Assembly (NCBI RefSeq): GCF_018863395.1
Contig: NZ_JAHKRR010000008.1
Location: 62,001 to 126,000, forward strand
Source: Sinomicrobium weinanense
GTDB lineage: Bacteria; Bacteroidota; Bacteroidia; Flavobacteriales; Flavobacteriaceae
Length of the DNA: 64,000 bases
Direction of reading: 5' to 3'
Shown here: one piece after another, positions 1-64,000 of the stretch
Position numbering within the stretch: the stretch's first letter is position 1
How the letters are laid out: every line of letters begins with the position of its first letter
Notes under the pieces: model-generated
Told to the model about the DNA's origin: nothing
Databases searched by the model: none
Seen by the model: only the letters and a program-made list of their open reading frames with translations
Translations under genes and position numbers: made by a program

Positions 1-1
1 C

Positions 2-1228
2 CTGCCTGCACTGTTCTTTTCGAAAATCAGCGCGATCAATGCGCTCCGGAATGTGTCGTCGGTAAAAGTATTCAGGCACCTATCGCTCAGGCGCGCCCTG
101 GTGGTGATCCAATACACACTCACACTTATCTTTATAACAGCAACCGCCATCGGCTATGTGCAGTATAAAAACATTCTTGCATTCGACCTGGGGTTCAAAA
201 CAGAAAACATCCTGAACATCAATATGCAGGGTAATAAATCCGAAGGGTTTCTCCACGAACTGGGCGAAATACCGGAAGTAACTGCCCTGTCCCGGTCCAT
301 GATCGTTACCAGCGTCGGGAATGCCTGGGGTTCCTTTATGAAATACAAGGATTCGCGCGACTCTGCCATGGTCCTGACCAACTACGTCGATGAAAACTAC
401 CTGCCCCTGCATCAATACCAGCTCGTTGCCGGAGGAAATTTCATGGCGCGCCCCACCACGGCCGAAGCAGCCAGGGAAGTGATCGTTAACCAGCAAGTTT
501 TAAAACGATTTAACATGGATCCCGACAACCCCGGGAAAGCAATCGGAAAAGAGATCACGCTGATACAGCCGCCCGATTTCTCGGAGCAACGCAAGATGAC
601 CATTGTCGGGGTCATAAAAGACTTTCACTATGGCAAGGTCCAGGACCTCATCGAGCCGGTAGCTTTTCAATTCTGGACACCGGAAGACAGGGCTATTGTT
701 AATGCTAAAATACGAAGTACTGACATGCCGGCAACCATGGCCAGGATCAAGTCCGTATGGAAGAAGATCGATCCTGTCCATCCATTTCAGGCTGAATTTT
801 ATGACGAAGCCATAGAAAATGCATACAGCGAACTTTCCGCCATGGTCAAGATCATCGGTTTCCTTTCGTTCCTCGCCATTTCTATCGCATCGATGGGATT
901 GTTCGGAATGGTGGCCTTCACTACGGAAACCAGGCTGAAAGAGATCAGCATCCGCAAGGTGTTGGGCGCAGGTTCCGGCAGGCTTATATACTTGTTGAGC
1001 CGCGGCTTTCTCGTATTGCTGTCAATATCGGCCCTTATCGCCCTGCCGGTAACCTACCTTTTCATCGAAAACTTTGTGCTGACCAGGTTTCCGTATCACA
1101 CCCCCGTCCATGCCACCGAGTTGTTCGTCGGTCTGCTGGTGGTATTATTGGTGGCATTCATTATGATCGGATCCCAGACGATAAAGGCAGCGAAGAGTAA
1201 TCCGACGGAAGTCCTGAAGAGCGAATAG
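2..1228 (+). CDS. MacB/FtsX-type ABC transporter permease, C-terminal part
   Basis: This is the C-terminal part of an inner-membrane ABC permease. The frame is open from base 2, so the true start lies left of the window and the GTG at 53 is internal. Counting from 53, there is one membrane helix at about residues 15-37, a long extracytoplasmic MacB-core-like region (about 40-260), and three more helices (about 265-290, 315-340, 355-377). The FtsX-type signature SIRKVLGAG lies just before the third helix. Bacteroidota members of this family are usually about 800 residues with two FtsX halves, and this looks like the second half. With an ATPase not in view they move lipids, peptides or drugs across the envelope. 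The substrate is unknown and nothing links the gene to the sugar loci downstream. Confidence 0.85.
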   Translation: MPALFFSKISAINALRNVSSVKVFRHLSLRRALVVIQYTLTLIFITATAIGYVQYKNILAFDLGFKTENILNINMQGNKSEGFLHELGEIPEVTALSRSMIVTSVGNAWGSFMKYKDSRDSAMVLTNYVDENYLPLHQYQLVAGGNFMARPTTAEAAREVIVNQQVLKRFNMDPDNPGKAIGKEITLIQPPDFSEQRKMTIVGVIKDFHYGKVQDLIEPVAFQFWTPEDRAIVNAKIRSTDMPATMARIKSVWKKIDPVHPFQAEFYDEAIENAYSELSAMVKIIGFLSFLAISIASMGLFGMVAFTTETRLKEISIRKVLGAGSGRLIYLLSRGFLVLLSISALIALPVTYLFIENFVLTRFPYHTPVHATELFVGLLVVLLVAFIMIGSQTIKAAKSNPTEVLKSE

Positions 1229-1308
1229 GGGTGATTTTTATTTTTGCATTTCGTCCGCTCAGCATCACACTCTATTTTGCCTGGTTATTCCGGTTGACAG
1301 TTCGTTTT

Positions 1309-1950
1309 TTATTTCAGTATCCTCATATTTTTAAATACACCTTTTGAATTGTTTCCTGTCCAAAGGGCGATCTTATTTGAAGCCTGCTTTTCTAACCGGT
1401 TTATATTTAATAATTCTGTACCCGACTTATCATACACAGAAACACTGCTACTGTCTATCTTCATCCTGATCCCAAACCATTCATCAGGGGATGGTGGATT
1501 CAGATATGCCGCTTCGTACTCTCCTTCGTGCTTAGTTCTTAAGGATTGCCATGTGTGATGCGGAGGGCTGATGTATTGAATTGAATGTTCCCGGCTCGCC
1601 GGTCTGTCAGATCTAAAATTAAAGGGCCTGAAATAAACCGCTTCGTAGGTTGAGTCGTTTTGGATGTTAAAGGCAATGCCAATAAAACTTTTGCCTGGGT
1701 TATTTTCTCCTTTCAATTCTAACGCTATCGTGCCCATATCAAAGTTTATATTTTTAATGACGGCCATACCGCCCCCTTCTTTAGCATTCAATGCCAAGGT
1801 ATTTGCCTCTTTTTCATCCGTCGGGATTATCTCTCTGTTCACTAGCTCCAAATGAACTTTATCGAAGTTAATTTCTCTTTCAGTACACGAGGTTAAAAAG
1901 GAAATTAGTGAAACAGCCGTTGTTGTGATGATTAAATTTTTTACTTTCAT
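1309..1950 (-). CDS. Lipoprotein with a concanavalin/LamG-like fold
   Basis: A predicted lipoprotein of 213 residues. I chose the ATG at 1950, which gives a signal peptide with lipobox SFLTSC; the frame is open further upstream to 2052, but that part has no signal character and would run into the promoter of the divergent gene. The mature part is rich in beta strands (GTIALELKG, FIGIAFNIQ, WFGIRMKID) and ends FKNMRILK, the pattern of DUF1080/LamG-like concanavalin domains, often found in proteins acting on or binding sugars. No catalytic residues can be assigned. It is divergent from the membrane-bound regulator-like gene that starts at 2064, whose product ends in a similar way (ISGLKISNS), so the two may work as a pair. 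Function unknown. Confidence 0.65.
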   Translation of the reverse strand: MKVKNLIITTTAVSLISFLTSCTEREINFDKVHLELVNREIIPTDEKEANTLALNAKEGGGMAVIKNINFDMGTIALELKGENNPGKSFIGIAFNIQNDSTYEAVYFRPFNFRSDRPASREHSIQYISPPHHTWQSLRTKHEGEYEAAYLNPPSPDEWFGIRMKIDSSSVSVYDKSGTELLNINRLEKQASNKIALWTGNNSKGVFKNMRILK

Positions 1951-2003
1951 GATATCAATTATTCGCTGGTTTGAGTACATTGCAAAGAAAAACGAAGCAG
2001 GTA

Positions 2004-2049
2004 TACATTTGCAATTCAAAATAACATCAACTTCGTACAACTCCGTACA
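2004..2049 (+). promoter_or_regulatory. Promoter -7 box and paired direct repeats ahead of the HTH-membrane protein
   Basis: TACATTTG at 2004-2011 fits the Bacteroidota -7 consensus TAnnTTTG, with a TTG 21 bases upstream at 1980-1982. Just after it, AACTTCGTACA (2029-2039) is followed by AACTCCGTACA (2039-2049), two direct repeats spaced by one helical turn right before the start codon at 2064. They could be an autoregulatory site for the HTH protein. This rests on sequence pattern only. Confidence 0.45.
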
Positions 2050-2063
2050 CAACTGAAATTCAA

Positions 2064-3335
2064 ATGGCTACATTTCATTCAGAAACTAACTTATCGGACT
2101 GTTTAAAAGCAATTGAAGAGAAATTGGGCTGGGGCAGTGGTTCTGATTGGTCGTCACAAAATTTTGAACAGTTAAGTGAAAAAATCCTGGAACATACAGG
2201 TGTAACCATAAGCCACAATACCCTGAAACGATTATGGGGAAGAATCCCATATCATTCCACCCCCAGTACGGCTACGTTGAATACGCTGGCAAAATTTACA
2301 GGTTATGAAAACTGGAGTGCTTTTTGTGCCGGTAACTCCAAAGAAACACACATCGGTAAAAAAAACCACCGGCCTGTCCGGGATATAAGAAGATGGGGCA
2401 AAAACGGAAAGAGGACCGCTTTGACCGCTATACTAATTATTTCTGCCCTGTCAGCCCTGGTTATCCTGTCTTTTTCCAGAACCGGTATCAATAAGAAGGA
2501 CTTTGGTTTTACTTCAAAAAAAATAGCCGAAGGATTACCCAATTCAGTAATATTCGAAGTGGAGGCCTCCGGCGCTAACGCTAATGATAAGATCGAAATT
2601 CAGCAAAGTTGGGATGTGAGCAAAAGACAGATCATCAATAAAGAGGATTCCCTGGTTGCTTCAGTGTACTATAATCCGGGTTATTTTGATGCCAAGCTGG
2701 TTGTAAACGACCAGATCGTAAAACAACATGGTATTTTAATTCCTTCGGACGGTTGGCTTGCCCTTATGGAAACAGACCATGAGCCTGTATATTTTAAACC
2801 GGGTGAGTTCAAGTCTGAAAAAGGGATGGCAGTCTCCCCGGAACTGATCAGAAGTTATCATGTAAATGCCCCCGTTATCAATACTGTGGTAAACTACTAT
2901 TGGGTCGAAGATTTTAAGGAGCTTAGAGTAGATGATTTTGAAATGGAAACCTCATTAAAAAACATCCCATTTCAAAATTACAGAAGTTGCCAAAAAAGTG
3001 AAATAATCCTGTATTGTGAAGGTGAGATCATCCTTATTCCCTTATCCGTCAAGGGATGTATCGCAGACCTGAATTTGCATCTGTTGGACAGGAATATCCA
3101 CGGTAATCGAAACAATCTTTCCGGTTTTGGCGTTGAATTTTCGTCCTGGGTCAGTGTAAAATGTGTTTCAAAAGATGGTGCCTTAACCATATTTGTAAAC
3201 GACAGGGTGGCTTACAAAGCGTCTTTGGAAGGAAAAACAAATCGGGTATATGGAGTCAAGTACCGGTTTGAGGGTACCGGAGCTATATCCGGCTTGAAGA
3301 TCTCAAACAGCAAAAAGGTATTTCTGGATATCTGA
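2064..3335 (+). CDS. HTH-like protein with a membrane anchor and an extracytoplasmic C-terminal domain
   Basis: A 423-residue protein in three parts. Residues about 5-90 form a DNA-binding-like region seen at the N-terminus of many Bacteroidota proteins (key stretch ISHNTLKRLWGRIPY, then TLNTLAKFTGYENW). One membrane helix spans about residues 115-137 (ALTAILIISALSALVILSF). The remaining ~280 residues would lie outside the cytoplasm and look all-beta, ending in a concanavalin-like segment (AISGLKISN). This suggests a one-component sensor that reads something in the periplasm and acts on DNA, but no family with known function was recognised. It is divergent from the lipoprotein at 1309-1950, which may be its target or partner. 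The ATG at 2064 is the first good start after the promoter. Confidence 0.7.
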   Translation: MATFHSETNLSDCLKAIEEKLGWGSGSDWSSQNFEQLSEKILEHTGVTISHNTLKRLWGRIPYHSTPSTATLNTLAKFTGYENWSAFCAGNSKETHIGKKNHRPVRDIRRWGKNGKRTALTAILIISALSALVILSFSRTGINKKDFGFTSKKIAEGLPNSVIFEVEASGANANDKIEIQQSWDVSKRQIINKEDSLVASVYYNPGYFDAKLVVNDQIVKQHGILIPSDGWLALMETDHEPVYFKPGEFKSEKGMAVSPELIRSYHVNAPVINTVVNYYWVEDFKELRVDDFEMETSLKNIPFQNYRSCQKSEIILYCEGEIILIPLSVKGCIADLNLHLLDRNIHGNRNNLSGFGVEFSSWVSVKCVSKDGALTIFVNDRVAYKASLEGKTNRVYGVKYRFEGTGAISGLKISNSKKVFLDI

Positions 3336-3398
3336 ACTATTCAAAAATGACAGTGTCCAAAATTTTGTGCAAACACAGATTAAGCGGGTTTTACTTTT

Positions 3399-3893
3399 TT
3401 AAAGTTCTAACCCGGCCTGCTTTAATCGTCTTACAGCATTCTTTTCATGTTCCCTTAACGGCAATAATTCTTCTGAGGAAAGTGTTGATCCGGCGGCTAG
3501 AAATATAACATTCGGATAACCGAGAATTTTATCATGTATTAACCGGACTCTTTCCATATGAAAGTCTGAAGACACAATAAACAATACGTCCGGCGCGATT
3601 TCTTCTATCATCTTTTTTGATTTGGTGAAATCTTCGTAAGTATTTTCGGATAGGACAAACGGTAAAAATTCATTTTCTTTTACTCCCATTCTTATCAAGA
3701 ATTCTTTGGCGTAATGTGCATGTGGTTTGTTTGTTTTATTAAAATGTTCCCCAAATCCACCCGTGCATAGAAAAGACATATTATTGTTATTCACATATAA
3801 GTTATATGCACATTTACTACGGTCTATGGCAATAGGGCTAAGATTTCCTTTTTCATCGTTGGGTGCCCCTAACAACAGGATCAGGTTTTTCAT
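3399..3893 (-). CDS. YdcF/SanA-like DUF218 protein
   Basis: A soluble protein of 164 residues resembling the DUF218 (YdcF/ElyC/SanA) family. Visible family features are the start LILLLGAPNDEKG, the motif FLCTGGFGEH at about residue 40, the central LSENTYEDFTKS (family pattern E-x-S-x-N-T-x-E-N) and VSSDFHMERVRL, where family members carry S-x-x-H-x-x-R. Members have been linked to envelope or vancomycin phenotypes in enterobacteria, but the reaction is unclear, and this protein lacks the usual membrane anchor. It converges on the preceding plus-strand gene with a 63-base gap and has no operon partner. It is AT-rich compared with the sugar loci. The family call is fairly good; the role is unknown. 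Confidence 0.7.
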   Translation of the reverse strand: MKNLILLLGAPNDEKGNLSPIAIDRSKCAYNLYVNNNNMSFLCTGGFGEHFNKTNKPHAHYAKEFLIRMGVKENEFLPFVLSENTYEDFTKSKKMIEEIAPDVLFIVSSDFHMERVRLIHDKILGYPNVIFLAAGSTLSSEELLPLREHEKNAVRRLKQAGLEL

Positions 3894-4432
3894 TTTTATA
3901 ATTCAATTTGATATTTATTCTTCAGGTATTTGAGTATCATACTTGTTAAATCCCTCAAAGTTCTTTTAAAGATAGAAAATATACATAAGATTTAATGAGG
4001 TTTTTACTGATATAACTATTCAAGATAATCCATTATCCGGATAGTAAAGCAAAAAACTTATACAAGCTGTATCCGACCGGGAGTCTGTGCAAAAACTATT
4101 ATTTGCTTTTACTGATGATGTGTCAATTTTTAAAAAACGAATATAATCATATAGTATACAACATATTATGATAATTTCCTGTTTTTTGATTTGAATCGGG
4201 TTTTTTACGTCTTTGAGAACTTTGTGCCCTTTGAGGTTAAATTCTTCTCCTGAAATCCTTTTTACCACAAAGGAATCAAAGCAGGCACGGAGGGCACAAA
4301 GCGGATCTTTCTAAATATAAATTTTCAGATACATCTACGGCAAGCAACTCATGTAGCACGAATAAGTATCTTAATATATCCGGTTCAACCTGTTTTCAAT
4401 ATAACCGGGCTTAGTATGTCTCCACGAACGCC
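3894..4432. other. AT-rich gene-poor stretch with a decayed CTTTGTG-type repeat
   Basis: No convincing gene. An 82-codon minus-strand frame at 4020-4268 has no recognisable features and overlaps repetitive sequence. An 11-base inverted repeat, CTTTGTGCCCT at 4220-4230 and AGGGCACAAAG at 4291-4301, encloses further CTTTGAG and ACCACAAAGG fragments. The same kind of CTCTGTG-rich sequence is found at 29033-29074. Confidence 0.5.
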
Positions 4433-4768
4433 TTAACAGCATCCGTCGGATCCACATTCCTTTTTATTCTTTTGAGCGACCTCTCCCCTGTTCCATTCTT
4501 CGTCGGTGGCGCGGCGTACTTCATCAATGATCACTTCGCAATAAAATTCTCCTTCTACCCCGAAATAGCCTTGTTCTTCCGATATACAAAACCTTTTTAC
4601 GTTCCCGACTTTCAATCCTGTTAAATGGCCTTCCAGGGCAGGAAGTATATGACCCGTTCCGTGCAGATAGGTCACCGGTTTCCGCCCGGTTATATCTTCT
4701 ACGACCTCTCCTTTTCCATTCTTCAATCTGTACCTTAACGATACTACTGTTTTACTTGCTATTTCCAT
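4433..4768 (-). CDS. FKBP-type (SlyD-like) peptidyl-prolyl isomerase with a Cys-rich tail
   Basis: A 111-residue FKBP-fold protein, probably a cytoplasmic prolyl isomerase/chaperone since no signal peptide is visible. SlyD-like features are VVSLRYRLKNGKGEVVED at the start, the HGTGHILPALEGHLTGLKVG core (about residues 36-55) and the C-terminal strand EFYCEVIIDEVRRAT. The insert-in-flap domain of SlyD is much shortened here, which explains the small size. The tail ends CGSDGCC, like the metal-binding cysteines of SlyD tails but far shorter. It sits 31 bases downstream of the GH116-type gene in the same direction and is probably the last gene of the SusC-led transcript. Folding help for PUL proteins is possible but is inference. 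Confidence 0.8.
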   Translation of the reverse strand: MEIASKTVVSLRYRLKNGKGEVVEDITGRKPVTYLHGTGHILPALEGHLTGLKVGNVKRFCISEEQGYFGVEGEFYCEVIIDEVRRATDEEWNRGEVAQKNKKECGSDGCC

Positions 4769-4799
4769 TTTTGTTCCGGTTTATTTTCCATATTTCGCA

Positions 4800-7430
4800 C
4801 TAAACCTTCCATTCCACTTCCTCACCGGAAATGAGTACCTTTTCTACCTTTATTTCGCCCATGAATATTTTCAGGGCAGGTTTCCCGCCCTTTAGGCTCA
4901 CGGTACCAAAACCGTTTTCCGTAGAGAGAAAACCGCTAAAATCCCCTATTCTGGAATCTATGTGCAAAACCCTCTCAACAGCATCATACCGTACACCGGT
5001 AAGCCCCTGTAGCATGCCGTAGCTGGACAATGCCCGGGCATACCAGCTCCCGCATTCATACTCATTGAAGGGGTTCCTTGTGCGGCCGTCGTAGCGGTCA
5101 CGGCAGGCACGTACGATCTCCAGACCTTCTTCCACCTGCCCCATCAACATCAGGTGCGATGCAACCTGGTATTCGATCCCGGTCCAGACCTCATTGCTGT
5201 AAACAAACGGCAGGGAAAGTTTTCCTCCCTTGGGCCAGGAACAGAGGAGAAGCCCACCCTCATTCCCCAGGGCATAAGCAGGGCGTTGCGGGTTGACATG
5301 GTCCGTCAGGTCGTCTTTTAAGTTATATTTATGTACCGCCATTAAATGACTGCGAACCTTTTGGGCATTCAACGGGTCCTGCAGCCCGCACATACTGGCG
5401 ATCCAGCTACCCAGGACCCCGTCGGACAGGCACCCTTTGCCATACTGGTATTTGGGGCCTTCCTTTTTTAATACGGCCAGGGCCTCGTCGGAATATTGGG
5501 TGTGGAAGGACTGGGCTTTAACAGGATCGGGGGCATTCAGGCCCGTCCACCGGATATCCTGGATAAAATATTCCCCGTCGTACAAACGCTCTTCCATATA
5601 TTTCTTCCCTTTTGCGCAAAGCTCTTCGTAACGGGAAATATCCCTGTTCAGGAATTTCCCCATTTCGGAGAGTGCACTCAGAGCCCCGAGGTAAAAGCTG
5701 GTACACATCCCGTCCGGCCCCCAGAATTCAATGTCATAGGTATTGTGATGCGGTTCTTCCAGAACACCTTTCTCCCTCGGGTCCCACGTCCGGATACAGT
5801 AGTCCATACTGGTCTTTACCATGGGGTACATTTTTTCGAGCCACCGGTTGTTTCCGCTTATCCGCCATTCCCTGTATACTTTCATGATGCCCCCGAGCTG
5901 TCCGTCAGCAGCCGAGTGAAAGTTGTGCTTACCCGGCGAAACAGGCAGGTTGCTCCGGAATACCTGGTGCCCCCCCTCGTTTTGATTTTCACAAAACTCC
6001 GTATGCCGCAGGCCCCTTTCCATGGCTGGGAAGAGATGCGGAATGGCCTGGGCATAATTCCACACATGTGTACACGTCCCATGACAACACCCCCAGTCAT
6101 CGCTGCAACCCTCCCAGTTCCACATCCGCCCGTCATACTGCCTCATAACGGTCGGGGATTTCAGAATAGTGAGGTTGGCCGCAATGGCTTCCACGACTTC
6201 CGGCGGCAGCGTACTGGAATAAAAAGCATCTCTGAAAAGCCCTGATTTCTTTTGTAGATCCTTATAATTTTCCCTCCAGTATTCAACGACATCTTTTATA
6301 TTCCCAAACCGGCTGCTATACCAGGGTTTGTAAGTTATACCCGGATCTTTTCTGCTTTCTTCTTCCAGTCCCAGGGCCGTAGGAGAAAAGCAATCTCCTC
6401 CATCCTGGCCCGCCTCTCCGAAATGCAGGTCTGATTCGGGCACATACCATGCCATCATAATCCGGATAGTTCTTTTTTCTCCCGGTTCCAGTTCAAAAGG
6501 TACGAACAGGGAAGCTCCCGGAGCCCCTTCTTCAACAGGTTCATTGGCTTTTACCTTTCCTTCTTTTATAGTTTCCCAAACCATGGTGAGCGGATCGAAC
6601 CACCCGCCGCGGAACCAGCAGTGGTCTGTCACCGTACCGGGTTCATCCGTAAATACGGCAAAATTCGTTTCCAGATGCGGTTGTTCTCCGGTGCCTTTTT
6701 GCGTCAGGATAAATCCGCCGGGAGTACGTTCTACCGTTCCTTTCCGGTTGTGCTGAAGAACAAAATTCCTCGCATTATAGGAAAAGACCGCTTCAACAAC
6801 CCTTGCTCCCGTATTTTCGAATTCGTACTCCAGTGCGCCCACGGGCAGTCCCGAATTATCCTCATCTGCGGGGATAAACGGGCTCCATCCGGTGAGTGTA
6901 ACCCGGAGGGGCAGGTCTTCATCTTTAAGGCGAATGCTGGCAAAGGGAAAACGGGCTTTAAATGCCGCATGAGTAAACCGTGGCAGTCCGTAATTCGATC
7001 CGTGAGCCCCGTTTCCCGTACCCCTGGGGCCGAACATTTTCCATTTGGGCACCTGTCCTTCGAGGACTTTCGCCCCTTTATCCATTCCTTTTACAGTGAT
7101 GGCCGCAAACATGTTCGGTTCGTGATACAACTCCGGCCTGTGACGTATGGACATATGCGATATGGCCCCTGTCCCCTCCAGGGCAAACATGCCGGCCCCC
7201 ATTCCACCGATCGGAAAAGCAACCTTATCCAGGTAATCACCTTTATAGGTGCCATTGTATTTCCTGGCGGGTGCTTTCTTTTCATCGGAACCGGGGGGCG
7301 TAGTTCCCGTTTTTGCACCTTCATCACAACCGGTAACAAAGGGTACGGGCAACAGAGAAGCCCCCAGGCCGCCTATGCCTACCTGTTTTAAGAACAGGCG
7401 GCGATTATGTTCTTGTTTCTTTCCTTTCAT
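4800..7430 (-). CDS. GH116-type glycoside hydrolase (GBA2_N + DUF608), Tat lipoprotein
   Basis: An 876-residue enzyme of the GBA2/GH116 type. The N-terminus has a twin-arginine motif (NRRLFLKQVG) followed by a hydrophobic stretch and lipobox VTGC, so it is probably exported folded by Tat and lipid-anchored. Residues about 60-350 match the GBA2 N-terminal beta domain (GTYKGDYLDKVAFPIGGMGAGMF). Residues about 400-860 match the (alpha/alpha)6 DUF608 catalytic domain, with WNWEGCSDDWGCCHGTCTHV, HNTYDIEFWGPDG and NEVWTGIEYQ. The Asp in NTYD is the likely acid/base by analogy with GBA2; the nucleophile Glu was not placed. Known GH116 enzymes are beta-glucosidases, xylosidases or glucosylceramidases, and from memory a GH116 has been found in a D-arabinan locus. 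Beside two GH172 genes, action on D-arabinofuranosides is a reasonable guess. Confidence 0.85.
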   Translation of the reverse strand: MKGKKQEHNRRLFLKQVGIGGLGASLLPVPFVTGCDEGAKTGTTPPGSDEKKAPARKYNGTYKGDYLDKVAFPIGGMGAGMFALEGTGAISHMSIRHRPELYHEPNMFAAITVKGMDKGAKVLEGQVPKWKMFGPRGTGNGAHGSNYGLPRFTHAAFKARFPFASIRLKDEDLPLRVTLTGWSPFIPADEDNSGLPVGALEYEFENTGARVVEAVFSYNARNFVLQHNRKGTVERTPGGFILTQKGTGEQPHLETNFAVFTDEPGTVTDHCWFRGGWFDPLTMVWETIKEGKVKANEPVEEGAPGASLFVPFELEPGEKRTIRIMMAWYVPESDLHFGEAGQDGGDCFSPTALGLEEESRKDPGITYKPWYSSRFGNIKDVVEYWRENYKDLQKKSGLFRDAFYSSTLPPEVVEAIAANLTILKSPTVMRQYDGRMWNWEGCSDDWGCCHGTCTHVWNYAQAIPHLFPAMERGLRHTEFCENQNEGGHQVFRSNLPVSPGKHNFHSAADGQLGGIMKVYREWRISGNNRWLEKMYPMVKTSMDYCIRTWDPREKGVLEEPHHNTYDIEFWGPDGMCTSFYLGALSALSEMGKFLNRDISRYEELCAKGKKYMEERLYDGEYFIQDIRWTGLNAPDPVKAQSFHTQYSDEALAVLKKEGPKYQYGKGCLSDGVLGSWIASMCGLQDPLNAQKVRSHLMAVHKYNLKDDLTDHVNPQRPAYALGNEGGLLLCSWPKGGKLSLPFVYSNEVWTGIEYQVASHLMLMGQVEEGLEIVRACRDRYDGRTRNPFNEYECGSWYARALSSYGMLQGLTGVRYDAVERVLHIDSRIGDFSGFLSTENGFGTVSLKGGKPALKIFMGEIKVEKVLISGEEVEWKV

Positions 7431-7453
7431 CTGTTTTTTATCTCTTTTGGATA

Positions 7454-7855
7454 TTAAAGCTCTATGGTACTTCCCGGTGAATAAAACAGGCCGGATTGGT
7501 AGTCTTCCGACGGCTCAGCATGGGCCATGACCTTAACGGTAAACCTGTATGTCTTTGCAGGATCGTAAGGCGAATAGGTATAACTTACAGCATTATCTTC
7601 CAGGGTTATGGATCCGCCTTCCCTCCTTCCGTCAACAGAGACATGGATCAGGACAGACACGGGCTCAATGACATTTTCTGGATAAGCAGATGGAAGGTCC
7701 CAGGAGAGATTGACCTGGTCTCCTTCTGCATTGGCCGCCAGGTTAGAGACCGGATCGATCGGTTCTCCCGGTTTGGACGTGATTATATCGTCATCATAAC
7801 ATCCGGAGCAGAGCAAAAGGCTCCATATAAAAATATAAAATACATATTTTTTCAT
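7454..7855 (-). CDS. Small Fn3-like lipoprotein of the PUL (DUF4945-like)
   Basis: A 133-residue lipoprotein. I used the ATG at 7855 (MKKYVFYIFIWSLLLCSGC), which gives a clean signal peptide and leaves 23 bases after the SusD stop; the longer frame would overlap SusD. After the lipid Cys comes a single fibronectin-III-like domain (PVSNLAANAEGDQVNLSWDLP ... TYRFTVKVMA). Such short lipoproteins follow SusD in many Bacteroidota loci and are thought to sit at the cell surface as glycan-binding or structural partners; it resembles DUF4945, though I am not certain of that label. It lies between SusD and the GH116-type gene on the same strand. Confidence 0.75.
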   Translation of the reverse strand: MKKYVFYIFIWSLLLCSGCYDDDIITSKPGEPIDPVSNLAANAEGDQVNLSWDLPSAYPENVIEPVSVLIHVSVDGRREGGSITLEDNAVSYTYSPYDPAKTYRFTVKVMAHAEPSEDYQSGLFYSPGSTIEL

Positions 7856-7878
7856 CGTATGAACATTTAGGTAGTTAA

Positions 7879-9609
7879 TTAATAGCCGGGGTTCTGTTTG
7901 TAAACGCCCTTTGACCAATTCATCTGGGCCTGCGGGATAGGAAGGTACTCATCCCTTCCTTTTGTAAAATAGGCGACTTCCATCCAGGGATAGCGCTGGC
8001 TTTCCTTTTCGAAATACGCGTTCATCACCTCAGCGGCAATTCCCCAGCGTACCAGGTCGTAAAAACGGCGTCCTTCCATGGCCATTTCCAGCCGGTTTTC
8101 CCAAACCAGGGCTTTCCATGCGGTCTCGGCATTCCAGTTGATGTTTACCCCGTTGACATACGGTTCTACCTTATATTCGGCAGGGAAGGTTCCGTCAGGC
8201 AGTTTCAGTTTTTCCGTGCTGTTGGCCGCACGTTCCCTCAACTGGTTGATTACGGGGAGTGCTTCATCCTGCCTGCCCAGCCGTATCAATATTTCGGCTT
8301 TCCACAGCAATACCTCGGCATACCGCACTTCGATCTGGTTCTTGGAATTGAACATCCAGAACTCATCCCATAACCCGGGGCTGTCGGTCCGTACATTTTC
8401 TTTCAGGGAATTCATATAGCCGTAGATACCGGGGTCTCTCGAACCCGTGCTGTCGAATACGATCTCCTGGTACTTCCAGGGAAAATCGGGAATGGCCACG
8501 GTATGCCCGAGCCTGGGGTCGAAAGACCTGCTGAAATATTCATCGTAATTCCCTTTTAACTCCGATTCGTTGAACCCGTCGAACAGCGGCAATCCGTCAT
8601 CCCCGACCTGAAATGCATTGACGAGATTATAGCTCGCCTTGTGAAAATCGCAGCAACTGAAATACGGGTTCCACCAGGGGGCGGTGAGCCCGTTCCCTTC
8701 ATTCAGGTTGCCCCGGGGGGTCCCGTCGTCTATGGTAAATTGTAATTCCCAAAGGGATTCCGGGGAAGCATTGTCGTATTCCAGCATAAAGTTCTGGGCA
8801 AAATCGGAAGCCAGGCTAAAGGCTCCGCTGTCTATAATGTCATTGACCAGGACAAGGGCTTCTGACAGTTTTTCCGTATCGATCCCGGTAACCTGGTGGG
8901 TATTGTCCTGAGGATATGCCATCCAGAGCAACACCTGGGCTGCATATGCCTTGGCGGCATATTGATTGGCCCTGCCTACCTCATCCTGTTCCGGGGGAAG
9001 GTGCTCTGCGGCAAATTTGAAATCGTCCAGTATCTTTTGCCAGAGCGGCAGGTCGTTCTGCATGTCGTCAGGATGATTGGAAATAAGAGGAATATCATCG
9101 ACCGTTGCGGTTTCGTCAATGTAAGGGATCCATTTCCAGCGCCTTTTCATCTTAAAGTGTATCCATCCCCTGAGGAACCTCATCTCGGCAAGCCGTTCCT
9201 GTTTTACGGGGTAGTCTTCTTCGCTCACATTTTCAATGGCCCTTATCGCGGTATTTACCCTGGAAATGCCCTGATATGCCCGATACCAGGCATTATCGTT
9301 ATTCCCTATACTGGCATTGACCAGCGAAAAGACCTCCATCTGGTACCAGGGGGTCTGGTCATTCAGCCCGCCCCCGCCCTTGTAGGCATCGTCCGAGCGT
9401 AAACTGGCAATAAAAGGATTATAGGTCTCAAAAGCGTGGGATCTGGGCATAAAGGCATAAGCCGCAGTAACAAAACCATCCAATTGCTCCGGGTCCTGAA
9501 GCTGGTCTTCCGTAAGTACGCCTTTGGGGTTAACATCCAGCATGTCCTGGCAAGCGGTGATGGAAAATATCAAAAGGGCGGATATTATGCAGTTTTTAAA
9601 AGTTTTCAT
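7879..9609 (-). CDS. SusD/RagB-family outer-membrane glycan-binding lipoprotein
   Basis: A 576-residue SusD-family lipoprotein, the surface lid of the SusCD importer. The signal peptide ends at lipobox SITAC. It shows the typical N-terminus (LDVNPKGVLTEDQLQDPEQLDGFVTAAY), the TPR-like helical core (AEMRFLRGWIHFKMKRRWKWIPY) and the C-terminal RagB/SusD part (NRLEMAMEGRRFYDLVRWG ... YLPIPQAQMN). The stop is 23 bases before the Fn3-like lipoprotein and the start is 18 bases after the SusC stop, the usual susCD order. It should bind oligosaccharides released from the locus A target glycan. No anomalies seen. Confidence 0.95.
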   Translation of the reverse strand: MKTFKNCIISALLIFSITACQDMLDVNPKGVLTEDQLQDPEQLDGFVTAAYAFMPRSHAFETYNPFIASLRSDDAYKGGGGLNDQTPWYQMEVFSLVNASIGNNDNAWYRAYQGISRVNTAIRAIENVSEEDYPVKQERLAEMRFLRGWIHFKMKRRWKWIPYIDETATVDDIPLISNHPDDMQNDLPLWQKILDDFKFAAEHLPPEQDEVGRANQYAAKAYAAQVLLWMAYPQDNTHQVTGIDTEKLSEALVLVNDIIDSGAFSLASDFAQNFMLEYDNASPESLWELQFTIDDGTPRGNLNEGNGLTAPWWNPYFSCCDFHKASYNLVNAFQVGDDGLPLFDGFNESELKGNYDEYFSRSFDPRLGHTVAIPDFPWKYQEIVFDSTGSRDPGIYGYMNSLKENVRTDSPGLWDEFWMFNSKNQIEVRYAEVLLWKAEILIRLGRQDEALPVINQLRERAANSTEKLKLPDGTFPAEYKVEPYVNGVNINWNAETAWKALVWENRLEMAMEGRRFYDLVRWGIAAEVMNAYFEKESQRYPWMEVAYFTKGRDEYLPIPQAQMNWSKGVYKQNPGY

Positions 9610-9627
9610 CTGAACAGAATTTAGTGG

Positions 9628-12600
9628 TTAAAGAGATACATTAACACCAAACAGGAAGACCTGGGGCCTCACATAGGCATCAGCGGCCGGGCTTTCCGGA
9701 TCGATCCCGGTATAGGCATCGTCGCCCCACCATTTCCTGATGTTTACAATATTCTGGGCACTCACCGAGAGGCGGGCCTTTTGTACACCTATTTTAGACA
9801 AAACACTTTCGGGAATATTGTATCCTATCTCAACCTGTCTCAGTTTCAGGTATGAGCCGGATTCCAGGAAATAGGTCGATGCCCTCAGCTCGTCATTCGG
9901 GTTGATCAGGGACAGGGCCGGGATATCGGAATCGGGATTGGCGGGCGACCATGCATTTAAAATACGCGTAGGGTGATTGACACCCTTCTGAACGTGCACA
10001 TTCCAGAAATCGCTGTATGTTTTCCAGTCGTTCCAGACCGTATTCCCCACTACACCCTGCCAGAACATGGAGAAATCGAAATTCTTGTATTCGGCTTCAA
10101 AATTCAATCCGTATGAAAAATCCGGATCGCTTACCCCGAGCCATGTGCGGTCGTGCTCCCAGGTAATACGGCCATCATTATTCAGGTCCTTGTACCTTAT
10201 CCTTCCCAGGCCTTTACCCGGCTGTTCCGGGGAATTGTCTACCTCTTCCTGGGTCCTGAACAGGCCATCGGCAACAAATCCGTAATGCGAATTGCGGGGC
10301 CTGCCGAGAATATCGTCATCCAGTCCGTTACCCCCGAAGGTGTATTTTACCGATTCGGGCAGATCGTCTATCCGGTTCCTGTACGTGCTGATATTCCCTG
10401 TTATCGAATAAGAGAAATCCCCTCCTGTTTTGCCAAAGTAGGAAATGACAAATTCCACCCCTGTGTTGGTCATGTTCGCGGCATTTATCCACCGCTGCCC
10501 CCCTTCTCCGATGGCAGCAATGTACGGGGGCTCATATAACATTCCGTCGGTATATTTATGGAAGTAGTCTACGGAACCTGTCAGGGCACCGTCAAACAAT
10601 CCGAAATCCAGGCCTATATTGGTTTGGGTGGTCGTTTCCCATTTCAGGTCGGAGTTCCCGGTGTGTATTTTGCGGTATCCGTAGGCAAGATTGCCTGTTT
10701 CGTTCCCTGCAAGCCCGTAACTCGTGCCGTGAAGCCCGGAATGATAAGCGGCATCGTAAATATCGACCAGTGCATTTGTTGGAATATTGGAATTTCCGTT
10801 CATCCCCCAGCTCGCCCTTAACTTCAGATCGGAGATCAGGGTGCTTTCAGCTAAAAATTTCTCCTGGCTCAGTCTCCATCCCCCGGACACTGCAGGGAAA
10901 ACCCCAAACTGGTTTCTTTCCCCGAATTTGGAAGAACCGTCGTACCTCACCGTGGCCGACAACAAATACTTGTCGTCAAACACATAATTAAATTTGGAGA
11001 AGTAGGAGAGTAATGACCATTCATCTCCTCCCCCATAAACTTCCTGAGTTCCGGAAGCTGCATTAAGATATGCATAGTCATAGTCTTCAATCTCAATATC
11101 CCTGCGATACCCTCTTAAATCATCCAGTTTAAACTTCACGGTTTCCATCCCTGCAAGGAAATCGAGCTGATGTTTTTCCAGGTCCAAACGATAATTTATG
11201 GTATTGGTCCAGGTTTTGGTAACATTCTGGTTCCAACCGGTATTTACCCCGTTATTGATGTCCTCCCTGCCGCCGCCTTCTTTCCAGGTAAAATCAATAT
11301 GCCTGAAATTCCCGGCATTATATTCCAGTCCGAAGGATGTTCTCAGGCTCAGGTTATCTATCAGGTCCAGTTCGGCATAGACATTTCCGATAAGGGTCAT
11401 GTAATGGTTATCGTTATCTTTGTTCATGGTCAATTGCCTTATCGGGTTCCAGTAATCATCCATGCCCAGGGCTACGGCAGTTCCTCCCCAGCCACCGTCG
11501 AGCGTATGTACCGGGATAATTGCGGGCATACGGAGAAGCTCGTTGGTCCGGCGCTGATTGTTGAGGTTCATATAGGCCAGGGATATATTTTCCCCTACCC
11601 TCAACCGGTCCTTAAACAGGGTGTATTCTGAATTGAATCGTGCGGAGTACCTTCGGAAAAAGGAATGGATCTGCGTTCCCTGATTTTCGTAAAAGTTCAG
11701 GGAAAACAGTGACCTGCTCTTTTCACTACCACTGGATATGGTGAGGCTGTGGTTGTTTTGTATTCCCAGTCGTGTGCCCTCTCCGAACCAGTCGGTATCT
11801 GCCGACGGCATGGTCTGTTCTTCATTGAGCCATTCTATCGGGGATACATTATCCAGGACAGGGGCCCCGTTATCGTTGGTGTGCCAGTCGTATTGATATA
11901 TCTGGGTCATGGCATTGGGGTCGCTTCCATCGTTTACGGCGGCCTGCCAGAATGCTTCTCCATATTGCTGCGTATTGAGCATGTCTATTGTGTTCATAAA
12001 ACTCGAAATGCCCACAGACCCCCTGTAATCGATCTTTGTCTCTCCCATCTTTCCTTTCCTGGTTTCGATAAGTATTACCCCACTCGCCGCCCTTGATCCG
12101 TAAATACTCGCGGAAGCCGCATCTTTCAGCACCTGTATGGAGGCAATATCGTTCGGGCTGATATCATTGAGGTTGACATTGGTGGGCAAACCGTCTATTA
12201 CGATCAGCGGAGGGGCGGACCTGAAGGAGGTCAGTCCGCGTATCTGGACAGCGACATCCCCGGCAGGGCTACCGTTTCCCGTGACCTGTACACCGGCCAG
12301 CCTTCCCTGAAGGCCCTGCATAACGTTGGAATAGATGTTCTTTTCGACCTCTTCCGAAGAAACCGTAGCCACAGCCCCGGTGAGATCGGCTTTCTTTTGT
12401 TTCATGTAGCCCGTTACGACAACCTCGTCCAGCCGGGCCAGATCCTCCTCAAGGGTTACATCAACATTGGTGTTTTCCCCTACCCGGACCTCCCTGGTCT
12501 TAAACCCCAGGAAAGAAAAGACCAGAATGTCATTACTACCGGCTTCGATAGTATATTTTCCGTCAAAATCGGTAGCTGTCCCCCTCCCGGTACCTTTTAC

Positions 12601-12825
12601 CTGTATGGTAACTCCGGGGAGAGGCATTCCTTTTTCATCGGCAACCGTACCGGTTACAAATTGCTGCTGGAAATAAGCTATACCGGCCTCTGTTATCTTG
12701 TAATTCAATGCGGAAGGATAAGCCTGCACGATCACAAACAAGACAAAACCACAGGCCAAAATGATCCCATTCCTCAATTTCCTCACAAAACCGGGGCGTG
12801 GCAATGAAGTGTAAGATGTTTCCAT
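9628..12825 (-). CDS. SusC-family TonB-dependent outer-membrane transporter
   Basis: A 1065-residue SusC/RagA-type TonB-dependent transporter. It has an N-terminal signal anchor (about residues 18-38), a carboxypeptidase-regulatory-like domain (about 55-130; VTGTVADEKGMPLPGVTIQV, then FDGKYTIEAGSND), the LDEVVVTGY junction, a plug domain (about 135-260) with the SusC signature VLKDAASASIYGSRAASGV, and a C-terminal barrel ending in an aromatic-poor VSL. It imports oligosaccharides together with the SusD encoded just downstream. The gene starts the second locus A transcript. Its upstream region holds two palindromic sites that match the operators in front of the GH172 and LacI genes. Confidence 0.95.
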   Translation of the reverse strand: METSYTSLPRPGFVRKLRNGIILACGFVLFVIVQAYPSALNYKITEAGIAYFQQQFVTGTVADEKGMPLPGVTIQVKGTGRGTATDFDGKYTIEAGSNDILVFSFLGFKTREVRVGENTNVDVTLEEDLARLDEVVVTGYMKQKKADLTGAVATVSSEEVEKNIYSNVMQGLQGRLAGVQVTGNGSPAGDVAVQIRGLTSFRSAPPLIVIDGLPTNVNLNDISPNDIASIQVLKDAASASIYGSRAASGVILIETRKGKMGETKIDYRGSVGISSFMNTIDMLNTQQYGEAFWQAAVNDGSDPNAMTQIYQYDWHTNDNGAPVLDNVSPIEWLNEEQTMPSADTDWFGEGTRLGIQNNHSLTISSGSEKSRSLFSLNFYENQGTQIHSFFRRYSARFNSEYTLFKDRLRVGENISLAYMNLNNQRRTNELLRMPAIIPVHTLDGGWGGTAVALGMDDYWNPIRQLTMNKDNDNHYMTLIGNVYAELDLIDNLSLRTSFGLEYNAGNFRHIDFTWKEGGGREDINNGVNTGWNQNVTKTWTNTINYRLDLEKHQLDFLAGMETVKFKLDDLRGYRRDIEIEDYDYAYLNAASGTQEVYGGGDEWSLLSYFSKFNYVFDDKYLLSATVRYDGSSKFGERNQFGVFPAVSGGWRLSQEKFLAESTLISDLKLRASWGMNGNSNIPTNALVDIYDAAYHSGLHGTSYGLAGNETGNLAYGYRKIHTGNSDLKWETTTQTNIGLDFGLFDGALTGSVDYFHKYTDGMLYEPPYIAAIGEGGQRWINAANMTNTGVEFVISYFGKTGGDFSYSITGNISTYRNRIDDLPESVKYTFGGNGLDDDILGRPRNSHYGFVADGLFRTQEEVDNSPEQPGKGLGRIRYKDLNNDGRITWEHDRTWLGVSDPDFSYGLNFEAEYKNFDFSMFWQGVVGNTVWNDWKTYSDFWNVHVQKGVNHPTRILNAWSPANPDSDIPALSLINPNDELRASTYFLESGSYLKLRQVEIGYNIPESVLSKIGVQKARLSVSAQNIVNIRKWWGDDAYTGIDPESPAADAYVRPQVFLFGVNVSL

Positions 12826-12902
12826 TATAGTTTTTAATTGGTTAATAAATTGATTGGTTCTTAAAGGTGTTTTTTTATCAAATAGTGTTTTTCAGGTTTT
12901 AA

Positions 12903-12916
12903 GTTAAACGATTAAA
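12903..12916. promoter_or_regulatory. LacI-type operator site 4 (susC proximal)
   Basis: GTTAAACGATTAAA. It fits the window-derived consensus TTTAAWCGWTTAAA with the central CG expected for LacI-family operators. It lies 78 bases ahead of the SusC start. Confidence 0.65.
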
Positions 12917-12989
12917 TAAATTGATATTATACACTCTGAATTATGTATTCAGAAGGACTAAATTACATTTTTTATGAAGATATCCAAAA

Positions 12990-13003
12990 CTTAATCGTTT
13001 AAA
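12990..13003. promoter_or_regulatory. LacI-type operator site 5 (susC distal)
   Basis: CTTAATCGTTTAAA, the same palindrome family. Its centre is 87 bases from that of the other site in this gap, about eight helical turns, which would allow looping between the two sites. Confidence 0.65.
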
Positions 13004-13121
13004 TTTTATGATATGATATTCATTATGCTAATTATTCGCGATATATTCAACAGCCCTGTATTCAGGATAAAGTACCGGTGCTTGGATGCTTCCGAAAAAT
13101 ATCATGTAATGACGGCCCGGG

Positions 13122-14255
13122 TCAGGGTGAGAGCATGTCTTTGGCCGGCCTGCGTGCCATGCCAAAATAGAACTTTTGTCCTGAATAGTACTTTTCCCTT
13201 AATTCAAAGTTTTCGAATGCCGGGCCTCCCGGAATCTCCACATAGTTATTTTTGTCCCTGCTGGCCCCGGCCCAGTAAGCAGCCCTGCCGTTAACCCGGA
13301 CGCGGAGCGACCTGTCGAACCGGTCGGATTCCTTTCTCCAATACTGAACGACCTTAAAGAAAGGCCTGTACCGCCAGTTCCATCTGGATAGATAACGGGA
13401 TTCCTGAGGCCAGGAGGATAATTCCGAAAAAGTCTCATCAGTTTCCATAACAGCAATAAAATTGCCATTATTATCCCTCGGGAGTACCTTATAGGAATAT
13501 GGTTCTTTCTCTATAAAGTCTATACCCTTAAAGCCCTGATACAGCTTCCGGGAGTCTATTACGGTATCTTTGAGGTGGAGCCTTCTCAACCTGGCGTAAT
13601 TTCCCATGGTCGCGGTGAGTGCACAGCGCTCCATCGGGGAGCTGTTGTCACGGGCAAAGACCTCAAAGCAGATTTCTTCCGGGCGGTCGCTCCTGATACT
13701 GACTTTTATATAGGGATGGGAACCATTTAAAAATTGCTCCATATGAACAAAGAAGGAAAGTTCTTCAACCCCGGGCTTATCTTTATCGGGACGGGTTACT
13801 GTTCCGGGGGTCCGCGCAAAGGGAAAGAATTTACCCGGATCCGGCCCTTCGGTGGCCCACATCAGCTTTCCCCATTTTCCGTCTACCCGGGAAGGAGAGA
13901 TCTCGCTGAATTCTATTTTACCATCTACCACGGGCTCTATCGCGATGTAATTTATATGATAGATTTTCCCTTTGAATTCATATCCTACCCTGAATAACCC
14001 CCTGGGGCCGCCGTAACCTCCGCTTCCCCTGTCTTCGATGGGCGAGGGCCAAAGACCTATGACAATTCCGCTCCGCACGCCCCATATCGCTTTGTCCTTT
14101 GCTTCGTGGGGCCGTATCCATTCCACCGCCGGGGTGGGATCCTGCCCGTGTAATTTTACGCAGTAAAGGGAGGCCATCATCAAGAGGATGACATATAAAC
14201 AGGCCTTTCTACTATTAGCCCTGTGCAGCGTATTACTTATTCTAATTTTTTCCAC
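13122..14255 (-). CDS. Secreted protein of unrecognised family in the GH172 cluster
   Basis: I do not recognise this 377-residue protein. It has a signal peptide at about residues 17-38 (ending KLHGQ) and a mature part rich in beta strands and aromatic residues: GVRSGIVIGLWPSPIEDRG, GGPRGLFRVGYEF, YINYIAIEPV-like strands, and a Trp-rich centre (SRWNWRYRPFFKVVQYW, about residues 290-310). Asp/Glu-rich loops such as SPSRVDGKWGK and EVFARDNSSPMER might hold active-site residues, but none can be assigned. Its start overlaps the end of the first GH172 gene by 14 bases, which implies translational coupling and a shared role. A new glycoside hydrolase or glycan-binding protein for the D-arabinose-type glycan is the best guess. 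Confidence 0.6.
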   Translation of the reverse strand: MEKIRISNTLHRANSRKACLYVILLMMASLYCVKLHGQDPTPAVEWIRPHEAKDKAIWGVRSGIVIGLWPSPIEDRGSGGYGGPRGLFRVGYEFKGKIYHINYIAIEPVVDGKIEFSEISPSRVDGKWGKLMWATEGPDPGKFFPFARTPGTVTRPDKDKPGVEELSFFVHMEQFLNGSHPYIKVSIRSDRPEEICFEVFARDNSSPMERCALTATMGNYARLRRLHLKDTVIDSRKLYQGFKGIDFIEKEPYSYKVLPRDNNGNFIAVMETDETFSELSSWPQESRYLSRWNWRYRPFFKVVQYWRKESDRFDRSLRVRVNGRAAYWAGASRDKNNYVEIPGGPAFENFELREKYYSGQKFYFGMARRPAKDMLSP

Positions 14256-15396
14256 GGGTCGGTCCTTCTGTATTTTTCAATTCCGGTATACGGTCTTCAA
14301 CCGCAGGAAACTTCGGAAATTCCATATGAGGTTCCGTCTGGTACCAGTAACCCACAGTATAATAATTATCCGACCGGTGGTTGGCGTGCCCGTGCTCTAT
14401 GGTCATTTTTATCGAGCTATTGAAAACAACGGGAGATTCGGAGTGAAACCTGTAAACCATCCATTCCGCACCACGATCGTCACCCCCGTTCAGCGGATTG
14501 CCGTATTGTTTGTAATTAAAGGTTGGCTTTGCATCCCCGAAAGGGTTTATGCCACACCCGCCATAGCACCAGGCTCCCAGGTAATAGTCTTCCGCACCTG
14601 TGCCGTGTATCCGGGGTTTTTCGGCCCCGTCGATATAGATCATTTCGTCTCCTTCACCCCACCAGTCGCCCTGGTTCTGGATAATACTGTGAGTGACTCC
14701 TATAAAATGGCCTTTTCCCCTGGCTTCCATGATCACATAATTCCCTTCCCCGGTGGCATTGGCCTTGTCGTTGATCTTCGGGTCCCCATTCAGGTTCCAG
14801 TCCGAGGTCCAGCCGTCTGTGGGTTGTGCCTGGCGGTATTGCGCATGGAAATACCCGATATCTTCCGGGAGAGATTGGTGTTTTTCCCAGTCGATATTAT
14901 AGTAGAAAGCGTCTATCGCCTGTTTTCCTTCATTAGTTATGGTGACTTTAGCCGATTTCCTGAACGGCATGGGGAAATAAGCATTTAGTGCACGCTGTGA
15001 ACCCACGGAAAGAAATTCGGATTCATACAGAAAATACCTGCCCAGTCCCAGGCCGAAAAAATCCCCGACAGGGGCTTCCACGCTCGGTGTCTGTTCCCCG
15101 TCCCAATACATCCTCAATACGATCTTTTTCAGGTGATTGACCTCGTTACTCGCAATAGTTACCCAGATATGCTTAAAGATACCGGGGCCCTCCACTTCTC
15201 CTATGGTACGGGTTTCCCCGGGTTTGATCTTGTCTTTCCAGTTACCGTCGTCATTGGCTCCTGTTGTATCATAGCTCGATATCCTTTCCGAAGAATAATT
15301 GCGGAGTTGCCATATCTCTTCCCCCTGGGGCTTGTGCTGTGCGTAAAAGTTTCCTGAAATGATCAGGAAAACCAAAAAACAGATTGGTCTTAACAT
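14242..15396 (-). CDS. GH172 (DUF2961) glycoside hydrolase, first copy
   Basis: A 384-residue secreted enzyme (signal peptide to about residue 19, ending NFYAQ) with the double jelly-roll DUF2961/GH172 fold. Family marks are GPGIFKHIWVT (about 71-81), LRMYWDGEQTPSVEAPVGDFF (split across residues 94-114), FPMPFRKSAKVTI, and the two Glu motifs WWGEGDE (E248) and GTGAEDYY (E269). The 21-residue spacing equals that of the catalytic Glu pair E270/E291 that I recall for the Bifidobacterium dentium alpha-D-fructo/arabinofuranosidase. Characterised GH172 enzymes act on alpha-D-arabinofuranosides or difructose dianhydride. It overlaps the unrecognised secreted protein by 14 bases and follows the kinase gene. 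Probable exo-alpha-D-arabinofuranosidase, periplasmic. Confidence 0.9.
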   Translation of the reverse strand: MLRPICFLVFLIISGNFYAQHKPQGEEIWQLRNYSSERISSYDTTGANDDGNWKDKIKPGETRTIGEVEGPGIFKHIWVTIASNEVNHLKKIVLRMYWDGEQTPSVEAPVGDFFGLGLGRYFLYESEFLSVGSQRALNAYFPMPFRKSAKVTITNEGKQAIDAFYYNIDWEKHQSLPEDIGYFHAQYRQAQPTDGWTSDWNLNGDPKINDKANATGEGNYVIMEARGKGHFIGVTHSIIQNQGDWWGEGDEMIYIDGAEKPRIHGTGAEDYYLGAWCYGGCGINPFGDAKPTFNYKQYGNPLNGGDDRGAEWMVYRFHSESPVVFNSSIKMTIEHGHANHRSDNYYTVGYWYQTEPHMEFPKFPAVEDRIPELKNTEGPTRGKN

Positions 15397-15497
15397 CGGG
15401 TATATTATTTAGTTGGTTATTTTTTTATACCATTCCGGAATTGCGGAATGTAAATACTATGCTTCCGGGATCTGACAGTCGCCAGGCTCCGGAGGCC

Positions 15498-17171
15498 TCA
15501 GGTCTTTTGCTCTATGAAACTACAAAATTGCCCGTAGCTTTCATATCTGATATTGTACATCCTGTGTTTTTCTTTATCGGGGAAAAATTCCTTTTCGAAA
15601 CCTTTCCCCATATTTTCCATGGCATCCTCCACCTTGGGGTATATGCCTGCCACCGTAGCCGCAAACATCGAAGCTCCCAGCGCACAGGTCTGTTCAGATC
15701 TGTGGACCTTTATCGGCATTCCCGTAACATCGGCCATCATCTGCTCGATAAAGGGGGATTTCCGGGCTACTCCTCCCACTCCGATCAGTCCCTTTACCGG
15801 AATACCTTCTTCGATAAAACGTTCTATAATTCTCCTGGAACCAAAGCAGGTAGCTTCTGCCAGGCTTCTGTATACCCGGGGTGCGGTACTTCCCAAAGTA
15901 AGGTTTTGCAAAGCCCCTTTCAGGAGCTGGTCGGCATCGGGGGTTCTCCGGCCATTCCACCAGTCTACGGCGATCTCCGTGTTTTCGTCTATTGATAATC
16001 CGGCGGCCTCTTTATTGAGTTGCAAAAGTATTCTGCCCCTGATCTCGTGCACCAGCTTTTCCGAGGTTTCCCTGTCTATTACTTCTGATGCTGACAGCAG
16101 GTTTTCCAACGGCCAGGAAAGCAGGTTACGGAACCAGGCATAGATATCGCCAAAAGCAGACTGTCCGGCTTCCAGGCCCAGCATACCGGGGATAATGGAT
16201 CCCTGCACTTGTCCGCAAATACCTTTGACCAGGATATTGTCCATGTCTTTTGCAGGAACTACAACCATGTCACAGGTCGAGGTTCCCATGACCTTGCTCA
16301 CATAATACGGTTCGATCTGCCCACCGACCGCCCCCATATGGGCATCGAGGGCACCGACACCGATCAGTACCTCTGTGGATAAACCGAGTTTCCCTGCCCA
16401 TTCGGGGCTCAGTTTACCTGCCGTATTATCAGAGGCATAAGTCCTGGCGGGCAGGCTGCGCCTGATAGCGCCCAGGGCAGGGTCTAAAGCCGAGAAAAAT
16501 TCTTCAGCCGGATATCCTCCGTAGTCTTCGGCCCACAATGCTTTGTGCCCGGCAGCACAAACACTCCGTTTCATTTCCGATACGTCTTTTCCCCCGGTCA
16601 GCAAAAAAGGGATCCAGTCGCAATGCTCTACCCAGGAATGGCATGCTTTCTTCACTTTTTCGTCCTTTCTCAGGACATACATCAATTTTGCCCAAAACCA
16701 TTCGGAGGAATAAATGCCGCCGACATATTTTAAAAAATCAATGTCAAAACTTTCGGCAATCCTGTTTATTGCTTCGGCTTCTTTTACGGCAGAATGGTCT
16801 TTCCACAAAAAGAACATGGCATTGGGGTTGTCGCGAAACTCCAGGTGCAGGGCCAGGGGGGTCCCCCGCCTGTCCACAGCAACGGGAGTAGAGCCCGTAG
16901 TGTCTATGGAAATGGCCCGGATATTGTTCCTGACTTCGGGTTCGGTTTCCCGGAGCATTGCAGGAATAACGTTTTCCAACCCTTCTATATGATCCAGGGG
17001 GTGCTGTCTGAACCGGTTTTCCGACGCATCGCAGTACATCCCTTCCTTCCACCGGGGATAAAAAAATTCCGACCCCCCTTTTTCCTCCCCGGAACGGGCA
17101 TCCACAAGAACGGAACGGACGGAGTTTGTACCGAAATCTATTCCTATGACATAATCTTTTCTGTTATTCAT
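15498..17171 (-). CDS. AraB-type ribulokinase (FGGY kinase)
   Basis: A 557-residue cytoplasmic FGGY carbohydrate kinase close to AraB. It shows the ATPase phosphate-1 motif VIGIDFGTNSVRSVLVD at the start, the AraB-specific stretches DTTGSTPVAVD, DNPNAMFFLWKDH and GGIYSSEWFWAK, and the C-terminal GTSTCDMVVV, EAGQSAFGDIYAWF and GGVARKSPFIEQMM. AraB enzymes phosphorylate both L- and D-ribulose. With an FucI-type isomerase two genes away and no AraA or AraD in view, the likely reaction is D-ribulose + ATP -> D-ribulose-5-phosphate, which enters the pentose phosphate pathway. FucK-type activity on fuculose is the alternative; the sequence is clearly AraB-like rather than FucK-like. Confidence 0.9.
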   Translation of the reverse strand: MNNRKDYVIGIDFGTNSVRSVLVDARSGEEKGGSEFFYPRWKEGMYCDASENRFRQHPLDHIEGLENVIPAMLRETEPEVRNNIRAISIDTTGSTPVAVDRRGTPLALHLEFRDNPNAMFFLWKDHSAVKEAEAINRIAESFDIDFLKYVGGIYSSEWFWAKLMYVLRKDEKVKKACHSWVEHCDWIPFLLTGGKDVSEMKRSVCAAGHKALWAEDYGGYPAEEFFSALDPALGAIRRSLPARTYASDNTAGKLSPEWAGKLGLSTEVLIGVGALDAHMGAVGGQIEPYYVSKVMGTSTCDMVVVPAKDMDNILVKGICGQVQGSIIPGMLGLEAGQSAFGDIYAWFRNLLSWPLENLLSASEVIDRETSEKLVHEIRGRILLQLNKEAAGLSIDENTEIAVDWWNGRRTPDADQLLKGALQNLTLGSTAPRVYRSLAEATCFGSRRIIERFIEEGIPVKGLIGVGGVARKSPFIEQMMADVTGMPIKVHRSEQTCALGASMFAATVAGIYPKVEDAMENMGKGFEKEFFPDKEKHRMYNIRYESYGQFCSFIEQKT

Positions 17172-17298
17172 GAAAAATAAATCTTTATATAAACCGGATT
17201 TACGACTTCAAAACTTAAGACATAAAATTAATCAGTGCTCAAACTCCATTCACCTTTTAAAGTCCTATGTCTTATGTTCTGCGGTCTTACATCATACT
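17172..17298. other. Gap with a 9-base inverted repeat between kinase and transporter
   Basis: TAAGACATA at 17216-17224 and TATGTCTTA at 17266-17274 form an inverted repeat with a 41-base loop, followed by a degenerate copy of the second arm (GTCTTACATC). It could be a weak RNA stem inside the transcript that tunes kinase expression relative to the transporter, or a decayed repeat. No gene. Confidence 0.3.
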
Positions 17299-18609
17299 TC
17301 ATAAACTTTCTGCCGCCAACGGATTCACCGTCTGTCTGTTGGGCTGCATTTTTCGCTGCAGGACCGCATAAACCGCCACTACGCCAAAACAGAGCAGGGG
17401 AATGTAAAACGACAACTTAATACTTTGGGTGGTATCGGAAACCTGTCCCTGTAAGGCAGTCAGGACAGCTCCTCCCAGTATGGCCATGATCAACCCTGAT
17501 CCCCCGATCTTGGTATCCTGGCCCAGCCCTCTCATTCCCAAACCGTATATGGTGGGGAACATCAGCGACATAAACCCGGAAATAGCTACCAGGGCGATGA
17601 CTCCCCCATATCCGCTGCCATAGATCACCAGCAGTGTACATACTCCGCCTCCAATGGCACTTAACATCAATAAATTCCTGGGGCTAAAGAACTTCATCAG
17701 CCCTGTGAATATAAAGCGGGACACCGAAAACAGGATCAGGGAAGCTAGGTAATAGGTTGCGGCATTGTCTTCACTGAGGTTCAACTCCTGCATCACATAC
17801 CTGATGGTATATGACCACACGCCGATCTGGGCTCCCATATAAAAAAACTGGGCGATCACGGACCAGCAGTAATTGGGGTTCTTTGCCAATCGCCTGAGAC
17901 TGGGTATCAAATGTACTTTGCTCCCTTCATCGGAGGCTTTCGGCATTTTTGTGTATTTTACGAGCAGCCATATCAATATTAAAAAACAGGCAACCCCCAC
18001 ATAAGTCCCCATCACGGAGGTAAGTTCTTCGGATTGGATCACCTGTAATTCTTCGGCGGTCATCCCCGCCCGCTCCCCGGCATCGGACAAATTCAGGTGT
18101 GAGAGGATAAAGACCTTGCTCAACACCACCCCGGAAATCGACCCTATGGGATTAAAGGATTGTGCCCAGTTCAGCCTCCGGGTCCCGGTCTCTTCGGGGC
18201 CCATGGCAATGATATAGGGGTTGGCCGCGGTTTCCAGGATGGACAGCCCTCCTGCCAGGATAAATAATGCAGCCAGAAAGTGGCCGTATACCATGGTAAT
18301 GCTCGCAGGGTAAAAAAGCAGTGCCCCGATGATAAAAAAACCCAGGCCGACCAGCACGCCGGTTTTATACGTAAATCTTTTTATAAGGATCGCGGCCGGA
18401 AGGGCCAGCAAAAAATAAGACCCGTAGAATGCGAGCTGTATCCATGACGTCTGAAAGTCCGACATACTCATAATCCGTTTAAAGGCGGCCAGCAGGGTAT
18501 CTGTCATATTATTGGCCAGCCCCCACAGGAAAAAAAGGCTGGTAACCAGTATAAACGGCCAGGTATTTCCCGGTCTTATCAGGGAAACTTTTTGTGCTTT
18601 ACGTTTCAT
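17299..18609 (-). CDS. FucP-type major facilitator sugar:H+ symporter
   Basis: A 436-residue inner-membrane MFS transporter of the FHS/FucP family, with about 12 helices. Family features are FLWGLANNMTDTLLAAFKR in the first helix and loop (FucP-like W-G-x-x-x-N-D/N), GSYFLLALPAAILIKRFTYKTG, AGGLSILETAANPYI (the FucP ETAANPY motif) and LNWAQSFNPIGSI. E. coli FucP takes up L-fucose and also D-arabinose, which have the same ring stereochemistry. It lies in one transcript with the isomerase and kinase, 61 bases from the isomerase stop. Inferred role: uptake of the D-arabinose freed in the periplasm by the GH172 enzymes. Confidence 0.9.
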   Translation of the reverse strand: MKRKAQKVSLIRPGNTWPFILVTSLFFLWGLANNMTDTLLAAFKRIMSMSDFQTSWIQLAFYGSYFLLALPAAILIKRFTYKTGVLVGLGFFIIGALLFYPASITMVYGHFLAALFILAGGLSILETAANPYIIAMGPEETGTRRLNWAQSFNPIGSISGVVLSKVFILSHLNLSDAGERAGMTAEELQVIQSEELTSVMGTYVGVACFLILIWLLVKYTKMPKASDEGSKVHLIPSLRRLAKNPNYCWSVIAQFFYMGAQIGVWSYTIRYVMQELNLSEDNAATYYLASLILFSVSRFIFTGLMKFFSPRNLLMLSAIGGGVCTLLVIYGSGYGGVIALVAISGFMSLMFPTIYGLGMRGLGQDTKIGGSGLIMAILGGAVLTALQGQVSDTTQSIKLSFYIPLLCFGVVAVYAVLQRKMQPNRQTVNPLAAESL

Positions 18610-18670
18610 AGAGATCGGTTTTGACTGTGGTGTATGGATTAAACCTGCATATCATCGTTCAGCAATTACA

Positions 18671-20443
18671 TTATTTATAAAGGGGGCCATAGGTGTTGCA
18701 GGCACGGAAGTCGCTTCCCTCCCTGTCCATTCCGAAGGAGTTCCATGTACTGGGCCTGAAGATCCTTCCGGGATCGACATTGTGCATAGATACGGGTATC
18801 CTCAATACGGCGGCCAGTGCGATCAGCTCCTGACCGATATGCCCGCAGGAAATGGCCCCGTGATTGGACCCCCAGTTATTCATCACGGAATACACATCTG
18901 CAAAGGCGTTATCTTCTGTTAACCGCGGAACAAACCAGGTAGTGGGCCAGGTGCGGTCTGTTCTTTCGTCCAGGATCTTATGGACCTTCTGCGGCAGGTC
19001 GATCGTCCATCCTTCGGCGATCTGAAGTGTGGGGCCGATGCCTTTGACCAGGTTAACCCTGCACATGGTTACCTGCATCCCTCCTTTGGTGAGGAAACCG
19101 GATGAATATCCGCCACCGCGGAAATAGCCCAGGCTGGCGGGATACCATGTTGTAGCGTCCAGGCATTCCTGCACTTCTTCTTCCGAAATTTCCCAATAGG
19201 GTTTCATGGCCGGCTGGCCATCCTTTACCTGGCGCCCCGTCCCGTCCAAAGTTGCCGAACCGGAGTTTATAAGGTGTATAAAGCCGTTCTCCGCCATGCC
19301 TTCGGGTTTCCACCCGCTTACTCTTTCCACAGCTTCGGGGCTCCAATAGGTCCTGACATCGGCAAAGATCTGGGCCCTGTTGGTCAACAGGTAATTGAAC
19401 AGCATGGACACCCCGTTCAATGCATCATTTTCGGTGGCCACCATATAGGGGGGCCTTTTCCCGTTCCAGTCGAAAGAGGAATTGAGAATGGCCTCGGCAA
19501 AATCGCCGTTGGGCAGGAAATCCGTCCATTGCCGCTGCCCTTGAAACCCGGAGACTATGGCTTCATGGCCCATGGATTCTTCCCCGAATCCCATTTCCCG
19601 GAGTTTCGGGTTACCTTCCATAAGATCGCGTATGATCAGGGTCATTTTCACTACAAATTCCCAATCCTTGTCCTTTTGTTCCCTGGAACGTTGTTTTTCT
19701 TCCTTGTTAAAGTCCTCTCCTTCTGCACAGTTTTTTTTCGTCCAGGCCAGGGCCTTTTCGTATTCTTCATGGTCATATATCCCTTGTTCTATCCTTCTCA
19801 GGACTTCGCTGGAATCGACATATTCGTTCCGCATCCCCAGAAAATCCTGAAAGAAATCCGGATCGACCGCAGAACCGGCGATCCCCATGGAAACACTGCC
19901 TATGGCCAGGTATGATTTTCCTTTCATCAGTGCCACAGCCATTCCTGCCCTTGCAAAGCACAGCAGTTTTTCCTTTACATCTTTTGCGATCCCGTCGTCA
20001 TTCAGATCCTGTACATCCCGGCCGTAAATACCAAAAGCCGGCAATCCCTTTTGGTTGTGGGCTGCCAGGGTGGCAGCCAGGTAAACCCCTCCGGGCCTTT
20101 CCGTACCGTTAAACCCCCAGATGGCCTTCGGGATGTGCGGATCAAAATCCATGGTTTCCGTACCATAGGCCCAACAGGGAGTCACGGAAAGGGAAACCCC
20201 GACATTTTCCGCCTTGAATTTTTTATCACAGTCCACAGCTTCTTTTATGCCCCCGATACAGGAATCGGCTATTACACATTCTACTGGTTTTCCGTCGGGA
20301 TATTTCAACTCGGTCTTAAACAATTTGGCAACGGTTCTGGCCATGGCCATGGTCTTTTCTTCGAGCGATTCCCGGATCCCTCCAAGCCTTCCGTCAATGA
20401 CGGGCCTGATCCCGATCCTGGGATATGAGTCAATTTTTTGCAT
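18671..20443 (-). CDS. fucI: L-fucose/D-arabinose isomerase (FucI type)
   Basis: A 590-residue cytoplasmic ketol isomerase matching FucI over its full length. It has the start [22 protein letters not shown], the metal site around TEND (E338) and the following Asp D362 (E. coli FucI uses E337 and D361), and the C-terminal [12 protein letters not shown] with the third metal ligand His. FucI converts L-fucose to L-fuculose and D-arabinose to D-ribulose with Mn2+. The neighbouring AraB-type kinase and the lack of any fuculose-phosphate aldolase argue that D-arabinose is the real substrate. It lies 21 bases from the next upstream gene and so is co-transcribed. Confidence 0.93.
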
Positions 20444-20464
20444 ATTTTTTACTTCTTCAGGTTT

Positions 20465-21733
20465 TTATTTCGTTTTTTTCGTGTTGAAGGTGTTTTTTAC
20501 AGTTTCCAGTTCTACGCCTAAAACAGCCCGGGCAATTTTGTTCAGCCGGGCTTCCTCCCCGGTCAGGTGAAAAACACTGTGCCGGTGTGTCAATTTTTCC
20601 TGCGGTTGCAGAAAAGCGGCAGGCGATACGCTTTCTATTTCGTAGAAAGGCCCCATCTGGGAACCGTCTTCCAAGGGCCCGTCGTTATAGGCGTTGATGG
20701 CATCTCCTGAGAGGGGATCCTTGTCCGGCGTCCACTCCTGGTTCAAATAGACAGCATTATTATCGACTTCGAAAAGCGTGATCGTAAGCACCTTGTTCAA
20801 CTGGTCGTAACTCCCCGCTATTGTTTTTGCCCGGTTTGGGGGAATACCCAGTTTTCCCCTCGATTTACCATCGGCCCTAAAGAACAAATGGCCATTGGCA
20901 TAACTGATCCTGTCCTTCGGGATCTCCCCGAAATAATCGGTGGTCGCCACTTTGCCCCTACTTCGGCTATGCTCAGCAACCGCGGTATCTTCCCGGTATG
21001 GAATAATAATGACCGTTTCGTCGGACGGGGTGAACATATCCAGTATCCAGATACAAGGCGCTCCGGTTTCTTTTGTCCATGCCCTATCGCCGGTATTGAT
21101 AATGGCATTATCGGTCGTAAACCCGACGCTCTGTATATTCCCCAGGTTTACATTGAGCAGTTTTTCCATCTTCTCTTTACCGAGGATCCGGACCTCCCGC
21201 TCAGCCTTTATCCGAAGGTTTGTTCCCGCGTAATTGACGATGGACATCTCCTTCTTCATCCTTACTCCGGAACTGTTGCTGTTCACTACTTCCCAGGGCT
21301 CTGTATCTATTGCCGGCGGTGTTTTCCAATGGTCAAAGACCATGGGGGAACCGGGGTTAAAAAAGAGGGAGAATTTACTCCCTTCGGGCCCCAGCCAAAA
21401 CCGGTTTTCACCTCCGTAAGCGTTCATATGCGGGTCCTCCTCACCCTCAAAGGCCTCATAATTGACCCATCCGAAACTTTTACCGCCGGGGCCGGCCGCA
21501 GATGATGTAAAGACTTTTCCCTGGTATTTGGGAGAAACGATGACCTGGCTGCTGTCCTGCTTTAACACGATCAGTCCTTTGTCTTTTTCTTTAAGAAAAT
21601 TCAGGTCATAGCCGTAGCTCCCCTGCTCATATGTCTGTGCTTTCATTTCTTTTTTATCCTTTCCGGTCCTATGGATACAGGCTATCATCATACAACAGGC
21701 CATCACCGTAGTAATCATAGCTGAATATTTCAT
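20465..21733 (-). CDS. Lipoprotein of the DUF6786 type, function unknown
   Basis: A 422-residue protein with a lipoprotein signal (MMIAC). It looks all-beta and starts with a module reminiscent of sugar-mutarotase folds: QVIVSPKYQGKVFTSSAAG, then FGWVNYEAFE, GGENRFWLGPEG and FSLFFNPG. I believe this is the family called DUF6786 in Bacteroidota, but that is from memory. A similar fold occurs in galactose mutarotases and some glycan-active enzymes; H/E residues such as those in EDPHMNAYGGENRFW might form a sugar site. It lies in the middle of the GH172-led transcript, between the second GH172 and the FucI gene. A periplasmic aldose 1-epimerase or a new hydrolase/binding protein for D-arabinofuranosides would fit. 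Confidence 0.6.
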   Translation of the reverse strand: MKYSAMITTVMACCMMIACIHRTGKDKKEMKAQTYEQGSYGYDLNFLKEKDKGLIVLKQDSSQVIVSPKYQGKVFTSSAAGPGGKSFGWVNYEAFEGEEDPHMNAYGGENRFWLGPEGSKFSLFFNPGSPMVFDHWKTPPAIDTEPWEVVNSNSSGVRMKKEMSIVNYAGTNLRIKAEREVRILGKEKMEKLLNVNLGNIQSVGFTTDNAIINTGDRAWTKETGAPCIWILDMFTPSDETVIIIPYREDTAVAEHSRSRGKVATTDYFGEIPKDRISYANGHLFFRADGKSRGKLGIPPNRAKTIAGSYDQLNKVLTITLFEVDNNAVYLNQEWTPDKDPLSGDAINAYNDGPLEDGSQMGPFYEIESVSPAAFLQPQEKLTHRHSVFHLTGEEARLNKIARAVLGVELETVKNTFNTKKTK

Positions 21734-21751
21734 CCGTCTATTTTTTATTTG

Positions 21752-22900
21752 TTAATTGACTTCCAGGTCATTTTTTGAAGGAAGGGGCGGAAAGGAGGCA
21801 TGGGGTTCCAGTTGATACCAGTATACCACGGAACTTATATCAGACTTTTGCTGCAGGTAGCGATGGTCACTCCTCCAGCCGAGGTCCTGAATGGTAATCT
21901 TCAATTCCTTATCGAAACGGATGGGGTCCTGTATATGCCACCGGTACAGGCCGAACCGTTGTTGTGAATTATACAGTCCGTCCGGGCGGATGATCTGGTG
22001 CAGTCCCGCATAAGCCGTTGAGTAGCGTTCGTATTGGTGCGTTTTCTTGTTCTCGAAATTATAGGAGCCCAGAAAATAGTCTTCGGTCCCCGTTCCTGCT
22101 ATGGTCGGGTATTTCCTGTCCCCGTCCATATAGAATTTGATCTCGCCTTCGCCCCACCATCCTCGGTTGTTTACCTGCCACGCCATGTAGGTGCCCACAT
22201 AATGGCCTTGTCCTTTTATACCGTCTACCAGGGTATGGATGGCTCCTTTGGTGGGATTACTCCTCCGGAATTGCGCGTGAAAGTACGCGGCGTCCCCGGG
22301 AACTTCTGTCAGGGAGTAATCGATCTGGTAATAGAGGTACATCTCCTCTGCACCTATGTTTTCCATAGTGATCTTACACTTCTTTCTGAAAGGCATCGGC
22401 CAGAAGGAGTTAAAGGCACTGCCGGGGTTCACGGTTACGGGCAACGAATTGAGCGGGGCATATTCTCCCCATCCCATTCCGAAAAAATCTCCTACGGGAA
22501 CTTCTACGGAAGGTTCTTTTTCATCGTCCCAGTACATCCGGAGAATGGAAAACCGCCAATTGCCTGTTGGGGTCATCCATATGTGCTGAATAACACCTTC
22601 ATCGGTGATCTCGGCCAGGGTAAAAGTCTCGCCGGGTTCTATTTTAACCGAAGGGCTTACTTTCCAGCCTTTGCCCAGTTCCCGGGCTGCATGGCTTCCT
22701 GTTCCGTTTCCCGGTTCTGCCATCCCTCCCTTGCCGGGTTCACCTGTAAAATTTTCGGGACTTATGGACCTTGTCTCTGCTTTGGAAACACGAAAAATAT
22801 TTCCGAGGCTCATATCCAGGCCATTAAAATCTTTTTCCTGAGCGTGGGAAAACAAAATACAGATTGTAGAAAACACAAAAAATAAGCAATACTTTTTCAT
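21752..22900 (-). CDS. GH172 (DUF2961) glycoside hydrolase, second copy
   Basis: A 382-residue secreted paralogue of the GH172 gene at 14242-15396 (signal peptide ending FSHAQ). Catalytic-type motifs are WWGEGEIKF (E251) and GTGTEDYFLG (E273), spaced 22 residues. Other family marks are GVIQHIWMTPTG, LRMYWDDEKEPSVEVPVGDFFG and FWPMPFRKKCKITM. It differs from the first copy by an extra Gly/Pro-rich stretch at about residues 53-75, so the two probably cleave different linkages or chain lengths. It is the first gene of a long minus-strand transcript that also carries the DUF6786-type lipoprotein, isomerase, importer, kinase, first GH172 and the unrecognised protein, and it is preceded by two operators around a -7 box. 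Confidence 0.9.
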   Translation of the reverse strand: MKKYCLFFVFSTICILFSHAQEKDFNGLDMSLGNIFRVSKAETRSISPENFTGEPGKGGMAEPGNGTGSHAARELGKGWKVSPSVKIEPGETFTLAEITDEGVIQHIWMTPTGNWRFSILRMYWDDEKEPSVEVPVGDFFGMGWGEYAPLNSLPVTVNPGSAFNSFWPMPFRKKCKITMENIGAEEMYLYYQIDYSLTEVPGDAAYFHAQFRRSNPTKGAIHTLVDGIKGQGHYVGTYMAWQVNNRGWWGEGEIKFYMDGDRKYPTIAGTGTEDYFLGSYNFENKKTHQYERYSTAYAGLHQIIRPDGLYNSQQRFGLYRWHIQDPIRFDKELKITIQDLGWRSDHRYLQQKSDISSVVYWYQLEPHASFPPLPSKNDLEVN

Positions 22901-22910
22901 GGAAGATGAA

Positions 22911-22924
22911 TTTAATCGATTAAA
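22911..22924. promoter_or_regulatory. LacI-type operator site 1 (GH172 promoter, near the transcription start)
   Basis: TTTAATCGATTAAA, a perfect 14-base palindrome with central CG, 10 bases ahead of the GH172 start codon and just downstream of the -7 box. Confidence 0.75.
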
Positions 22925-22932
22925 CTAAAAGC

Positions 22933-22940
22933 CAAATATA
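22933..22940 (-). promoter_or_regulatory. Promoter -7 box of the GH172-led transcript
   Basis: Read on the minus strand this is TATATTTG, an exact match to TAnnTTTG. It lies between operators 1 and 2, so bound repressor would block RNA polymerase. No clear -33 TTG is visible. Confidence 0.6.
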
Positions 22941-22942
22941 CA

Positions 22943-22956
22943 TTTAAACGATTAAA
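22943..22956. promoter_or_regulatory. LacI-type operator site 2 (GH172 promoter, upstream)
   Basis: TTTAAACGATTAAA, one mismatch from a perfect palindrome. Its centre is 32 bases from that of site 1, three helical turns, so both lie on the same face of the DNA. Confidence 0.75.
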
Positions 22957-23042
22957 CTAAAAAACGAAAAGTTCAGTTTTTTACATTTTAACATATAAAT
23001 GTCACGAAATTTCAGGATAAAATTAAATAATCGGCAATATTT

Positions 23043-24062
23043 CTACCCTCTTTTACAGGATTTGCGAATTATGAGCTCGGCCTCCAGGCAGACCTGTTCT
23101 TTCTTTAATGCAGGATCGGAGATCTGGTCTGTCAGGATTTTAACCGCATTTTCTCCAAAACCTTTAAGCGGTTGTTTGACATAGGTCAGGGGGCAATAAT
23201 AAAAATCAAAGGCTTCTCCTTCGTCAAAGCTGATGATGGCGATATCTTCCGGTATCTTATAATTGAGTTCATCGATATACTTCAGGCCATACACAGCCAG
23301 GGTATTGGTTGCAAATAAAATGGCATCCACCTTGTTTTTGCTCAGTAACATATTGTCTATGGCCAGTTTAACTTCCTGTTTTATATTGGAAAACCTGATC
23401 TCATTGACCCAGTCTTCCTTAATTTCCAGGTTACCGTCTTCCATGGCATTTTTATACCCTCTTATACGTTCTCTCATATGATGGAGCGAACTGGCATAAG
23501 CGATGATCCCGATCCGGGAATTGCCTGTCTGGATCAGCCTCCTGGTGGCCTTGTAAGCAGCCTTGTAATTATTGATGACAACGTAATTGGATTCTATTTC
23601 CGGGAAATAGCGGTCGATCAGGACAAAGGGGATATTATTGGTTTTTAAATACTCGATCTGTTTTTCGGAACCCTCTGCCGCGGCTATTATAAAACCGTCC
23701 ACCTGCCGGTTGCTCAGAAACTGGACCAGGTCCCAGGACTTATCTGCCTTTTCGTCACAGCTTCCGAAAAGCACCGTGTAATCGAGTTTCTTGGCCTCAT
23801 CCTCAACAATACGCGCGATATGAGCGAAAAACGGGTTGGAAATATCCGCGACGATCAATCCTATGGTAAAGGTCTTGCCGCTTTTCAGGCTTTTTGCGAT
23901 CTGGTTGGGCCGGTAATTCAGCTCCCTGGCCGCTTTTTTCACCTTTTCCGCCACCTTGAGGCTTACCCGGCTCTCTTCGCCCTTTGACAATACATAGGAT
24001 ACCGTGGCCGTGGAGACCCCTACTTTTTTCGCGATATCTTTCAGGGATACTTTTTTCTTCAT
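23043..24062 (-). CDS. LacI-family transcriptional repressor of locus A
   Basis: A 339-residue LacI/GalR-type regulator. It has an N-terminal helix-turn-helix (VSLKDIAKKVGVSTATVSYVL, residues 4-24), the hinge helix (NYRPNQIAKSLKSGK) and a periplasmic-binding-like effector domain (about 62-339; TIGLIVADISNPFFAHIA, FVLIDRYFP). It follows the GH172-led transcript in the same direction but has its own upstream operator. The five matching palindromes at its own gene, the GH172 promoter and the SusC promoter make it the obvious regulator of locus A. The inducer is probably D-arabinose, a D-arabinofuranosyl oligosaccharide or a phosphorylated intermediate. Confidence 0.92.
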   Translation of the reverse strand: MKKKVSLKDIAKKVGVSTATVSYVLSKGEESRVSLKVAEKVKKAARELNYRPNQIAKSLKSGKTFTIGLIVADISNPFFAHIARIVEDEAKKLDYTVLFGSCDEKADKSWDLVQFLSNRQVDGFIIAAAEGSEKQIEYLKTNNIPFVLIDRYFPEIESNYVVINNYKAAYKATRRLIQTGNSRIGIIAYASSLHHMRERIRGYKNAMEDGNLEIKEDWVNEIRFSNIKQEVKLAIDNMLLSKNKVDAILFATNTLAVYGLKYIDELNYKIPEDIAIISFDEGEAFDFYYCPLTYVKQPLKGFGENAVKILTDQISDPALKKEQVCLEAELIIRKSCKRG

Positions 24063-24076
24063 GTTAATCGATTAAA
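24063..24076. promoter_or_regulatory. LacI-type operator site 3 (autoregulation)
   Basis: GTTAATCGATTAAA directly abuts the ATG of the LacI gene (24060-24062), so bound repressor would block its own transcription just after the start. Confidence 0.7.
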
Positions 24077-24459
24077 AAAATAAATATACGAGCATTTTAA
24101 ATTTTACAAAAATATTTTACTCCATAACGGCATGAAACTTCAGGGATTGCTTCCGACTTCCTGTTGCCTGTACGGATCAAAAGCAATCACAAACGGGTGA
24201 GAAGAAAGTTACAACTTTATTCTTAATCCAGTAGGAAAATATCAGAATCTGAAAATTTAACTCGTGCCCCAGCAGGTAACAAAAACCCTCATTTTACTGG
24301 TATTGTGCGGGTTGGGAGTAAAAAAGTGTACCAATCAATGGTCATACTTGAAAATAGCCTGCAGATTTTCGCAGAAAACAATAAAATAGCTGTTAAGTAT
24401 ATTGAAAATCGGACGGGTATTGTTGCTTTGTCATAGGCTTTATTAAAAAATGAAATCCC
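24077..24459. other. Gap without a supported gene between the LacI gene and the small-gene cluster
   Basis: Besides the -7 box of the LacI gene I see no gene. On the plus strand a frame stays open from about 24225 to a TAG at about 24437 (it contains PHFTGIVRVGSKKVYQ) but lacks a good start, so it may be the decayed end of an old gene. Confidence 0.3.
24107..24114 (-). promoter_or_regulatory. Promoter -7 box of the locus A LacI gene
   Basis: TATTTTTG on the minus strand matches TAnnTTTG and lies 44 bases ahead of the LacI start, upstream of operator 3. No -33 element is evident. Confidence 0.45.
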
Positions 24460-24651
24460 CTACTCCTTAAAATAGCAATCCGCCCGATACTCGAGGGCAT
24501 TAATACAAATGGATCTATTGTATTCCCATCTATCTGCTTTTTCCTTTAACCCCACCTTTTTGAAATATTCTGCCAGATTCCCGGAAATTTCAGCGAGTAC
24601 ACGTAAATCGGCCAGGCTCATCAATTGAACGTCTAATTCCTGTTTTGCCAT
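24460..24651 (-). CDS. Small helical protein, hypothetical (63 aa)
   Basis: A 63-residue soluble protein with two predicted helices (SLADLRVLAEISGNLAEYF and KEKADRWEYNRSICINALEY) and no signal peptide. Residues look amphipathic, as in small TPR-like or antitoxin-like partners. I recognise no family. It lies 12 bases after a 46-residue membrane protein gene on the same strand, so the two are likely co-expressed. The region is AT-rich compared with the two flanking PULs, which hints at separate origin. Confidence 0.5.
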   Translation of the reverse strand: MAKQELDVQLMSLADLRVLAEISGNLAEYFKKVGLKEKADRWEYNRSICINALEYRADCYFKE

Positions 24652-24663
24652 GTGATTGTAAGT

Positions 24664-24804
24664 TTAGATAAACAAAATAAACAGTATAATCCCAATTAAG
24701 GCAGCAATGACCAACCCCCAAAGGAATTTTAGAATAAATTGTTGTTTCCATTCTTCCCGGGCCAGGTCTGATGTATTATCTTCTATATATTCATTTTTAA
24801 ACAT
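24664..24804 (-). CDS. Small single-span membrane protein (46 aa)
   Basis: A 46-codon frame from ATG at 24804 to TAA at 24664. The N-terminal half is charged (MFKNEYIEDNTSDLAREEW) and the C-terminal half is one membrane helix (FLWGLVIAALIGIILFILF). This amphipathic-plus-span layout is typical of real small membrane proteins and unlikely in random frames. It lies between two other small genes on the same strand, with 12 and 53 bases between them. Function unknown; an envelope partner or toxin-like peptide are both possible. Confidence 0.55.
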   Translation of the reverse strand: MFKNEYIEDNTSDLAREEWKQQFILKFLWGLVIAALIGIILFILFI

Positions 24805-24857
24805 AAGACAAATATATACAGGTTCATCCGGCTGATTTTACGGATATCCGTATCGGC

Positions 24858-25025
24858 CTATTTTTTTTTCAGTTTCCGCTCTAAATAATTGTATTCGAGT
24901 TTTAACTCGAAATAAAAACAGGGAAACATTTCTTTATTATTTAAACATAACACGATAACCTTGGTGCCTGTTTTGTAAAGTCGTGCCAATTCGGCAATGA
25001 TTTCGGGATAGTATTCGCCATACAT
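24858..25025 (-). CDS. Small basic protein, hypothetical (55 aa)
   Basis: A 55-codon frame starting at the ATG at 25025. It begins MYGEYYPEIIAELARLYKTG, has a hydrophobic strand KVIVLCLNNKE and ends in a helical, Lys-rich tail (LKLEYNYLERKLKKK). No signal peptide and no known family. It reads like a genuine small protein, being the first of three in the same direction and divergent from the XRE gene that starts at 25092. Confidence 0.4.
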   Translation of the reverse strand: MYGEYYPEIIAELARLYKTGTKVIVLCLNNKEMFPCFYFELKLEYNYLERKLKKK

Positions 25026-25091
25026 ATAATTACATTTTATAAGTAGGCAGCGCGAGGACTAATATAATAAAAACAAGGATGGTCTGCCCTG

Positions 25092-25349
25092 TTGTTTAAC
25101 AAAAATCTGCCTGAAATTGCAGATGTGGGAAATAAATCATTTGTAAAAGCATTTGGAGAGAACCTTAGATTCCTAAGGGAATCCCGTGGATTAACAATAG
25201 AAGAACTGGCTTTTAAGTCAGGGATAGATGAATCTCAATTAGGTAGAGTAGAACGGGGGGCAATCAATACTTCCCTTGAAATTGTACACCGTATTTCCAA
25301 AGGTTTGAAAATCCCGGTCAAAGACTTGTTTGACTTCACTTCAGAATAG
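25092..25349 (+). CDS. XRE-family HTH regulator (small)
   Basis: An 85-residue protein that is almost entirely one Cro/CI-type helix-turn-helix: FGENLRFLRESRGLTIEELA, then FKSGIDESQLGRVERGAINTS and the last helix VHRISKGLKIPVKDLFDF. The start is either TTG at 25092 or GTG at 25125; neither has a clear ribosome site, and the HTH is complete with both. It is divergent from the three small minus-strand genes, the usual place for a regulator of such a cluster (as in toxin-antitoxin or restriction-control pairs). Confidence 0.8.
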   Translation: MFNKNLPEIADVGNKSFVKAFGENLRFLRESRGLTIEELAFKSGIDESQLGRVERGAINTSLEIVHRISKGLKIPVKDLFDFTSE

Positions 25350-25451
25350 ATTCCTCTGCTTGTGTAATTTTTGCATTATGTTTGATTTAGACAGGATAGA
25401 CAAGAAAATACTTTCTCTACCCGGGAAAATATTACGGAAAGAAGTCAAAAA
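25350..25451. other. Gap after the XRE gene with a possible 25-codon peptide
   Basis: An ATG at 25378 opens a 25-codon plus-strand frame (MFDLDRIDKKILSLPGKILR...) that ends at 25455, overlapping the stop of the GntR gene. It may be a small peptide linked to the XRE regulator or chance. No terminator is obvious. Confidence 0.25.
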
Positions 25452-26507
25452 CTAAACTGAATTCCTGTCGAGGAAACGAAACACATTTTTAATTTTATCT
25501 TTCCTGTTGTTCAGGAGCATATTGGCCGCAGTTTCTCCCATAACCCTGAAATCGGTACTTATAACCGTGATACCCAGCAATTCCTTGAGCGGGGTGTCGT
25601 TATACGAGATAATACCGATATCCTTACCCGGAAGCAGGTTTTGTGTCCTCGCCTGTTTTACCAGCTTCACCAGGTCATTTTCTTCTATGGTAATGTATAC
25701 ATCACGGGGTTGCAGTTCCATATCGCCATAAACTTCGTCGAGGACCTCGAAATCAAAGGAATGCATTAAACAGAATTTCCGGAACCCGTGTAATATTCTC
25801 AGCGGGTAGGGATGCACCGACTTCCGGGGGTATACCAGTACGAGTTTGTCGTAAGCACTCAATTTTTCCAACCCTTCGGTCAGTGCCTGCTGAATGTCAT
25901 TTTCAAAATCCTGGTACACTGAGGCATAGCTTCCTGAAATTTCCGGTTTGCCATTATCCAGCAGGAGCAACCTGTTCTTCGGTATTTTTTCTATCGCCTC
26001 CAGCACTTCATCCGTCTGGCCGATATACGTGAGTTCTTCATCCCGGAAATGGGGCATGATCACGTAGTAGTCGTACATTCCCATGTTTTTTTCCAGTGTC
26101 TTAACAAAAAGATACTCCTCACAGTGATAGACCGAGAGGTTTACATGGGCATTCACACCTATACGTTCTACAAACGAATCGTATATCTGCATTTTATAAG
26201 AACTCGGTTTATTGATCATAAAGAGAATGTTGATCCTGGAAATAAGGTCGGTCCTGGTCGTGTAATACCCCTTTCCCGGTACGGAAATGATGATCTTTTT
26301 CTCCTTGAGAAGATTATAGGCCTTCTCAACAGTATCCCTGGACAGGAAATATTCGTGACATACTTCATTTATGGATGGTATTTTCTGTCCTATTTTGAGA
26401 TTGCCCCGTGCAATGCTCCCTATGATCGAATCTGCGATCTGCATATACTTGGGGATCCTGGAATTGTCATCTACATAGATATCTGTTAAAGGTGGTGCGA
26501 TATTCAT
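25452..26507 (-). CDS. GntR-family regulator with a LacI-like effector domain
   Basis: A 351-residue hybrid regulator of the AraR type. The winged-helix GntR domain is at residues 10-80 (YMQIADSIIGSIARGNLKIGQ, then KIPSINEVCHEYFLSRDTVEKAY), followed by a sugar-binding domain of the periplasmic-binding fold (about 90-345; GKDIGIISYNDTPLKELLGIT). Such regulators in Bacteroidota control pentose or rhamnose use and are released from DNA by the free sugar. It is the last gene of the locus B block and lies 57 bases after the first GH78 gene, so it probably senses a monosaccharide of the locus B glycan, for example L-rhamnose or L-arabinose. Confidence 0.85.
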   Translation of the reverse strand: MNIAPPLTDIYVDDNSRIPKYMQIADSIIGSIARGNLKIGQKIPSINEVCHEYFLSRDTVEKAYNLLKEKKIIISVPGKGYYTTRTDLISRINILFMINKPSSYKMQIYDSFVERIGVNAHVNLSVYHCEEYLFVKTLEKNMGMYDYYVIMPHFRDEELTYIGQTDEVLEAIEKIPKNRLLLLDNGKPEISGSYASVYQDFENDIQQALTEGLEKLSAYDKLVLVYPRKSVHPYPLRILHGFRKFCLMHSFDFEVLDEVYGDMELQPRDVYITIEENDLVKLVKQARTQNLLPGKDIGIISYNDTPLKELLGITVISTDFRVMGETAANMLLNNRKDKIKNVFRFLDRNSV

Positions 26508-26540
26508 GATTTAGTGTTTTTGTAAAAAGTTAGTTGTAAT

Positions 26541-26557
26541 AGATATGATGTATATCT
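26541..26557. promoter_or_regulatory. Dyad in the gap between the GntR and first GH78 genes
   Basis: AGATAT and ATATCT separated by 5 bases form an inverted repeat 33 bases ahead of the GntR start codon. It is a candidate operator for the GntR protein itself. No second copy was noticed. Confidence 0.3.
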
Positions 26558-26564
26558 GTGTGTT

Positions 26565-29003
26565 CTATTCCAGTTCGGCAATTTCGAATCTTCCCGGGTT
26601 CCGGACCTTTACGGTGTATTCTTCGGGTAGTTCCAACGAATAATTCAACCGGTTCCCCGACTTTTCCCACCGCAGGTAAATTCTCTCATTCCCGACAGGA
26701 ATAGCTCCTTCACAAGTGTTTAAAGACGTTTTGTCAAACCGTAAAGTAACCTCCTTCTTTAAATAATCGATTTGCTGTATTCCCAGTGCCCCCTGATAAA
26801 GAAGATGCCCCAAATAGGAAGCAAAACCATGGTTGCAACTGGCATGGGTATCCATATGCTCCCACAAGGTCCCCGTAAGGTTGGCCATATTGAGGAAATA
26901 CCCTTTCATCTCCTTCAGCATCTGATCGCTCAATCCATAACGATAGAGTATTTCCATTCTCAGGTAATTACCGATAAAAGCATTCGCTTTGAACACATTG
27001 GGATAAACGGCCTTGTCATCCCTGTCAGGACCAAATTCCGTTGTTAATTTTCCCCATAGTTCCGGATAGGATTCCGGAGTGGCCAGATCAAAAAAGAAGG
27101 CGTAATACTGACCTACTTCCGAAATATTGGAGGTGGGCCTTAAATTGCCCTCTTTATCCCGAACAGCATTATCTACAAAAAATTTCCCGTTGAACGACTG
27201 CTTGCGGACAGCCCGGATAATCTTTTCTGCTTTGCCTCCCGGTTCAGGCTCATCATAAAGTTCGGAAGCGGCTAAAAGTGCCTTGCTGTATAATGCATTT
27301 GTAGGATAGTTTACACCATTTACAAACTTGTTGGCCTCAGACCATTCGACAAACTTCCATCCTTTAAGGTTTTCCAGCAGGCCGTCCTCATTTTCAAACC
27401 GGGCAAAATAATCCAGTATGCCCATGACCCTGGGTTTCAATTGCTGTACCAATTCGGGGTCGCCACCCCGATCGGCATATTCCCTTACCTGTATTACAAA
27501 CCATAGTGCCCAGTTGGGAATAAAATTCCCATTCCTGTTGTCTGCCGGATAAACCATCGGGATCATTCCTTCCGGCAGGTTTTCAAATGGGGTATAAAGG
27601 GCATAGTTCTCGTAATAATTGTAGGCAATATCGTCCTTCCCTGTGAACTCCTTTTCCACGATCGACATGAAGCGGCTGTCGCACAACCATCCGGCCCGCT
27701 CCCGGGAAGGACAGTCCATAAACAGGTCAACACTATTCTGCCTGAAGGTCTGTTTACTGGCCTCGAAGATCTTGTTGAGCCCCGTGTCGCTACTTTTAAA
27801 CGCAATAGCTTTATGCTCAGGGTAAGCGTATTCCCTGATATAAGCATCCTGAACCTGACAGCTTCCCTTCACCACAGTCATCTTCAGAAAACGGAACGTA
27901 TAGGCTTCGAAGGATTCCAGGTCATACGTTCCCGGTTCCAGCTCATAGCCGATGACATTATTGATGTTGGGCATTCGCTCTTTCGGTTTTACCTCGCCGT
28001 TCAGTAGTATCTCGTCAAAGGTAAAATAGATCGTGGAAGGTTCTGTACACACGATCCGGCTGCCGATGAAACCGGAAAGATTGGTCCCGAAATCCAGCGT
28101 ATAAAATTCATTGGCTTCCAGTTGCTTCGGGATATCTGCATCATGTAACTTTTCCAGGGTTTGCGTAACCATTTCCTGCATGGTCAGTGTTGGGGTTACT
28201 GTAAGTTTCTCTTCGGGAAAACCCTCCGTGAATTTTCCAAGGTGTTTTTTATGGTATTTTTTTGGTTTTTCCCATCCGATAGTACCGTGATGGATCACCT
28301 CTTTCGGCCGGGTTATGTTAAAATCGGGCAGTTCCAGGTTTCTGTATAGCAGTTTTTTCTCCGGATAAACAGCCAGTTCAACCTTATCCAGGGAAGCAGG
28401 TAACGTTTTCCAGTGATCAAAATCCTCTTCCAGCCTGTAATATTCGATAAAAGGCCGTTGCATACTGTACCTTCTTACCTTTTGTACTCTTCCGTCCAGT
28501 TCTACGGCTTCAATACCCCGGCTTCGCCCGGTACCCGGGACATTTTCCTCAATACCGGTGGCGAGGATTACTTTTTCCCCGTTGCTTATTTCGGCCTGTA
28601 AAAAGGAAGGCTGGTCCAGCACATAGTACGAATTGACATTATATCCTGTCACTTCCACAGCCACCACATTGTCGCCTTTTTTCAGGTAGGGCGACAGGTC
28701 GTACTCATCTATTCTGTAATAACCGTGACTTGCCCGGGCTGGCCCGTATCCAAGGTACTTACCATTAACAGACACGCGATACAGTGTAGACCCGGTAATT
28801 TTTAAGACGGGGCTGGCAACCTTGTCCACTTTAAAAACGCCCCTGAACCCCAGGGTCAGGTTCATCTCGGTTTCACGGCCTTTGGCCCATATGGGTCGTG
28901 CCTTTTTAAAATATTTAGATTGGTCAATGGCCTTATGACCAGACTGCTGACCGTGGCACGAACAGATAATTATTGCTGATAAAATTAGAAATATAATCCT
29001 CAT
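26565..29003 (-). CDS. Alpha-L-rhamnosidase-like lipoprotein (GH78 type)
   Basis: An 812-residue secreted enzyme with a lipoprotein-like signal (IIICSC). It has N-terminal beta domains (TLYRVSVNGKYLGYGPARA, typical of the GH78 N-domain) and an (alpha/alpha)6 catalytic domain from about residue 400 to 740. The GH78 motif DCPSRERAGWLCDSRF starts at D430; in classic GH78 it reads D-C-P-Q-R-D-E-R-x-G-W-x-G-D. A C-terminal beta domain follows (GNERIYLRWEKSG). GH78 cleaves alpha-L-rhamnosides by inversion. The changed motif places this in a divergent branch, so the exact substrate may differ. It lies 107 bases downstream of a sulfatase and should act in the periplasm or at the surface. Confidence 0.8.
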   Translation of the reverse strand: MRIIFLILSAIIICSCHGQQSGHKAIDQSKYFKKARPIWAKGRETEMNLTLGFRGVFKVDKVASPVLKITGSTLYRVSVNGKYLGYGPARASHGYYRIDEYDLSPYLKKGDNVVAVEVTGYNVNSYYVLDQPSFLQAEISNGEKVILATGIEENVPGTGRSRGIEAVELDGRVQKVRRYSMQRPFIEYYRLEEDFDHWKTLPASLDKVELAVYPEKKLLYRNLELPDFNITRPKEVIHHGTIGWEKPKKYHKKHLGKFTEGFPEEKLTVTPTLTMQEMVTQTLEKLHDADIPKQLEANEFYTLDFGTNLSGFIGSRIVCTEPSTIYFTFDEILLNGEVKPKERMPNINNVIGYELEPGTYDLESFEAYTFRFLKMTVVKGSCQVQDAYIREYAYPEHKAIAFKSSDTGLNKIFEASKQTFRQNSVDLFMDCPSRERAGWLCDSRFMSIVEKEFTGKDDIAYNYYENYALYTPFENLPEGMIPMVYPADNRNGNFIPNWALWFVIQVREYADRGGDPELVQQLKPRVMGILDYFARFENEDGLLENLKGWKFVEWSEANKFVNGVNYPTNALYSKALLAASELYDEPEPGGKAEKIIRAVRKQSFNGKFFVDNAVRDKEGNLRPTSNISEVGQYYAFFFDLATPESYPELWGKLTTEFGPDRDDKAVYPNVFKANAFIGNYLRMEILYRYGLSDQMLKEMKGYFLNMANLTGTLWEHMDTHASCNHGFASYLGHLLYQGALGIQQIDYLKKEVTLRFDKTSLNTCEGAIPVGNERIYLRWEKSGNRLNYSLELPEEYTVKVRNPGRFEIAELE

Positions 29004-29032
29004 TGAGTTATGCTCTTAATTTCTATGTATTT

Positions 29033-29074
29033 CTTTGTGTTACTCTATGTAATAACTCTGTGTATCTCTGTGGT
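29033..29074. repeat. CTCTGTG-type degenerate repeat between GH78 and sulfatase genes
   Basis: Tandem imperfect units of the form CTTTGTGT, CTCTATGT, CTCTGTGT and CTCTGTGGT. This kind of sequence is scattered through many bacterial intergenic regions; the function is unknown. A related fragment lies at 4210-4301. Confidence 0.55.
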
Positions 29075-29110
29075 AAAATAGGATCTTTAGCATCAAAAAA
29101 TACATGAAAA

Positions 29111-30505
29111 TCATTGAACTGAAGTTACAAGTTCTTTATATTTCGATCTGTACTTATCAATGAGCTTCCGGTATTTCTTATCCTGTATCAGGTTATTTTT
29201 TTCACGGGGGTCCTTTCTCAGATCAAAAAATTCTTCATAATCGTGTTCGGTATACTTCAGGTACTTGAACTCCCTGCTCACTACACCCTCGGATTCGGGG
29301 ATCTTGGGGCCGCCCAGGTAATGGTGTTCATAAAAGAACTCCTGTCTTTCCGGCACTTTTCCCTTAACCTGGCTGTACAGGTCCACTCCCTGCATATTTC
29401 CCGGGGCAGGGACACCTGCCAGGCCGAGAATGGTCGGGGCAATATCGATGTTCAATGCTATCTTTGAGGATGTCACTCCCCTGTCTTTCCCTTTTAGCCT
29501 GGGATCGTAAATGATAAGCGGAACCCGGATGGACTCTTCGTAACCGTACCATTTTCCCGCAAGTCCGTGTTCTCCCAGGAAAAAACCGTTATCTCCCATG
29601 AAGATAATAACCGTATTATCGGCAATTCCCTTATCCTCCAGGTCACGAATAAGGTTTCCCACCACATCGTCTACATGAGTGATCAACCTGTAATAATTTT
29701 TTACGCTGTTTTCATACATGGTGTCGTTCGCAAAGCGTATTTTCCACCTTTCCCTTGCAATATTGGTGTCCGAACGAAAGAAATCGGGAAATTTGTTCCA
29801 GAAAGCGGAGGTTGCCGTTTCGGGTTTGGGTATGGTATCATTGCGGTAGTATTCCCGGTATGCAGGGGATGTAATAAACTGCCGTGGATCGTTATCCTGC
29901 ACATGGGGCGCCTTGAAACTGACCGACAGGCAAAAAGGTTCCTTCGCCGTATAGGTTGACAGGAAATGATGGAGGTCATTTTTAATCTTGTCGGTATGAT
30001 GGATTTGCGTTCCGTCTTCCGTGACAAGCTCATAATCGGGTTGATGTTTATTGGTACACTCCCAGAAATCATAGCTGTCCCCGGGCTGATCTTTCGGATT
30101 GCCTACTCCGTATTTGCCGATAAACCCAACCTGATAGCCCGATGCTTTTAACAGCATGGGGTAGGTTTGCTGTAACTGTTTACGGGTAAGGCTCGTTCTG
30201 AAACCATTGATCTTATGCCTGGCGGCATATTGCCCGGTCAGGAAACTTGCCCGGCTCACTGCGCAAATGGATGTTGTTACATAAGCATTGGTAAATAAGA
30301 TGCCGTTTTCCGCCAATCCGTCCAGATGAGGGGTTTTAATGAGCGGATTGCCCATTGCCCCCAATGCATCCCACCGTTGGTCATCGGTGAGTAGAAAAAT
30401 AATGTTAGGGTGTTCGGTGTCCGTTTGTGCTTTCGCCTGGTGGCCTGTGATGAGGAAGATCGTCATCAATAGCGTGGTAAAGGTTCTGTAATGATAGGTT
30501 AACAT
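29111..30505 (-). CDS. Type I sulfatase with unusual CAVSR active-site motif
   Basis: A 464-residue secreted sulfatase. I chose the ATG at 30505 (signal MLTYHYRTFTTLLMTIFLIT...KAQ), because a start at 30586 would overlap the upstream sulfatase gene. The fold is that of S1 sulfatases: metal ligands in FLLTDDQRW, the active-site helix SICAVSRASFLTGQ, HIQ-type and DHV-type loops (SVSFKAPHVQ) and MGDNGFFLGEHG near the C-terminal half. The Cys of C-x-P/A-x-R should become formylglycine, but here the third position is Val. Maturing enzymes prefer Pro or Ala there. The enzyme probably removes sulfate from the locus B glycan, but substrate position cannot be read from sequence. Confidence 0.88.
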   Translation of the reverse strand: MLTYHYRTFTTLLMTIFLITGHQAKAQTDTEHPNIIFLLTDDQRWDALGAMGNPLIKTPHLDGLAENGILFTNAYVTTSICAVSRASFLTGQYAARHKINGFRTSLTRKQLQQTYPMLLKASGYQVGFIGKYGVGNPKDQPGDSYDFWECTNKHQPDYELVTEDGTQIHHTDKIKNDLHHFLSTYTAKEPFCLSVSFKAPHVQDNDPRQFITSPAYREYYRNDTIPKPETATSAFWNKFPDFFRSDTNIARERWKIRFANDTMYENSVKNYYRLITHVDDVVGNLIRDLEDKGIADNTVIIFMGDNGFFLGEHGLAGKWYGYEESIRVPLIIYDPRLKGKDRGVTSSKIALNIDIAPTILGLAGVPAPGNMQGVDLYSQVKGKVPERQEFFYEHHYLGGPKIPESEGVVSREFKYLKYTEHDYEEFFDLRKDPREKNNLIQDKKYRKLIDKYRSKYKELVTSVQ

Positions 30506-30554
30506 AATCGTTTTTTTAGTTCTTGTGTTAAGGGTATGCAACTGTTTCAAACCT

Positions 30555-32036
30555 CTATTGCCGGCTCGGATGGGTTCCCCATTCAAACCGTTTGTCTTTA
30601 TCGAAATCGGGATTGGGCCGGGGAAGCTCTGCCCCGGTATCCTTTTGCCATTGCTTTAACAGCTTGTACAGCTCCTCCTTTTTTCCGGGATACAGGGCCG
30701 ACAGATCTGTCGATTCGCTGATATCCGACCTTAGGTTATACAGGGAAACCGATCCTGAAACCTGGTCTTCGATCAGTTTCCAGTCGCCTTTCCGGACCGC
30801 CCCTGCGGGCAGGTCGTGATGATAAACCGGATAATGCCAGTAGAGTGTTCTCCCTGGATCATGCCGGCCGGACAAAAGTGCGGGTAAGACGGATTCCCCG
30901 TCTATCGTTTGTTCACGGGGCATTTCCACACCCGCCAGTTCCAGAAAGGTCGGATAAAAATCCACGCTGCTTACCAGGGCTTGCGAAACGCTTCCGGGTT
31001 TAACCTTATCCGGCCATTTCACCAGCAAGGGCACCCGGATGCCCCCTTCGTGAACAGTTCCCTTTTCTCCCCTTAAAGGCATGTTGGAAGAAGCGATATA
31101 TTGCAGCGGGTCATCCCGGTATATTTCCCTCCGGGGATTGGCCACCAGCGGTTTTTTATCATAACGGCTGATCAGTCCTCCGTTGTCCGAGAAAAAGACC
31201 ACTATGGTCCGCCCGCTCAGCCGGGCACTTTCCAGCTTTTCCATGATCCGGCCTACGCTGCGATCGACATGCTCTACCATGGCTGCGTAAACCGCGTTAC
31301 AAGGATAACCTTCCACTTTATCCTTCCGGAGATACTTATCGATCAGGTCCCGGTCGGCATTGAGCTGCACATGTACATCAAAATGTGACAGGAAGAGAAA
31401 AAAGGGTTTATCGCGGTACTTCCGGATAAATTCAATGCCAAAATCCGTAATCCTTTCCGAAAAGCGCTTTTCCGGGCTTTCTTCCCGGGATGGCGTAAAA
31501 CGGCTCCTGTAATATCCCTGACCGGTATTAGCCACTTCAAAACCCTGATTAAGCGGGTGCATCTTTTCCATCCCCTTCCCGTCGCCGAGATGCCATTTTC
31601 CAAAATAACCCGTCATATAACCTGCGTCACGTAAGGCTTCTGCAAACGTATAAACCTGCGGAGGCAGGTATTGCGTCCGGTTTACCGGCACCCGTACCTT
31701 TTCATGGGGGCGCCAGTGGCCGGGGATAAAATCGGTTACTCCAATCCGGGCCGGATACTGTCCAGACATTATACTTGCCCGGGCAGGCGAACAAACCGGT
31801 GCCGCCGCATAGGCTTCGGTAAACCGTATCCCTTCCTCAGCCAGGCGCGTAAGATTCGGCGCCTCATTGAACCGGTTCCCGTAGACCGGCAGATCGGCCC
31901 AGCCCATATCATCGGCCAGGATGAAAATAATATTGGGACGTTTGTTCTTGTCTCCGGCCTGTGACCTGACACTTACGGATATCGTCATGGCCATGACCAG
32001 GGGGATCAATATTTTGGATGTCGTGATCATTCTCAT
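30555..32036 (-). CDS. Type I sulfatase (CSPAR)
   Basis: A 493-residue secreted arylsulfatase-type S1 enzyme with signal peptide to about residue 25. Key sites are the metal-binding FILADDMGWADLPVYG, the active-site CSPARASIMSGQYPARIG (Cys to formylglycine), GYFGKWHLGDG and the FFSDNGGL metal site. The fold is close to the S1_16-like group, but that is only an impression. It is 50 bases upstream of the CAVSR sulfatase and 12 bases after the second GH78 gene, so all three are one transcript: desulfation and rhamnose removal together. Confidence 0.93.
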   Translation of the reverse strand: MRMITTSKILIPLVMAMTISVSVRSQAGDKNKRPNIIFILADDMGWADLPVYGNRFNEAPNLTRLAEEGIRFTEAYAAAPVCSPARASIMSGQYPARIGVTDFIPGHWRPHEKVRVPVNRTQYLPPQVYTFAEALRDAGYMTGYFGKWHLGDGKGMEKMHPLNQGFEVANTGQGYYRSRFTPSREESPEKRFSERITDFGIEFIRKYRDKPFFLFLSHFDVHVQLNADRDLIDKYLRKDKVEGYPCNAVYAAMVEHVDRSVGRIMEKLESARLSGRTIVVFFSDNGGLISRYDKKPLVANPRREIYRDDPLQYIASSNMPLRGEKGTVHEGGIRVPLLVKWPDKVKPGSVSQALVSSVDFYPTFLELAGVEMPREQTIDGESVLPALLSGRHDPGRTLYWHYPVYHHDLPAGAVRKGDWKLIEDQVSGSVSLYNLRSDISESTDLSALYPGKKEELYKLLKQWQKDTGAELPRPNPDFDKDKRFEWGTHPSRQ

Positions 32037-32048
32037 CGTATGAATTAT

Positions 32049-34811
32049 TTACTCACAGGTAAAAACATATGTTCCGCTGCCCACTTCCAGTACTGTATGG
32101 TCGGAGTCCCTGGACAGTATTGTAAGATCGTCTGCTTTGTGTAATGACCGCCCGTTTACACGGATGTTATTCTTTCCGAAAGCAGGGATGTAGACTTTTG
32201 CTTTTGTATTCACGGGGATCCCGATCTCCATGTGTAACTTATTGTCCTTTATTTCCCAGCCCGATGAGATCTTTCCGTTTATACTCCGGTAACTCCCCTG
32301 CATGGCTTTCATACGGGAATTGATCTGCGGCCTGATAATAATATCCCTGAAACCCACGCCTTCCGTGTCTATGCCCAGTCCGTACCGGAACATCCATTCT
32401 GCAACAGCACCATAAGCGTAATGGCTAAAGGAATTCATTTTTGCATTATTGCCTGCTCCGCCTCCAAACCCCTGTTCACGGGTATAGCTGTTCCATCGCT
32501 CCCAGATAGAGGTACTGCCATTTTCAATGGAATACCCCCAACTCGGGTATTTCGTCTGCATAAACAGGTCATAGGCCAGGTCGGAATAACCGTTTGCCGA
32601 TAATGCCAGCATCAGGTGTTTGGTGCCCAGGAAACCTGTTGAAAACACATTTCCATTGGCCCGTATCATGGAGGCCAACCGGGCTGCCCCTTTGGCGGCC
32701 AGATGCCCGGGATACAGGTCGAAACACAACGCCAGCGCATAAGCTGTCTCTGTATCGTCATCCCGGATGATACCGTCTTCTGTTATATATTTTTTTATAA
32801 AAGCCTTTTTGATATGTTCGAATAACTGCGCGTAATAATCGGCATCTTCCTCGTTTCCTATGGCCTTTGCCATTTCCGACATCAGCCTCGCATCATAACC
32901 GAAGTAGGCTGCTGCGATAAAACCATCGGATACCTGTTGGCCCACAGCGAGCCAGTCGCCATAATTCATCCCCCCCGGCGGACGGATATAATCTTTACTG
33001 GCTTCGAGTTGAAATGTCATGAATTTTTTCATTCCGGCATACATCCGCTCGATCACCCGGGTATCTCCATACATTTTATATAACGTATGGGGCACAATAA
33101 TCCCGGCGTCCATCCACCCCGGGGAGAACTGGTCGGCACGCGAATAGGGAAAAGGGGCGTAATTCGGATAAGCGCCATATGTTCGCTGAGCGTCATCCAG
33201 GTCAGCAAGCCATTTGGTAAAGAACGAGGCCACATCTGCATTGTAAGCTGCGGACCTCACATAGATCTGTGCATCTCCTGTCCAGCCGAGCCGTTCATCC
33301 CGTTGCGGACAATCCGTAGGTACTTCAAAGAAATTGGCGAACTGGGTGGTCAGTATGTTTTTATACAACGTATTGCTCATGTTGTTAGCTGCGCGAAATG
33401 TACTGGCCTGCGGGGTAGGCGAATTCATTACAATACCCGTGATCATACCCTTATCGGGCTTTGCGGACAGTCCGGAAACCTCTACATACTGAAAACCGTG
33501 ATAGGTAAATTTCGGGGTCCATTCTTCGACACCATCACCTTTTAGCGTATAATAATCGGTGGCTCTTGCCTTTCGCAGGTTTTCCGTCATCAGGGTACCG
33601 TCGTCATGTAACATTTCACCATATCTCAGGGTGATCTTCTGACCGGATTCGCCTTCGACCTTTAGCCGTACCACTCCTGCAAAATTCTTACCCAGGTCAA
33701 AAATGTACACTCCCGCTTTTGGCTCCGTTATCTTTACCGGCCGGATCTCTTCGATATGACGGACGGGTTCTGTGGGATAGGCCTCCAGTTTTCCATCGGG
33801 CGGGAACGACGGCCGGGGCTTGCTCCAATCCTTCGCATCATATCCCGGCCTGTCCCAGCCCGGCATTTCCATCCTGGCATCATAGGATTCCCCCATCAGT
33901 ATATCCGCCTCCCGGACGGGGCCCTGGTTGGATTGCCAGGTCTGGTCGGTAGCGATGATCTCTTTGGTACCGTCTTCATATTCCACTTCGATCTGCCCGA
34001 AAACTGCCGGGTCCACTCCATAAAATTCCCTCACCCTTTCACTGCGTATAAATAATGCGAAACCTAAATACCCGGCATACCACCCGTCTGCCGCAATGGC
34101 CCCGACCACGTTTTCCCCGTCGACAAGTTGCCCGGTGACATCATAGGTTACATAATAGATCCGCTTGTCGTAGTCCGTCCAGCCCGGTGTAAAATGGTCT
34201 TTACCCACTTTTTCACCGTTGAGGCGCAATTCAAAAACCCCGGCAGAGGTAAAATAGGCTTTGGCCTGCTTTACCTTTTTATCTAAAGAAAATGATTTCC
34301 GGAAATACCGTGCCGGGGGCAGGTAAAGCTCCTTGTATTTATCCTTGTTATTTACCCCGGCCCGGTGGGTGATCCATGTGCCTTTCCAGTCGGCATACCG
34401 AATCAGCCCCATAGACCAGTATGCAGCCTCACTCCACGCAGATACCTCATCGTCAGCATTCCATACGCGGACTTTCCAATAGCACTCCTGCCGCGACAGG
34501 AGTTCCCGGCCGGAATACGGCAACTGATTGGTCAGGGCAGACTGTACTTTACCGGTATCCCACAAGTCGGCCTCATCATTATTCAGCTTTTCAACCGATG
34601 ACGCCACCATGACCTGGTAGGCACTCTGGTATTGATTTTTCTGATCCGAATGTAATTCCCAGCTCAGGCGGGGCGATGTAACGTCTATCCCCAATGGGTC
34701 GACCTTGTACTCGCAACGAAGATACCCCGGGACTATTTTCCCGTTGTTCCGGGCGTTGACGGTATATATTCCGGAGATCAGGATTACGATCAATAACCAT
34801 TGTGCTTTCAT
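32049..34811 (-). CDS. Alpha-L-rhamnosidase (GH78), canonical
   Basis: A 920-residue GH78 enzyme with all usual parts: signal peptide (1-20), an Fn3-like N-domain (about 25-140; LRCEYKVDPLGIDVTSPRLSW), the Bac_rhamnosid_N lectin-like domain (about 165-320; SAGVFELRLNGEKVG), a beta domain, the (alpha/alpha)6 catalytic domain from about 470 and a C-terminal beta sandwich. The catalytic acid cluster DCPQRDERLGWTGD is at residues 500-513 and the putative base in TSIWERWNSY. It cleaves terminal alpha-L-rhamnose from the glycan. It sits directly between sulfatase and SusD-side genes; together with the other GH78 it shows that the locus B glycan contains rhamnose. Confidence 0.94.
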   Translation of the reverse strand: MKAQWLLIVILISGIYTVNARNNGKIVPGYLRCEYKVDPLGIDVTSPRLSWELHSDQKNQYQSAYQVMVASSVEKLNNDEADLWDTGKVQSALTNQLPYSGRELLSRQECYWKVRVWNADDEVSAWSEAAYWSMGLIRYADWKGTWITHRAGVNNKDKYKELYLPPARYFRKSFSLDKKVKQAKAYFTSAGVFELRLNGEKVGKDHFTPGWTDYDKRIYYVTYDVTGQLVDGENVVGAIAADGWYAGYLGFALFIRSERVREFYGVDPAVFGQIEVEYEDGTKEIIATDQTWQSNQGPVREADILMGESYDARMEMPGWDRPGYDAKDWSKPRPSFPPDGKLEAYPTEPVRHIEEIRPVKITEPKAGVYIFDLGKNFAGVVRLKVEGESGQKITLRYGEMLHDDGTLMTENLRKARATDYYTLKGDGVEEWTPKFTYHGFQYVEVSGLSAKPDKGMITGIVMNSPTPQASTFRAANNMSNTLYKNILTTQFANFFEVPTDCPQRDERLGWTGDAQIYVRSAAYNADVASFFTKWLADLDDAQRTYGAYPNYAPFPYSRADQFSPGWMDAGIIVPHTLYKMYGDTRVIERMYAGMKKFMTFQLEASKDYIRPPGGMNYGDWLAVGQQVSDGFIAAAYFGYDARLMSEMAKAIGNEEDADYYAQLFEHIKKAFIKKYITEDGIIRDDDTETAYALALCFDLYPGHLAAKGAARLASMIRANGNVFSTGFLGTKHLMLALSANGYSDLAYDLFMQTKYPSWGYSIENGSTSIWERWNSYTREQGFGGGAGNNAKMNSFSHYAYGAVAEWMFRYGLGIDTEGVGFRDIIIRPQINSRMKAMQGSYRSINGKISSGWEIKDNKLHMEIGIPVNTKAKVYIPAFGKNNIRVNGRSLHKADDLTILSRDSDHTVLEVGSGTYVFTCE

Positions 34812-34837
34812 CTGCCTTACTTATTTAAACAATTACT

Positions 34838-35881
34838 CTATTCTGCCGTAATAATCATACGTTTTATATTCAGATCCACATAGTCATTTCCGCCGCCGGT
34901 ATCTGAGGTATCTTCCACCAGGGCGACCATATAGACATCCCGGTTAAGTGACCTGAAGAAGATCAATTCGCCCGGAGCGATCTGCTGAATAAATCTGCCC
35001 GGTCCATAATTCCTGCTGTTTAGCCCGAGGTCACCTATTTTTTTCTCCGCTTCCTCAAATGCGGCAAGTATATTTTCTTCTCCGGTCAGTCCTTCAAAAA
35101 TATCCGGGTTATTGCTGTCTTCGGGCAGTTTCATCATGACCCCGTCATTCTTGTTTTCCCATTGATTATTGATGATTTTACCGGGCTCAAACTGCCCGAG
35201 GCGCCCAGCAGCAGATGGTTGTATCATGACCAACCCGTCCACACTGCTCTTTAAAAGACCGAAATCGATCCGGGCCTGTATGTCCGGATCCGACAGAGCT
35301 TCCGCCCTACTGTATACTACTCCGTCAATCACGTCGAGCATGGTGAGCCCTTCTTCCGAATCGGGTTGTTCCAGTCTTACCTGAACAGGATCTGTGGTTA
35401 CGGGGAGAACGGGATCTTTTGAGATACTTATAACAAAATCATCGTAACCTTCCATTGGTACGGCACTGCCGGCTCCGGTGATCCGCAACACTATGTTTAA
35501 GCTATCCCCTTCGGAAAATGCATTGGGGAACAGTGTCACTTCTGCTTCCTCACTATGGCTGCTGTTTGCCGGAATTGTTATATCTCCCTGTATACTGAAA
35601 TGCTGCCCTTCAACAGCAGATGATTCCGATTCCACCGCTTCAAACACAGCGGTGAGTGGTTCGGCCACCTGATACCCTACATAACGGATACGCAACGGAA
35701 CGGTTATCGTATCTTCGGACTTTAATACAACATCAGCAGACAGTTCATCATTATCCCATCTGAAAAACCGGCCTTCAATCAGCGCGTCGTTACCCTCATC
35801 ATCGTCAGAACATCCGCCTGCCGACAAAGACAGCAGCAGGAGAAGCAATAATTGAAATGTAATCAAGACTTTTCGTTTCAT
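34838..35881 (-). CDS. Lipoprotein in surface-glycan-binding position with a novel C-terminal domain
   Basis: A 347-residue lipoprotein (lipobox SAGGC). Residues about 25-165 form a Calx-beta/DUF4843-like beta-sandwich with strands such as LNIVLRITG. Residues about 195-345 form a separate domain that is clearly related to the whole mature part of the next protein upstream (35944-36561): GPGRFIQQIAPGELIFFRSL against GPGERIGRLQTGDYIAFQSL, then NRDVYMVALV against SRDIYAIGRI. No family was recognised for this domain. The position behind SusD and the secretion signal suggest a surface glycan-binding protein. The gene lies 26 bases after the GH78 start region in the same transcript. Confidence 0.65.
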   Translation of the reverse strand: MKRKVLITFQLLLLLLLSLSAGGCSDDDEGNDALIEGRFFRWDNDELSADVVLKSEDTITVPLRIRYVGYQVAEPLTAVFEAVESESSAVEGQHFSIQGDITIPANSSHSEEAEVTLFPNAFSEGDSLNIVLRITGAGSAVPMEGYDDFVISISKDPVLPVTTDPVQVRLEQPDSEEGLTMLDVIDGVVYSRAEALSDPDIQARIDFGLLKSSVDGLVMIQPSAAGRLGQFEPGKIINNQWENKNDGVMMKLPEDSNNPDIFEGLTGEENILAAFEEAEKKIGDLGLNSRNYGPGRFIQQIAPGELIFFRSLNRDVYMVALVEDTSDTGGGNDYVDLNIKRMIITAE

Positions 35882-35943
35882 AATTTTTGGTGTTTATATC
35901 GGTTGATCAAGAAACTGTTTGAAGTTATAAAAATGCCCCGGTA

Positions 35944-36561
35944 TTAACCGGCAATTTTCCAATGTACCGTAATTGAGCCTCCAATACCCTTTTCGATATT
36001 TACTATACGTCCTATCGCATAAATATCCCTGGACAGGGATTGAAATGCAATATAATCGCCTGTCTGAAGCCTGCCGATACGTTCTCCGGGGCCAAGAAGC
36101 GGATCATAATTATCGCGACGCTTCACTGTTTGTACGGCCTCCTTACAGAATGCTTTCAAATGGCTCTCCTTTTTAATTTCGCGGTACGCTTTCCTGTTGG
36201 CCTTGTTGTTCTCCACGGCAATAAGCCTGCCCCTGTTCCTTGTTTTCCATTTTTTCTTTACGCCTTGCCGGTATCGTTTCCCGTATATCTTGTCTCCGGA
36301 GAAGGACGGACAAATAAAATTGGCTCCCGTACCCTCCCCGTGTACGTATATCAGGTCAATACTACCCTGATTTGAAGTGGCATCCTTCAGCTTGTATTCT
36401 TTACCTTCTATCAGGTCCAGAAACCCGCCTTCGGTGGTTTTATATCCCTGGCCGCCCAATGTCGTTACTACTTTATTTATCTTTTTATCGGTGGCCTGGG
36501 CATATCCCGGCATACATAATCCGGAAACGCACCATGCCATCATCAATACATATATTTTCAT
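35944..36561 (-). CDS. Secreted single-domain paralogue of the lipoprotein's C-terminal domain
   Basis: A 205-residue secreted protein (signal peptide ending GYAQA). Its body (about residues 40-205) is homologous to the C-terminal domain of the lipoprotein encoded just downstream, sharing a FLDLIEGKEY strand and the GPG-x-R/E-I ... RD-hydrophobic pattern, and it has a very basic middle (RYRQGVKKKWKTRNRGR). No family was recognised. The basic patch could bind a sulfated, negatively charged glycan. It lies between the SusD and lipoprotein genes, the spot where PULs carry their glycan-binding proteins. Confidence 0.6.
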   Translation of the reverse strand: MKIYVLMMAWCVSGLCMPGYAQATDKKINKVVTTLGGQGYKTTEGGFLDLIEGKEYKLKDATSNQGSIDLIYVHGEGTGANFICPSFSGDKIYGKRYRQGVKKKWKTRNRGRLIAVENNKANRKAYREIKKESHLKAFCKEAVQTVKRRDNYDPLLGPGERIGRLQTGDYIAFQSLSRDIYAIGRIVNIEKGIGGSITVHWKIAG

Positions 36562-36614
36562 ACGAATAAAGATTAGTGGTTAATAATGAGAAGTGTAATA
36601 CTCATTTCTTACCT

Positions 36615-38111
36615 CTACCATCCCGGATTCTGATGTCCTGCTATATTCGGGTTGGTCTGGATCTCTGACAGGGGAATGGGGTATAATTCATATTTAGGAT
36701 CATATGAAGTACCGAATAACTTTGTTTCAAAGCCTGTTTCTATGGCCTCCTTCAATTTGCCCATTCTCCTGATATCAAATACTTCGTGAAACTCGAAGGA
36801 AAACTCCCAGAACCGTTCTTTGTAGATCAGCTCCCTGAATTCCTCCGGGGTGGCTGCCGCCTGCTGATCGTAAGTACCCGCATGTGCTCTTTCCCTGACC
36901 TCATTAAGGTAATCAAATGCTGTGGCATTCGGACCATTCAGTTCATTTTCTATTTCGGCCAGCATCAGTATCACATCTGAAAACCGGTAGATGATAATAT
37001 CCGTTTCACCGTCAACAAAATTCATCTCCGGATCCTGGTATTTGGCCTGGGCCATACCGTTCCTGGGGTCTCCGTAAGGCCCGTTACCACTACCGAAAAC
37101 AAATACCTGGTTCGTTCCCCGGGCCGTATAGCGCTCCAGCCAGGTAACATCCCTTCTGACATCTGTGGAATCGTAAGACTGATAAAATTCCTGTGTACAT
37201 CCGCCGTGATACTGGCCGGTTCCGCCAAAAGGCGAGCGAAGAGGCCCCCAGATATGCGCCATTCCTGTTCCCTGGCCGCCTACTGCCCTGCTTTGCTGTA
37301 CTGCAAAGACAATTTCCGCATTCAATTCATTGTCCAGTTTAAAGATATCGGCATAGTTGTCCAGCAGGTCATAACCGTAAGCCCCTTTGTTTTCATACAG
37401 GCTCACCAGCAATGTCCGGGCCTCTTCCAGTCCTGAACCGTCATTCATGGGCTCCCCGGCCATCGTCAGGTACACCTTGGCCAGCAAAAATCTGGCGGTT
37501 CCCCTGGTTACCCTGCCTTTTTTATCATCTGTCCTGTTTGGCGGGAGGTTTTCGTCAGCTTCTTTAAGATCTTCAATAATGGCAGCATATACCTCGCTCA
37601 TGGGCGCTCTCGGCTGGTTGACATCTTCCAGGCTGGTCGTCTCCTTTAAGTATAAGGGAACATCGCCAAATAGCCGTACCAGGTTAAAGTAATTGTAAGC
37701 CCGTAACCACTTTGCTTCAGCGATCAATCGCTTCTTCAGGGTTTCATCCATGTCTATATCAGGAATCCGATCGATCGCCGTATTTGCCCTGTTTATCATA
37801 TCGTAGACTGCACTCCAATAAGGCTCGATGATTTGAAAATTAGACGCATCAAAAGAATAATTTGCAAACATCCGCCTATTTGGCAACCTCGATGCTGAAT
37901 GGGGGGCCGGCATAAAGGTAAGCGATGTGAAATAAGTGTCGTGAAACGGACGCCTGTTCAATCCGTTGTATATCGCAATGACCGCCGCATCGGCATCAGC
38001 TTCCGATACATAAAAGTTATTCGGGCTCAGGTCGGAATACACCTCTTCGTCCAATGAAGTGCAACCGGCCAGTAAAAGCATTACTATCAGGCTATTTATA
38101 ATCGTCTTCAT
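36615..38111 (-). CDS. SusD/RagB-family outer-membrane glycan-binding lipoprotein, second
   Basis: A 498-residue SusD-family lipoprotein (lipobox LLLAGC). Visible parts are the N-terminal LDEEVYSDLSPNNFYVSEAD with DADAAVIAIYNGLN, the TPR-like core (AEAKWLRAYNYFNLVRLFGDVPL) and the C-terminal region (FRELIYKERFWEFSFEFHEVFDIRR ... YPIPLSEIQTNP). It is paired with the SusC gene 18 bases upstream and forms the locus B importer, binding rhamnose-containing, probably sulfated oligosaccharides at the cell surface. No anomalies seen. Confidence 0.95.
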   Translation of the reverse strand: MKTIINSLIVMLLLAGCTSLDEEVYSDLSPNNFYVSEADADAAVIAIYNGLNRRPFHDTYFTSLTFMPAPHSASRLPNRRMFANYSFDASNFQIIEPYWSAVYDMINRANTAIDRIPDIDMDETLKKRLIAEAKWLRAYNYFNLVRLFGDVPLYLKETTSLEDVNQPRAPMSEVYAAIIEDLKEADENLPPNRTDDKKGRVTRGTARFLLAKVYLTMAGEPMNDGSGLEEARTLLVSLYENKGAYGYDLLDNYADIFKLDNELNAEIVFAVQQSRAVGGQGTGMAHIWGPLRSPFGGTGQYHGGCTQEFYQSYDSTDVRRDVTWLERYTARGTNQVFVFGSGNGPYGDPRNGMAQAKYQDPEMNFVDGETDIIIYRFSDVILMLAEIENELNGPNATAFDYLNEVRERAHAGTYDQQAAATPEEFRELIYKERFWEFSFEFHEVFDIRRMGKLKEAIETGFETKLFGTSYDPKYELYPIPLSEIQTNPNIAGHQNPGW

Positions 38112-38128
38112 CTCTTTATTTTTTTTGA

Positions 38129-41100
38129 TTAAAATCCTATTTTAACACCGAGTTGGTACATCCTTGCCCTGGGATAAGATGCAAAGTCGATCCCCGGAGC
38201 AAGGTTGTTTTGTCCAAATACCCCAACCTCGGGATCAAAGCCGGAATAGTTGGTTATGGTCAATAAATTATGAGCTGTGGCATACAATTCTACATTCCTG
38301 ATAAAATCATCGGGCTTCATCTGCAGCCTGTACCGCAACGAGACATTTTTCAGGCGGATAAACGATGCATCTTCCACAATGGCGCTGTTGGGCTGCATAT
38401 TACTCTGTTCAACTCCCCCGGGCCACCTGAAATCGTTGTGCTGATTTTCACTGGTCCACCTTTTTTCTCCCCATTCCTGCAACTGGTTATTGAGCATTCT
38501 TCCCGATGCGATAAAAAGGCGGTCTACATTGATCATCTCATTACCATAAGACCCCTGGAAAAACAGGTTGAGCGAAAATTGCTTATAGGAGATGTCATTA
38601 TTCCACCCGAAAATAAATTTGGGATTGGGGTCTCCGATAATAACGCGGTCGTCGGGAGTAACCACCCCGTCTCCGTTGACATCCTCAAACTTCCAGTGAC
38701 CGGGGCCTCTGTCGTTATTGAACAAGGGGATAGAGGGATTTCCGTCATAATCAAAATCTGACGGCTGGATAAGGCCTGTAACCCTGTAACCATAAAAACT
38801 GCCATAGGGTTCCCCTTCCCGCATAACATTTCCGGGGATAGCCACTATATTCCGGGCAAGGTCCGGGCCATATATATCTGACCCGTCTTCACCAAGGTCC
38901 AATATCTCAGACCTGTTAAAGCTGATATTAAAATTCGGGTTCCATACTACTTTTTTACCGATCTCTCCGCTAACGGTAACTTCAAGCCCCTTATTTTCAA
39001 GAGACCCGATATTTTTCATGGTTGAAGTATATCCCGCCGAAGGAGATAACTGGTAATTCTGCAACAGGTCGTCTGTTCTTTTGTAATAGGCATCCACGGT
39101 AATATTCAGCCTGTTGTTGAACAGGCCCATATCGATCCCGGCATCGACCTGCGTGGTCTTTTCCCATTCCAGGTCCGGGTTTCCCAAAACGGAAGGGGCA
39201 ACACCGGACACTGCATTTCCCCCGACAATATAATTGGCAACCCCCAGTTGGGACAACGAGCCATAGGGAGGTATGGCCTGGCTGCCTGTTAAACCATAAC
39301 TGGTCCTTAATTTCAGATTGGAAAACACGAACGAGTTTTTCATGAAATTCTCATTGGATACGGTCCATGCCACAGCCGCCGACGGAAAAACACCGTATTT
39401 TTTATTCTCTGAAAACACACTGGACCCGTCTACCCTTCCCGATAATGTCAGGAAGTACTTGCGCTTATAATTATAATTTGCCCGCAGGTAATAGGACTGG
39501 AGTTCCCGCTTTACCTTCGAGGTAGACCAGACAGTAGGCAGTAACCCGAGTTGGAGCCCGTCGGTACCGAGGTTATCCGTAGGAAAATCCTGCACACGAT
39601 TATTCACCCGCCGGGCTACCTTCTGCTGCCAGGAATACCCGCCAGCTATATCGACATGATGCTGTCTGAATTCTTTATTGTAATTGGCAAAGGCCTCTAC
39701 AAGATAATCGTTGAACTGAAATGTACTTAAAACAGCCATCCCGTTATTTAATTCTCCCTGGACCGTAGTGGTAGGCCAGAATATGTCCCTTCTGTTACTC
39801 TTGTTGTTTGCTCCTCCCCTGAGGTTTAGTTTCAGACCGGGAAGCAGGTCATAAATCGCATGGATATTGATCAACAGATTTTCATCACTGGTCTCGTTCG
39901 TTTGTTCTCTCAATAATGACAAAGGGTTCTGGAACTCGGGGTTTTCATCGTCTGTTTCAGACAATTCGCCTCCCATTGCAGCTGGATTTGCCTTATAAGC
40001 ATTAAAAATGGCTCCGGGCGTGGTAATTATACCGCTCCCTTCTTCCGACCTGTTGCTCATTGACCTCGTATAATTTATATTGGTGCGAAGGGTGACCTTG
40101 TCGCTCAGGGTATTATTGAGGTTTACCCTGATATTCCCCCTGTTGAAATCGGTATATTTCAAGACCCCTTCAACCTTGGTGTAATTGGCCGATATAAAAT
40201 ACCTGGACGCCTTGGTCCCTCCCGAGATCCCCAATTGATACCGGTGGGAGGCTCCTGTTCTGAGTATTTGTGAGATCCAGTCTGTTGTTGGCAGATCTGT
40301 CCAATGCGGGCGACCGTCGAGACCGTCATATCGGGGCTGATTTCCGTTTGAGACCCTTTCTTCATCCTTTATCCTTCCAAAATCAGGCCCGTTCAGCAAC
40401 GCGGGAAAATCGGGAACACTGGACATGGTCATTTCAGATGTAAAAGTTACCCTGGTCTTTCCTATTTTACCTCCCTTAGTGGTGATCATAATCACCCCGT
40501 TGGCTCCCCTGGCCCCGTATATGGCGGTAGCTGAAGCGTCTTTAAGGACCTCTACGGACTCTATTTCATCAGGGTTGAGGAACGACAGCGGGTTTGCAGT
40601 TTGCTTTGTATATGAATCGCCGTCTGCTTCTCCCGATTCCGGCAGGGGGTAGCCATCAAGTACAATAAGTGGTTCATTGCTTCCCGAGATGGAATTTGAT
40701 CCCCTGATCCTGATAGAGGATCCGCCTCCGGGTTCGGCGGAAGTACTTGTAATATGTACCCCTGCGGCCCGGCCCTGCAGGGCCTGGTTTATGGTCACCG
40801 CCGGAGCTTTCTCGATATCACTGGCCGTCACCGAAGAGACCGACCCTGTAAGATCTGACTTCCGCTGGGTCCCATACCCCACTACAACCACTTCGTCCAG
40901 GGCCTGGGCATCTTCTTTCATTGCAATGGTAATTTCCGTCCGGCCCTCTACCGCTATTTCCTGCGTTTGATATCCCATATAGGAAACTATCAGAACCGCG
41001 TCTTTTTTTACCCCGGAAAGTGTAAACTTCCCGTCAAAATCGGTAAGGGTACCGTTATTGGTCCCCTCGACCCGGATACTTGTACCTATCAGCGGTTTTC

Positions 41101-41251
41101 CCTCCGGGTCCAGGACAGTACCGCTGACAACTATTTCCTGTTCATTTCCGGGCCCGGTAAAAACCGAAGCCTGCAATTCCCCGTATGTGCCCGTTCCCAC
41201 AATGAGGAGCAGACACCATAATACCTTTTGAAAGGTGATAAACTTCTTCAT
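38129..41251 (-). CDS. SusC-family TonB-dependent outer-membrane transporter, second
   Basis: A 1040-residue SusC-type transporter with an N-terminal signal peptide (ending ELQAS), a carboxypeptidase-regulatory-like domain (about 43-115; VSGTVLDPEGKPLIGTSIRV), the junction LDEVVVVGYGTQRKSDLTG, a plug with SNSISGSNEPLIVLDGYP and VLKDASATAIYGARGANGV, and a large beta barrel ending LGVKIGF with the usual terminal Phe. It works with the adjacent SusD to import oligosaccharides using TonB. Its start lies 45 bases after the GH127 gene's stop, so it may be co-transcribed with the genes upstream. Confidence 0.95.
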   Translation of the reverse strand: MKKFITFQKVLWCLLLIVGTGTYGELQASVFTGPGNEQEIVVSGTVLDPEGKPLIGTSIRVEGTNNGTLTDFDGKFTLSGVKKDAVLIVSYMGYQTQEIAVEGRTEITIAMKEDAQALDEVVVVGYGTQRKSDLTGSVSSVTASDIEKAPAVTINQALQGRAAGVHITSTSAEPGGGSSIRIRGSNSISGSNEPLIVLDGYPLPESGEADGDSYTKQTANPLSFLNPDEIESVEVLKDASATAIYGARGANGVIMITTKGGKIGKTRVTFTSEMTMSSVPDFPALLNGPDFGRIKDEERVSNGNQPRYDGLDGRPHWTDLPTTDWISQILRTGASHRYQLGISGGTKASRYFISANYTKVEGVLKYTDFNRGNIRVNLNNTLSDKVTLRTNINYTRSMSNRSEEGSGIITTPGAIFNAYKANPAAMGGELSETDDENPEFQNPLSLLREQTNETSDENLLINIHAIYDLLPGLKLNLRGGANNKSNRRDIFWPTTTVQGELNNGMAVLSTFQFNDYLVEAFANYNKEFRQHHVDIAGGYSWQQKVARRVNNRVQDFPTDNLGTDGLQLGLLPTVWSTSKVKRELQSYYLRANYNYKRKYFLTLSGRVDGSSVFSENKKYGVFPSAAVAWTVSNENFMKNSFVFSNLKLRTSYGLTGSQAIPPYGSLSQLGVANYIVGGNAVSGVAPSVLGNPDLEWEKTTQVDAGIDMGLFNNRLNITVDAYYKRTDDLLQNYQLSPSAGYTSTMKNIGSLENKGLEVTVSGEIGKKVVWNPNFNISFNRSEILDLGEDGSDIYGPDLARNIVAIPGNVMREGEPYGSFYGYRVTGLIQPSDFDYDGNPSIPLFNNDRGPGHWKFEDVNGDGVVTPDDRVIIGDPNPKFIFGWNNDISYKQFSLNLFFQGSYGNEMINVDRLFIASGRMLNNQLQEWGEKRWTSENQHNDFRWPGGVEQSNMQPNSAIVEDASFIRLKNVSLRYRLQMKPDDFIRNVELYATAHNLLTITNYSGFDPEVGVFGQNNLAPGIDFASYPRARMYQLGVKIGF

Positions 41252-41296
41252 AATTTTGGTCTTACTGTTGATTGATTTTTCTATTTATCATATATG

Positions 41297-43240
41297 CTAT
41301 GGCGCCATTGGAAAAGTCAGCCGCCGCAGCACCGTATTGCCCATGGGCACCAATGTCATATCCATTTTGTTCCCATTCGTGTCCCGAAGCTGGGTTTTGA
41401 TCTTTAAAACCGGTTTATCAAACGGAAATGCTACATCGGATTTCGCCTTATCCCGTACCAATTCAAAAGAAGGGTTTTCCGGCCATTGATAATCCCAGCC
41501 GTTTTGGTCCGTACATGTCACATTCCACTGGTAAAATCCGCTGGTGTTGTGTTCCTTCAGTTTTCGTTTGGTAAAGGGAAAGGCAAGTGCATACAGCAGC
41601 GGGCCCCGCCGGATGAAATATTGCCGGTTCCCTTCCGGATCGACATCAGCAGTTTGCTTAACATCAAAATTGAACTGTACCCTGACCTTATCACCCGTTT
41701 TCCAGGCCCTGGTCACTGAAATTGTATTGTTGGCAGTGTCTATTTCGGCATCTTCCACCCCGCTGATATCCACATCTGTAACACCGAACGGCTTCCTGAA
41801 CGTAAAAGTGAACGATGCGGGCTGCCCAACGGTAAATACAAAATCGATGTTGTCTTCAAACGGATAGGCGGTCTGTTCTTCAATAGTGACTTCCGTTCCT
41901 TTTACTGTGGTGGTATATGATGACGGGCCGAACATCACCGCAGTAACTCCCGATCCATCGGCATTGTCCATCCACATTCCCTGCACATAATACGGCATAA
42001 GCCTGCCGGAGTTGAGCGTACAGCATGAGGCTGCGTAGTGGTTGCTGTCAAACGTATACCGGCCCAGTTTTTTCTTAGGGTCAATGGCTATGCGGTTGTC
42101 TTTGGTCAGGTAACTCACCGCTGACAGATCGGCAAACCGCGCTCCCTGGGCGGCATTGAAAACTGCGCGTTCGGTCCGGTCGGCCAGCTGCATGTCTCCC
42201 GAAAAACTGATCATACTGTTAAACGGGCTGATCAGTTCGGTGATACCGCAATACTCATAGGCTTCGTTCCCCGTACCTTTTCGTTCCTGTACATTCTCGT
42301 CGGCACGCATGGCCCCGCCGGGTGTCGTGGCATAATTCAACTTGTACATGGCATTGCGGGCATATTGCTCATACTCCGGTGCAGGATACAATGCCTTCAG
42401 CCAGAAGGGGGCCATAAACCCCTCGGCGATATGTGCCCCGTGGTTGGAGAAATAAGGTTTTTTAGCCTCAAGCCGTTTTGGTGCAAGGTCCTCGATATTC
42501 GTATCGGCCCGGTCGAGATCGGCATACAGTTTTTTTGCGAACTCCGCGTAAGCCTTGTTTTCCGTGGTGCGGTACAACCATTCCAATATTTCGAAATACC
42601 CTACGCCATGGCCCGTACCGCCGTCCGTACCTGTGGCAAAAGGATTTTTTTTGCGGTATTTCTCCATGGTGAGCTGTACGGCCTTTTTTAAATGGTCGAG
42701 TACGCGCTTATCACCCGTAAATTCGTAATAAGCGGCAAGCGCCACCATAATCCGGCTCTGTGTCCATAACTCCCCGTTGGGCCCGGTAAAATTGTATCGG
42801 GTATGCGGTGTATCGCCTTTTTTATAAATGCCGATATACCCGGAAGTATCTGTATTGTTTATGATCTCATTGACCCAGGCCTGCGCACTGTCGATATACT
42901 GCCTGTTTTCCGTGAGGTAAGCCATCCGGATAATGGCGTCTTTCCAATAGCCTTCATGTTCACCGCTCCACCATTCCTTCCGGTTGTCGTATTTCCTGTC
43001 ATTAAGCCGGTTCTGGTTGACAAACAGATTGTATGTCACGGTATTGCTGATCTTGTCAAAGCTACCGATCAACCCCTGCCGCAGGTCCCTGTCCATCTGG
43101 TTTTTTATCCAGCCCATCGGTTTTATGGCTCCGACTCCTGCCAAACGGTAAGTGTACACACTTTTTTCCTGGGCCCGGGTATTCAGTGATACCCCGACCA
43201 TCAATCCAATTAAAGCCGCTATTTTTAATTTCTTTCTCAT
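41297..43240 (-). CDS. GH127-type beta-L-arabinofuranosidase (DUF1680 family)
   Basis: A 647-residue secreted enzyme (signal peptide ending NTRAQ). The DUF1680 catalytic domain shows the Zn/Cys site of GH127: E329-x-C331 in AYEYCGITEL and the pair C406-C407 in ASCCTLNSGR. The Bifidobacterium longum enzyme HypBA1 uses E338, C340, C417 and C418, with almost the same spacing; its Cys417 is the nucleophile. A jelly-roll C-terminus follows (YTTTVKGTEVTIEEQ). GH127 and its sister families hydrolyse beta-L-arabinofuranosides and some other sugars, so an L-Araf or related branch on the glycan is likely. It lies upstream of SusC in the same direction. Confidence 0.88.
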   Translation of the reverse strand: MRKKLKIAALIGLMVGVSLNTRAQEKSVYTYRLAGVGAIKPMGWIKNQMDRDLRQGLIGSFDKISNTVTYNLFVNQNRLNDRKYDNRKEWWSGEHEGYWKDAIIRMAYLTENRQYIDSAQAWVNEIINNTDTSGYIGIYKKGDTPHTRYNFTGPNGELWTQSRIMVALAAYYEFTGDKRVLDHLKKAVQLTMEKYRKKNPFATGTDGGTGHGVGYFEILEWLYRTTENKAYAEFAKKLYADLDRADTNIEDLAPKRLEAKKPYFSNHGAHIAEGFMAPFWLKALYPAPEYEQYARNAMYKLNYATTPGGAMRADENVQERKGTGNEAYEYCGITELISPFNSMISFSGDMQLADRTERAVFNAAQGARFADLSAVSYLTKDNRIAIDPKKKLGRYTFDSNHYAASCCTLNSGRLMPYYVQGMWMDNADGSGVTAVMFGPSSYTTTVKGTEVTIEEQTAYPFEDNIDFVFTVGQPASFTFTFRKPFGVTDVDISGVEDAEIDTANNTISVTRAWKTGDKVRVQFNFDVKQTADVDPEGNRQYFIRRGPLLYALAFPFTKRKLKEHNTSGFYQWNVTCTDQNGWDYQWPENPSFELVRDKAKSDVAFPFDKPVLKIKTQLRDTNGNKMDMTLVPMGNTVLRRLTFPMAP

Positions 43241-43313
43241 AATTGATGTCCTTCAACTTTATTCTGCCGGTTTCACAACTATTCTTTTGATCTATATTCT
43301 TTTTTAACTCTCA

Positions 43314-44756
43314 TTATTGCGATACTCCCGGGTATAGGTCCAGGGTATAGTCTGTCCTGTCCCGGGGTAAACTTTTTATAACGATCTTTTGCAGACGATC
43401 ATCCCAAAGGATGTCGGGGTAACTGCCTTCATCTTTCGGTTCTGTAATGAAAAACCTGTCCCCCTGTAACGGGTCATAAACAAAATCCCATTCCCCGTTA
43501 TTAACCGACAGCCTAAACCCGTCGGGAAAGTGCCGGTTTGCCCCGACAAAAACCTCAGTATCCCCTTTTGCTTTTTCGTAGGAAAAATTTATTTTCAGAT
43601 GTCGTTTGGCAAACCGGTATTTAAAATGTGTCAACCTGCCCGCAATCTTTGACGGAAATGGCCTTGCAATGATATCTGTTATGTATTTTCGCTCTGCGGT
43701 CCCTACGGCCACGCTATCCTGAAAAACAGCCCATGTAAATTTTCCCATATGATTGGTCCCTTTCCATCGCGACCCCAGGAACCAGGCTTTTATCATACCC
43801 ATTCCCAGGGAATCTGTGATACGGGCCGTTTCCATATATGCATTTTCATACCTTTGCTGCTCACTGATATCCCGGTCTGTCTCATCATAGGTTGCGGAGC
43901 CCCATTCTCCCAAAAACAAGGGAGCATCAGATAAAGCCGCCTCATTTTTGTACCGGCCAATAGTCGGTTTTATAGCTGAAAGGTCCAGCTGGTAAATATG
44001 GGGTGCAAACATGATCTTCGGTCTCCGGATATCTTCCTTCATTTCCCAGAACGGTATCTTTCGTTTAGCACGGTCCGGGTTCTTTTCCATAAGCATAGGT
44101 TGATACAGTGCCCATTTTGTAGTATCGATCTTCCGGAGGCTATCGATCATACGCCGGTACAACGGCATCAAATACTTCCGTTGAACCTCGTCATAAGAAC
44201 CTTCTGTATTTCCTTTATGAGGTTCATTGAGCAGGTCATAGCTATACACATAAGGTTCGTCCCGGTATCTCTTCCACAAACGCTGCCATCCCTGTATCAC
44301 AACATCCTGCGTGTTGCCTTTATTGAGCCAGAGCCGGCCCCATATTTCCTTTTCGTTAGACTTTCTCACCCTGTAAACCGTCAGTTTAAATCCCGTATAT
44401 ATCCCGAATGCTTTGCCGAGGGCGACCATTCTATCCAGTTCTTTGAGATATGTGCTGTCCAGGGAATATCCCGGCCACGCCCCCAGCCGGGCCATGTCTA
44501 ACCGTATGACCTGGAAATTGGCTCCCATCCGTGCAGCTCTTAGATAATCTTTTTCGGTATACGCGATTCTGCCCAGAAGGTCTTCCGTGTTCATCACAAA
44601 GCCCCGCGGTACAAACTGCCGGCCTTCGCCAGGTTCAAAATAAGTATAACGAAGCGCTCCGGGCACTTTTTGTCCGTAAGCGTTCATCGTACAAAAAAGC
44701 ACTATGAGGAAGATATCGGAGATTTGACCCATCTTTATTTTTAATATTTTATTCAT
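43314..44756 (-). CDS. GH5-like glycoside hydrolase
   Basis: A 480-residue secreted clan-A TIM-barrel enzyme (signal peptide ending NAYGQ). The acid/base lies in YDLLNEPH (E178) and the nucleophile in LFLGEWGS (E284), the arrangement of GH5. Between them lie VIRLDMARL (about 84-92) and MFAPHIYQLD (His of the active site, about 253). A beta domain of ~130 residues follows the barrel. GH5 enzymes act on beta-linked glucans, mannans and glycolipid sugars; the subfamily cannot be told here. As one of the few endo-acting candidates of locus B it may cleave the glycan backbone. It lies 73 bases upstream of the GH127 gene. Confidence 0.82.
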   Translation of the reverse strand: MNKILKIKMGQISDIFLIVLFCTMNAYGQKVPGALRYTYFEPGEGRQFVPRGFVMNTEDLLGRIAYTEKDYLRAARMGANFQVIRLDMARLGAWPGYSLDSTYLKELDRMVALGKAFGIYTGFKLTVYRVRKSNEKEIWGRLWLNKGNTQDVVIQGWQRLWKRYRDEPYVYSYDLLNEPHKGNTEGSYDEVQRKYLMPLYRRMIDSLRKIDTTKWALYQPMLMEKNPDRAKRKIPFWEMKEDIRRPKIMFAPHIYQLDLSAIKPTIGRYKNEAALSDAPLFLGEWGSATYDETDRDISEQQRYENAYMETARITDSLGMGMIKAWFLGSRWKGTNHMGKFTWAVFQDSVAVGTAERKYITDIIARPFPSKIAGRLTHFKYRFAKRHLKINFSYEKAKGDTEVFVGANRHFPDGFRLSVNNGEWDFVYDPLQGDRFFITEPKDEGSYPDILWDDRLQKIVIKSLPRDRTDYTLDLYPGVSQ

Positions 44757-44783
44757 AACCCGGAGCTTCGAAACACCATTTGA

Positions 44784-46541
44784 TTATGGCGCTATTTTTA
44801 TGTTGTCAATATCTACGGTTCCCGATCCTTTTGACATATCTGCCCAAACCAGCTTCATCTTGTCGATGGTCCCGGTCCATGAGTTCTCTTTACTCAAGTC
44901 CAGGACGTATGTGGAGTATTCACTGCCATTGCTCACAATATTCATATCCTTACTATTGGAATTTGAATACTCATCTTCCAATTGATGAGCCCAATACACT
45001 TTTAATTTTCGTCCCGATGTATTGTTTCTGATCTTCATATAGATCTTAGGGTTCGAGGCGGCATCGATATTTAAACCGGTGTTCAATCCTTTATGGTGGG
45101 TATCATCGAGCGCAAATGCAGGGGGGCCATCATCTTTAGTCGTATCCAGTTCAAGTTGTACGTACGTGTCATACCTGGTTATTGATACCACATCATTGTG
45201 CGAGCCTTCTGCCGGAATTCCGGATGTGCTTCCGTCGAACTTCCATTCGTACGGGCCTGCATCGGTCACCTCCATATTATTGCTGAATGTAATATTGGGA
45301 GTGACATTGGGGCGTAAGAGATAAAAGCTAACGCCCGGCACCCTGGTGTAGGTATTTCCGCTAATGATGGTAGGCCCGTTCGGGTCTCTTAAGGGATCCG
45401 AGATCCAGATCTCACAGTCTTCGGGATGGTGGGCAGACTGGTTATTGTGATGGAAGGTGTTGTTCAGTACATAATTGCGCTTGTTGTATTTTACCGGACC
45501 ATTTTGATTTAGGGTATAGAAGAACATCATGGCCGGTCCGTCGCAATGGTGCATATAACAATTGGACACCGTACATTCCACAACATGCCCCTCAAAGTCT
45601 ATGGCTTCGCCGTCCGGGCCATTGGGAGCATTGCGGTGTACGTAACCGACCTCTGTATTTTTTACTTCAAAATCACGGGTTCTTCTCAAAAGAATTGCAC
45701 AGGAACCGTTCTCGGCTTCTCCCGTATAAATATCCAGTAATGTACAATTGTCGATGTATCCGCCTTTGGTCCAGCGAGGGAGCATGGCTGTCTTGACGGT
45801 CGAGGTAATTTCACAATTTGCTATTTTCAGGTCCCATATCGGGTAAGTCTCAAAATCGATCTGTTTCAAGGTGTTAAAGTACATACAGTTCAAAAACACC
45901 TCACTTCCTGTGGATGTACAACCTTCAATTAAAATGTCCTTGATATTGTATTCGAATGCCGTAGTCACATCCCTCTGATAATCCCCGGTGATCTTTACAC
46001 AGGTACCTCCGCCGTTAAAATCACAGTTGCGTATGCGTACGTATTCCCTCCCGTTCCTGAACGGGTATATGAGGGTTATACCATTGCCGTTATCATCGAT
46101 CTGGAGGTCTTCAATGACATATCCGGAAGAATTGGCTATAAAAATTGCCGCATCCGAATTATCCTTAATCACAGGTTTGGGGCCGGACCCGTAGGCTGCA
46201 ATGGTAACGGGATTTTCCGGTGTACCCTGTTTGCCGGATAACCGAATGGATTCACCGGACCACTGGTCGCCGCGGTTTAACAGTATGGCATCTCCTTCAC
46301 CGGTGATCATGCCGGCAGCTTTGGAGAGGGTCTTGAACGGTGTAGATGCACTGAGCCCGTCATTGGAATCCGAGCCGCTCGTACTTACATAATAGGCGGT
46401 AGTCCCTTCGGGCAGGCTGGTAACCACCTGTTCTTCCCCGTTCAGGTTTTTATTGGCCTCGAAGGTCTTTTCTTCAGCACAACCCCATTGAAAAAGGATC
46501 AGCGTACATAAAATCAGGAAGGTGTTACATTTGGTTTTCAT
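44784..46541 (-). CDS. Right-handed beta-helix lipoprotein with a C-terminal jelly-roll domain
   Basis: A 585-residue lipoprotein (lipobox QWGC). From about residue 48 the start YYVSTSGSDSNDGLSASTPF is typical of pectate-lyase-like or epimerase-like beta-helix proteins. Repeated strand turns follow (IEDLQIDDNGNGI, VRIRNCDFNGGG, LIEGCTSTGSEV, VSNCYMHHCDGPAMM) up to about residue 410. The last ~150 residues look like a CBM4/9-type jelly roll (LNIDAASNPKIYMKIRNNTSGRK, then GSGTVDIDNIKIAP). The fold occurs in polysaccharide lyases and in GH28/GH110-like hydrolases, and the locus shows no other obvious lyase. Asp/His-rich strands around GPDGEAIDFEGH may form the active site. Confidence 0.72.
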   Translation of the reverse strand: MKTKCNTFLILCTLILFQWGCAEEKTFEANKNLNGEEQVVTSLPEGTTAYYVSTSGSDSNDGLSASTPFKTLSKAAGMITGEGDAILLNRGDQWSGESIRLSGKQGTPENPVTIAAYGSGPKPVIKDNSDAAIFIANSSGYVIEDLQIDDNGNGITLIYPFRNGREYVRIRNCDFNGGGTCVKITGDYQRDVTTAFEYNIKDILIEGCTSTGSEVFLNCMYFNTLKQIDFETYPIWDLKIANCEITSTVKTAMLPRWTKGGYIDNCTLLDIYTGEAENGSCAILLRRTRDFEVKNTEVGYVHRNAPNGPDGEAIDFEGHVVECTVSNCYMHHCDGPAMMFFYTLNQNGPVKYNKRNYVLNNTFHHNNQSAHHPEDCEIWISDPLRDPNGPTIISGNTYTRVPGVSFYLLRPNVTPNITFSNNMEVTDAGPYEWKFDGSTSGIPAEGSHNDVVSITRYDTYVQLELDTTKDDGPPAFALDDTHHKGLNTGLNIDAASNPKIYMKIRNNTSGRKLKVYWAHQLEDEYSNSNSKDMNIVSNGSEYSTYVLDLSKENSWTGTIDKMKLVWADMSKGSGTVDIDNIKIAP

Positions 46542-46598
46542 AATTGTTTTGGTTTTGGTTATTGGTTTGGTTAATGCTAACTGATAATCATATAGGTT

Positions 46599-48407
46599 CT
46601 ATTTTTTTGTTACATATACATAATAGGCACCGGACAGGCTGTTATTATTCTCGTCGTCGAACCAGGTGTGCAATGCTACGGGGCCTTTTTTAAGGCGGGC
46701 GGTAAATTTGATGCCCTGGTCGGATGGCTCCACTTTTTTCCTGCCCCTGAATGTTCCGGCTTTACCTTTTAAATATATTTTTGCGTATGCTATGGGAAAG
46801 GATTTACCCGAGTCAACACTTTCCCGCAGTGTGGCTTCTGTTTCTTTGGCCCATCTTCTCAGTTCGAAAGTGTAGTTCCCGGCCTCGGCCACATCGAGAA
46901 GCCAATAGCTGTTTTTGGCATCTCCCCGGACCACATGTATCTGCCTGTCCATAAAGACGTCCATCCATTCACAGGAGGTTAGCATGGAAGGATTCTCCTC
47001 GGGCGATCCTATAATGACCCGCTGCGGTTTATTTACCACGTCTTTCGACTCTTCCCAGAATTTATCCAGATAAGCCTCCATTTGGCGTACTACTTCCGGG
47101 TGGCGGTCAATAACATTGTTTTGCTGAAGCGGATCTTCGGTCAGGTTGTATAATTCCCGCTGGTTCAACAACCGCCAATCTTTCCACAGCACGGCTGCAC
47201 CGGACTTTTCAATAATGGACCTGGCATAAGGGGAAGGATAGTTATAGAACGGCATTTGGCTGAAATTGATCCAAAGCGCCCTTTCGGGATCGACATCCTT
47301 TTCACCTTTTAATACCTCAGCCAGGCTAATACCATCAAAATCATTCGTTTCATCGGTTTGAATACCACACAGGTCCAAAAGGGTGGGAAGGATATCCTGC
47401 ACCTGGGTTAACCCCTTGATATCACGCGGCGTTCCCAGCTTGCCCTCCGGCCATTTGATAAAGAACGGTACGCGGTGGCCTCCTTCGTATAACTGGACTT
47501 TCTTGCCCCGCATTCCGGCGTTGTAATATTTGGGGCCGAACGTACTGCCATTATCCGTCAAAAAGATCAGGATGGTGTTTTTATCGAGCTTGTTTTTCTT
47601 GAGGAATTTCTGAAGGTCCCCTACATTCTGGTCAACATTCCGGATCATGGCGAGATACCGGATAAGTTTGTTTTTGGTCTCCTCCTCCAGTGAAGCGAAT
47701 TCCGAGTTTTCGATCGCCTGCTCCATTTCCCCGATATCCCCGGGTTTGGCATAGAAAGGCTGATGCGGGGTATTGGTAGGGAGGTACACAAAAAACGGTT
47801 TTTTGTCATCGGCAGACTTTTTCATAAAGTCCTTTGCACGATCAAAGAAAACATCGGTGCAATATCCCTTATATGCTTTTCTTACCCCATTGCGTATATA
47901 AACATCGTCGAAATAATCATTCCCCCAGTAATCGGGTACCGAGCCAATATGTGAAGAAGGGAACCACAGGGTCTCCCCGAACCCCCTGTCTTCGGGCCGG
48001 TAAGGGTAATTGTCTCCCAAATGCCATTTGCCAAATAGCCCCGTGTTGTAGTTACCTTCCTTAAAATAATCGGCCATGGTCCTGAGATCTTTCCTCAACA
48101 GCGTTCTGCCACTGCTCACATTGGACGCCCCGTTTTTCACCGCATCAATTCCGGTCATCAACTGGCTCCTGGTAGGGGTGCACATGGGAGCAACATGAAA
48201 ATCGGTAAACCTGATGCTTTCGCCGTGCAACTTGTCAAGCTGCGGGGTTTTCAGCACGGGGTTGCCATGTACGGACAGCTCACCATAGCCCTGATCGTCC
48301 GTCATAATAACGATGACGTTAGGCTTTTGATCTGCCTGGGCAAAACAGGTCCCTGTCTGAATAAGAAGTAAGCCTGTTACGAGTAAAGAATGTAAGCTGA
48401 GTTTCAT
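46599..48407 (-). CDS. Type I sulfatase with a C-terminal extension (CTPTR)
   Basis: A 602-residue secreted sulfatase (signal peptide ending TCFAQ). Active-site helix MCTPTRSQLMTG with the Cys to be turned into formylglycine; metal sites VIMTDDQGYGEL and IFLTDNGSTFG. Beyond the sulfatase core, residues about 460-600 form an extra beta-rich domain (YTFELRRWAKETEATLRES), as in sulfatases that carry a C-terminal glycan-contacting module. It is the first gene of the locus B transcript (57 bases to the beta-helix gene), with a hairpin repeat just upstream. Substrate position cannot be read from sequence. Confidence 0.92.
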   Translation of the reverse strand: MKLSLHSLLVTGLLLIQTGTCFAQADQKPNVIVIMTDDQGYGELSVHGNPVLKTPQLDKLHGESIRFTDFHVAPMCTPTRSQLMTGIDAVKNGASNVSSGRTLLRKDLRTMADYFKEGNYNTGLFGKWHLGDNYPYRPEDRGFGETLWFPSSHIGSVPDYWGNDYFDDVYIRNGVRKAYKGYCTDVFFDRAKDFMKKSADDKKPFFVYLPTNTPHQPFYAKPGDIGEMEQAIENSEFASLEEETKNKLIRYLAMIRNVDQNVGDLQKFLKKNKLDKNTILIFLTDNGSTFGPKYYNAGMRGKKVQLYEGGHRVPFFIKWPEGKLGTPRDIKGLTQVQDILPTLLDLCGIQTDETNDFDGISLAEVLKGEKDVDPERALWINFSQMPFYNYPSPYARSIIEKSGAAVLWKDWRLLNQRELYNLTEDPLQQNNVIDRHPEVVRQMEAYLDKFWEESKDVVNKPQRVIIGSPEENPSMLTSCEWMDVFMDRQIHVVRGDAKNSYWLLDVAEAGNYTFELRRWAKETEATLRESVDSGKSFPIAYAKIYLKGKAGTFRGRKKVEPSDQGIKFTARLKKGPVALHTWFDDENNNSLSGAYYVYVTKK

Positions 48408-48440
48408 AATATATTTTGTTTAGTATAGCAGGTGGTAAAA

Positions 48441-48559
48441 AGATTGAGTGAGATTGAATTAGATTGAATCCCGACTTTGTCGGGAGATTGAAAACAGCTT
48501 TTAAAATCAATCTCCTTCAATCTTCCTGTGTAGCGGACCAATCTCCTATCAATCTTTTT
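48441..48559 (+). repeat. Hairpin repeat, copy 1
   Basis: Starts AGATTGAGTGAGATTGAATT. Hairpin 1 is CCCGACTTTGTCGGG at 48470-48484; then GAGATTG, a 17-base core AAAACAGCTTTTAAAAT and CAATCTC, and a second, weakly paired stem at about 48524-48537. It lies between the sulfatase start and the stop of the GRP-type transporter. Confidence 0.85.
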
Positions 48560-48610
48560 CGACTCAAACTAAATTTCATCACATACCCATTTTTTTAGTT
48601 TTTATATCAC

Positions 48611-49615
48611 TCATGAACCTCCCGAATAAATAATCAGTCCCAGTCCGATGATAAAACAGCAAAACATGGCAACGATCAGACCGGTCACTGACTTCGGGCT
48701 GTTCTTAAACTCCTTCCAGATCAACACACCCCACAGTGCAGCTATCAGTGTAGCTCCCTGTCCCAGTCCATACGAAATGGCCGGCCCGGCCTTACCGGCA
48801 GCAATAAGATTGAACACATTGCCCAGGGCCCAGATACATCCGCCGAGGACACCGATACTGTGCCACCTGATCTTTCCTTTAAAATACTGGCTGTAAGCAA
48901 TGGGCTTTCCTTCCAGTGGCCTTTTGAGCAAAATGCTGTTAAAAACCACATTGCTGAGCAAGATGCCGACGGAAAAAACCACCACAGCGGTATAGGGTGT
49001 CATCATACCTGCCGTAGGTTCTTTAAAGTTCTCCAGGTCCATGCTGGATGCTACGAAACCGTAAAACATGGACATCAGCACACCGGCAATAACCGATACG
49101 ATGATCCATTTTGATCCGGAGGACTGCTGCTTCGGTGAGGACCGGCGATAGGCTACGGCATTGAGGATAATTGCGAGCGTAACAAAAAGCACTCCCATAA
49201 ACAAAAGCACAGGATCTCCCTTATCCATCAGGAAATAATTAAGCACCACGCCCAGTACCAGGGCTATACCAATACCTATCGGGAAGGCTACGGCCATTCC
49301 CGCCCCGGCAATAGCAGCGGTAAGCAGTATATTGGCCAGGTTAAACACCACTCCTCCCGCAATGGCACTGAGCATATTGGAGGTTTTTGCCTGTCTCAGG
49401 TCTTCTATAAAAGGCCTTCCTTCGGAGCCAAAACTCCCCAATGTCAGGGCGGCTGCCAGCGAAAAGAGAAAGATACCGATAACATAGTCCCAATAAAACA
49501 GTTCGAACCTCCAGGTTTTCTGAACCAGTTTTTGTGTATTGGCCCAGGAGCCCCAGCACAACATGGTGATGAAGCAAAAAATGACGGCCGTAAGGTAGTT
49601 TTCAACAATGAACAT
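48611..49615 (-). CDS. GRP-type sugar permease, probable ribose transporter (RusT-like)
   Basis: A 334-residue inner-membrane protein with about ten helices, of the GRP/RhaT drug-metabolite-type sugar permeases. Typical parts are ITMLCWGSWANTQKLVQK at the first helix, NLANILLTAAIAGAGMAVAFPIGIG (third and fourth), and the closing ISYGLGQGATLIAALWGVLIWKEFK. Immediately upstream is a ribokinase, then a nucleoside hydrolase and a LacI regulator. This order matches the ribose-scavenging rus system of Bacteroides, where a similar permease brings ribose into the cell. L-rhamnose uptake (RhaT-like) is the main alternative, given the nearby rhamnosidases. Confidence 0.82.
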   Translation of the reverse strand: MFIVENYLTAVIFCFITMLCWGSWANTQKLVQKTWRFELFYWDYVIGIFLFSLAAALTLGSFGSEGRPFIEDLRQAKTSNMLSAIAGGVVFNLANILLTAAIAGAGMAVAFPIGIGIALVLGVVLNYFLMDKGDPVLLFMGVLFVTLAIILNAVAYRRSSPKQQSSGSKWIIVSVIAGVLMSMFYGFVASSMDLENFKEPTAGMMTPYTAVVVFSVGILLSNVVFNSILLKRPLEGKPIAYSQYFKGKIRWHSIGVLGGCIWALGNVFNLIAAGKAGPAISYGLGQGATLIAALWGVLIWKEFKNSPKSVTGLIVAMFCCFIIGLGLIIYSGGS

Positions 49616-49627
49616 AGTATGCAGTGA

Positions 49628-50560
49628 TTATGAGTTCTCGATCAAACTGTTTTTGGAAATGAAAGCCTCGACCTGATGCCTGTCCGGAATAGAAGGCTGG
49701 GCTCCCATTTTAGTGACAGATATAGCAGCAGCGGCCATTGAAAATCTCAAAGCCTCCTCCCATTCCATTTTGCGGCTGAGCGCGGCGGCCAGTGCACCGC
49801 AAAACGTATCCCCCGCCGCTGTGGAATCTACCGGTTTTACTTTATAAGCAGGCAGATGCACGATTTCTTTGGTCTTTGTTCCATACAACAATCCGTTTTC
49901 GCCTAAAGTGAGGATAACCTGTTCGGCTCCTTTTTCCAATAAATGCCGGATCGCCTCTTCGGGGTCTTTCCGTACATTTATACCACTGATGGTCTCAGCT
50001 TCTGTTTCGTTTACTATTAAAATATCCACCAGTTCCAGCAATTCCTGCGGTATGGCCTTGGCAGGGGCAGCATTTAACACCACCTTTTTATTGTTATCCC
50101 TTGCTTTCCGGCCTATTTCCAGGTTCGTCAGGACAGGGATCTCCAACTGCATCAGCACGATATCTGATTTTTTTATGGTTTCCTCCAGTGTGGTGAGGTT
50201 TTCCGGCAACAGGTCTTCATTGGCTCCGGCTATGATCACGATATTGTTTTCCCCATTCCGGTCTACGGTGATCAACGCTACTCCGGTCGGTTTATCTTCG
50301 GAAAGCATCATATAGGAAACATCGAGCCCTTCGGATTGATAATTCTGTTTTATGGCCATTCCGTTTTCGTCTTCCCCTATACAGGAAATAAACAACACAT
50401 CTGTTCCGGCCCTTTTTGCAGCTATGGCCTGGTTTCCTCCCTTACCTCCCATCATCTGTAAAAACGAATTCCCCGTTATCGTTTCCCCGGGCCGCGGAAA
50501 ATCATCTACGGTAACAATAAGGTCCCTGTTTGAGCTTCCTATTACTAATACTTTCTCCAT
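49628..50560 (-). CDS. rbsK: Ribokinase (PfkB family)
   Basis: A 310-residue cytoplasmic kinase. PfkB signature 1 reads MGGKGGNQAIAAKRAG (about residue 38) and signature 2 DSTAAGDTFCGALAAAL (about residue 245), where the Asp of AAGD is the catalytic base. The beginning VLVIGSSNRDLIVTVDDFPRPGET is characteristic of RbsK. It converts ribose to ribose-5-phosphate with ATP. It is 12 bases upstream of the GRP-type permease, so uptake and phosphorylation are translated from one message. Confidence 0.92.
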   Translation of the reverse strand: MEKVLVIGSSNRDLIVTVDDFPRPGETITGNSFLQMMGGKGGNQAIAAKRAGTDVLFISCIGEDENGMAIKQNYQSEGLDVSYMMLSEDKPTGVALITVDRNGENNIVIIAGANEDLLPENLTTLEETIKKSDIVLMQLEIPVLTNLEIGRKARDNNKKVVLNAAPAKAIPQELLELVDILIVNETEAETISGINVRKDPEEAIRHLLEKGAEQVILTLGENGLLYGTKTKEIVHLPAYKVKPVDSTAAGDTFCGALAAALSRKMEWEEALRFSMAAAAISVTKMGAQPSIPDRHQVEAFISKNSLIENS

Positions 50561-50610
50561 TTATATTTATTTGTTTGGCAGACAGCAAAATTCCTTTGGA
50601 CGGGGTTGAG

Positions 50611-50740
50611 AGGATTGAACGAGATTGAATCAGATTGAAGTAGATTGAATCCCGACTTCGCCGGGAGATTGATTTTAAAAGCTGTTTTCAATCTCCTTCA
50701 ATCTTCCCGTATAGCGGGACCAATCCCCTATCAATCTTTC
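50611..50740 (+). repeat. Hairpin repeat, copy 2, with inverted core
   Basis: Same arms as copy 1: hairpin 1 CCCGACTTCGCCGGG at 50651-50665, then GAGATTG/CAATCTC around the core ATTTTAAAAGCTGTTTT, the exact reverse complement of the copy 1 core. Hairpin 2 is CCCGTATAGCGGG at 50706-50718. It lies between the nucleoside hydrolase stop and the ribokinase start. Confidence 0.88.
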
Positions 50741-50823
50741 AATCGGTCAGGATAAGACCGGGCTCTCAACAGCCTGTCCCAAAAGCCGTTTTGCCGTGCG
50801 CAATAAGTTTATTTAAGTTCATT

Positions 50824-51876
50824 TTATTTCGGTTTGTGCATCATCAGGGCTTCGATCTCCCTGGTCAGCGCACCTACTTCCATTTCCCTGACCAGGCGGA
50901 TATGCGGGCCTTCCGGGTCATCTTCCCAGGTGCTTATCCCGTCTTCCGAGGCTGTGAACTTCCCTCTCAGGGCGGAATAATACGGTGCGAAACCCCTTGC
51001 AGCGGCAAGTACGGCTGTTTGATCCCAGCTGGGCCTGCCTTTCCTGTCAACAGACCGTTTTGATATCCCTTCCCTGTATGGAATGGTAATGGGGGTCTCT
51101 TCTCCCGAACTTATCAATTCCATTCCCGTAATAACATCTTTCCCTATTTCAAACCCGCTGAAAATGACCGGGGTCGGCCAGTGACTGATAGCATAGTGTG
51201 ATGCCTCCCGATCCTTTCTTACATTTGCTTCTTTCCCCGTCTCAAAATTACCCGCCATGGCCACCCACTTTTTCACTTTTTTCTTTACCAGTTCCATTCC
51301 GTTCATGTCTGATATTGAATCCGGGGGTGATTGCAGTAAATTTTTCATGTTCGTTAAATAGCCTACAGTGACGATCGTAACCGATGTATCGGGTTGGTTG
51401 CGGAGCAGGGAACGATAAACCTGCACCGCTCCGGGGACATCGTCATTGCTTTTTATCGTGTGCGGAAAATTGGCCACCAGGGTATCGGGCCAGCGCAGGT
51501 TCCGGGAATCCCGGCTTGTTCCTGATATCTTTGGTGCTCCTATCGGTAAATCCGGCCTGCCGTAATAGGTATTGATAACCTCAATTGTCGGTGCCACCAG
51601 AGGGCTTTGGTTGGAAGCGATGGTCCCAAGGATCCGGACCTCTCCCTTATCTGCCAGTGCATGCAGCATAGCCATGGCCCCGACATCGTCATAATCGCCA
51701 CTGATATCGGTATCCATGATTACCGGGACAGCTTCCGGTTTTGTATCAGCATTCTGCTCCTCCCTGTTCCCGGCCTTTTTTGAATTTGACTGACAGGAAC
51801 AGCATGTCCAGCCGATAACACTCAACAACAAGAAAGGTAACAGGATTGAAAAAATTTTTCTCATTTTCTTTATCAA
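50824..51876 (-). CDS. Inosine/uridine-preferring-type nucleoside hydrolase, lipoprotein
   Basis: A 350-residue lipoprotein (lipobox TCCSC). The calcium-binding Asp cluster is IMDTDISGDYDDVGAMAML (residues about 52-70), the N-terminal hallmark of nucleoside hydrolases, and LYRE-type strand TIVTVGYLTNMKNLL follows. The family splits ribonucleosides into base and ribose. With a signal peptide it works in the periplasm, and the freed ribose can be taken up by the permease encoded next to it and phosphorylated by the ribokinase. It is the counterpart of RusNH in the Bacteroides ribose system. The start lies 478 bases from the divergent LacI gene. Confidence 0.88.
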   Translation of the reverse strand: MIKKMRKIFSILLPFLLLSVIGWTCCSCQSNSKKAGNREEQNADTKPEAVPVIMDTDISGDYDDVGAMAMLHALADKGEVRILGTIASNQSPLVAPTIEVINTYYGRPDLPIGAPKISGTSRDSRNLRWPDTLVANFPHTIKSNDDVPGAVQVYRSLLRNQPDTSVTIVTVGYLTNMKNLLQSPPDSISDMNGMELVKKKVKKWVAMAGNFETGKEANVRKDREASHYAISHWPTPVIFSGFEIGKDVITGMELISSGEETPITIPYREGISKRSVDRKGRPSWDQTAVLAAARGFAPYYSALRGKFTASEDGISTWEDDPEGPHIRLVREMEVGALTREIEALMMHKPK

Positions 51877-52159
51877 TTAGGTTAAAACCAGCAGGCATTC
51901 ACCGGTCTTTTTTTTAAATCAAGGCATTTGACATATCTGAACAAAAAGAACAATTTTAATAGCACAAATACTAGTTTTTGCGCTAAAACTTACGGATTAT
52001 TCTTTTTCTAAAAGCAGAACCATTTAAACCAAACACTAATCATATATACATTATTAAAGTATTATTTTTAATGATTTACGTAATTATTTCGACTTATTTT
52101 AACAATTTACTCAAAAATAACCCCTATTTCTCAGCTAATATATATCAAAGATTTCTCAT

Positions 52160-52175
52160 GAACAAACGTTTGTTC
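52160..52175. promoter_or_regulatory. Palindromic operator of the second LacI regulator
   Basis: GAACAAACGTTTGTTC, a perfect 16-base palindrome with central CG, as expected for a LacI-family operator. It lies between the nucleoside hydrolase and LacI genes and could control both. Confidence 0.7.
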
Positions 52176-52325
52176 TTAATTTATTATATTTTCCTAAAAA
52201 AGTTAATAATCAAACTACGTTTCAACCCTTTAATTATGGGCATTCTAGTTAAAATCACCGTTTTTCCCCGTTCTTTAAATAAAATATTTGCACAAAATTT
52301 GCGCTATAATCAGACAGGGATTTAG

Positions 52326-52333
52326 TATCTTTG
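52326..52333 (+). promoter_or_regulatory. Promoter -7 box of the second LacI gene
   Basis: TATCTTTG matches TAnnTTTG, 20 bases before the chosen ATG at 52354. A TTG about 24 bases further upstream (52299-52301) could be the -33 element; the spacing is at the long end. Confidence 0.5.
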
Positions 52334-52353
52334 ATTTTGTAAAAATTTCCGTA

Positions 52354-53361
52354 ATGAAAAGAACAAGTATCACGGACATTGCGAAGGCCACAAATCTGTC
52401 TATATCTACAGTATCAAGAGTTATAAACGGAAAGGCCAGGGAATACCGCATCGGGGAGAAGTCGCAGAAACTGGTATTGGAGACTGCTAAAAAACTCAAT
52501 TACAAACCCAATCATGCGGCTGCTAATTTGCGCTCCGGCAAGAGCCATACCATTGCGCTGCTCATCCCTACACTGGACAATCCTTTTTTTGCAAGCCTGG
52601 CCAGCAAGATCAACAATGATATCAGAGAGGAAGGATATACGACCATTTTGAGTGAAAGCGGTGAAAACCTCGATCGCGAAAAGGAAATTCTGAAAAACCT
52701 CCTGTCCAGAAACATTGAGGGATTGGTCATGGTGCCCTGCGGACAGGAGTTCGACCATATACTGGGGCTGGAAAGCAAAGAACTGCCCATCGTATGCGTG
52801 GACAGATATATTGATGAACTGGACCTCCCCTACGTATCCACAGACAATTACTTCGGGGCTTATGAAGCAACAGAACTGCTGATCAATTCAGGGCACAGGA
52901 ATATCCTGGGTATCCAGGGTGAGCTGCAGTCCATCCCCAATCAGCAAAGGGCACTGGGATTTACGGCAGCCCTGAAAGATGCGAACATAGACCTGGTGAA
53001 CCTGAAAGGAGACAGTTTCAGTGTTCAGAACGGTTATCTGGAAACAAAACTGGCACTTCAAAACCCGGATATCCCCACGGCCATCTTCGCCTTTAGCAAC
53101 ACCATTGCCCTCGGCTGCCTTAAGGCACTTAAAGAAGACCAGTTGAGAATACCCGAAGATGTGTCTTTGATATGCTTTGACGACCACCCCTTTCTTGAGT
53201 TTCTGTCAACACCGATAACCAGTGTGGCCCAGCCGGTAAGCGATATTGCCAGGCTCTCTACGCGCTTCCTGTTTTCACTGATCAATAAAACTCCCCTCGA
53301 ATCGCAGAAGATGCTGTTTAAGCCTCAAATAAAAATACGCGAGTCCATTAAGAAAATGTGA
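52354..53361 (+). CDS. LacI-family regulator of the ribose module
   Basis: A 335-residue LacI/GalR-type repressor. The ATG at 52354 starts right before the helix-turn-helix (SITDIAKATNLSISTVSRVING, residues 4-25); the frame is open further upstream to 52288 but that part lies in the promoter. After the hinge (NYKPNHAAANLRSGKS) comes the sugar-binding domain (TIALLIPTLDNPFFASLA ... ISLICFDDHPFL-like end). It is divergent from the nucleoside hydrolase-ribokinase-permease genes and has a palindrome in the shared region. Ribose or a derivative is the probable inducer. Confidence 0.92.
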   Translation: MKRTSITDIAKATNLSISTVSRVINGKAREYRIGEKSQKLVLETAKKLNYKPNHAAANLRSGKSHTIALLIPTLDNPFFASLASKINNDIREEGYTTILSESGENLDREKEILKNLLSRNIEGLVMVPCGQEFDHILGLESKELPIVCVDRYIDELDLPYVSTDNYFGAYEATELLINSGHRNILGIQGELQSIPNQQRALGFTAALKDANIDLVNLKGDSFSVQNGYLETKLALQNPDIPTAIFAFSNTIALGCLKALKEDQLRIPEDVSLICFDDHPFLEFLSTPITSVAQPVSDIARLSTRFLFSLINKTPLESQKMLFKPQIKIRESIKKM

Positions 53362-53373
53362 TTGGAGTCTTGG

Positions 53374-53438
53374 AGTTGGTGAGGTAATGAATTCCGGCAT
53401 TATATGTGTTACACTAAAAACTCCGGAACTCATCAACT
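53374..53438. terminator. Imperfect stem-loop between convergent genes
   Basis: AGTTGGTGAG (53374-53383) pairs with CTCATCAACT (53429-53438) with one mismatch, and TTCCGG (53392-53397) pairs with CCGGAA (53423-53428), giving a two-part stem between the LacI and CstA-type genes. It overlaps the CstA stop codon and has no strong U-run, so a bidirectional terminator is only likely. Confidence 0.35.
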
Positions 53439-54881
53439 TTGAACTGTTTTTACGATAATATTTTTATATTTCCGGATGTATGCCTGAAATAGTATCACAA
53501 CCAGGGTTGTGGCTAAAAATCCTCCTCCGTAGGCATAATTATTCGGCAATTCAAATCCTTCCGGGGCTATCAGGATATAGGTTGTGCTCACTGCTGTCAT
53601 AAATACAGCGGGAATATAGGTTACCCATGCCGGTTTATCCTGGAAAATAAGGTATGCTGTTATGGTCCACAGCACAACGACGGCCAGGGTTTGATTGCTC
53701 CATGCAAAATACCGCCACAGAATTCCGAAGTCTACCTGTGTCAGCACAAATGCTATAACAAAAAGAGGAATACTTAAATAAAGCCTTTTTACCAGCTTTC
53801 GCTGATCCATTTTAAATATATCTGCCAGGATAAGCCTGCACGACCGAAAAGCGGTATCGCCTGAAGTGATGGGAGCTGCAACGATACCTATTAAGGCGAG
53901 GATGCCCCCCACTCCACCCAGCATATTCCGGGAAATTTCATTGGCTGCCCATGCCGTGTTATTATCATGGGTTGCCATAGCTTCATTGAGCCCTGAAACA
54001 TCGCTAAAGAACACCATGGAAACCGCAGCCCAAACGAGAGCTACCACACCTTCCGTGATCATGGCCCCGGAAAAAATTCCCTTTCCGGCCTTTTCACTTC
54101 GGATACAACGGGCCATTAACGGGGACTGGGTGGCGTGAAAACCGGAAATGGCGCCACAGGCAATGGTAACGAACAATATGGGAAAAAGCGGGGTTTCTTC
54201 GGGATCAGCGGTCATGTTCCTGAGGTTCGCCATGGTGATTTCCGGTATATGGTAGTCATCTGTAAATAATACGATCATCAACCCGGCGGTCATCAAAAAC
54301 ATCGCCAGGCCGAATAGGGGATAAAGTCGGCTGATCAGTTTATCAATGGGTAGAAGTGTGGACAGGAAATAATATCCGAAAATGATCAGCACCCATATCC
54401 AGACACTAAAGGCCCCTGCGGTCATCCCGTCTATTATTTTGGCAGGCCCCATAACAAATACGGTCCCCACAAAAATGAGTAAAACAACAGTAAAAACACG
54501 CATCAGCTGTTTGATCCACGGCCCCAGGTAGATCCCCACCACTTCACTGATACTCAAACCGTCGTGGCGAAGGGACAGCATCCCCGAAAAATAATCGTGG
54601 GCAGCTCCTGCAAAAATACTTCCAAGTACGATCCAGAGAAAAGCCGAAGGCCCGAACATGGCTCCTGCAATAGCGCCGAAAATAGGCCCCAGTCCGGCTA
54701 TATTGAGGAACTGTATCATAAAGATCTTCCAGGCCGGCAGGGGAACAAAATCAACATCATCCGTCATGCTCATCGCCGGGGTCGGACGATTTCTGTCAAT
54801 CCCGAAGACTTTTTCGAGGAAAGATGCGTAAAATACATATCCCAGGATCAAAACTGCTATGGAAACTAAAAATGAAATCAT
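53433..54881 (-). CDS. CstA-type carbon starvation/pyruvate-family transporter
   Basis: A 482-residue inner-membrane protein of the CstA family with about 14 helices. I used the ATG at 54881 (MISFLVSIAVLILGYVFY); a start at 54932 would lie within repeat copy 3. Family marks are the start YASFLEKVFGIDRNRPTP, NIAGLGPIFGAIAGAMFGP, GAAHDYFSGMLSLRHDGLS, GAISGFHATQSPLMARC and ITSGDTAFRSCRLILAD. E. coli CstA and BtsT take up peptides or pyruvate and are ~700 residues; Bacteroidota versions are shorter, like this. It converges with the LacI gene of the ribose module; a link to carbon overflow or starvation is possible. Confidence 0.9.
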   Translation of the reverse strand: MISFLVSIAVLILGYVFYASFLEKVFGIDRNRPTPAMSMTDDVDFVPLPAWKIFMIQFLNIAGLGPIFGAIAGAMFGPSAFLWIVLGSIFAGAAHDYFSGMLSLRHDGLSISEVVGIYLGPWIKQLMRVFTVVLLIFVGTVFVMGPAKIIDGMTAGAFSVWIWVLIIFGYYFLSTLLPIDKLISRLYPLFGLAMFLMTAGLMIVLFTDDYHIPEITMANLRNMTADPEETPLFPILFVTIACGAISGFHATQSPLMARCIRSEKAGKGIFSGAMITEGVVALVWAAVSMVFFSDVSGLNEAMATHDNNTAWAANEISRNMLGGVGGILALIGIVAAPITSGDTAFRSCRLILADIFKMDQRKLVKRLYLSIPLFVIAFVLTQVDFGILWRYFAWSNQTLAVVVLWTITAYLIFQDKPAWVTYIPAVFMTAVSTTYILIAPEGFELPNNYAYGGGFLATTLVVILFQAYIRKYKNIIVKTVQS

Positions 54882-54896
54882 TAAATTTTGGTTTGT

Positions 54897-54980
54897 AAAA
54901 GATTGATAGGAAATTGAAATGTTTAGAATCAATCTCCCGTGTTATCGGGATTCAATCTTCCATCAATCTTTCGATCAATC
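54897..54980 (-). repeat. Hairpin repeat, copy 3 (short, opposite orientation)
   Basis: Read on the minus strand it is the start of the same repeat: AGATTGAATCCCG..., hairpin at 54936-54949 (CCCGTGTTATCGGG on the plus strand), a GAGATTG unit, then a different core. The second hairpin is missing. It fills the gap between the CstA-type and FAD oxidoreductase genes. Confidence 0.75.
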
Positions 54981-56703
54981 AGGGTAAAAGTCTTTGTCCG
55001 TCTGCGAGCAATTGTTTTCTCAGTGTCTCATACGGTATATCCTGAACTGCTTTTTCTGTATTGACTGCCATAACTGCGATCGTTGCTGCTGATTGTCCCA
55101 GCACCATGAATACGGGTTCCATCCGGATTGATCCGAATGCGATATGTGATGCACTTAAACAAACTGGGACCAACAGGTTTTCACATTCTTCCCTCGCAGG
55201 CACTATGGAGCGGTAGCTTATGGGATATGGCTTAAAGCCATGAGCTTCGACATTACCTTCATTCTGTACATATCCGTTGGCATCTACATAGCGTTGCACA
55301 TGATGGGAATCCATACCGTAGGCAGCCAGCCCGATCGCATCTTCCGCGACCTTTAATCCTTCACAGTTGTGCTGGGTCATTACATAGTCGCTGATCATTC
55401 GCCTTGCCTCCCTGATATAAAGTTGTTGCTGCCATCCGTCGGCACTCTCAAATTCGTCTTTCGCCGTCCCCCACCTGGAGACCTCTTTGCGAATTTTTTC
55501 CGGGATCCGCGGGTGGTTGGCCAGGGTCCACATCAATCCCATCTGATAATTCTTATGATCTTCAATGATCTTTTCCCTTTCCTTATAAGAGGCTTCGGGA
55601 TAGTCGTAGTTCATTCCGATATAATCCGTAGAAAAACCAAACCTGTTGTTCGTATCGGTCTTCCGGTTCGGCATTCGCGAATTGATCCAGGGGATTATTC
55701 CCTTGCCATAGCTATACATTTCTTCCAAAGCCCCTTTCCGGGCTTCAAAATTTCTAAATAACAACTCATAATCTTTCTCATCGTAGCCCGGAGGTTTTTG
55801 AAAGGGAATACGATTCTCGGGATGATCCGTCAGACACATTCTAAAGCAATAGGCCTGGACCTTTTGGTCTCCCTCACCTTCAAGCCCCGGCTTTTCATTG
55901 ATATTGGGCAATAAACCACTGGAAGGATCGCCCTTGATCACATATGGGTCCACCCCGGGGATCAGGTTGTGTTTGGATGCGTTAAAGGAAACCGGACCGG
56001 ACAAAGACCTGTTGATCTTATTGAGCTGTACCCCGTTTAACGTCTCCCCGTATGTGGCATTGCTCTCACGCCCTACGGTATAGGTTATCCCGGCGGTGGC
56101 CATCAGATCTCCTTCATATGTGGCATCGATAAAAACGGTCCCGGTAAATGTTTTCCCGTCTTCCATTGTTATGGACTGTATCCTGCCATTGACTTTCTTA
56201 ACGCCGGTCTCCCTGTTCAGTCTTTCGTTATATATGACTTCGATTTTTTCTTCAGCGATCATGTCCCGGAAAACAGAAAGTGCCGCCGAAGGTTCGAAGG
56301 TCCACATGCTGTTCTCTCCTTTCCCGGTCCTGGTCTGTCCGCCATCGGAATATTCCTCCTTTTTTTGCCATTTCCAGTGCTTCGGATCGTCGTAATATTT
56401 TTTGATATTTTCATAGAACTCCCTCGAAATCCCGCCAATGGCCTGTTTGTTTCCAATGTCAGTTTGGCCCAGGCCTCCGGTGGTGAGCCCGCCTATTCTG
56501 TTTGTCGGCTCAATAAGTACGACAGATCTCCCCATTCTGCTGCATTGAATGGCTGCTGTTACTCCTGCAGAAGTTCCTCCGTAAATAATTACATCTGCTT
56601 TTACCTGATCTTTAAATGCCGGTTGTTTGGATTTGCAGCTTGTCCACAGGATCATGGCGAGGAAAACTAATATACAATGTCTGAAATAATTCATTATTTT
56701 CAT
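54979..56703 (-). CDS. FAD-dependent oxidoreductase lipoprotein
   Basis: A 574-residue protein with lipoprotein signal (LWTSC) and an N-terminal Rossmann FAD-binding motif ([23 protein letters not shown], split at about residues 34-56), followed by [14 protein letters not shown] and the AVFSTE-like [18 protein letters not shown] strand (about residue 195). This is the FAD_oxidored group that is frequent in sugar loci of Bacteroidota and Planctomycetes. The reaction is not known for this branch; sugar oxidation, epimerisation or removal of unusual groups has been proposed. It lies 47 bases upstream of the CstA-type gene on the same strand and downstream of the sulfatase group. Periplasmic or surface-bound. 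Confidence 0.82.
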
Positions 56704-56742
56704 TTTTAATTTTGGTCATCTTATCCTTGAACGATGTATAAA

Positions 56743-56860
56743 AGATTGATGCAGGATTGAATTAGATTGAATCCCTACTGCGTAGGGAGATTGACTTTAA
56801 CAACGATCCAATCTCCTTCAATCTTGCGGCGTAGCCGAGGTTAATCTCCTATCGATCTTT
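56743..56860 (+). repeat. Hairpin repeat, copy 4 (compensatory stem changes)
   Basis: Same layout as copies 1 and 2. Hairpin 1 is CCCTACTGCGTAGGG at 56773-56787, where the G-C pair of copies 1-2 is replaced by T-A. Hairpin 2 is CGGCGTAGCCG at 56827-56837. The core between the GAGATTG and CAATCTC units differs from that of copies 1 and 2. Confidence 0.85.
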
Positions 56861-56912
56861 TGCCCTGTCAGTATATTGATTCTATCAAAAAACAAATTTT
56901 CTTATCTGCTTA

Positions 56913-57109
56913 AGAGACTGTCTAAATTCTTTTAATCCCTCTTTTAATAAAAGATTCTTTCATTTTTGGTCCCCTCCTAACTTCCCCTAAGGGGAGGAAC
57001 ATACAACTCCCCTCCGCTTGTGCTGAGTGTAGTCGAAGCATGGGAGGGCCGGGGGAGGACTTTTTACAAGAGATTATACTTCCTGAAAAAGTAAATTTAG
57101 ACAGTCTCT
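56913..57109. mobile_element. MITE-like 197-base element with 16-base terminal inverted repeats
   Basis: AGAGACTGTCTAAATT at 56913-56928 and its exact reverse complement at 57094-57109 bound a stretch without genes. Inside are a hairpin around TTCCCCTAAGGGGAGGA (about 56989) and a G/C-rich stem (CTCCCCTCC ... GGGAGGGCCGGGGGAGGA) carrying TGTGCTGAGTGTAGTCGAAGC, a phrase seen in intergenic repeats of many Flavobacteria. No target duplication could be established. Confidence 0.55.
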
Positions 57110-57125
57110 AAGTTTAATTTAAAAT

Positions 57126-58649
57126 TCAACGTGTTGTTGAGCTTCCTTCTAATATTTTGTGCAATTCGCTTTTCATCTTCCCGACCTTATCGGGATATTG
57201 CTCCGCCAGATTGTTGCTTTCGGAGGGGTCATTCTGAAGGTCATAAAGCTCGTAACAGGTATTTCTCCCTTTTTTCGGGAATTTTATGAGCTTCCATTGC
57301 CCGTCCCTGAGCCCGTAGACATTACTACTGGATTGTACCACTATGGAGGTCCTTTTGTTGTCATTTTCCCCCTGAAAGGCAGTCAGGAGATTAAACCCGT
57401 CTGTTGTCGTTCCGTTCCCGAGTTCATATCCTGCTACGGGCGCCAATGTTGCCATGACATCATTAAGCCCGAATAACTGGTCGCTCTTCACCCCGGCGGG
57501 AAAATGTCCCGGCCAGGCAGCGATAAGGGGAGTCCGTACGCCTCCCTCATAGGCGGTCCATTTGCCTCCCCGTAAAGGAAAATTGGGCTTGTGCCCGGCG
57601 GTATCCGTTCTGGTACCTTCCGGCATGTTATCACCGGGGTTCTTCGTCCCGAACTGGGAGCCGTTATCACTGGCAAACAGTATGATCGTATTTTCTTTAA
57701 GCCCTGATCTTTCCAATTCGTCCAAAATCTGCCCTACATAATGGTCCAGCTCATGTACGTAATCGGCATAAGCTCCTGCTCCGGTTACACCGATAAAATC
57801 CGGGTGCACAGCAAGCGGTACGTGGGGTACATAGGGGCTGAAATAGAGAAAAAAGGGCTTGTCGTTTTCCTTTTTCGAATACTCCCGGAGGTAGTCAATA
57901 CTTTTTTCGGTAATAAAGGGCAGGTAATCTTCCAATGGGATCTTTTCCAGGTTTTCTGTACCGGAAGCTGCATCGATCGTATATTTCTTATGAATAACCG
58001 ATCCCATAATCCTGTTACCGTCGAGAATCCAGCATTCGCTGGGACTGCTAAATCCCAGCCACTGATCGAAACCCCGGTCCGTAGGTCCATCACTTACTGC
58101 CTGACTGACATCAATGTTTGCGCCATTATCTTCGGCATAAAATGCTCCGTATCCCGCAGGTTTTTTGCCATCGGTGGTAGGAAATAAAGTTCCCAGGTGC
58201 CATTTTCCGAAACCTGCTGTTTCATATCCCGCTTTTTTGAGCATCTGCGGCAAGGTGAGCTGACCCGGTGCTATCATGGATCGCTCATAGTTTTTCATCG
58301 CTCCGGATTTATTCCAGCTTCTCCACGGATAGGTTCCTGTCATCAGGGCATAACGTGAGGGGGAACAAACCGCCACAGGGCAATAGGCTTCCGTAAACAT
58401 GATCCCCTGTGATGCCAGCTTGTCTATATTGGGCGTAGGGACTTTGGAATGCCGGTTATAAGCACCGAGGTCTCCATATCCCATATCATCCGCAAGGATG
58501 ATCAATACATTGGGCCTGCCGGATCCCTTTTCGGGGGTGTGCCCGCAGGAAAATACCAGGAGAAGTCCTATTCCTATAATCCCGATACCGTATTTTATCC
58601 GGAACAAAAACACCGATTGGAGTACTGACCTGTTTTCTAATAATTTCAT
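57126..58649 (-). CDS. Type I sulfatase (CSPSR)
   Basis: A 507-residue sulfatase with a lipoprotein-like signal (LVFSC). Core parts are ILADDMGYGDLGAYN (metal), the active-site VCSPSRYALMTGTYPWRSW (Cys to formylglycine), AGFGKWHLGT and FASDNGSQFG. The stretch after the active site looks like the S1_15-type group, which is only an impression. It lies 13 bases downstream of the next sulfatase and is therefore co-transcribed. Substrate unknown; it probably acts on the sulfated glycan together with the locus B enzymes. Confidence 0.92.
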   Translation of the reverse strand: MKLLENRSVLQSVFLFRIKYGIGIIGIGLLLVFSCGHTPEKGSGRPNVLIILADDMGYGDLGAYNRHSKVPTPNIDKLASQGIMFTEAYCPVAVCSPSRYALMTGTYPWRSWNKSGAMKNYERSMIAPGQLTLPQMLKKAGYETAGFGKWHLGTLFPTTDGKKPAGYGAFYAEDNGANIDVSQAVSDGPTDRGFDQWLGFSSPSECWILDGNRIMGSVIHKKYTIDAASGTENLEKIPLEDYLPFITEKSIDYLREYSKKENDKPFFLYFSPYVPHVPLAVHPDFIGVTGAGAYADYVHELDHYVGQILDELERSGLKENTIILFASDNGSQFGTKNPGDNMPEGTRTDTAGHKPNFPLRGGKWTAYEGGVRTPLIAAWPGHFPAGVKSDQLFGLNDVMATLAPVAGYELGNGTTTDGFNLLTAFQGENDNKRTSIVVQSSSNVYGLRDGQWKLIKFPKKGRNTCYELYDLQNDPSESNNLAEQYPDKVGKMKSELHKILEGSSTTR

Positions 58650-58662
58650 CTGTTATGTTCAA

Positions 58663-60114
58663 TTATTCATTCCCTTTAAAAACACTTCTTTTTTTAATGC
58701 GTTGTTGCAGCGTTTTACTTAAATGGCGGATGGTATCCCGATGGGATTCGTATTTAGCAAGGTTGTCAAATTCCCCCGGGTCATTGACCTTATCGTACAA
58801 TTCCACTCCTTTTTCTCCTTTATCCCATTCGGTATAACGCCAGCGTGAAGTACGGAGGCTCCGCCCTCTGAATTTCCACCCTCGCCCTCTTTCTGAGCGG
58901 CGCTGAACGGCGGTATTGGCCAGCCCGCCAAATTCCGCTTCAGGATCATCCAGCAAGGCTTTAAAACTTTTCCCCTGTAAATAGGAAGGGGCTTCCAGAC
59001 CGGCTATGTCTGCTATGGTCGGATAAATGTCAGTAAATTCTATGATTCTTGTCGTTCTTTCGGAAGCCCCTTTCATTCCGGGCACGGAAATAATTACCGG
59101 GGTATTGGTCGATTCTTCGAAAAGATTGCGTTTCTGCCACATGCCATGTTCTCCCAGGCTATAACCGTGGTCGCTCATAAAGATCACTATGGTATTGTCT
59201 TTTAAGCCCAGTTCTTCCAGTGAGCGCATCACTTTTCCGACCTGTTCGTCCATAAAAGAGATACTGGCGTAATAAGCGCGTATAATTTCACGCTGTTGTT
59301 GCTGGGTCATTCCCATATCTTTCTTATAAACCCTGAGCGCAAGCCCGGGGATATCGTCCCTGTCATTGGGAGGGTTGTACGGCAGGGTTATTTTATCGGG
59401 GGGATACAGATCAAAAAACTTCCGGGGGGCAATATAGGGGCAATGCGGGCGAAAAAAACCGGCGGCGATAAAAAACGGTTTATCACCATGTTCCTTCAGG
59501 AGTTTTATAGTTTCACCGGCAACGAGTTCATCGGTATGAAGCGCCGTGGTATCGGGGACTGAAAGATAGGCGGCAGCCGAACCCAGGCCCATTTCGGGAG
59601 TAAAATTGATCACCTGGTCTTCCAGGGCAACATCAACCCCCTTCGGATTTACCACCTTGTTCCAGGAACGAGGGTCGTCCAAACCACTGGTTCCAATATC
59701 TCCCGGTACACCCATGTGAAAAATTTTCCCGACCCGCCCCGAAAAGTACCCGTTCTGTTTGAATAACTGCGGCATGGTCACCGCGTCGGGAACTTCAGTC
59801 CTGAAATATTTCTTGTTGCCCGGGGTTTTGGTCACGTCCGGGCTCAGTCCTGTGAGAATGGCCACCCGGCTCGGCCCGCACAAAGGCACTGTACAGTAGG
59901 CGTTCTGCAATGTCAACCCGTCTTTGGCCAGGGCATCTATATTCGGGGATTTTATCCGGTTGTTCCCGAAGGAGTTCAGGTCCGTACTCAGGTCATCTGC
60001 CATAATGAGCAGTACATTGTAATGTTCTCTGTCATTACCGGTTTTATTCTTTTCCTGGGCGTATGAAACCAGTGTAATTCCCAGAAAAAGGCATTTTAAC
60101 AGGTTGAATTTCAT
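58663..60114 (-). CDS. Type I sulfatase, iduronate-2-sulfatase-like (CGPSR)
   Basis: A 483-residue secreted sulfatase, start ATG at 60114 (signal ending LVSYAQ). The active-site LCGPSRVAILTGLSPDVTKT, the metal-binding MADDLSTDLNSFG, the AGFFRPHCPYIAP loop and IFMSDHGYSLGEHGMW give the pattern of the iduronate-2-sulfatase-like S1_7 group. In marine bacteria this group removes sulfate from many algal glycans, so the substrate is not necessarily iduronate. It is 57 bases downstream of the SGNH hydrolase gene. Confidence 0.92.
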   Translation of the reverse strand: MKFNLLKCLFLGITLVSYAQEKNKTGNDREHYNVLLIMADDLSTDLNSFGNNRIKSPNIDALAKDGLTLQNAYCTVPLCGPSRVAILTGLSPDVTKTPGNKKYFRTEVPDAVTMPQLFKQNGYFSGRVGKIFHMGVPGDIGTSGLDDPRSWNKVVNPKGVDVALEDQVINFTPEMGLGSAAAYLSVPDTTALHTDELVAGETIKLLKEHGDKPFFIAAGFFRPHCPYIAPRKFFDLYPPDKITLPYNPPNDRDDIPGLALRVYKKDMGMTQQQQREIIRAYYASISFMDEQVGKVMRSLEELGLKDNTIVIFMSDHGYSLGEHGMWQKRNLFEESTNTPVIISVPGMKGASERTTRIIEFTDIYPTIADIAGLEAPSYLQGKSFKALLDDPEAEFGGLANTAVQRRSERGRGWKFRGRSLRTSRWRYTEWDKGEKGVELYDKVNDPGEFDNLAKYESHRDTIRHLSKTLQQRIKKRSVFKGNE

Positions 60115-60171
60115 ATTTTTTTGATTTATGCAACGTGTATTCATGGTATTCAGTCCGGAAAAGGTTCTGAA

Positions 60172-60849
60172 CTACGGGGTACTTTCTTTATTTGTCACCA
60201 GCAACGGGCCTATTTGTTCCTGCCAGATGGTATAGCCCCGGGGATTCATATGCAGTTTATCCTTTTTGAAAATATAGGGAAGTGGCTTCCCCCTTTCGTT
60301 GAGCATATGAGTGGCTACATCGACATAGGCTACATTTTGTTTTCTCCTGATAAAACGCTCAATACGGCGGTTGGCCTCGGCCATATCGGGATACTTGCGC
60401 CAACGGGTAATACTGGGTTTTATGGATACAAAGATCAGCCGGGCCCCGGGAAGTTCCTTTTTAAACCGCCTGTGAAATTTTTTGAAAAGCCTCTTCACTT
60501 TTCCGGGTGACTTTCCTGAAGCTATATCGTTCTCACCGGAATACAGCACTACCTGATCCGGTTTGTATTTGGCGATGATATCATCAAAATAATACAGGGC
60601 ATCAAAAAGACGGGAGCCTCCGAAACCCCGGTTAATAACCCTGTGATCGGGGAAACAGGAATCCAGTTGTTTCCAACCTCCGACCGAAGAACTCCCGGTA
60701 AATACAATGACACCCGGATCGGGCATAGACCGGGCATCCTGCTGCTTAAACCTGTTTATCTGCTTCTGAAAGACAAGAGGATTATCTGGCCTTTGCGCGT
60801 AAGTTCCCGATGGTATGGAGATCAATAAAATTAAAAGTAGATATTTCAT
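60172..60849 (-). CDS. SGNH/GDSL hydrolase, probable carbohydrate esterase
   Basis: A 225-residue secreted SGNH-fold hydrolase (signal peptide ending GTYAQ; the start at 60849 is the one that gives a signal peptide). Block I is TGSSSVGGW with the nucleophile Ser, block II VINRGFGGSR (Gly), block III SGENDIA (Asn) and the catalytic Asp-x-x-His is DKLHMNP near residue 205. The family removes acetyl or other acyl groups from glycans. Its place between two sulfatases suggests that it deacylates the same sulfated glycan before or alongside desulfation. Confidence 0.85.
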   Translation of the reverse strand: MKYLLLILLISIPSGTYAQRPDNPLVFQKQINRFKQQDARSMPDPGVIVFTGSSSVGGWKQLDSCFPDHRVINRGFGGSRLFDALYYFDDIIAKYKPDQVVLYSGENDIASGKSPGKVKRLFKKFHRRFKKELPGARLIFVSIKPSITRWRKYPDMAEANRRIERFIRRKQNVAYVDVATHMLNERGKPLPYIFKKDKLHMNPRGYTIWQEQIGPLLVTNKESTP

Positions 60850-61015
60850 ACATTTATTTTTTAGCTGGTAGAAAGACGGTGATTGGTGATTCATGGATAC
60901 CATATATATTTTTCATTAGCTTATTCGCCTTTATTTAATCAACTTTCCCGGGGTAAATTCACGAGATATTCAAACGAGCAAGCCTTAACTCATTTCGAGA
61001 CACAGCATCGGGAGA

Positions 61016-62515
61016 TTAAAACCTTCCTTTTTCCTCCGACCGGTCCGCATTTTCCTTTTCTCCCGGCATTTCCCCCCGTTTTCTGAAATTTTTCTCAATC
61101 TTCTCACCGGTGTCCCGGGTATACCAATCCCCGGTGAGTTCTCCGGGTATGTCATCCCCGGTCTCTTCCATCCATGCTGTTAAAACATCCCGTAACTGAC
61201 TTCGTATCAATTCGTTCTGCTTCTTTAGTTTTTCTCCTTTAAGGGATTTTTTGTTTACGACATTCCTCACCTGAAGGGGATCGTCTTTTAACACAAACAA
61301 TTCTTCGGCAGGCCTGGGAGCTACAAAGACATCGGACTGGGCGGGGGACAGTTTCCCTTCTTTCCCTGCTTTTACCAGGGATCTGAAAGAAGGGCTGTTA
61401 ACAATATCCAAAGGCCCCTGGTTGGGTAACTCCGGACGGGAATTGAGAATATATAAGTGTTTTTTTGTCCGGACCATTCGCTCATGGGCTTCATAGTCGT
61501 GCCAGTTGTGCTCGGCAAAAGCATATTTTCGGAAATCCTTATCCGGGTGATCAAATAATGCTTTAAAGGTCTTTCCCTGGAAGGTTTCCGGAGGCTCAAT
61601 CCCGCAGATGTCCAAAATCGTCGGGGCTATGTCGATACTGCTTACCAGGCTGTTGCTTACCCTTTCTCCTTCAATACCTTCAGGCCAGTGAATGATCAAA
61701 GGGGTTTTGATCCCCGAATGGTACATCCTGGTCTTATCCCTCGGGAAAGGCCTGCCGTTATCGGACATTACGATAATGACGGTATTATCGTAAACCTTTT
61801 GTTTCTTTAACTCCTTTACGACTTCACCTATATGGAAATCAAAACGTTTGATCTCGTCGTAATACCGGGCGAGGTCAATTCTTGTGCTATCATCATCAAT
61901 GAGCGTTGCAGGCACCTCTATTTCTTCGGGGTCATGGGTGTCCGAAAACTCATTTTCGCCCCATTCCCTATGCGCATCGATCGAAGCAAACCAGAAGAAG
62001 AACGGTTTGTTCTTATCCCTTTCTTTCAGGGATGGGAGCCACCTGGCTTCTCCCCCGTCACCAATCTCACCGGGTTTTGCATAGATCCGGTCAAATCCCT
62101 GCTTTAATAATTTTCCCATATGCCATTTTCCCGCCTGTCCTGTGTAGTACCCTTTTGCCCTGAGCTTTGAAGCGATGGATTCAAAGGCGACCTTAGGTTG
62201 TGTATGCAATTCTGCCGCACCTGTATTGTGCGGATATCTGCCTGTTATGATACTTATTCTGCTCGGACTGCAGGAACTGGTTGTTAAAATGGCATTATTG
62301 AACTTTAACCCGTTTTTTGCCAGCTCATCAATATTCGGAGTCTGTACAAATGGATTCCCATAAGCACCGAGATCATCGAAACTTACATCATCGGCTATGA
62401 TGAGTACTACATTCGGGGGATTTGTCCGGTTTTCCTGCCCTATTGTATTCCCACTACATATGCACAATATGAATAAACACAGGTATGACCGGACTTTTAA
62501 AACTATTTTTATCAT
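61016..62515 (-). CDS. Type I sulfatase, sulfamidase-like (CSPSR)
   Basis: A 499-residue secreted sulfatase, start ATG at 62515 (signal ending NTIGQ). Active site SSCSPSRISIITGRYPHNTGA, metal site IADDVSFDDLGAYG and VMSDNGRPFPRDKTR. The pattern resembles the heparan N-sulfatase-like S1_8 group. The C-terminal ~40 residues are highly charged (GEKIEKNFRKRGEMPGEKEN), which is unusual and may be disordered. It lies 166 bases upstream of the SGNH gene. Confidence 0.92.
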   Translation of the reverse strand: MIKIVLKVRSYLCLFILCICSGNTIGQENRTNPPNVVLIIADDVSFDDLGAYGNPFVQTPNIDELAKNGLKFNNAILTTSSCSPSRISIITGRYPHNTGAAELHTQPKVAFESIASKLRAKGYYTGQAGKWHMGKLLKQGFDRIYAKPGEIGDGGEARWLPSLKERDKNKPFFFWFASIDAHREWGENEFSDTHDPEEIEVPATLIDDDSTRIDLARYYDEIKRFDFHIGEVVKELKKQKVYDNTVIIVMSDNGRPFPRDKTRMYHSGIKTPLIIHWPEGIEGERVSNSLVSSIDIAPTILDICGIEPPETFQGKTFKALFDHPDKDFRKYAFAEHNWHDYEAHERMVRTKKHLYILNSRPELPNQGPLDIVNSPSFRSLVKAGKEGKLSPAQSDVFVAPRPAEELFVLKDDPLQVRNVVNKKSLKGEKLKKQNELIRSQLRDVLTAWMEETGDDIPGELTGDWYTRDTGEKIEKNFRKRGEMPGEKENADRSEEKGRF

Positions 62516-62577
62516 AATATTGTTTTTCTGAATCACCGGGATATCAGAGGAAATGACAGGGTAAAAATTTCCGGTCT

Positions 62578-64000
62578 TTATTTTTCTTTTCTTATGGATT
62601 GATGTTCGAGATAGGTATTTAAATATTCTTGCTGTAATTCATCAGAATCTCCATATTGTTCGCGAAGTTCTTTCAATTTCTGATGCAGATCTGCCCTTAC
62701 TTCCGCATATTCGGGATCATCGTATATGTTATTCATCTCGTCCGGGTCTTCTTTGAGATCATACATTTCCCATTCATCAATGTCGTAATAAAAATGTATG
62801 AGTTTATATCGCTTCGTAGAAACCCCGTAATGCCGTTTTACCATGTGTACCGACGGGTATTCATAATAGGTATAATAAACGGCATCGCGCCATTTCTTTG
62901 ATTTTCCGCTCACCAGATCCCGGAACGACTCTCCCTGCATTGCTGACGGAGCCTGTACTTTGGCATAATCCAGAAGTGTCGGGGCAAAATCCAGGTTCTG
63001 GACCAGTTCGTCGATAACGGTCCCCGGTTTGATCTCTTTCGGGTATCGCATTAGCAAAGGTGTGCGAAAGGACTGTTCGTACATGAACCGCTTGTCGAAC
63101 CAACCGTGCTCCCCGAGGTAAAATCCCTGGTCGGAAGTATATATAACAATGGTGTTATCGGCAAGGTCGTTCTCTTCGAGGTAATTTAAAAGCTCTCCCA
63201 CACCATCGTCAACAGATTTAATGGTACGCAGGTAATCCTTGATATAGCGGTTATATTTCCACAGGGCTATTTCCCTGTCGCGGGTTTCGGCATCTTTAAA
63301 GACTTTTTTCGAGGTTTTAATATCTTTAAATGTCTTTTCTCCCGGAAAGTATTTTTCTATAAAGGCCTTGTTTTTTGGGCCGTAAGCCGCTTCCCACCGG
63401 GAGCGCTGCTCTTTGTTGAACCGCTTTAATTGATTATCCAGGCCGGTCTTATTTCCTTCGGGGCCGATCAGAAATTTAAAATCGTGCCCCCACATGGCAT
63501 GGCCTGCAATTTCCATTTCCTGGGTTTTGGCAGCCGTACCGCGTCCTTCGTATCCTGTTTCCGCATCAAAGAAATTATCAGGCGGAGTAAAGCTCATCTC
63601 ATCATACAGGTTCAGATATTCAGGCGCAGGTTTCCAATTACGATGAGGCGCCTTTTGATTATAGATCAGAAGAAAGGGTTTTTCTTTATCGCGATCTTCC
63701 TTTAACCATTTAAGGGCATATTCGGTGGTGATATCCGTCACATACCCCTCAATACGTTTGCGTTCTCCGTTGACCATAAAATCCGGGTTGTAATAGTGGC
63801 CCTGCCCTGGCAATACCATAGAAAAATCAAATCCCTGGGGAAGCCCGTCAAGATGTATCTTGCCGATCATGGCCGTAGCATAGCCTGCCTTTTGCAGTTC
63901 TTTCGGAAAACTCTCCTGGTCCCAGTTAAAGGGTTGTACATTGTCTACCTTACCATTTATAAAGCTGTGTTTGCCGGTAAGGATCACCGCACGGCTGGGG
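62578..64000 (-). CDS. Type I sulfatase, N-terminus cut by the window edge
   Basis: The frame continues beyond the right edge, so this is the C-terminal part (at least 473 residues). On the minus strand the last visible codons read PSRAVILTGKHSF, i.e. the end of the active-site motif C-x-P-S-R; its Cys and the metal-binding N-terminus lie beyond base 64000. The GTG at 63987 is internal and not a real start. Other family parts are AMIGKIHLDGLPQG, SDQGFYLGEHGWFDKRF and the C-terminal YDLKEDPDEMNN. It resembles the N-acetylglucosamine-6-sulfatase-like S1_11 group. It is 62 bases upstream of the sulfamidase-like gene in the same direction. Confidence 0.9.
   Translation of the reverse strand, partial: PSRAVILTGKHSFINGKVDNVQPFNWDQESFPKELQKAGYATAMIGKIHLDGLPQGFDFSMVLPGQGHYYNPDFMVNGERKRIEGYVTDITTEYALKWLKEDRDKEKPFLLIYNQKAPHRNWKPAPEYLNLYDEMSFTPPDNFFDAETGYEGRGTAAKTQEMEIAGHAMWGHDFKFLIGPEGNKTGLDNQLKRFNKEQRSRWEAAYGPKNKAFIEKYFPGEKTFKDIKTSKKVFKDAETRDREIALWKYNRYIKDYLRTIKSVDDGVGELLNYLEENDLADNTIVIYTSDQGFYLGEHGWFDKRFMYEQSFRTPLLMRYPKEIKPGTVIDELVQNLDFAPTLLDYAKVQAPSAMQGESFRDLVSGKSKKWRDAVYYTYYEYPSVHMVKRHYGVSTKRYKLIHFYYDIDEWEMYDLKEDPDEMNNIYDDPEYAEVRADLHQKLKELREQYGDSDELQQEYLNTYLEHQSIRKEK

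Follow-up and report, generated by a model that had tools for sequence, protein, structure and literature searches.

The window analysed here is a 64,000-nucleotide stretch of the Sinomicrobium weinanense genome, and positions 4433-24062 within it form one locus in which all genes lie on the minus strand. From the promoter side the order is lacI, GH172b, DUF6786, fucI, fucP, kinase, GH172a, unk377, susC, susD, DUF4945, GH116 and FKBP. The first of these genes encodes a LacI-family regulator (23043-24062; Pfam LacI and Peripla_BP_3) and is followed by GH172b (21752-22900; DUF2961), a predicted periplasmic exo-alpha-D-arabinofuranosidase, and by a DUF6786 protein with a lipobox, a predicted D-arabinose mutarotase (20465-21733). 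The catabolic block consists of a FucI-type isomerase (18671-20443; TIGR01089, 1048 bits, cut-off 850), predicted to convert D-arabinose to D-ribulose; a FucP-type proton symporter (17299-18609; TIGR00885, 456 bits, cut-off 280), predicted to import D-arabinose; and an AraB-type FGGY kinase (15498-17171), which passes the NCBIfam ribulokinase model NF003154 (676 bits, cut-off 428) and is predicted to turn D-ribulose into D-ribulose-5-phosphate. GH172a (14242-15396; DUF2961), predicted to be a periplasmic exo-alpha-D-arabinofuranosidase like DgGH172c and 4KQ7, is followed by unk377 (13122-14255), which encodes a putative secreted protein of 377 amino acids with a signal and no match in Pfam or NCBIfam at E 0.001. 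The remaining genes encode a SusC-type TonB-dependent importer (9628-12825; TIGR04056, 855 bits), a SusD-type surface lipoprotein (7879-9609; SusD_RagB), a DUF4945 lipoprotein with a lipobox that is a possible surface glycan-binding protein (7454-7858; Pfam DUF4945, 101 bits), a predicted exo-beta-D-arabinofuranosidase with Pfam GH116 domains (4800-7430), and a small FKBP-type prolyl isomerase (4433-4768; FKBP_C, 23 bits, cut-off 21). All export and lipoprotein signals were called by eye on the translations; the predicted glycosidases carry such signals and none is plainly surface-exposed.

An earlier note, made from the DNA letters and a list of open reading frames, had described this locus; every gene that it named is present on the minus strand with matching coordinates, and fucA, fucK, araA and araD, which it held to be absent, were not found between the locus genes. 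Four genes are additional to its list: unk377 and the genes for the DUF6786 protein, the DUF4945 lipoprotein and the FKBP-type protein. The end of the FKBP gene coincides with position 4433, the start coordinate given for the locus in that note.

Five perfect TTAAWCGWTTAA sites lie upstream of susC, GH172b and lacI, in agreement with the earlier placement of the whole locus under one LacI regulator. The site upstream of lacI (TTAATCGATTAA, 24064-24075) ends 1 nucleotide before the start codon; GH172b is preceded by a distal site (TTAAACGATTAA, 22944-22955) and a proximal one (TTAATCGATTAA, 22912-22923), and susC likewise by a distal (TTAATCGTTTAA, 12991-13002) and a proximal site (TTAAACGATTAA, 12904-12915). 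The exact motif occurs six times in the 5.36-Mb genome, five of these at the locus, against none for the reversed control; the sixth copy lies between a ubiE-like and an aspC-like gene, both named by eye. With one mismatch allowed the window holds five sites, compared with a mean of 1.1 and a maximum of 4 in 100 dinucleotide shuffles. Genome-wide, however, 65 sites with at most one mismatch stand against 57 for the control, which is near chance, so that only the exact motif is informative and our search for a wider regulon across the genome yielded that one further exact site. From the placement of these sites we infer that the LacI protein of the locus binds them. Between the two GH172b operators lies a -7-like sequence, TATATTTG, which we take to be a Bacteroidota-type -7 element. 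A similar element is found between the two GH172b operators in the metagenome-assembled genome Cytophagaceae SAT51 and just after the GH172b operator in Muricauda; the operators of several other relatives showed none nearby. Operator-to-start distances in relatives were read only from rows with a start codon at the given coordinate.

The closest solved relatives of two of the glycosidases are enzymes that act on D-arabinofuranose (D-Araf). GH172b is most similar to ExoMA1 (8IC8; 419 bits, with the fructofuranoside enzyme alphaFFase1 next at 140 bits) and GH116 to ExoMA2 (8IC6; 362 bits, the runner-up scoring 50). ExoMA1 is described as an exo-alpha-D-arabinofuranosidase and ExoMA2 as an exo-beta-D-arabinofuranosidase, with Asn253 of the former and Glu431, Asp557, Arg483 and His446 of the latter as catalytic or specificity residues (PMC10509167). 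Residues E251, E273 and N281 of GH172b align with catalytic and specificity residues, N281 taking the place of ExoMA1 Asn253 by a hand count on the alignment; both glutamates are kept in 90/90 aligned GH172b rows, and the N281 position holds Asn in 76 and Asp in 14. E440, H455, R492 and D566 of GH116 match ExoMA2 E431, H446, R483 and D557, and these active-site residues are kept in all ten aligned rows (nine distinct genes, some of them fragments). Judged by motifs, residue numbers in the PDB chain of ExoMA2 are four ahead of those published. For GH172a the nearest structures are 4KQ7 (246 bits), alphaFFase1 (7V1V; 225 bits) and DgGH172c (8AH3; 220 bits). Its corresponding residues are E248, E269 and C277, and the spacing between the two glutamates equals the 21-residue spacing of the two that were mutated in DgGH172c (PMC10115798). 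Cys277 stands, by eye, where alphaFFase1 has Gly299, and a cysteine is also found in DgGH172c and 4KQ7. Judged by sequence and residues, the locus carries both kinds of exo-enzyme expected of a D-arabinan locus: GH172 proteins of the ExoMA1/DgGH172 type and a GH116 protein with the ExoMA2 residues.

The catabolic genes agree with a D-arabinose substrate. FucI is the sole Fucose_iso_C match in the genome. The best solved relative of the kinase is the ribulokinase 3QDK, and the protein falls below the cut-off of the L-ribulokinase model TIGR01234 (549 versus 583 bits), which the genome's own AraB passes with 623 bits. The two proteins are 49.6% identical; the kinases of some related loci, at 47% identity, are no closer to the window kinase than this. 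The AraB in question belongs to a separate araB-araD-araA operon on another contig (C1), and because the genome has this operon elsewhere L-arabinose use was rejected for the locus. E. coli AraB accepts D-ribulose and E. coli FucP accepts D-arabinose. With a D-ribulose-accepting kinase acting after it, FucI is predicted to lead to D-ribulose-5-phosphate, and the locus would hold both the D-arabinose isomerase and the D-ribulose kinase that a D-arabinan locus calls for. A search for a FucA-type aldolase through Aldolase_II gave three matches in the genome, namely AraD, an aldolase/adducin-type fusion and a rhamnulose-1-phosphate aldolase/dehydrogenase whose gene adjoins that of L-rhamnose isomerase; none is FucA. 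Neither FucA nor a FucK in the locus, the two marks of an L-fucose locus, was found. The earlier note had named a fuculose aldolase gene outside the locus, controlled through the same operator, as evidence against D-arabinose; a search of the whole genome did not find one.

Of 395 genomes of the class, 17 have GH172b-type matches, counting weak ones and the genome of the window itself; the 13 other genomes of the same family gave none. A genome scan returned at least 586 related stretches. We retained the best 80, and together with 13 further loci they form the 93 loci whose proteins we compared with those of the window. Many of these loci end at contig ends, and presence counts are therefore lower bounds. 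Among the 93 GH172b loci (best 80 of at least 586, plus 13), fucI is present in at least 13, the kinase in at least 11 and both in at least 10, while a DUF6786 protein occurs in at least 29, 21 of which also have fucI, the kinase or a KdaD-type gene. Within this same set of the best 80 plus 13, the exact operator is present in 19 of the 36 loci with an accessory gene and in none of the 57 without (Fisher p 3e-10, the loci not being independent). Where fucI, the kinase or a KdaD-type gene is present it occurs in 15 of 22 loci, and elsewhere in 4 of 71, again among the best 80 and the 13 added; the seven catabolic-gene loci without it are L056, L058, L059, L075, L109, L110 and L126. In Muricauda (L167) operator sites lie upstream of a GH172a-unk377 pair and of a DUF4185 gene. 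The exact operator is a direct handle for listing D-arabinose regulons in other genomes. DUF4945-like proteins are found in the SAT51 (56%), Pseudobacter (29%) and B. muris (33%) loci.

The 57 loci in which none of the scored accessory genes was seen (of the 93, best 80 of at least 586 plus 13) place a limit on what GH172b signifies. Five of them were inspected: L064, L067 and L103 carry GH43-type genes (that of L064 recognised by eye), the first two also have galactokinase-like genes, named by eye, and in the stretches of L077 and L089 no glycosidase besides GH172b was seen by eye. Since so many loci do without the accessory genes, and GH43 or galactose genes stand in some, GH172b by itself cannot mark a locus as one for D-arabinose. 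Nor does the specificity residue tell loci with accessory genes from those without, being Asn in 32 of 36 rows of the former and 43 of 53 of the latter, with Asp in the remainder. Five fucI loci (L050, L095, L098, L106 and L118) adjoin fuconolactonase and diketo-hydrolase genes, a set that could serve L-fucose or D-arabinose.

Five relatives from Chitinophaga and Pseudobacter (L075 and L079-L082) keep the lacI-GH172b-DUF6786 core with fucI and the kinase replaced. Beside the core they carry a short-chain dehydrogenase (SDR) of the L-fucose dehydrogenase family, a COG2721-type (galactarate/altronate) dehydratase, a FAH-family protein and an aldehyde dehydrogenase; four of the five also show FucP and unk377. 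Families were scanned on L080 only, and the proteins of the other four loci were assigned by their similarity to it. The FAH-family (KdaD-type) protein of L080 has 2-keto-3-deoxy-D-arabinonate dehydratase (2Q18) as its best solved relative, with 190 versus 65 bits. For the aldehyde dehydrogenase the nearest structures are 3V4C and 1EYY and not a proven alpha-ketoglutaric semialdehyde dehydrogenase, and the closest solved structure of the SDR, 4GKB, is named otherwise. Published work on D-arabinose metabolism identifies a COG2721 enzyme as a D-arabinonate dehydratase and shows that both Route II and Route III are open to D-arabinose; an aldose dehydrogenase of that metabolism, like known L-fucose dehydrogenases, takes both D-arabinose and L-fucose (PMC6336799). 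The COG2721-type, KDP-dehydratase-type and dehydrogenase genes of the Chitinophaga-type relatives recall the non-phosphorylative Route II as described there, except that the Route II D-arabinose dehydrogenase is an aldo/keto reductase and that of the relatives a short-chain dehydrogenase (PMC6336799). In place of such a route the window locus has the isomerase and kinase. A KdaD-type dehydratase occurs in at least 8 of the 93 GH172b loci (best 80 of at least 586, plus 13) and never together with fucI. Two unrelated routes on one glycosidase core point to D-arabinose as the probable shared product, and this exchange of an isomerase/kinase pair for an oxidative set would make the product readable from genome comparison.

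Gene content, characterised relatives, active-site residues, operator distribution and comparative context all bear on the same conclusion: the locus is very probably a polysaccharide utilization locus for a D-Araf glycan. From them we infer the enzyme activities, cell location, repressor binding, inducer and natural glycan set out below. The earlier proposal of D-arabinofuranose rather than L-fucose is backed by the relatives and residues of GH172b and GH116, the lone FucI, the absence of FucA and the relatives with an oxidative route. We propose a model in which SusCD and the DUF4945 lipoprotein would import D-Araf oligosaccharides into the periplasm, where GH172a and GH172b would trim alpha-D-Araf and GH116 would trim beta-D-Araf end residues. 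The ring forms of the released D-arabinose would probably be equilibrated by the DUF6786 protein, after which FucP would carry the sugar in, FucI would convert it to D-ribulose, and the AraB-type kinase would deliver D-ribulose-5-phosphate to the pentose phosphate pathway. LacI may act through TTAAWCGWTTAA to keep the three transcription units repressed as long as neither D-arabinose nor a derivative of it is present.

The nearest described counterparts are D-arabinan loci. PUL42 of D. gadei, as described, shares GH172 exo-alpha-D-arabinofuranosidases and a fucose isomerase with the window locus (PMC10115798), and its cluster is also reported to have a GH116 gene (PMC10509167). During growth of D. 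gadei on D-arabinan the PUL42 fucose isomerase was the most abundant carbohydrate-active enzyme (PMC10115798). PUL42 also has GH183 endo-D-arabinanases (PMC10115798), whereas the genome of the window has no above-cut-off match to this family, PUL42 being compared here by its description. The SusCD pair of a sampled Dysgonomonas relative (L125, L170) is distinct, at 27% identity, and unk377 is missing there. The Microbacterium arabinogalactanolyticum locus is described with ExoMA1, ExoMA2 and a putative isomerase and kinase, as in the window; it differs in belonging to a Gram-positive organism with an ABC transporter in place of SusCD, and in exo-enzymes given as lacking a signal sequence and four GH183 genes (PMC10509167). 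The window locus is a variant of the D. gadei and Microbacterium loci, with unk377 and with no detectable GH183.

SAT51 (L062, L166), which we take to be a Tara Oceans bin from the South Atlantic, carries every gene of the locus in unchanged order; the twelve proteins compared are 54-84% identical (78% for SusC and 80% for SusD), and the operators show the same 1+2+2 layout. Two genes are extra, one of GH172 type that follows the kinase and one of CobW type ahead of the FKBP gene, which here too lies downstream of GH116.

The earlier note had called the locus complete, a claim that is not borne out: the GH183 endo-D-arabinanase of a D-arabinan locus was not found, the only GH183 (DUF4185) match in the genome being a sub-threshold one of 37.9 bits in a separate SusCD locus. 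The genomes of seven relatives have GH183 matches of 297-317 bits, and that of SAT51 has none. The protein encoded by unk377 gave only chance-level matches in single-sequence and profile searches against solved structures, and Foldseek found no structure with E < 0.001 for its predicted model (pLDDT 86.8). The model has the mutarotase-type supersandwich fold that is common to several glycosidase domains and mutarotases. Homologues are rare but present in 10 of 26 relatives' genomes. The close ones (at least 39% identity; the window's genome, G395, G398-G401 and G406) fall in seven genomes without a strong GH183 match, although weak DUF4185 matches slightly over the cut-off (39.9 to 51.8 bits) occur in G398, G399 and G401; the distant ones (28-33%; G396 and G407-G409) fall in four genomes that all have a strong GH183 match. 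Such a split of seven against four has a chance of 1 in 330, uncorrected for kinship, if the genomes are taken as independent. In Muricauda (G396) the unk377 homologue comes after GH172a, downstream of two operators.

The unk377 protein probably acts on the same glycan as the rest of the locus. That it founds a new mutarotase-fold carbohydrate-active family and replaces GH183 as the chain-cutting D-arabinan enzyme is a bolder idea, which we put forward tentatively and think rather unlikely. The predicted model of the DUF6786 protein also has a supersandwich fold, that of the aldose 1-epimerase superfamily; a literature search on DUF6786 found no paper. Both proteins are concrete candidates for new D-arabinose-active enzymes.

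A narrower form of our reading, compatible with it, is that its substrates are limited to the D-Araf ends or short oligosaccharides of a mixed glycan, with the backbone cut by other loci or organisms. The absence of GH183 would then be natural and unk377 would encode an accessory protein. The lack of an above-cut-off GH183 match both here and in SAT51 favours this form, as do the exported glycosidases with none plainly at the surface and the D-Araf decoration reported for pili and lipoglycans (PMC10115798). The dedicated SusCD pair with its two operators nevertheless suggests a dedicated import substrate, and the exact operator stands at a single other place in the genome, that between the ubiE-like and aspC-like genes. 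On balance we consider this narrower form quite possible, a little short of an even call. A dedicated D-Araf locus without the known endo-enzyme would, if our reading is true, imply that D-Araf glycans also feed Bacteroidota in habitats other than the gut.

FucI and FucP match the L-fucose equivalogs, and the same block is paired with L-fucose-type oxidative genes in some relatives, as would be expected if FucP imported L-fucose, free or from an L-fucose glycan, for FucI to convert to L-fuculose and the kinase to phosphorylate. Yet FucA is not among the three Aldolase_II proteins of the genome, the kinase is of ribulokinase type and scores 34 bits with the L-fuculokinase FucK model (cut-off 471; run on the locus kinase only), no fucosidase family was matched among the scanned locus proteins, and the enzymes that GH172b and GH116 match act on D-Araf. 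On these grounds of aldolase, kinase and glycosidases we rejected L-fucose use, which we regard as very improbable. An alpha-D-fructofuranose glycan or difructose anhydride, the kind of substrate of Bifidobacterium alphaFFase1, with FucI and the kinase present by chance, is suggested by the nearly equal closeness of GH172a to alphaFFase1 and DgGH172c, but was rejected as very improbable given that ExoMA1 is a much nearer relative of GH172b, the match of GH116 is to a beta-D-Araf enzyme, GH172a shares its Cys277 with DgGH172c and 4KQ7 and not with alphaFFase1, and fructose needs neither FucI nor a ribulokinase.

If the locus does serve a D-Araf glycan, our confidence in the identity of the natural glycan is low. 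Mycobacterial arabinogalactan and lipoarabinomannan fit as targets, and in the reports on the D. gadei and Microbacterium systems D-arabinan is treated mainly as a mycobacterial polymer (PMC10115798, PMC10509167). Our literature search combining D-arabinofuranose with marine, Bacteroidota and polysaccharide utilization loci found no paper. The earlier note had suggested an undescribed D-Araf glycan as the target, but one D-Araf polymer of marine origin, a bacterial capsule, is already on record as an alternative (PMC8707391). The presence of GH116 predicts beta-D-Araf ends besides alpha-D-Araf in the target. The published capsule repeat of the marine bacterium Devosia submarina, as set out in the description of that structure, contains no beta-D-Araf and consists of alternating 2- and 5-linked alpha-D-Araf (PMC8707391).

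The D-arabinofuranose locus ends with an FKBP gene (window 4433-4768), and in its counterpart in the Cytophagaceae genome SAT51 (L166 10688-12094) a CobW-type metallochaperone gene precedes the FKBP gene. It is possible that these genes serve the supply of metal to a metal-dependent enzyme such as FucI. In the Chitinophaga-type relatives (L075 and L079-L082), the core around GH172b, the predicted exo-alpha-D-arabinofuranosidase, is joined to an oxidative D-arabinose-type route, which takes the place of the isomerase and kinase.

A DUF4185 protein of Muricauda (L167 9079-11388) has ricin-type lectin domains as well as a secretion-system C-terminal sorting domain, and is likely to be a surface or secreted D-arabinan enzyme. 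A 697-residue protein of the Dysgonomonas relative (L170 8098-10191), for which there was no Pfam match, resembles by eye proteins in L136 (13160-15253) and L110; judged by this likeness, the type recurs in D-arabinose-type loci. Close homologues of GH172b are also found surrounded by GH43-type genes (L064, L067 and L103), with galactose genes present in two of these three loci and none of the scored D-arabinose genes near the homologues.

Elsewhere in the genome of S. weinanense, contig C4 encodes a 611-residue fusion protein with a C-terminal class II aldolase/adducin domain (L019 186-2021).

Separate from the D-arabinofuranose locus, the window holds a further SusCD locus (25452-51876), with a GntR-type regulator nearby. 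Besides two GH78-type rhamnosidase genes, three sulfatase genes, GH127 and GH5, it includes genes for a permease, a PfkB kinase, a beta-helix protein and a protein of nucleoside-hydrolase type; this mixture suggests a sulfated rhamnose-rich glycan as the target. A GDSL lipase gene lies among four more sulfatase genes at the end of the window (57126-63987).
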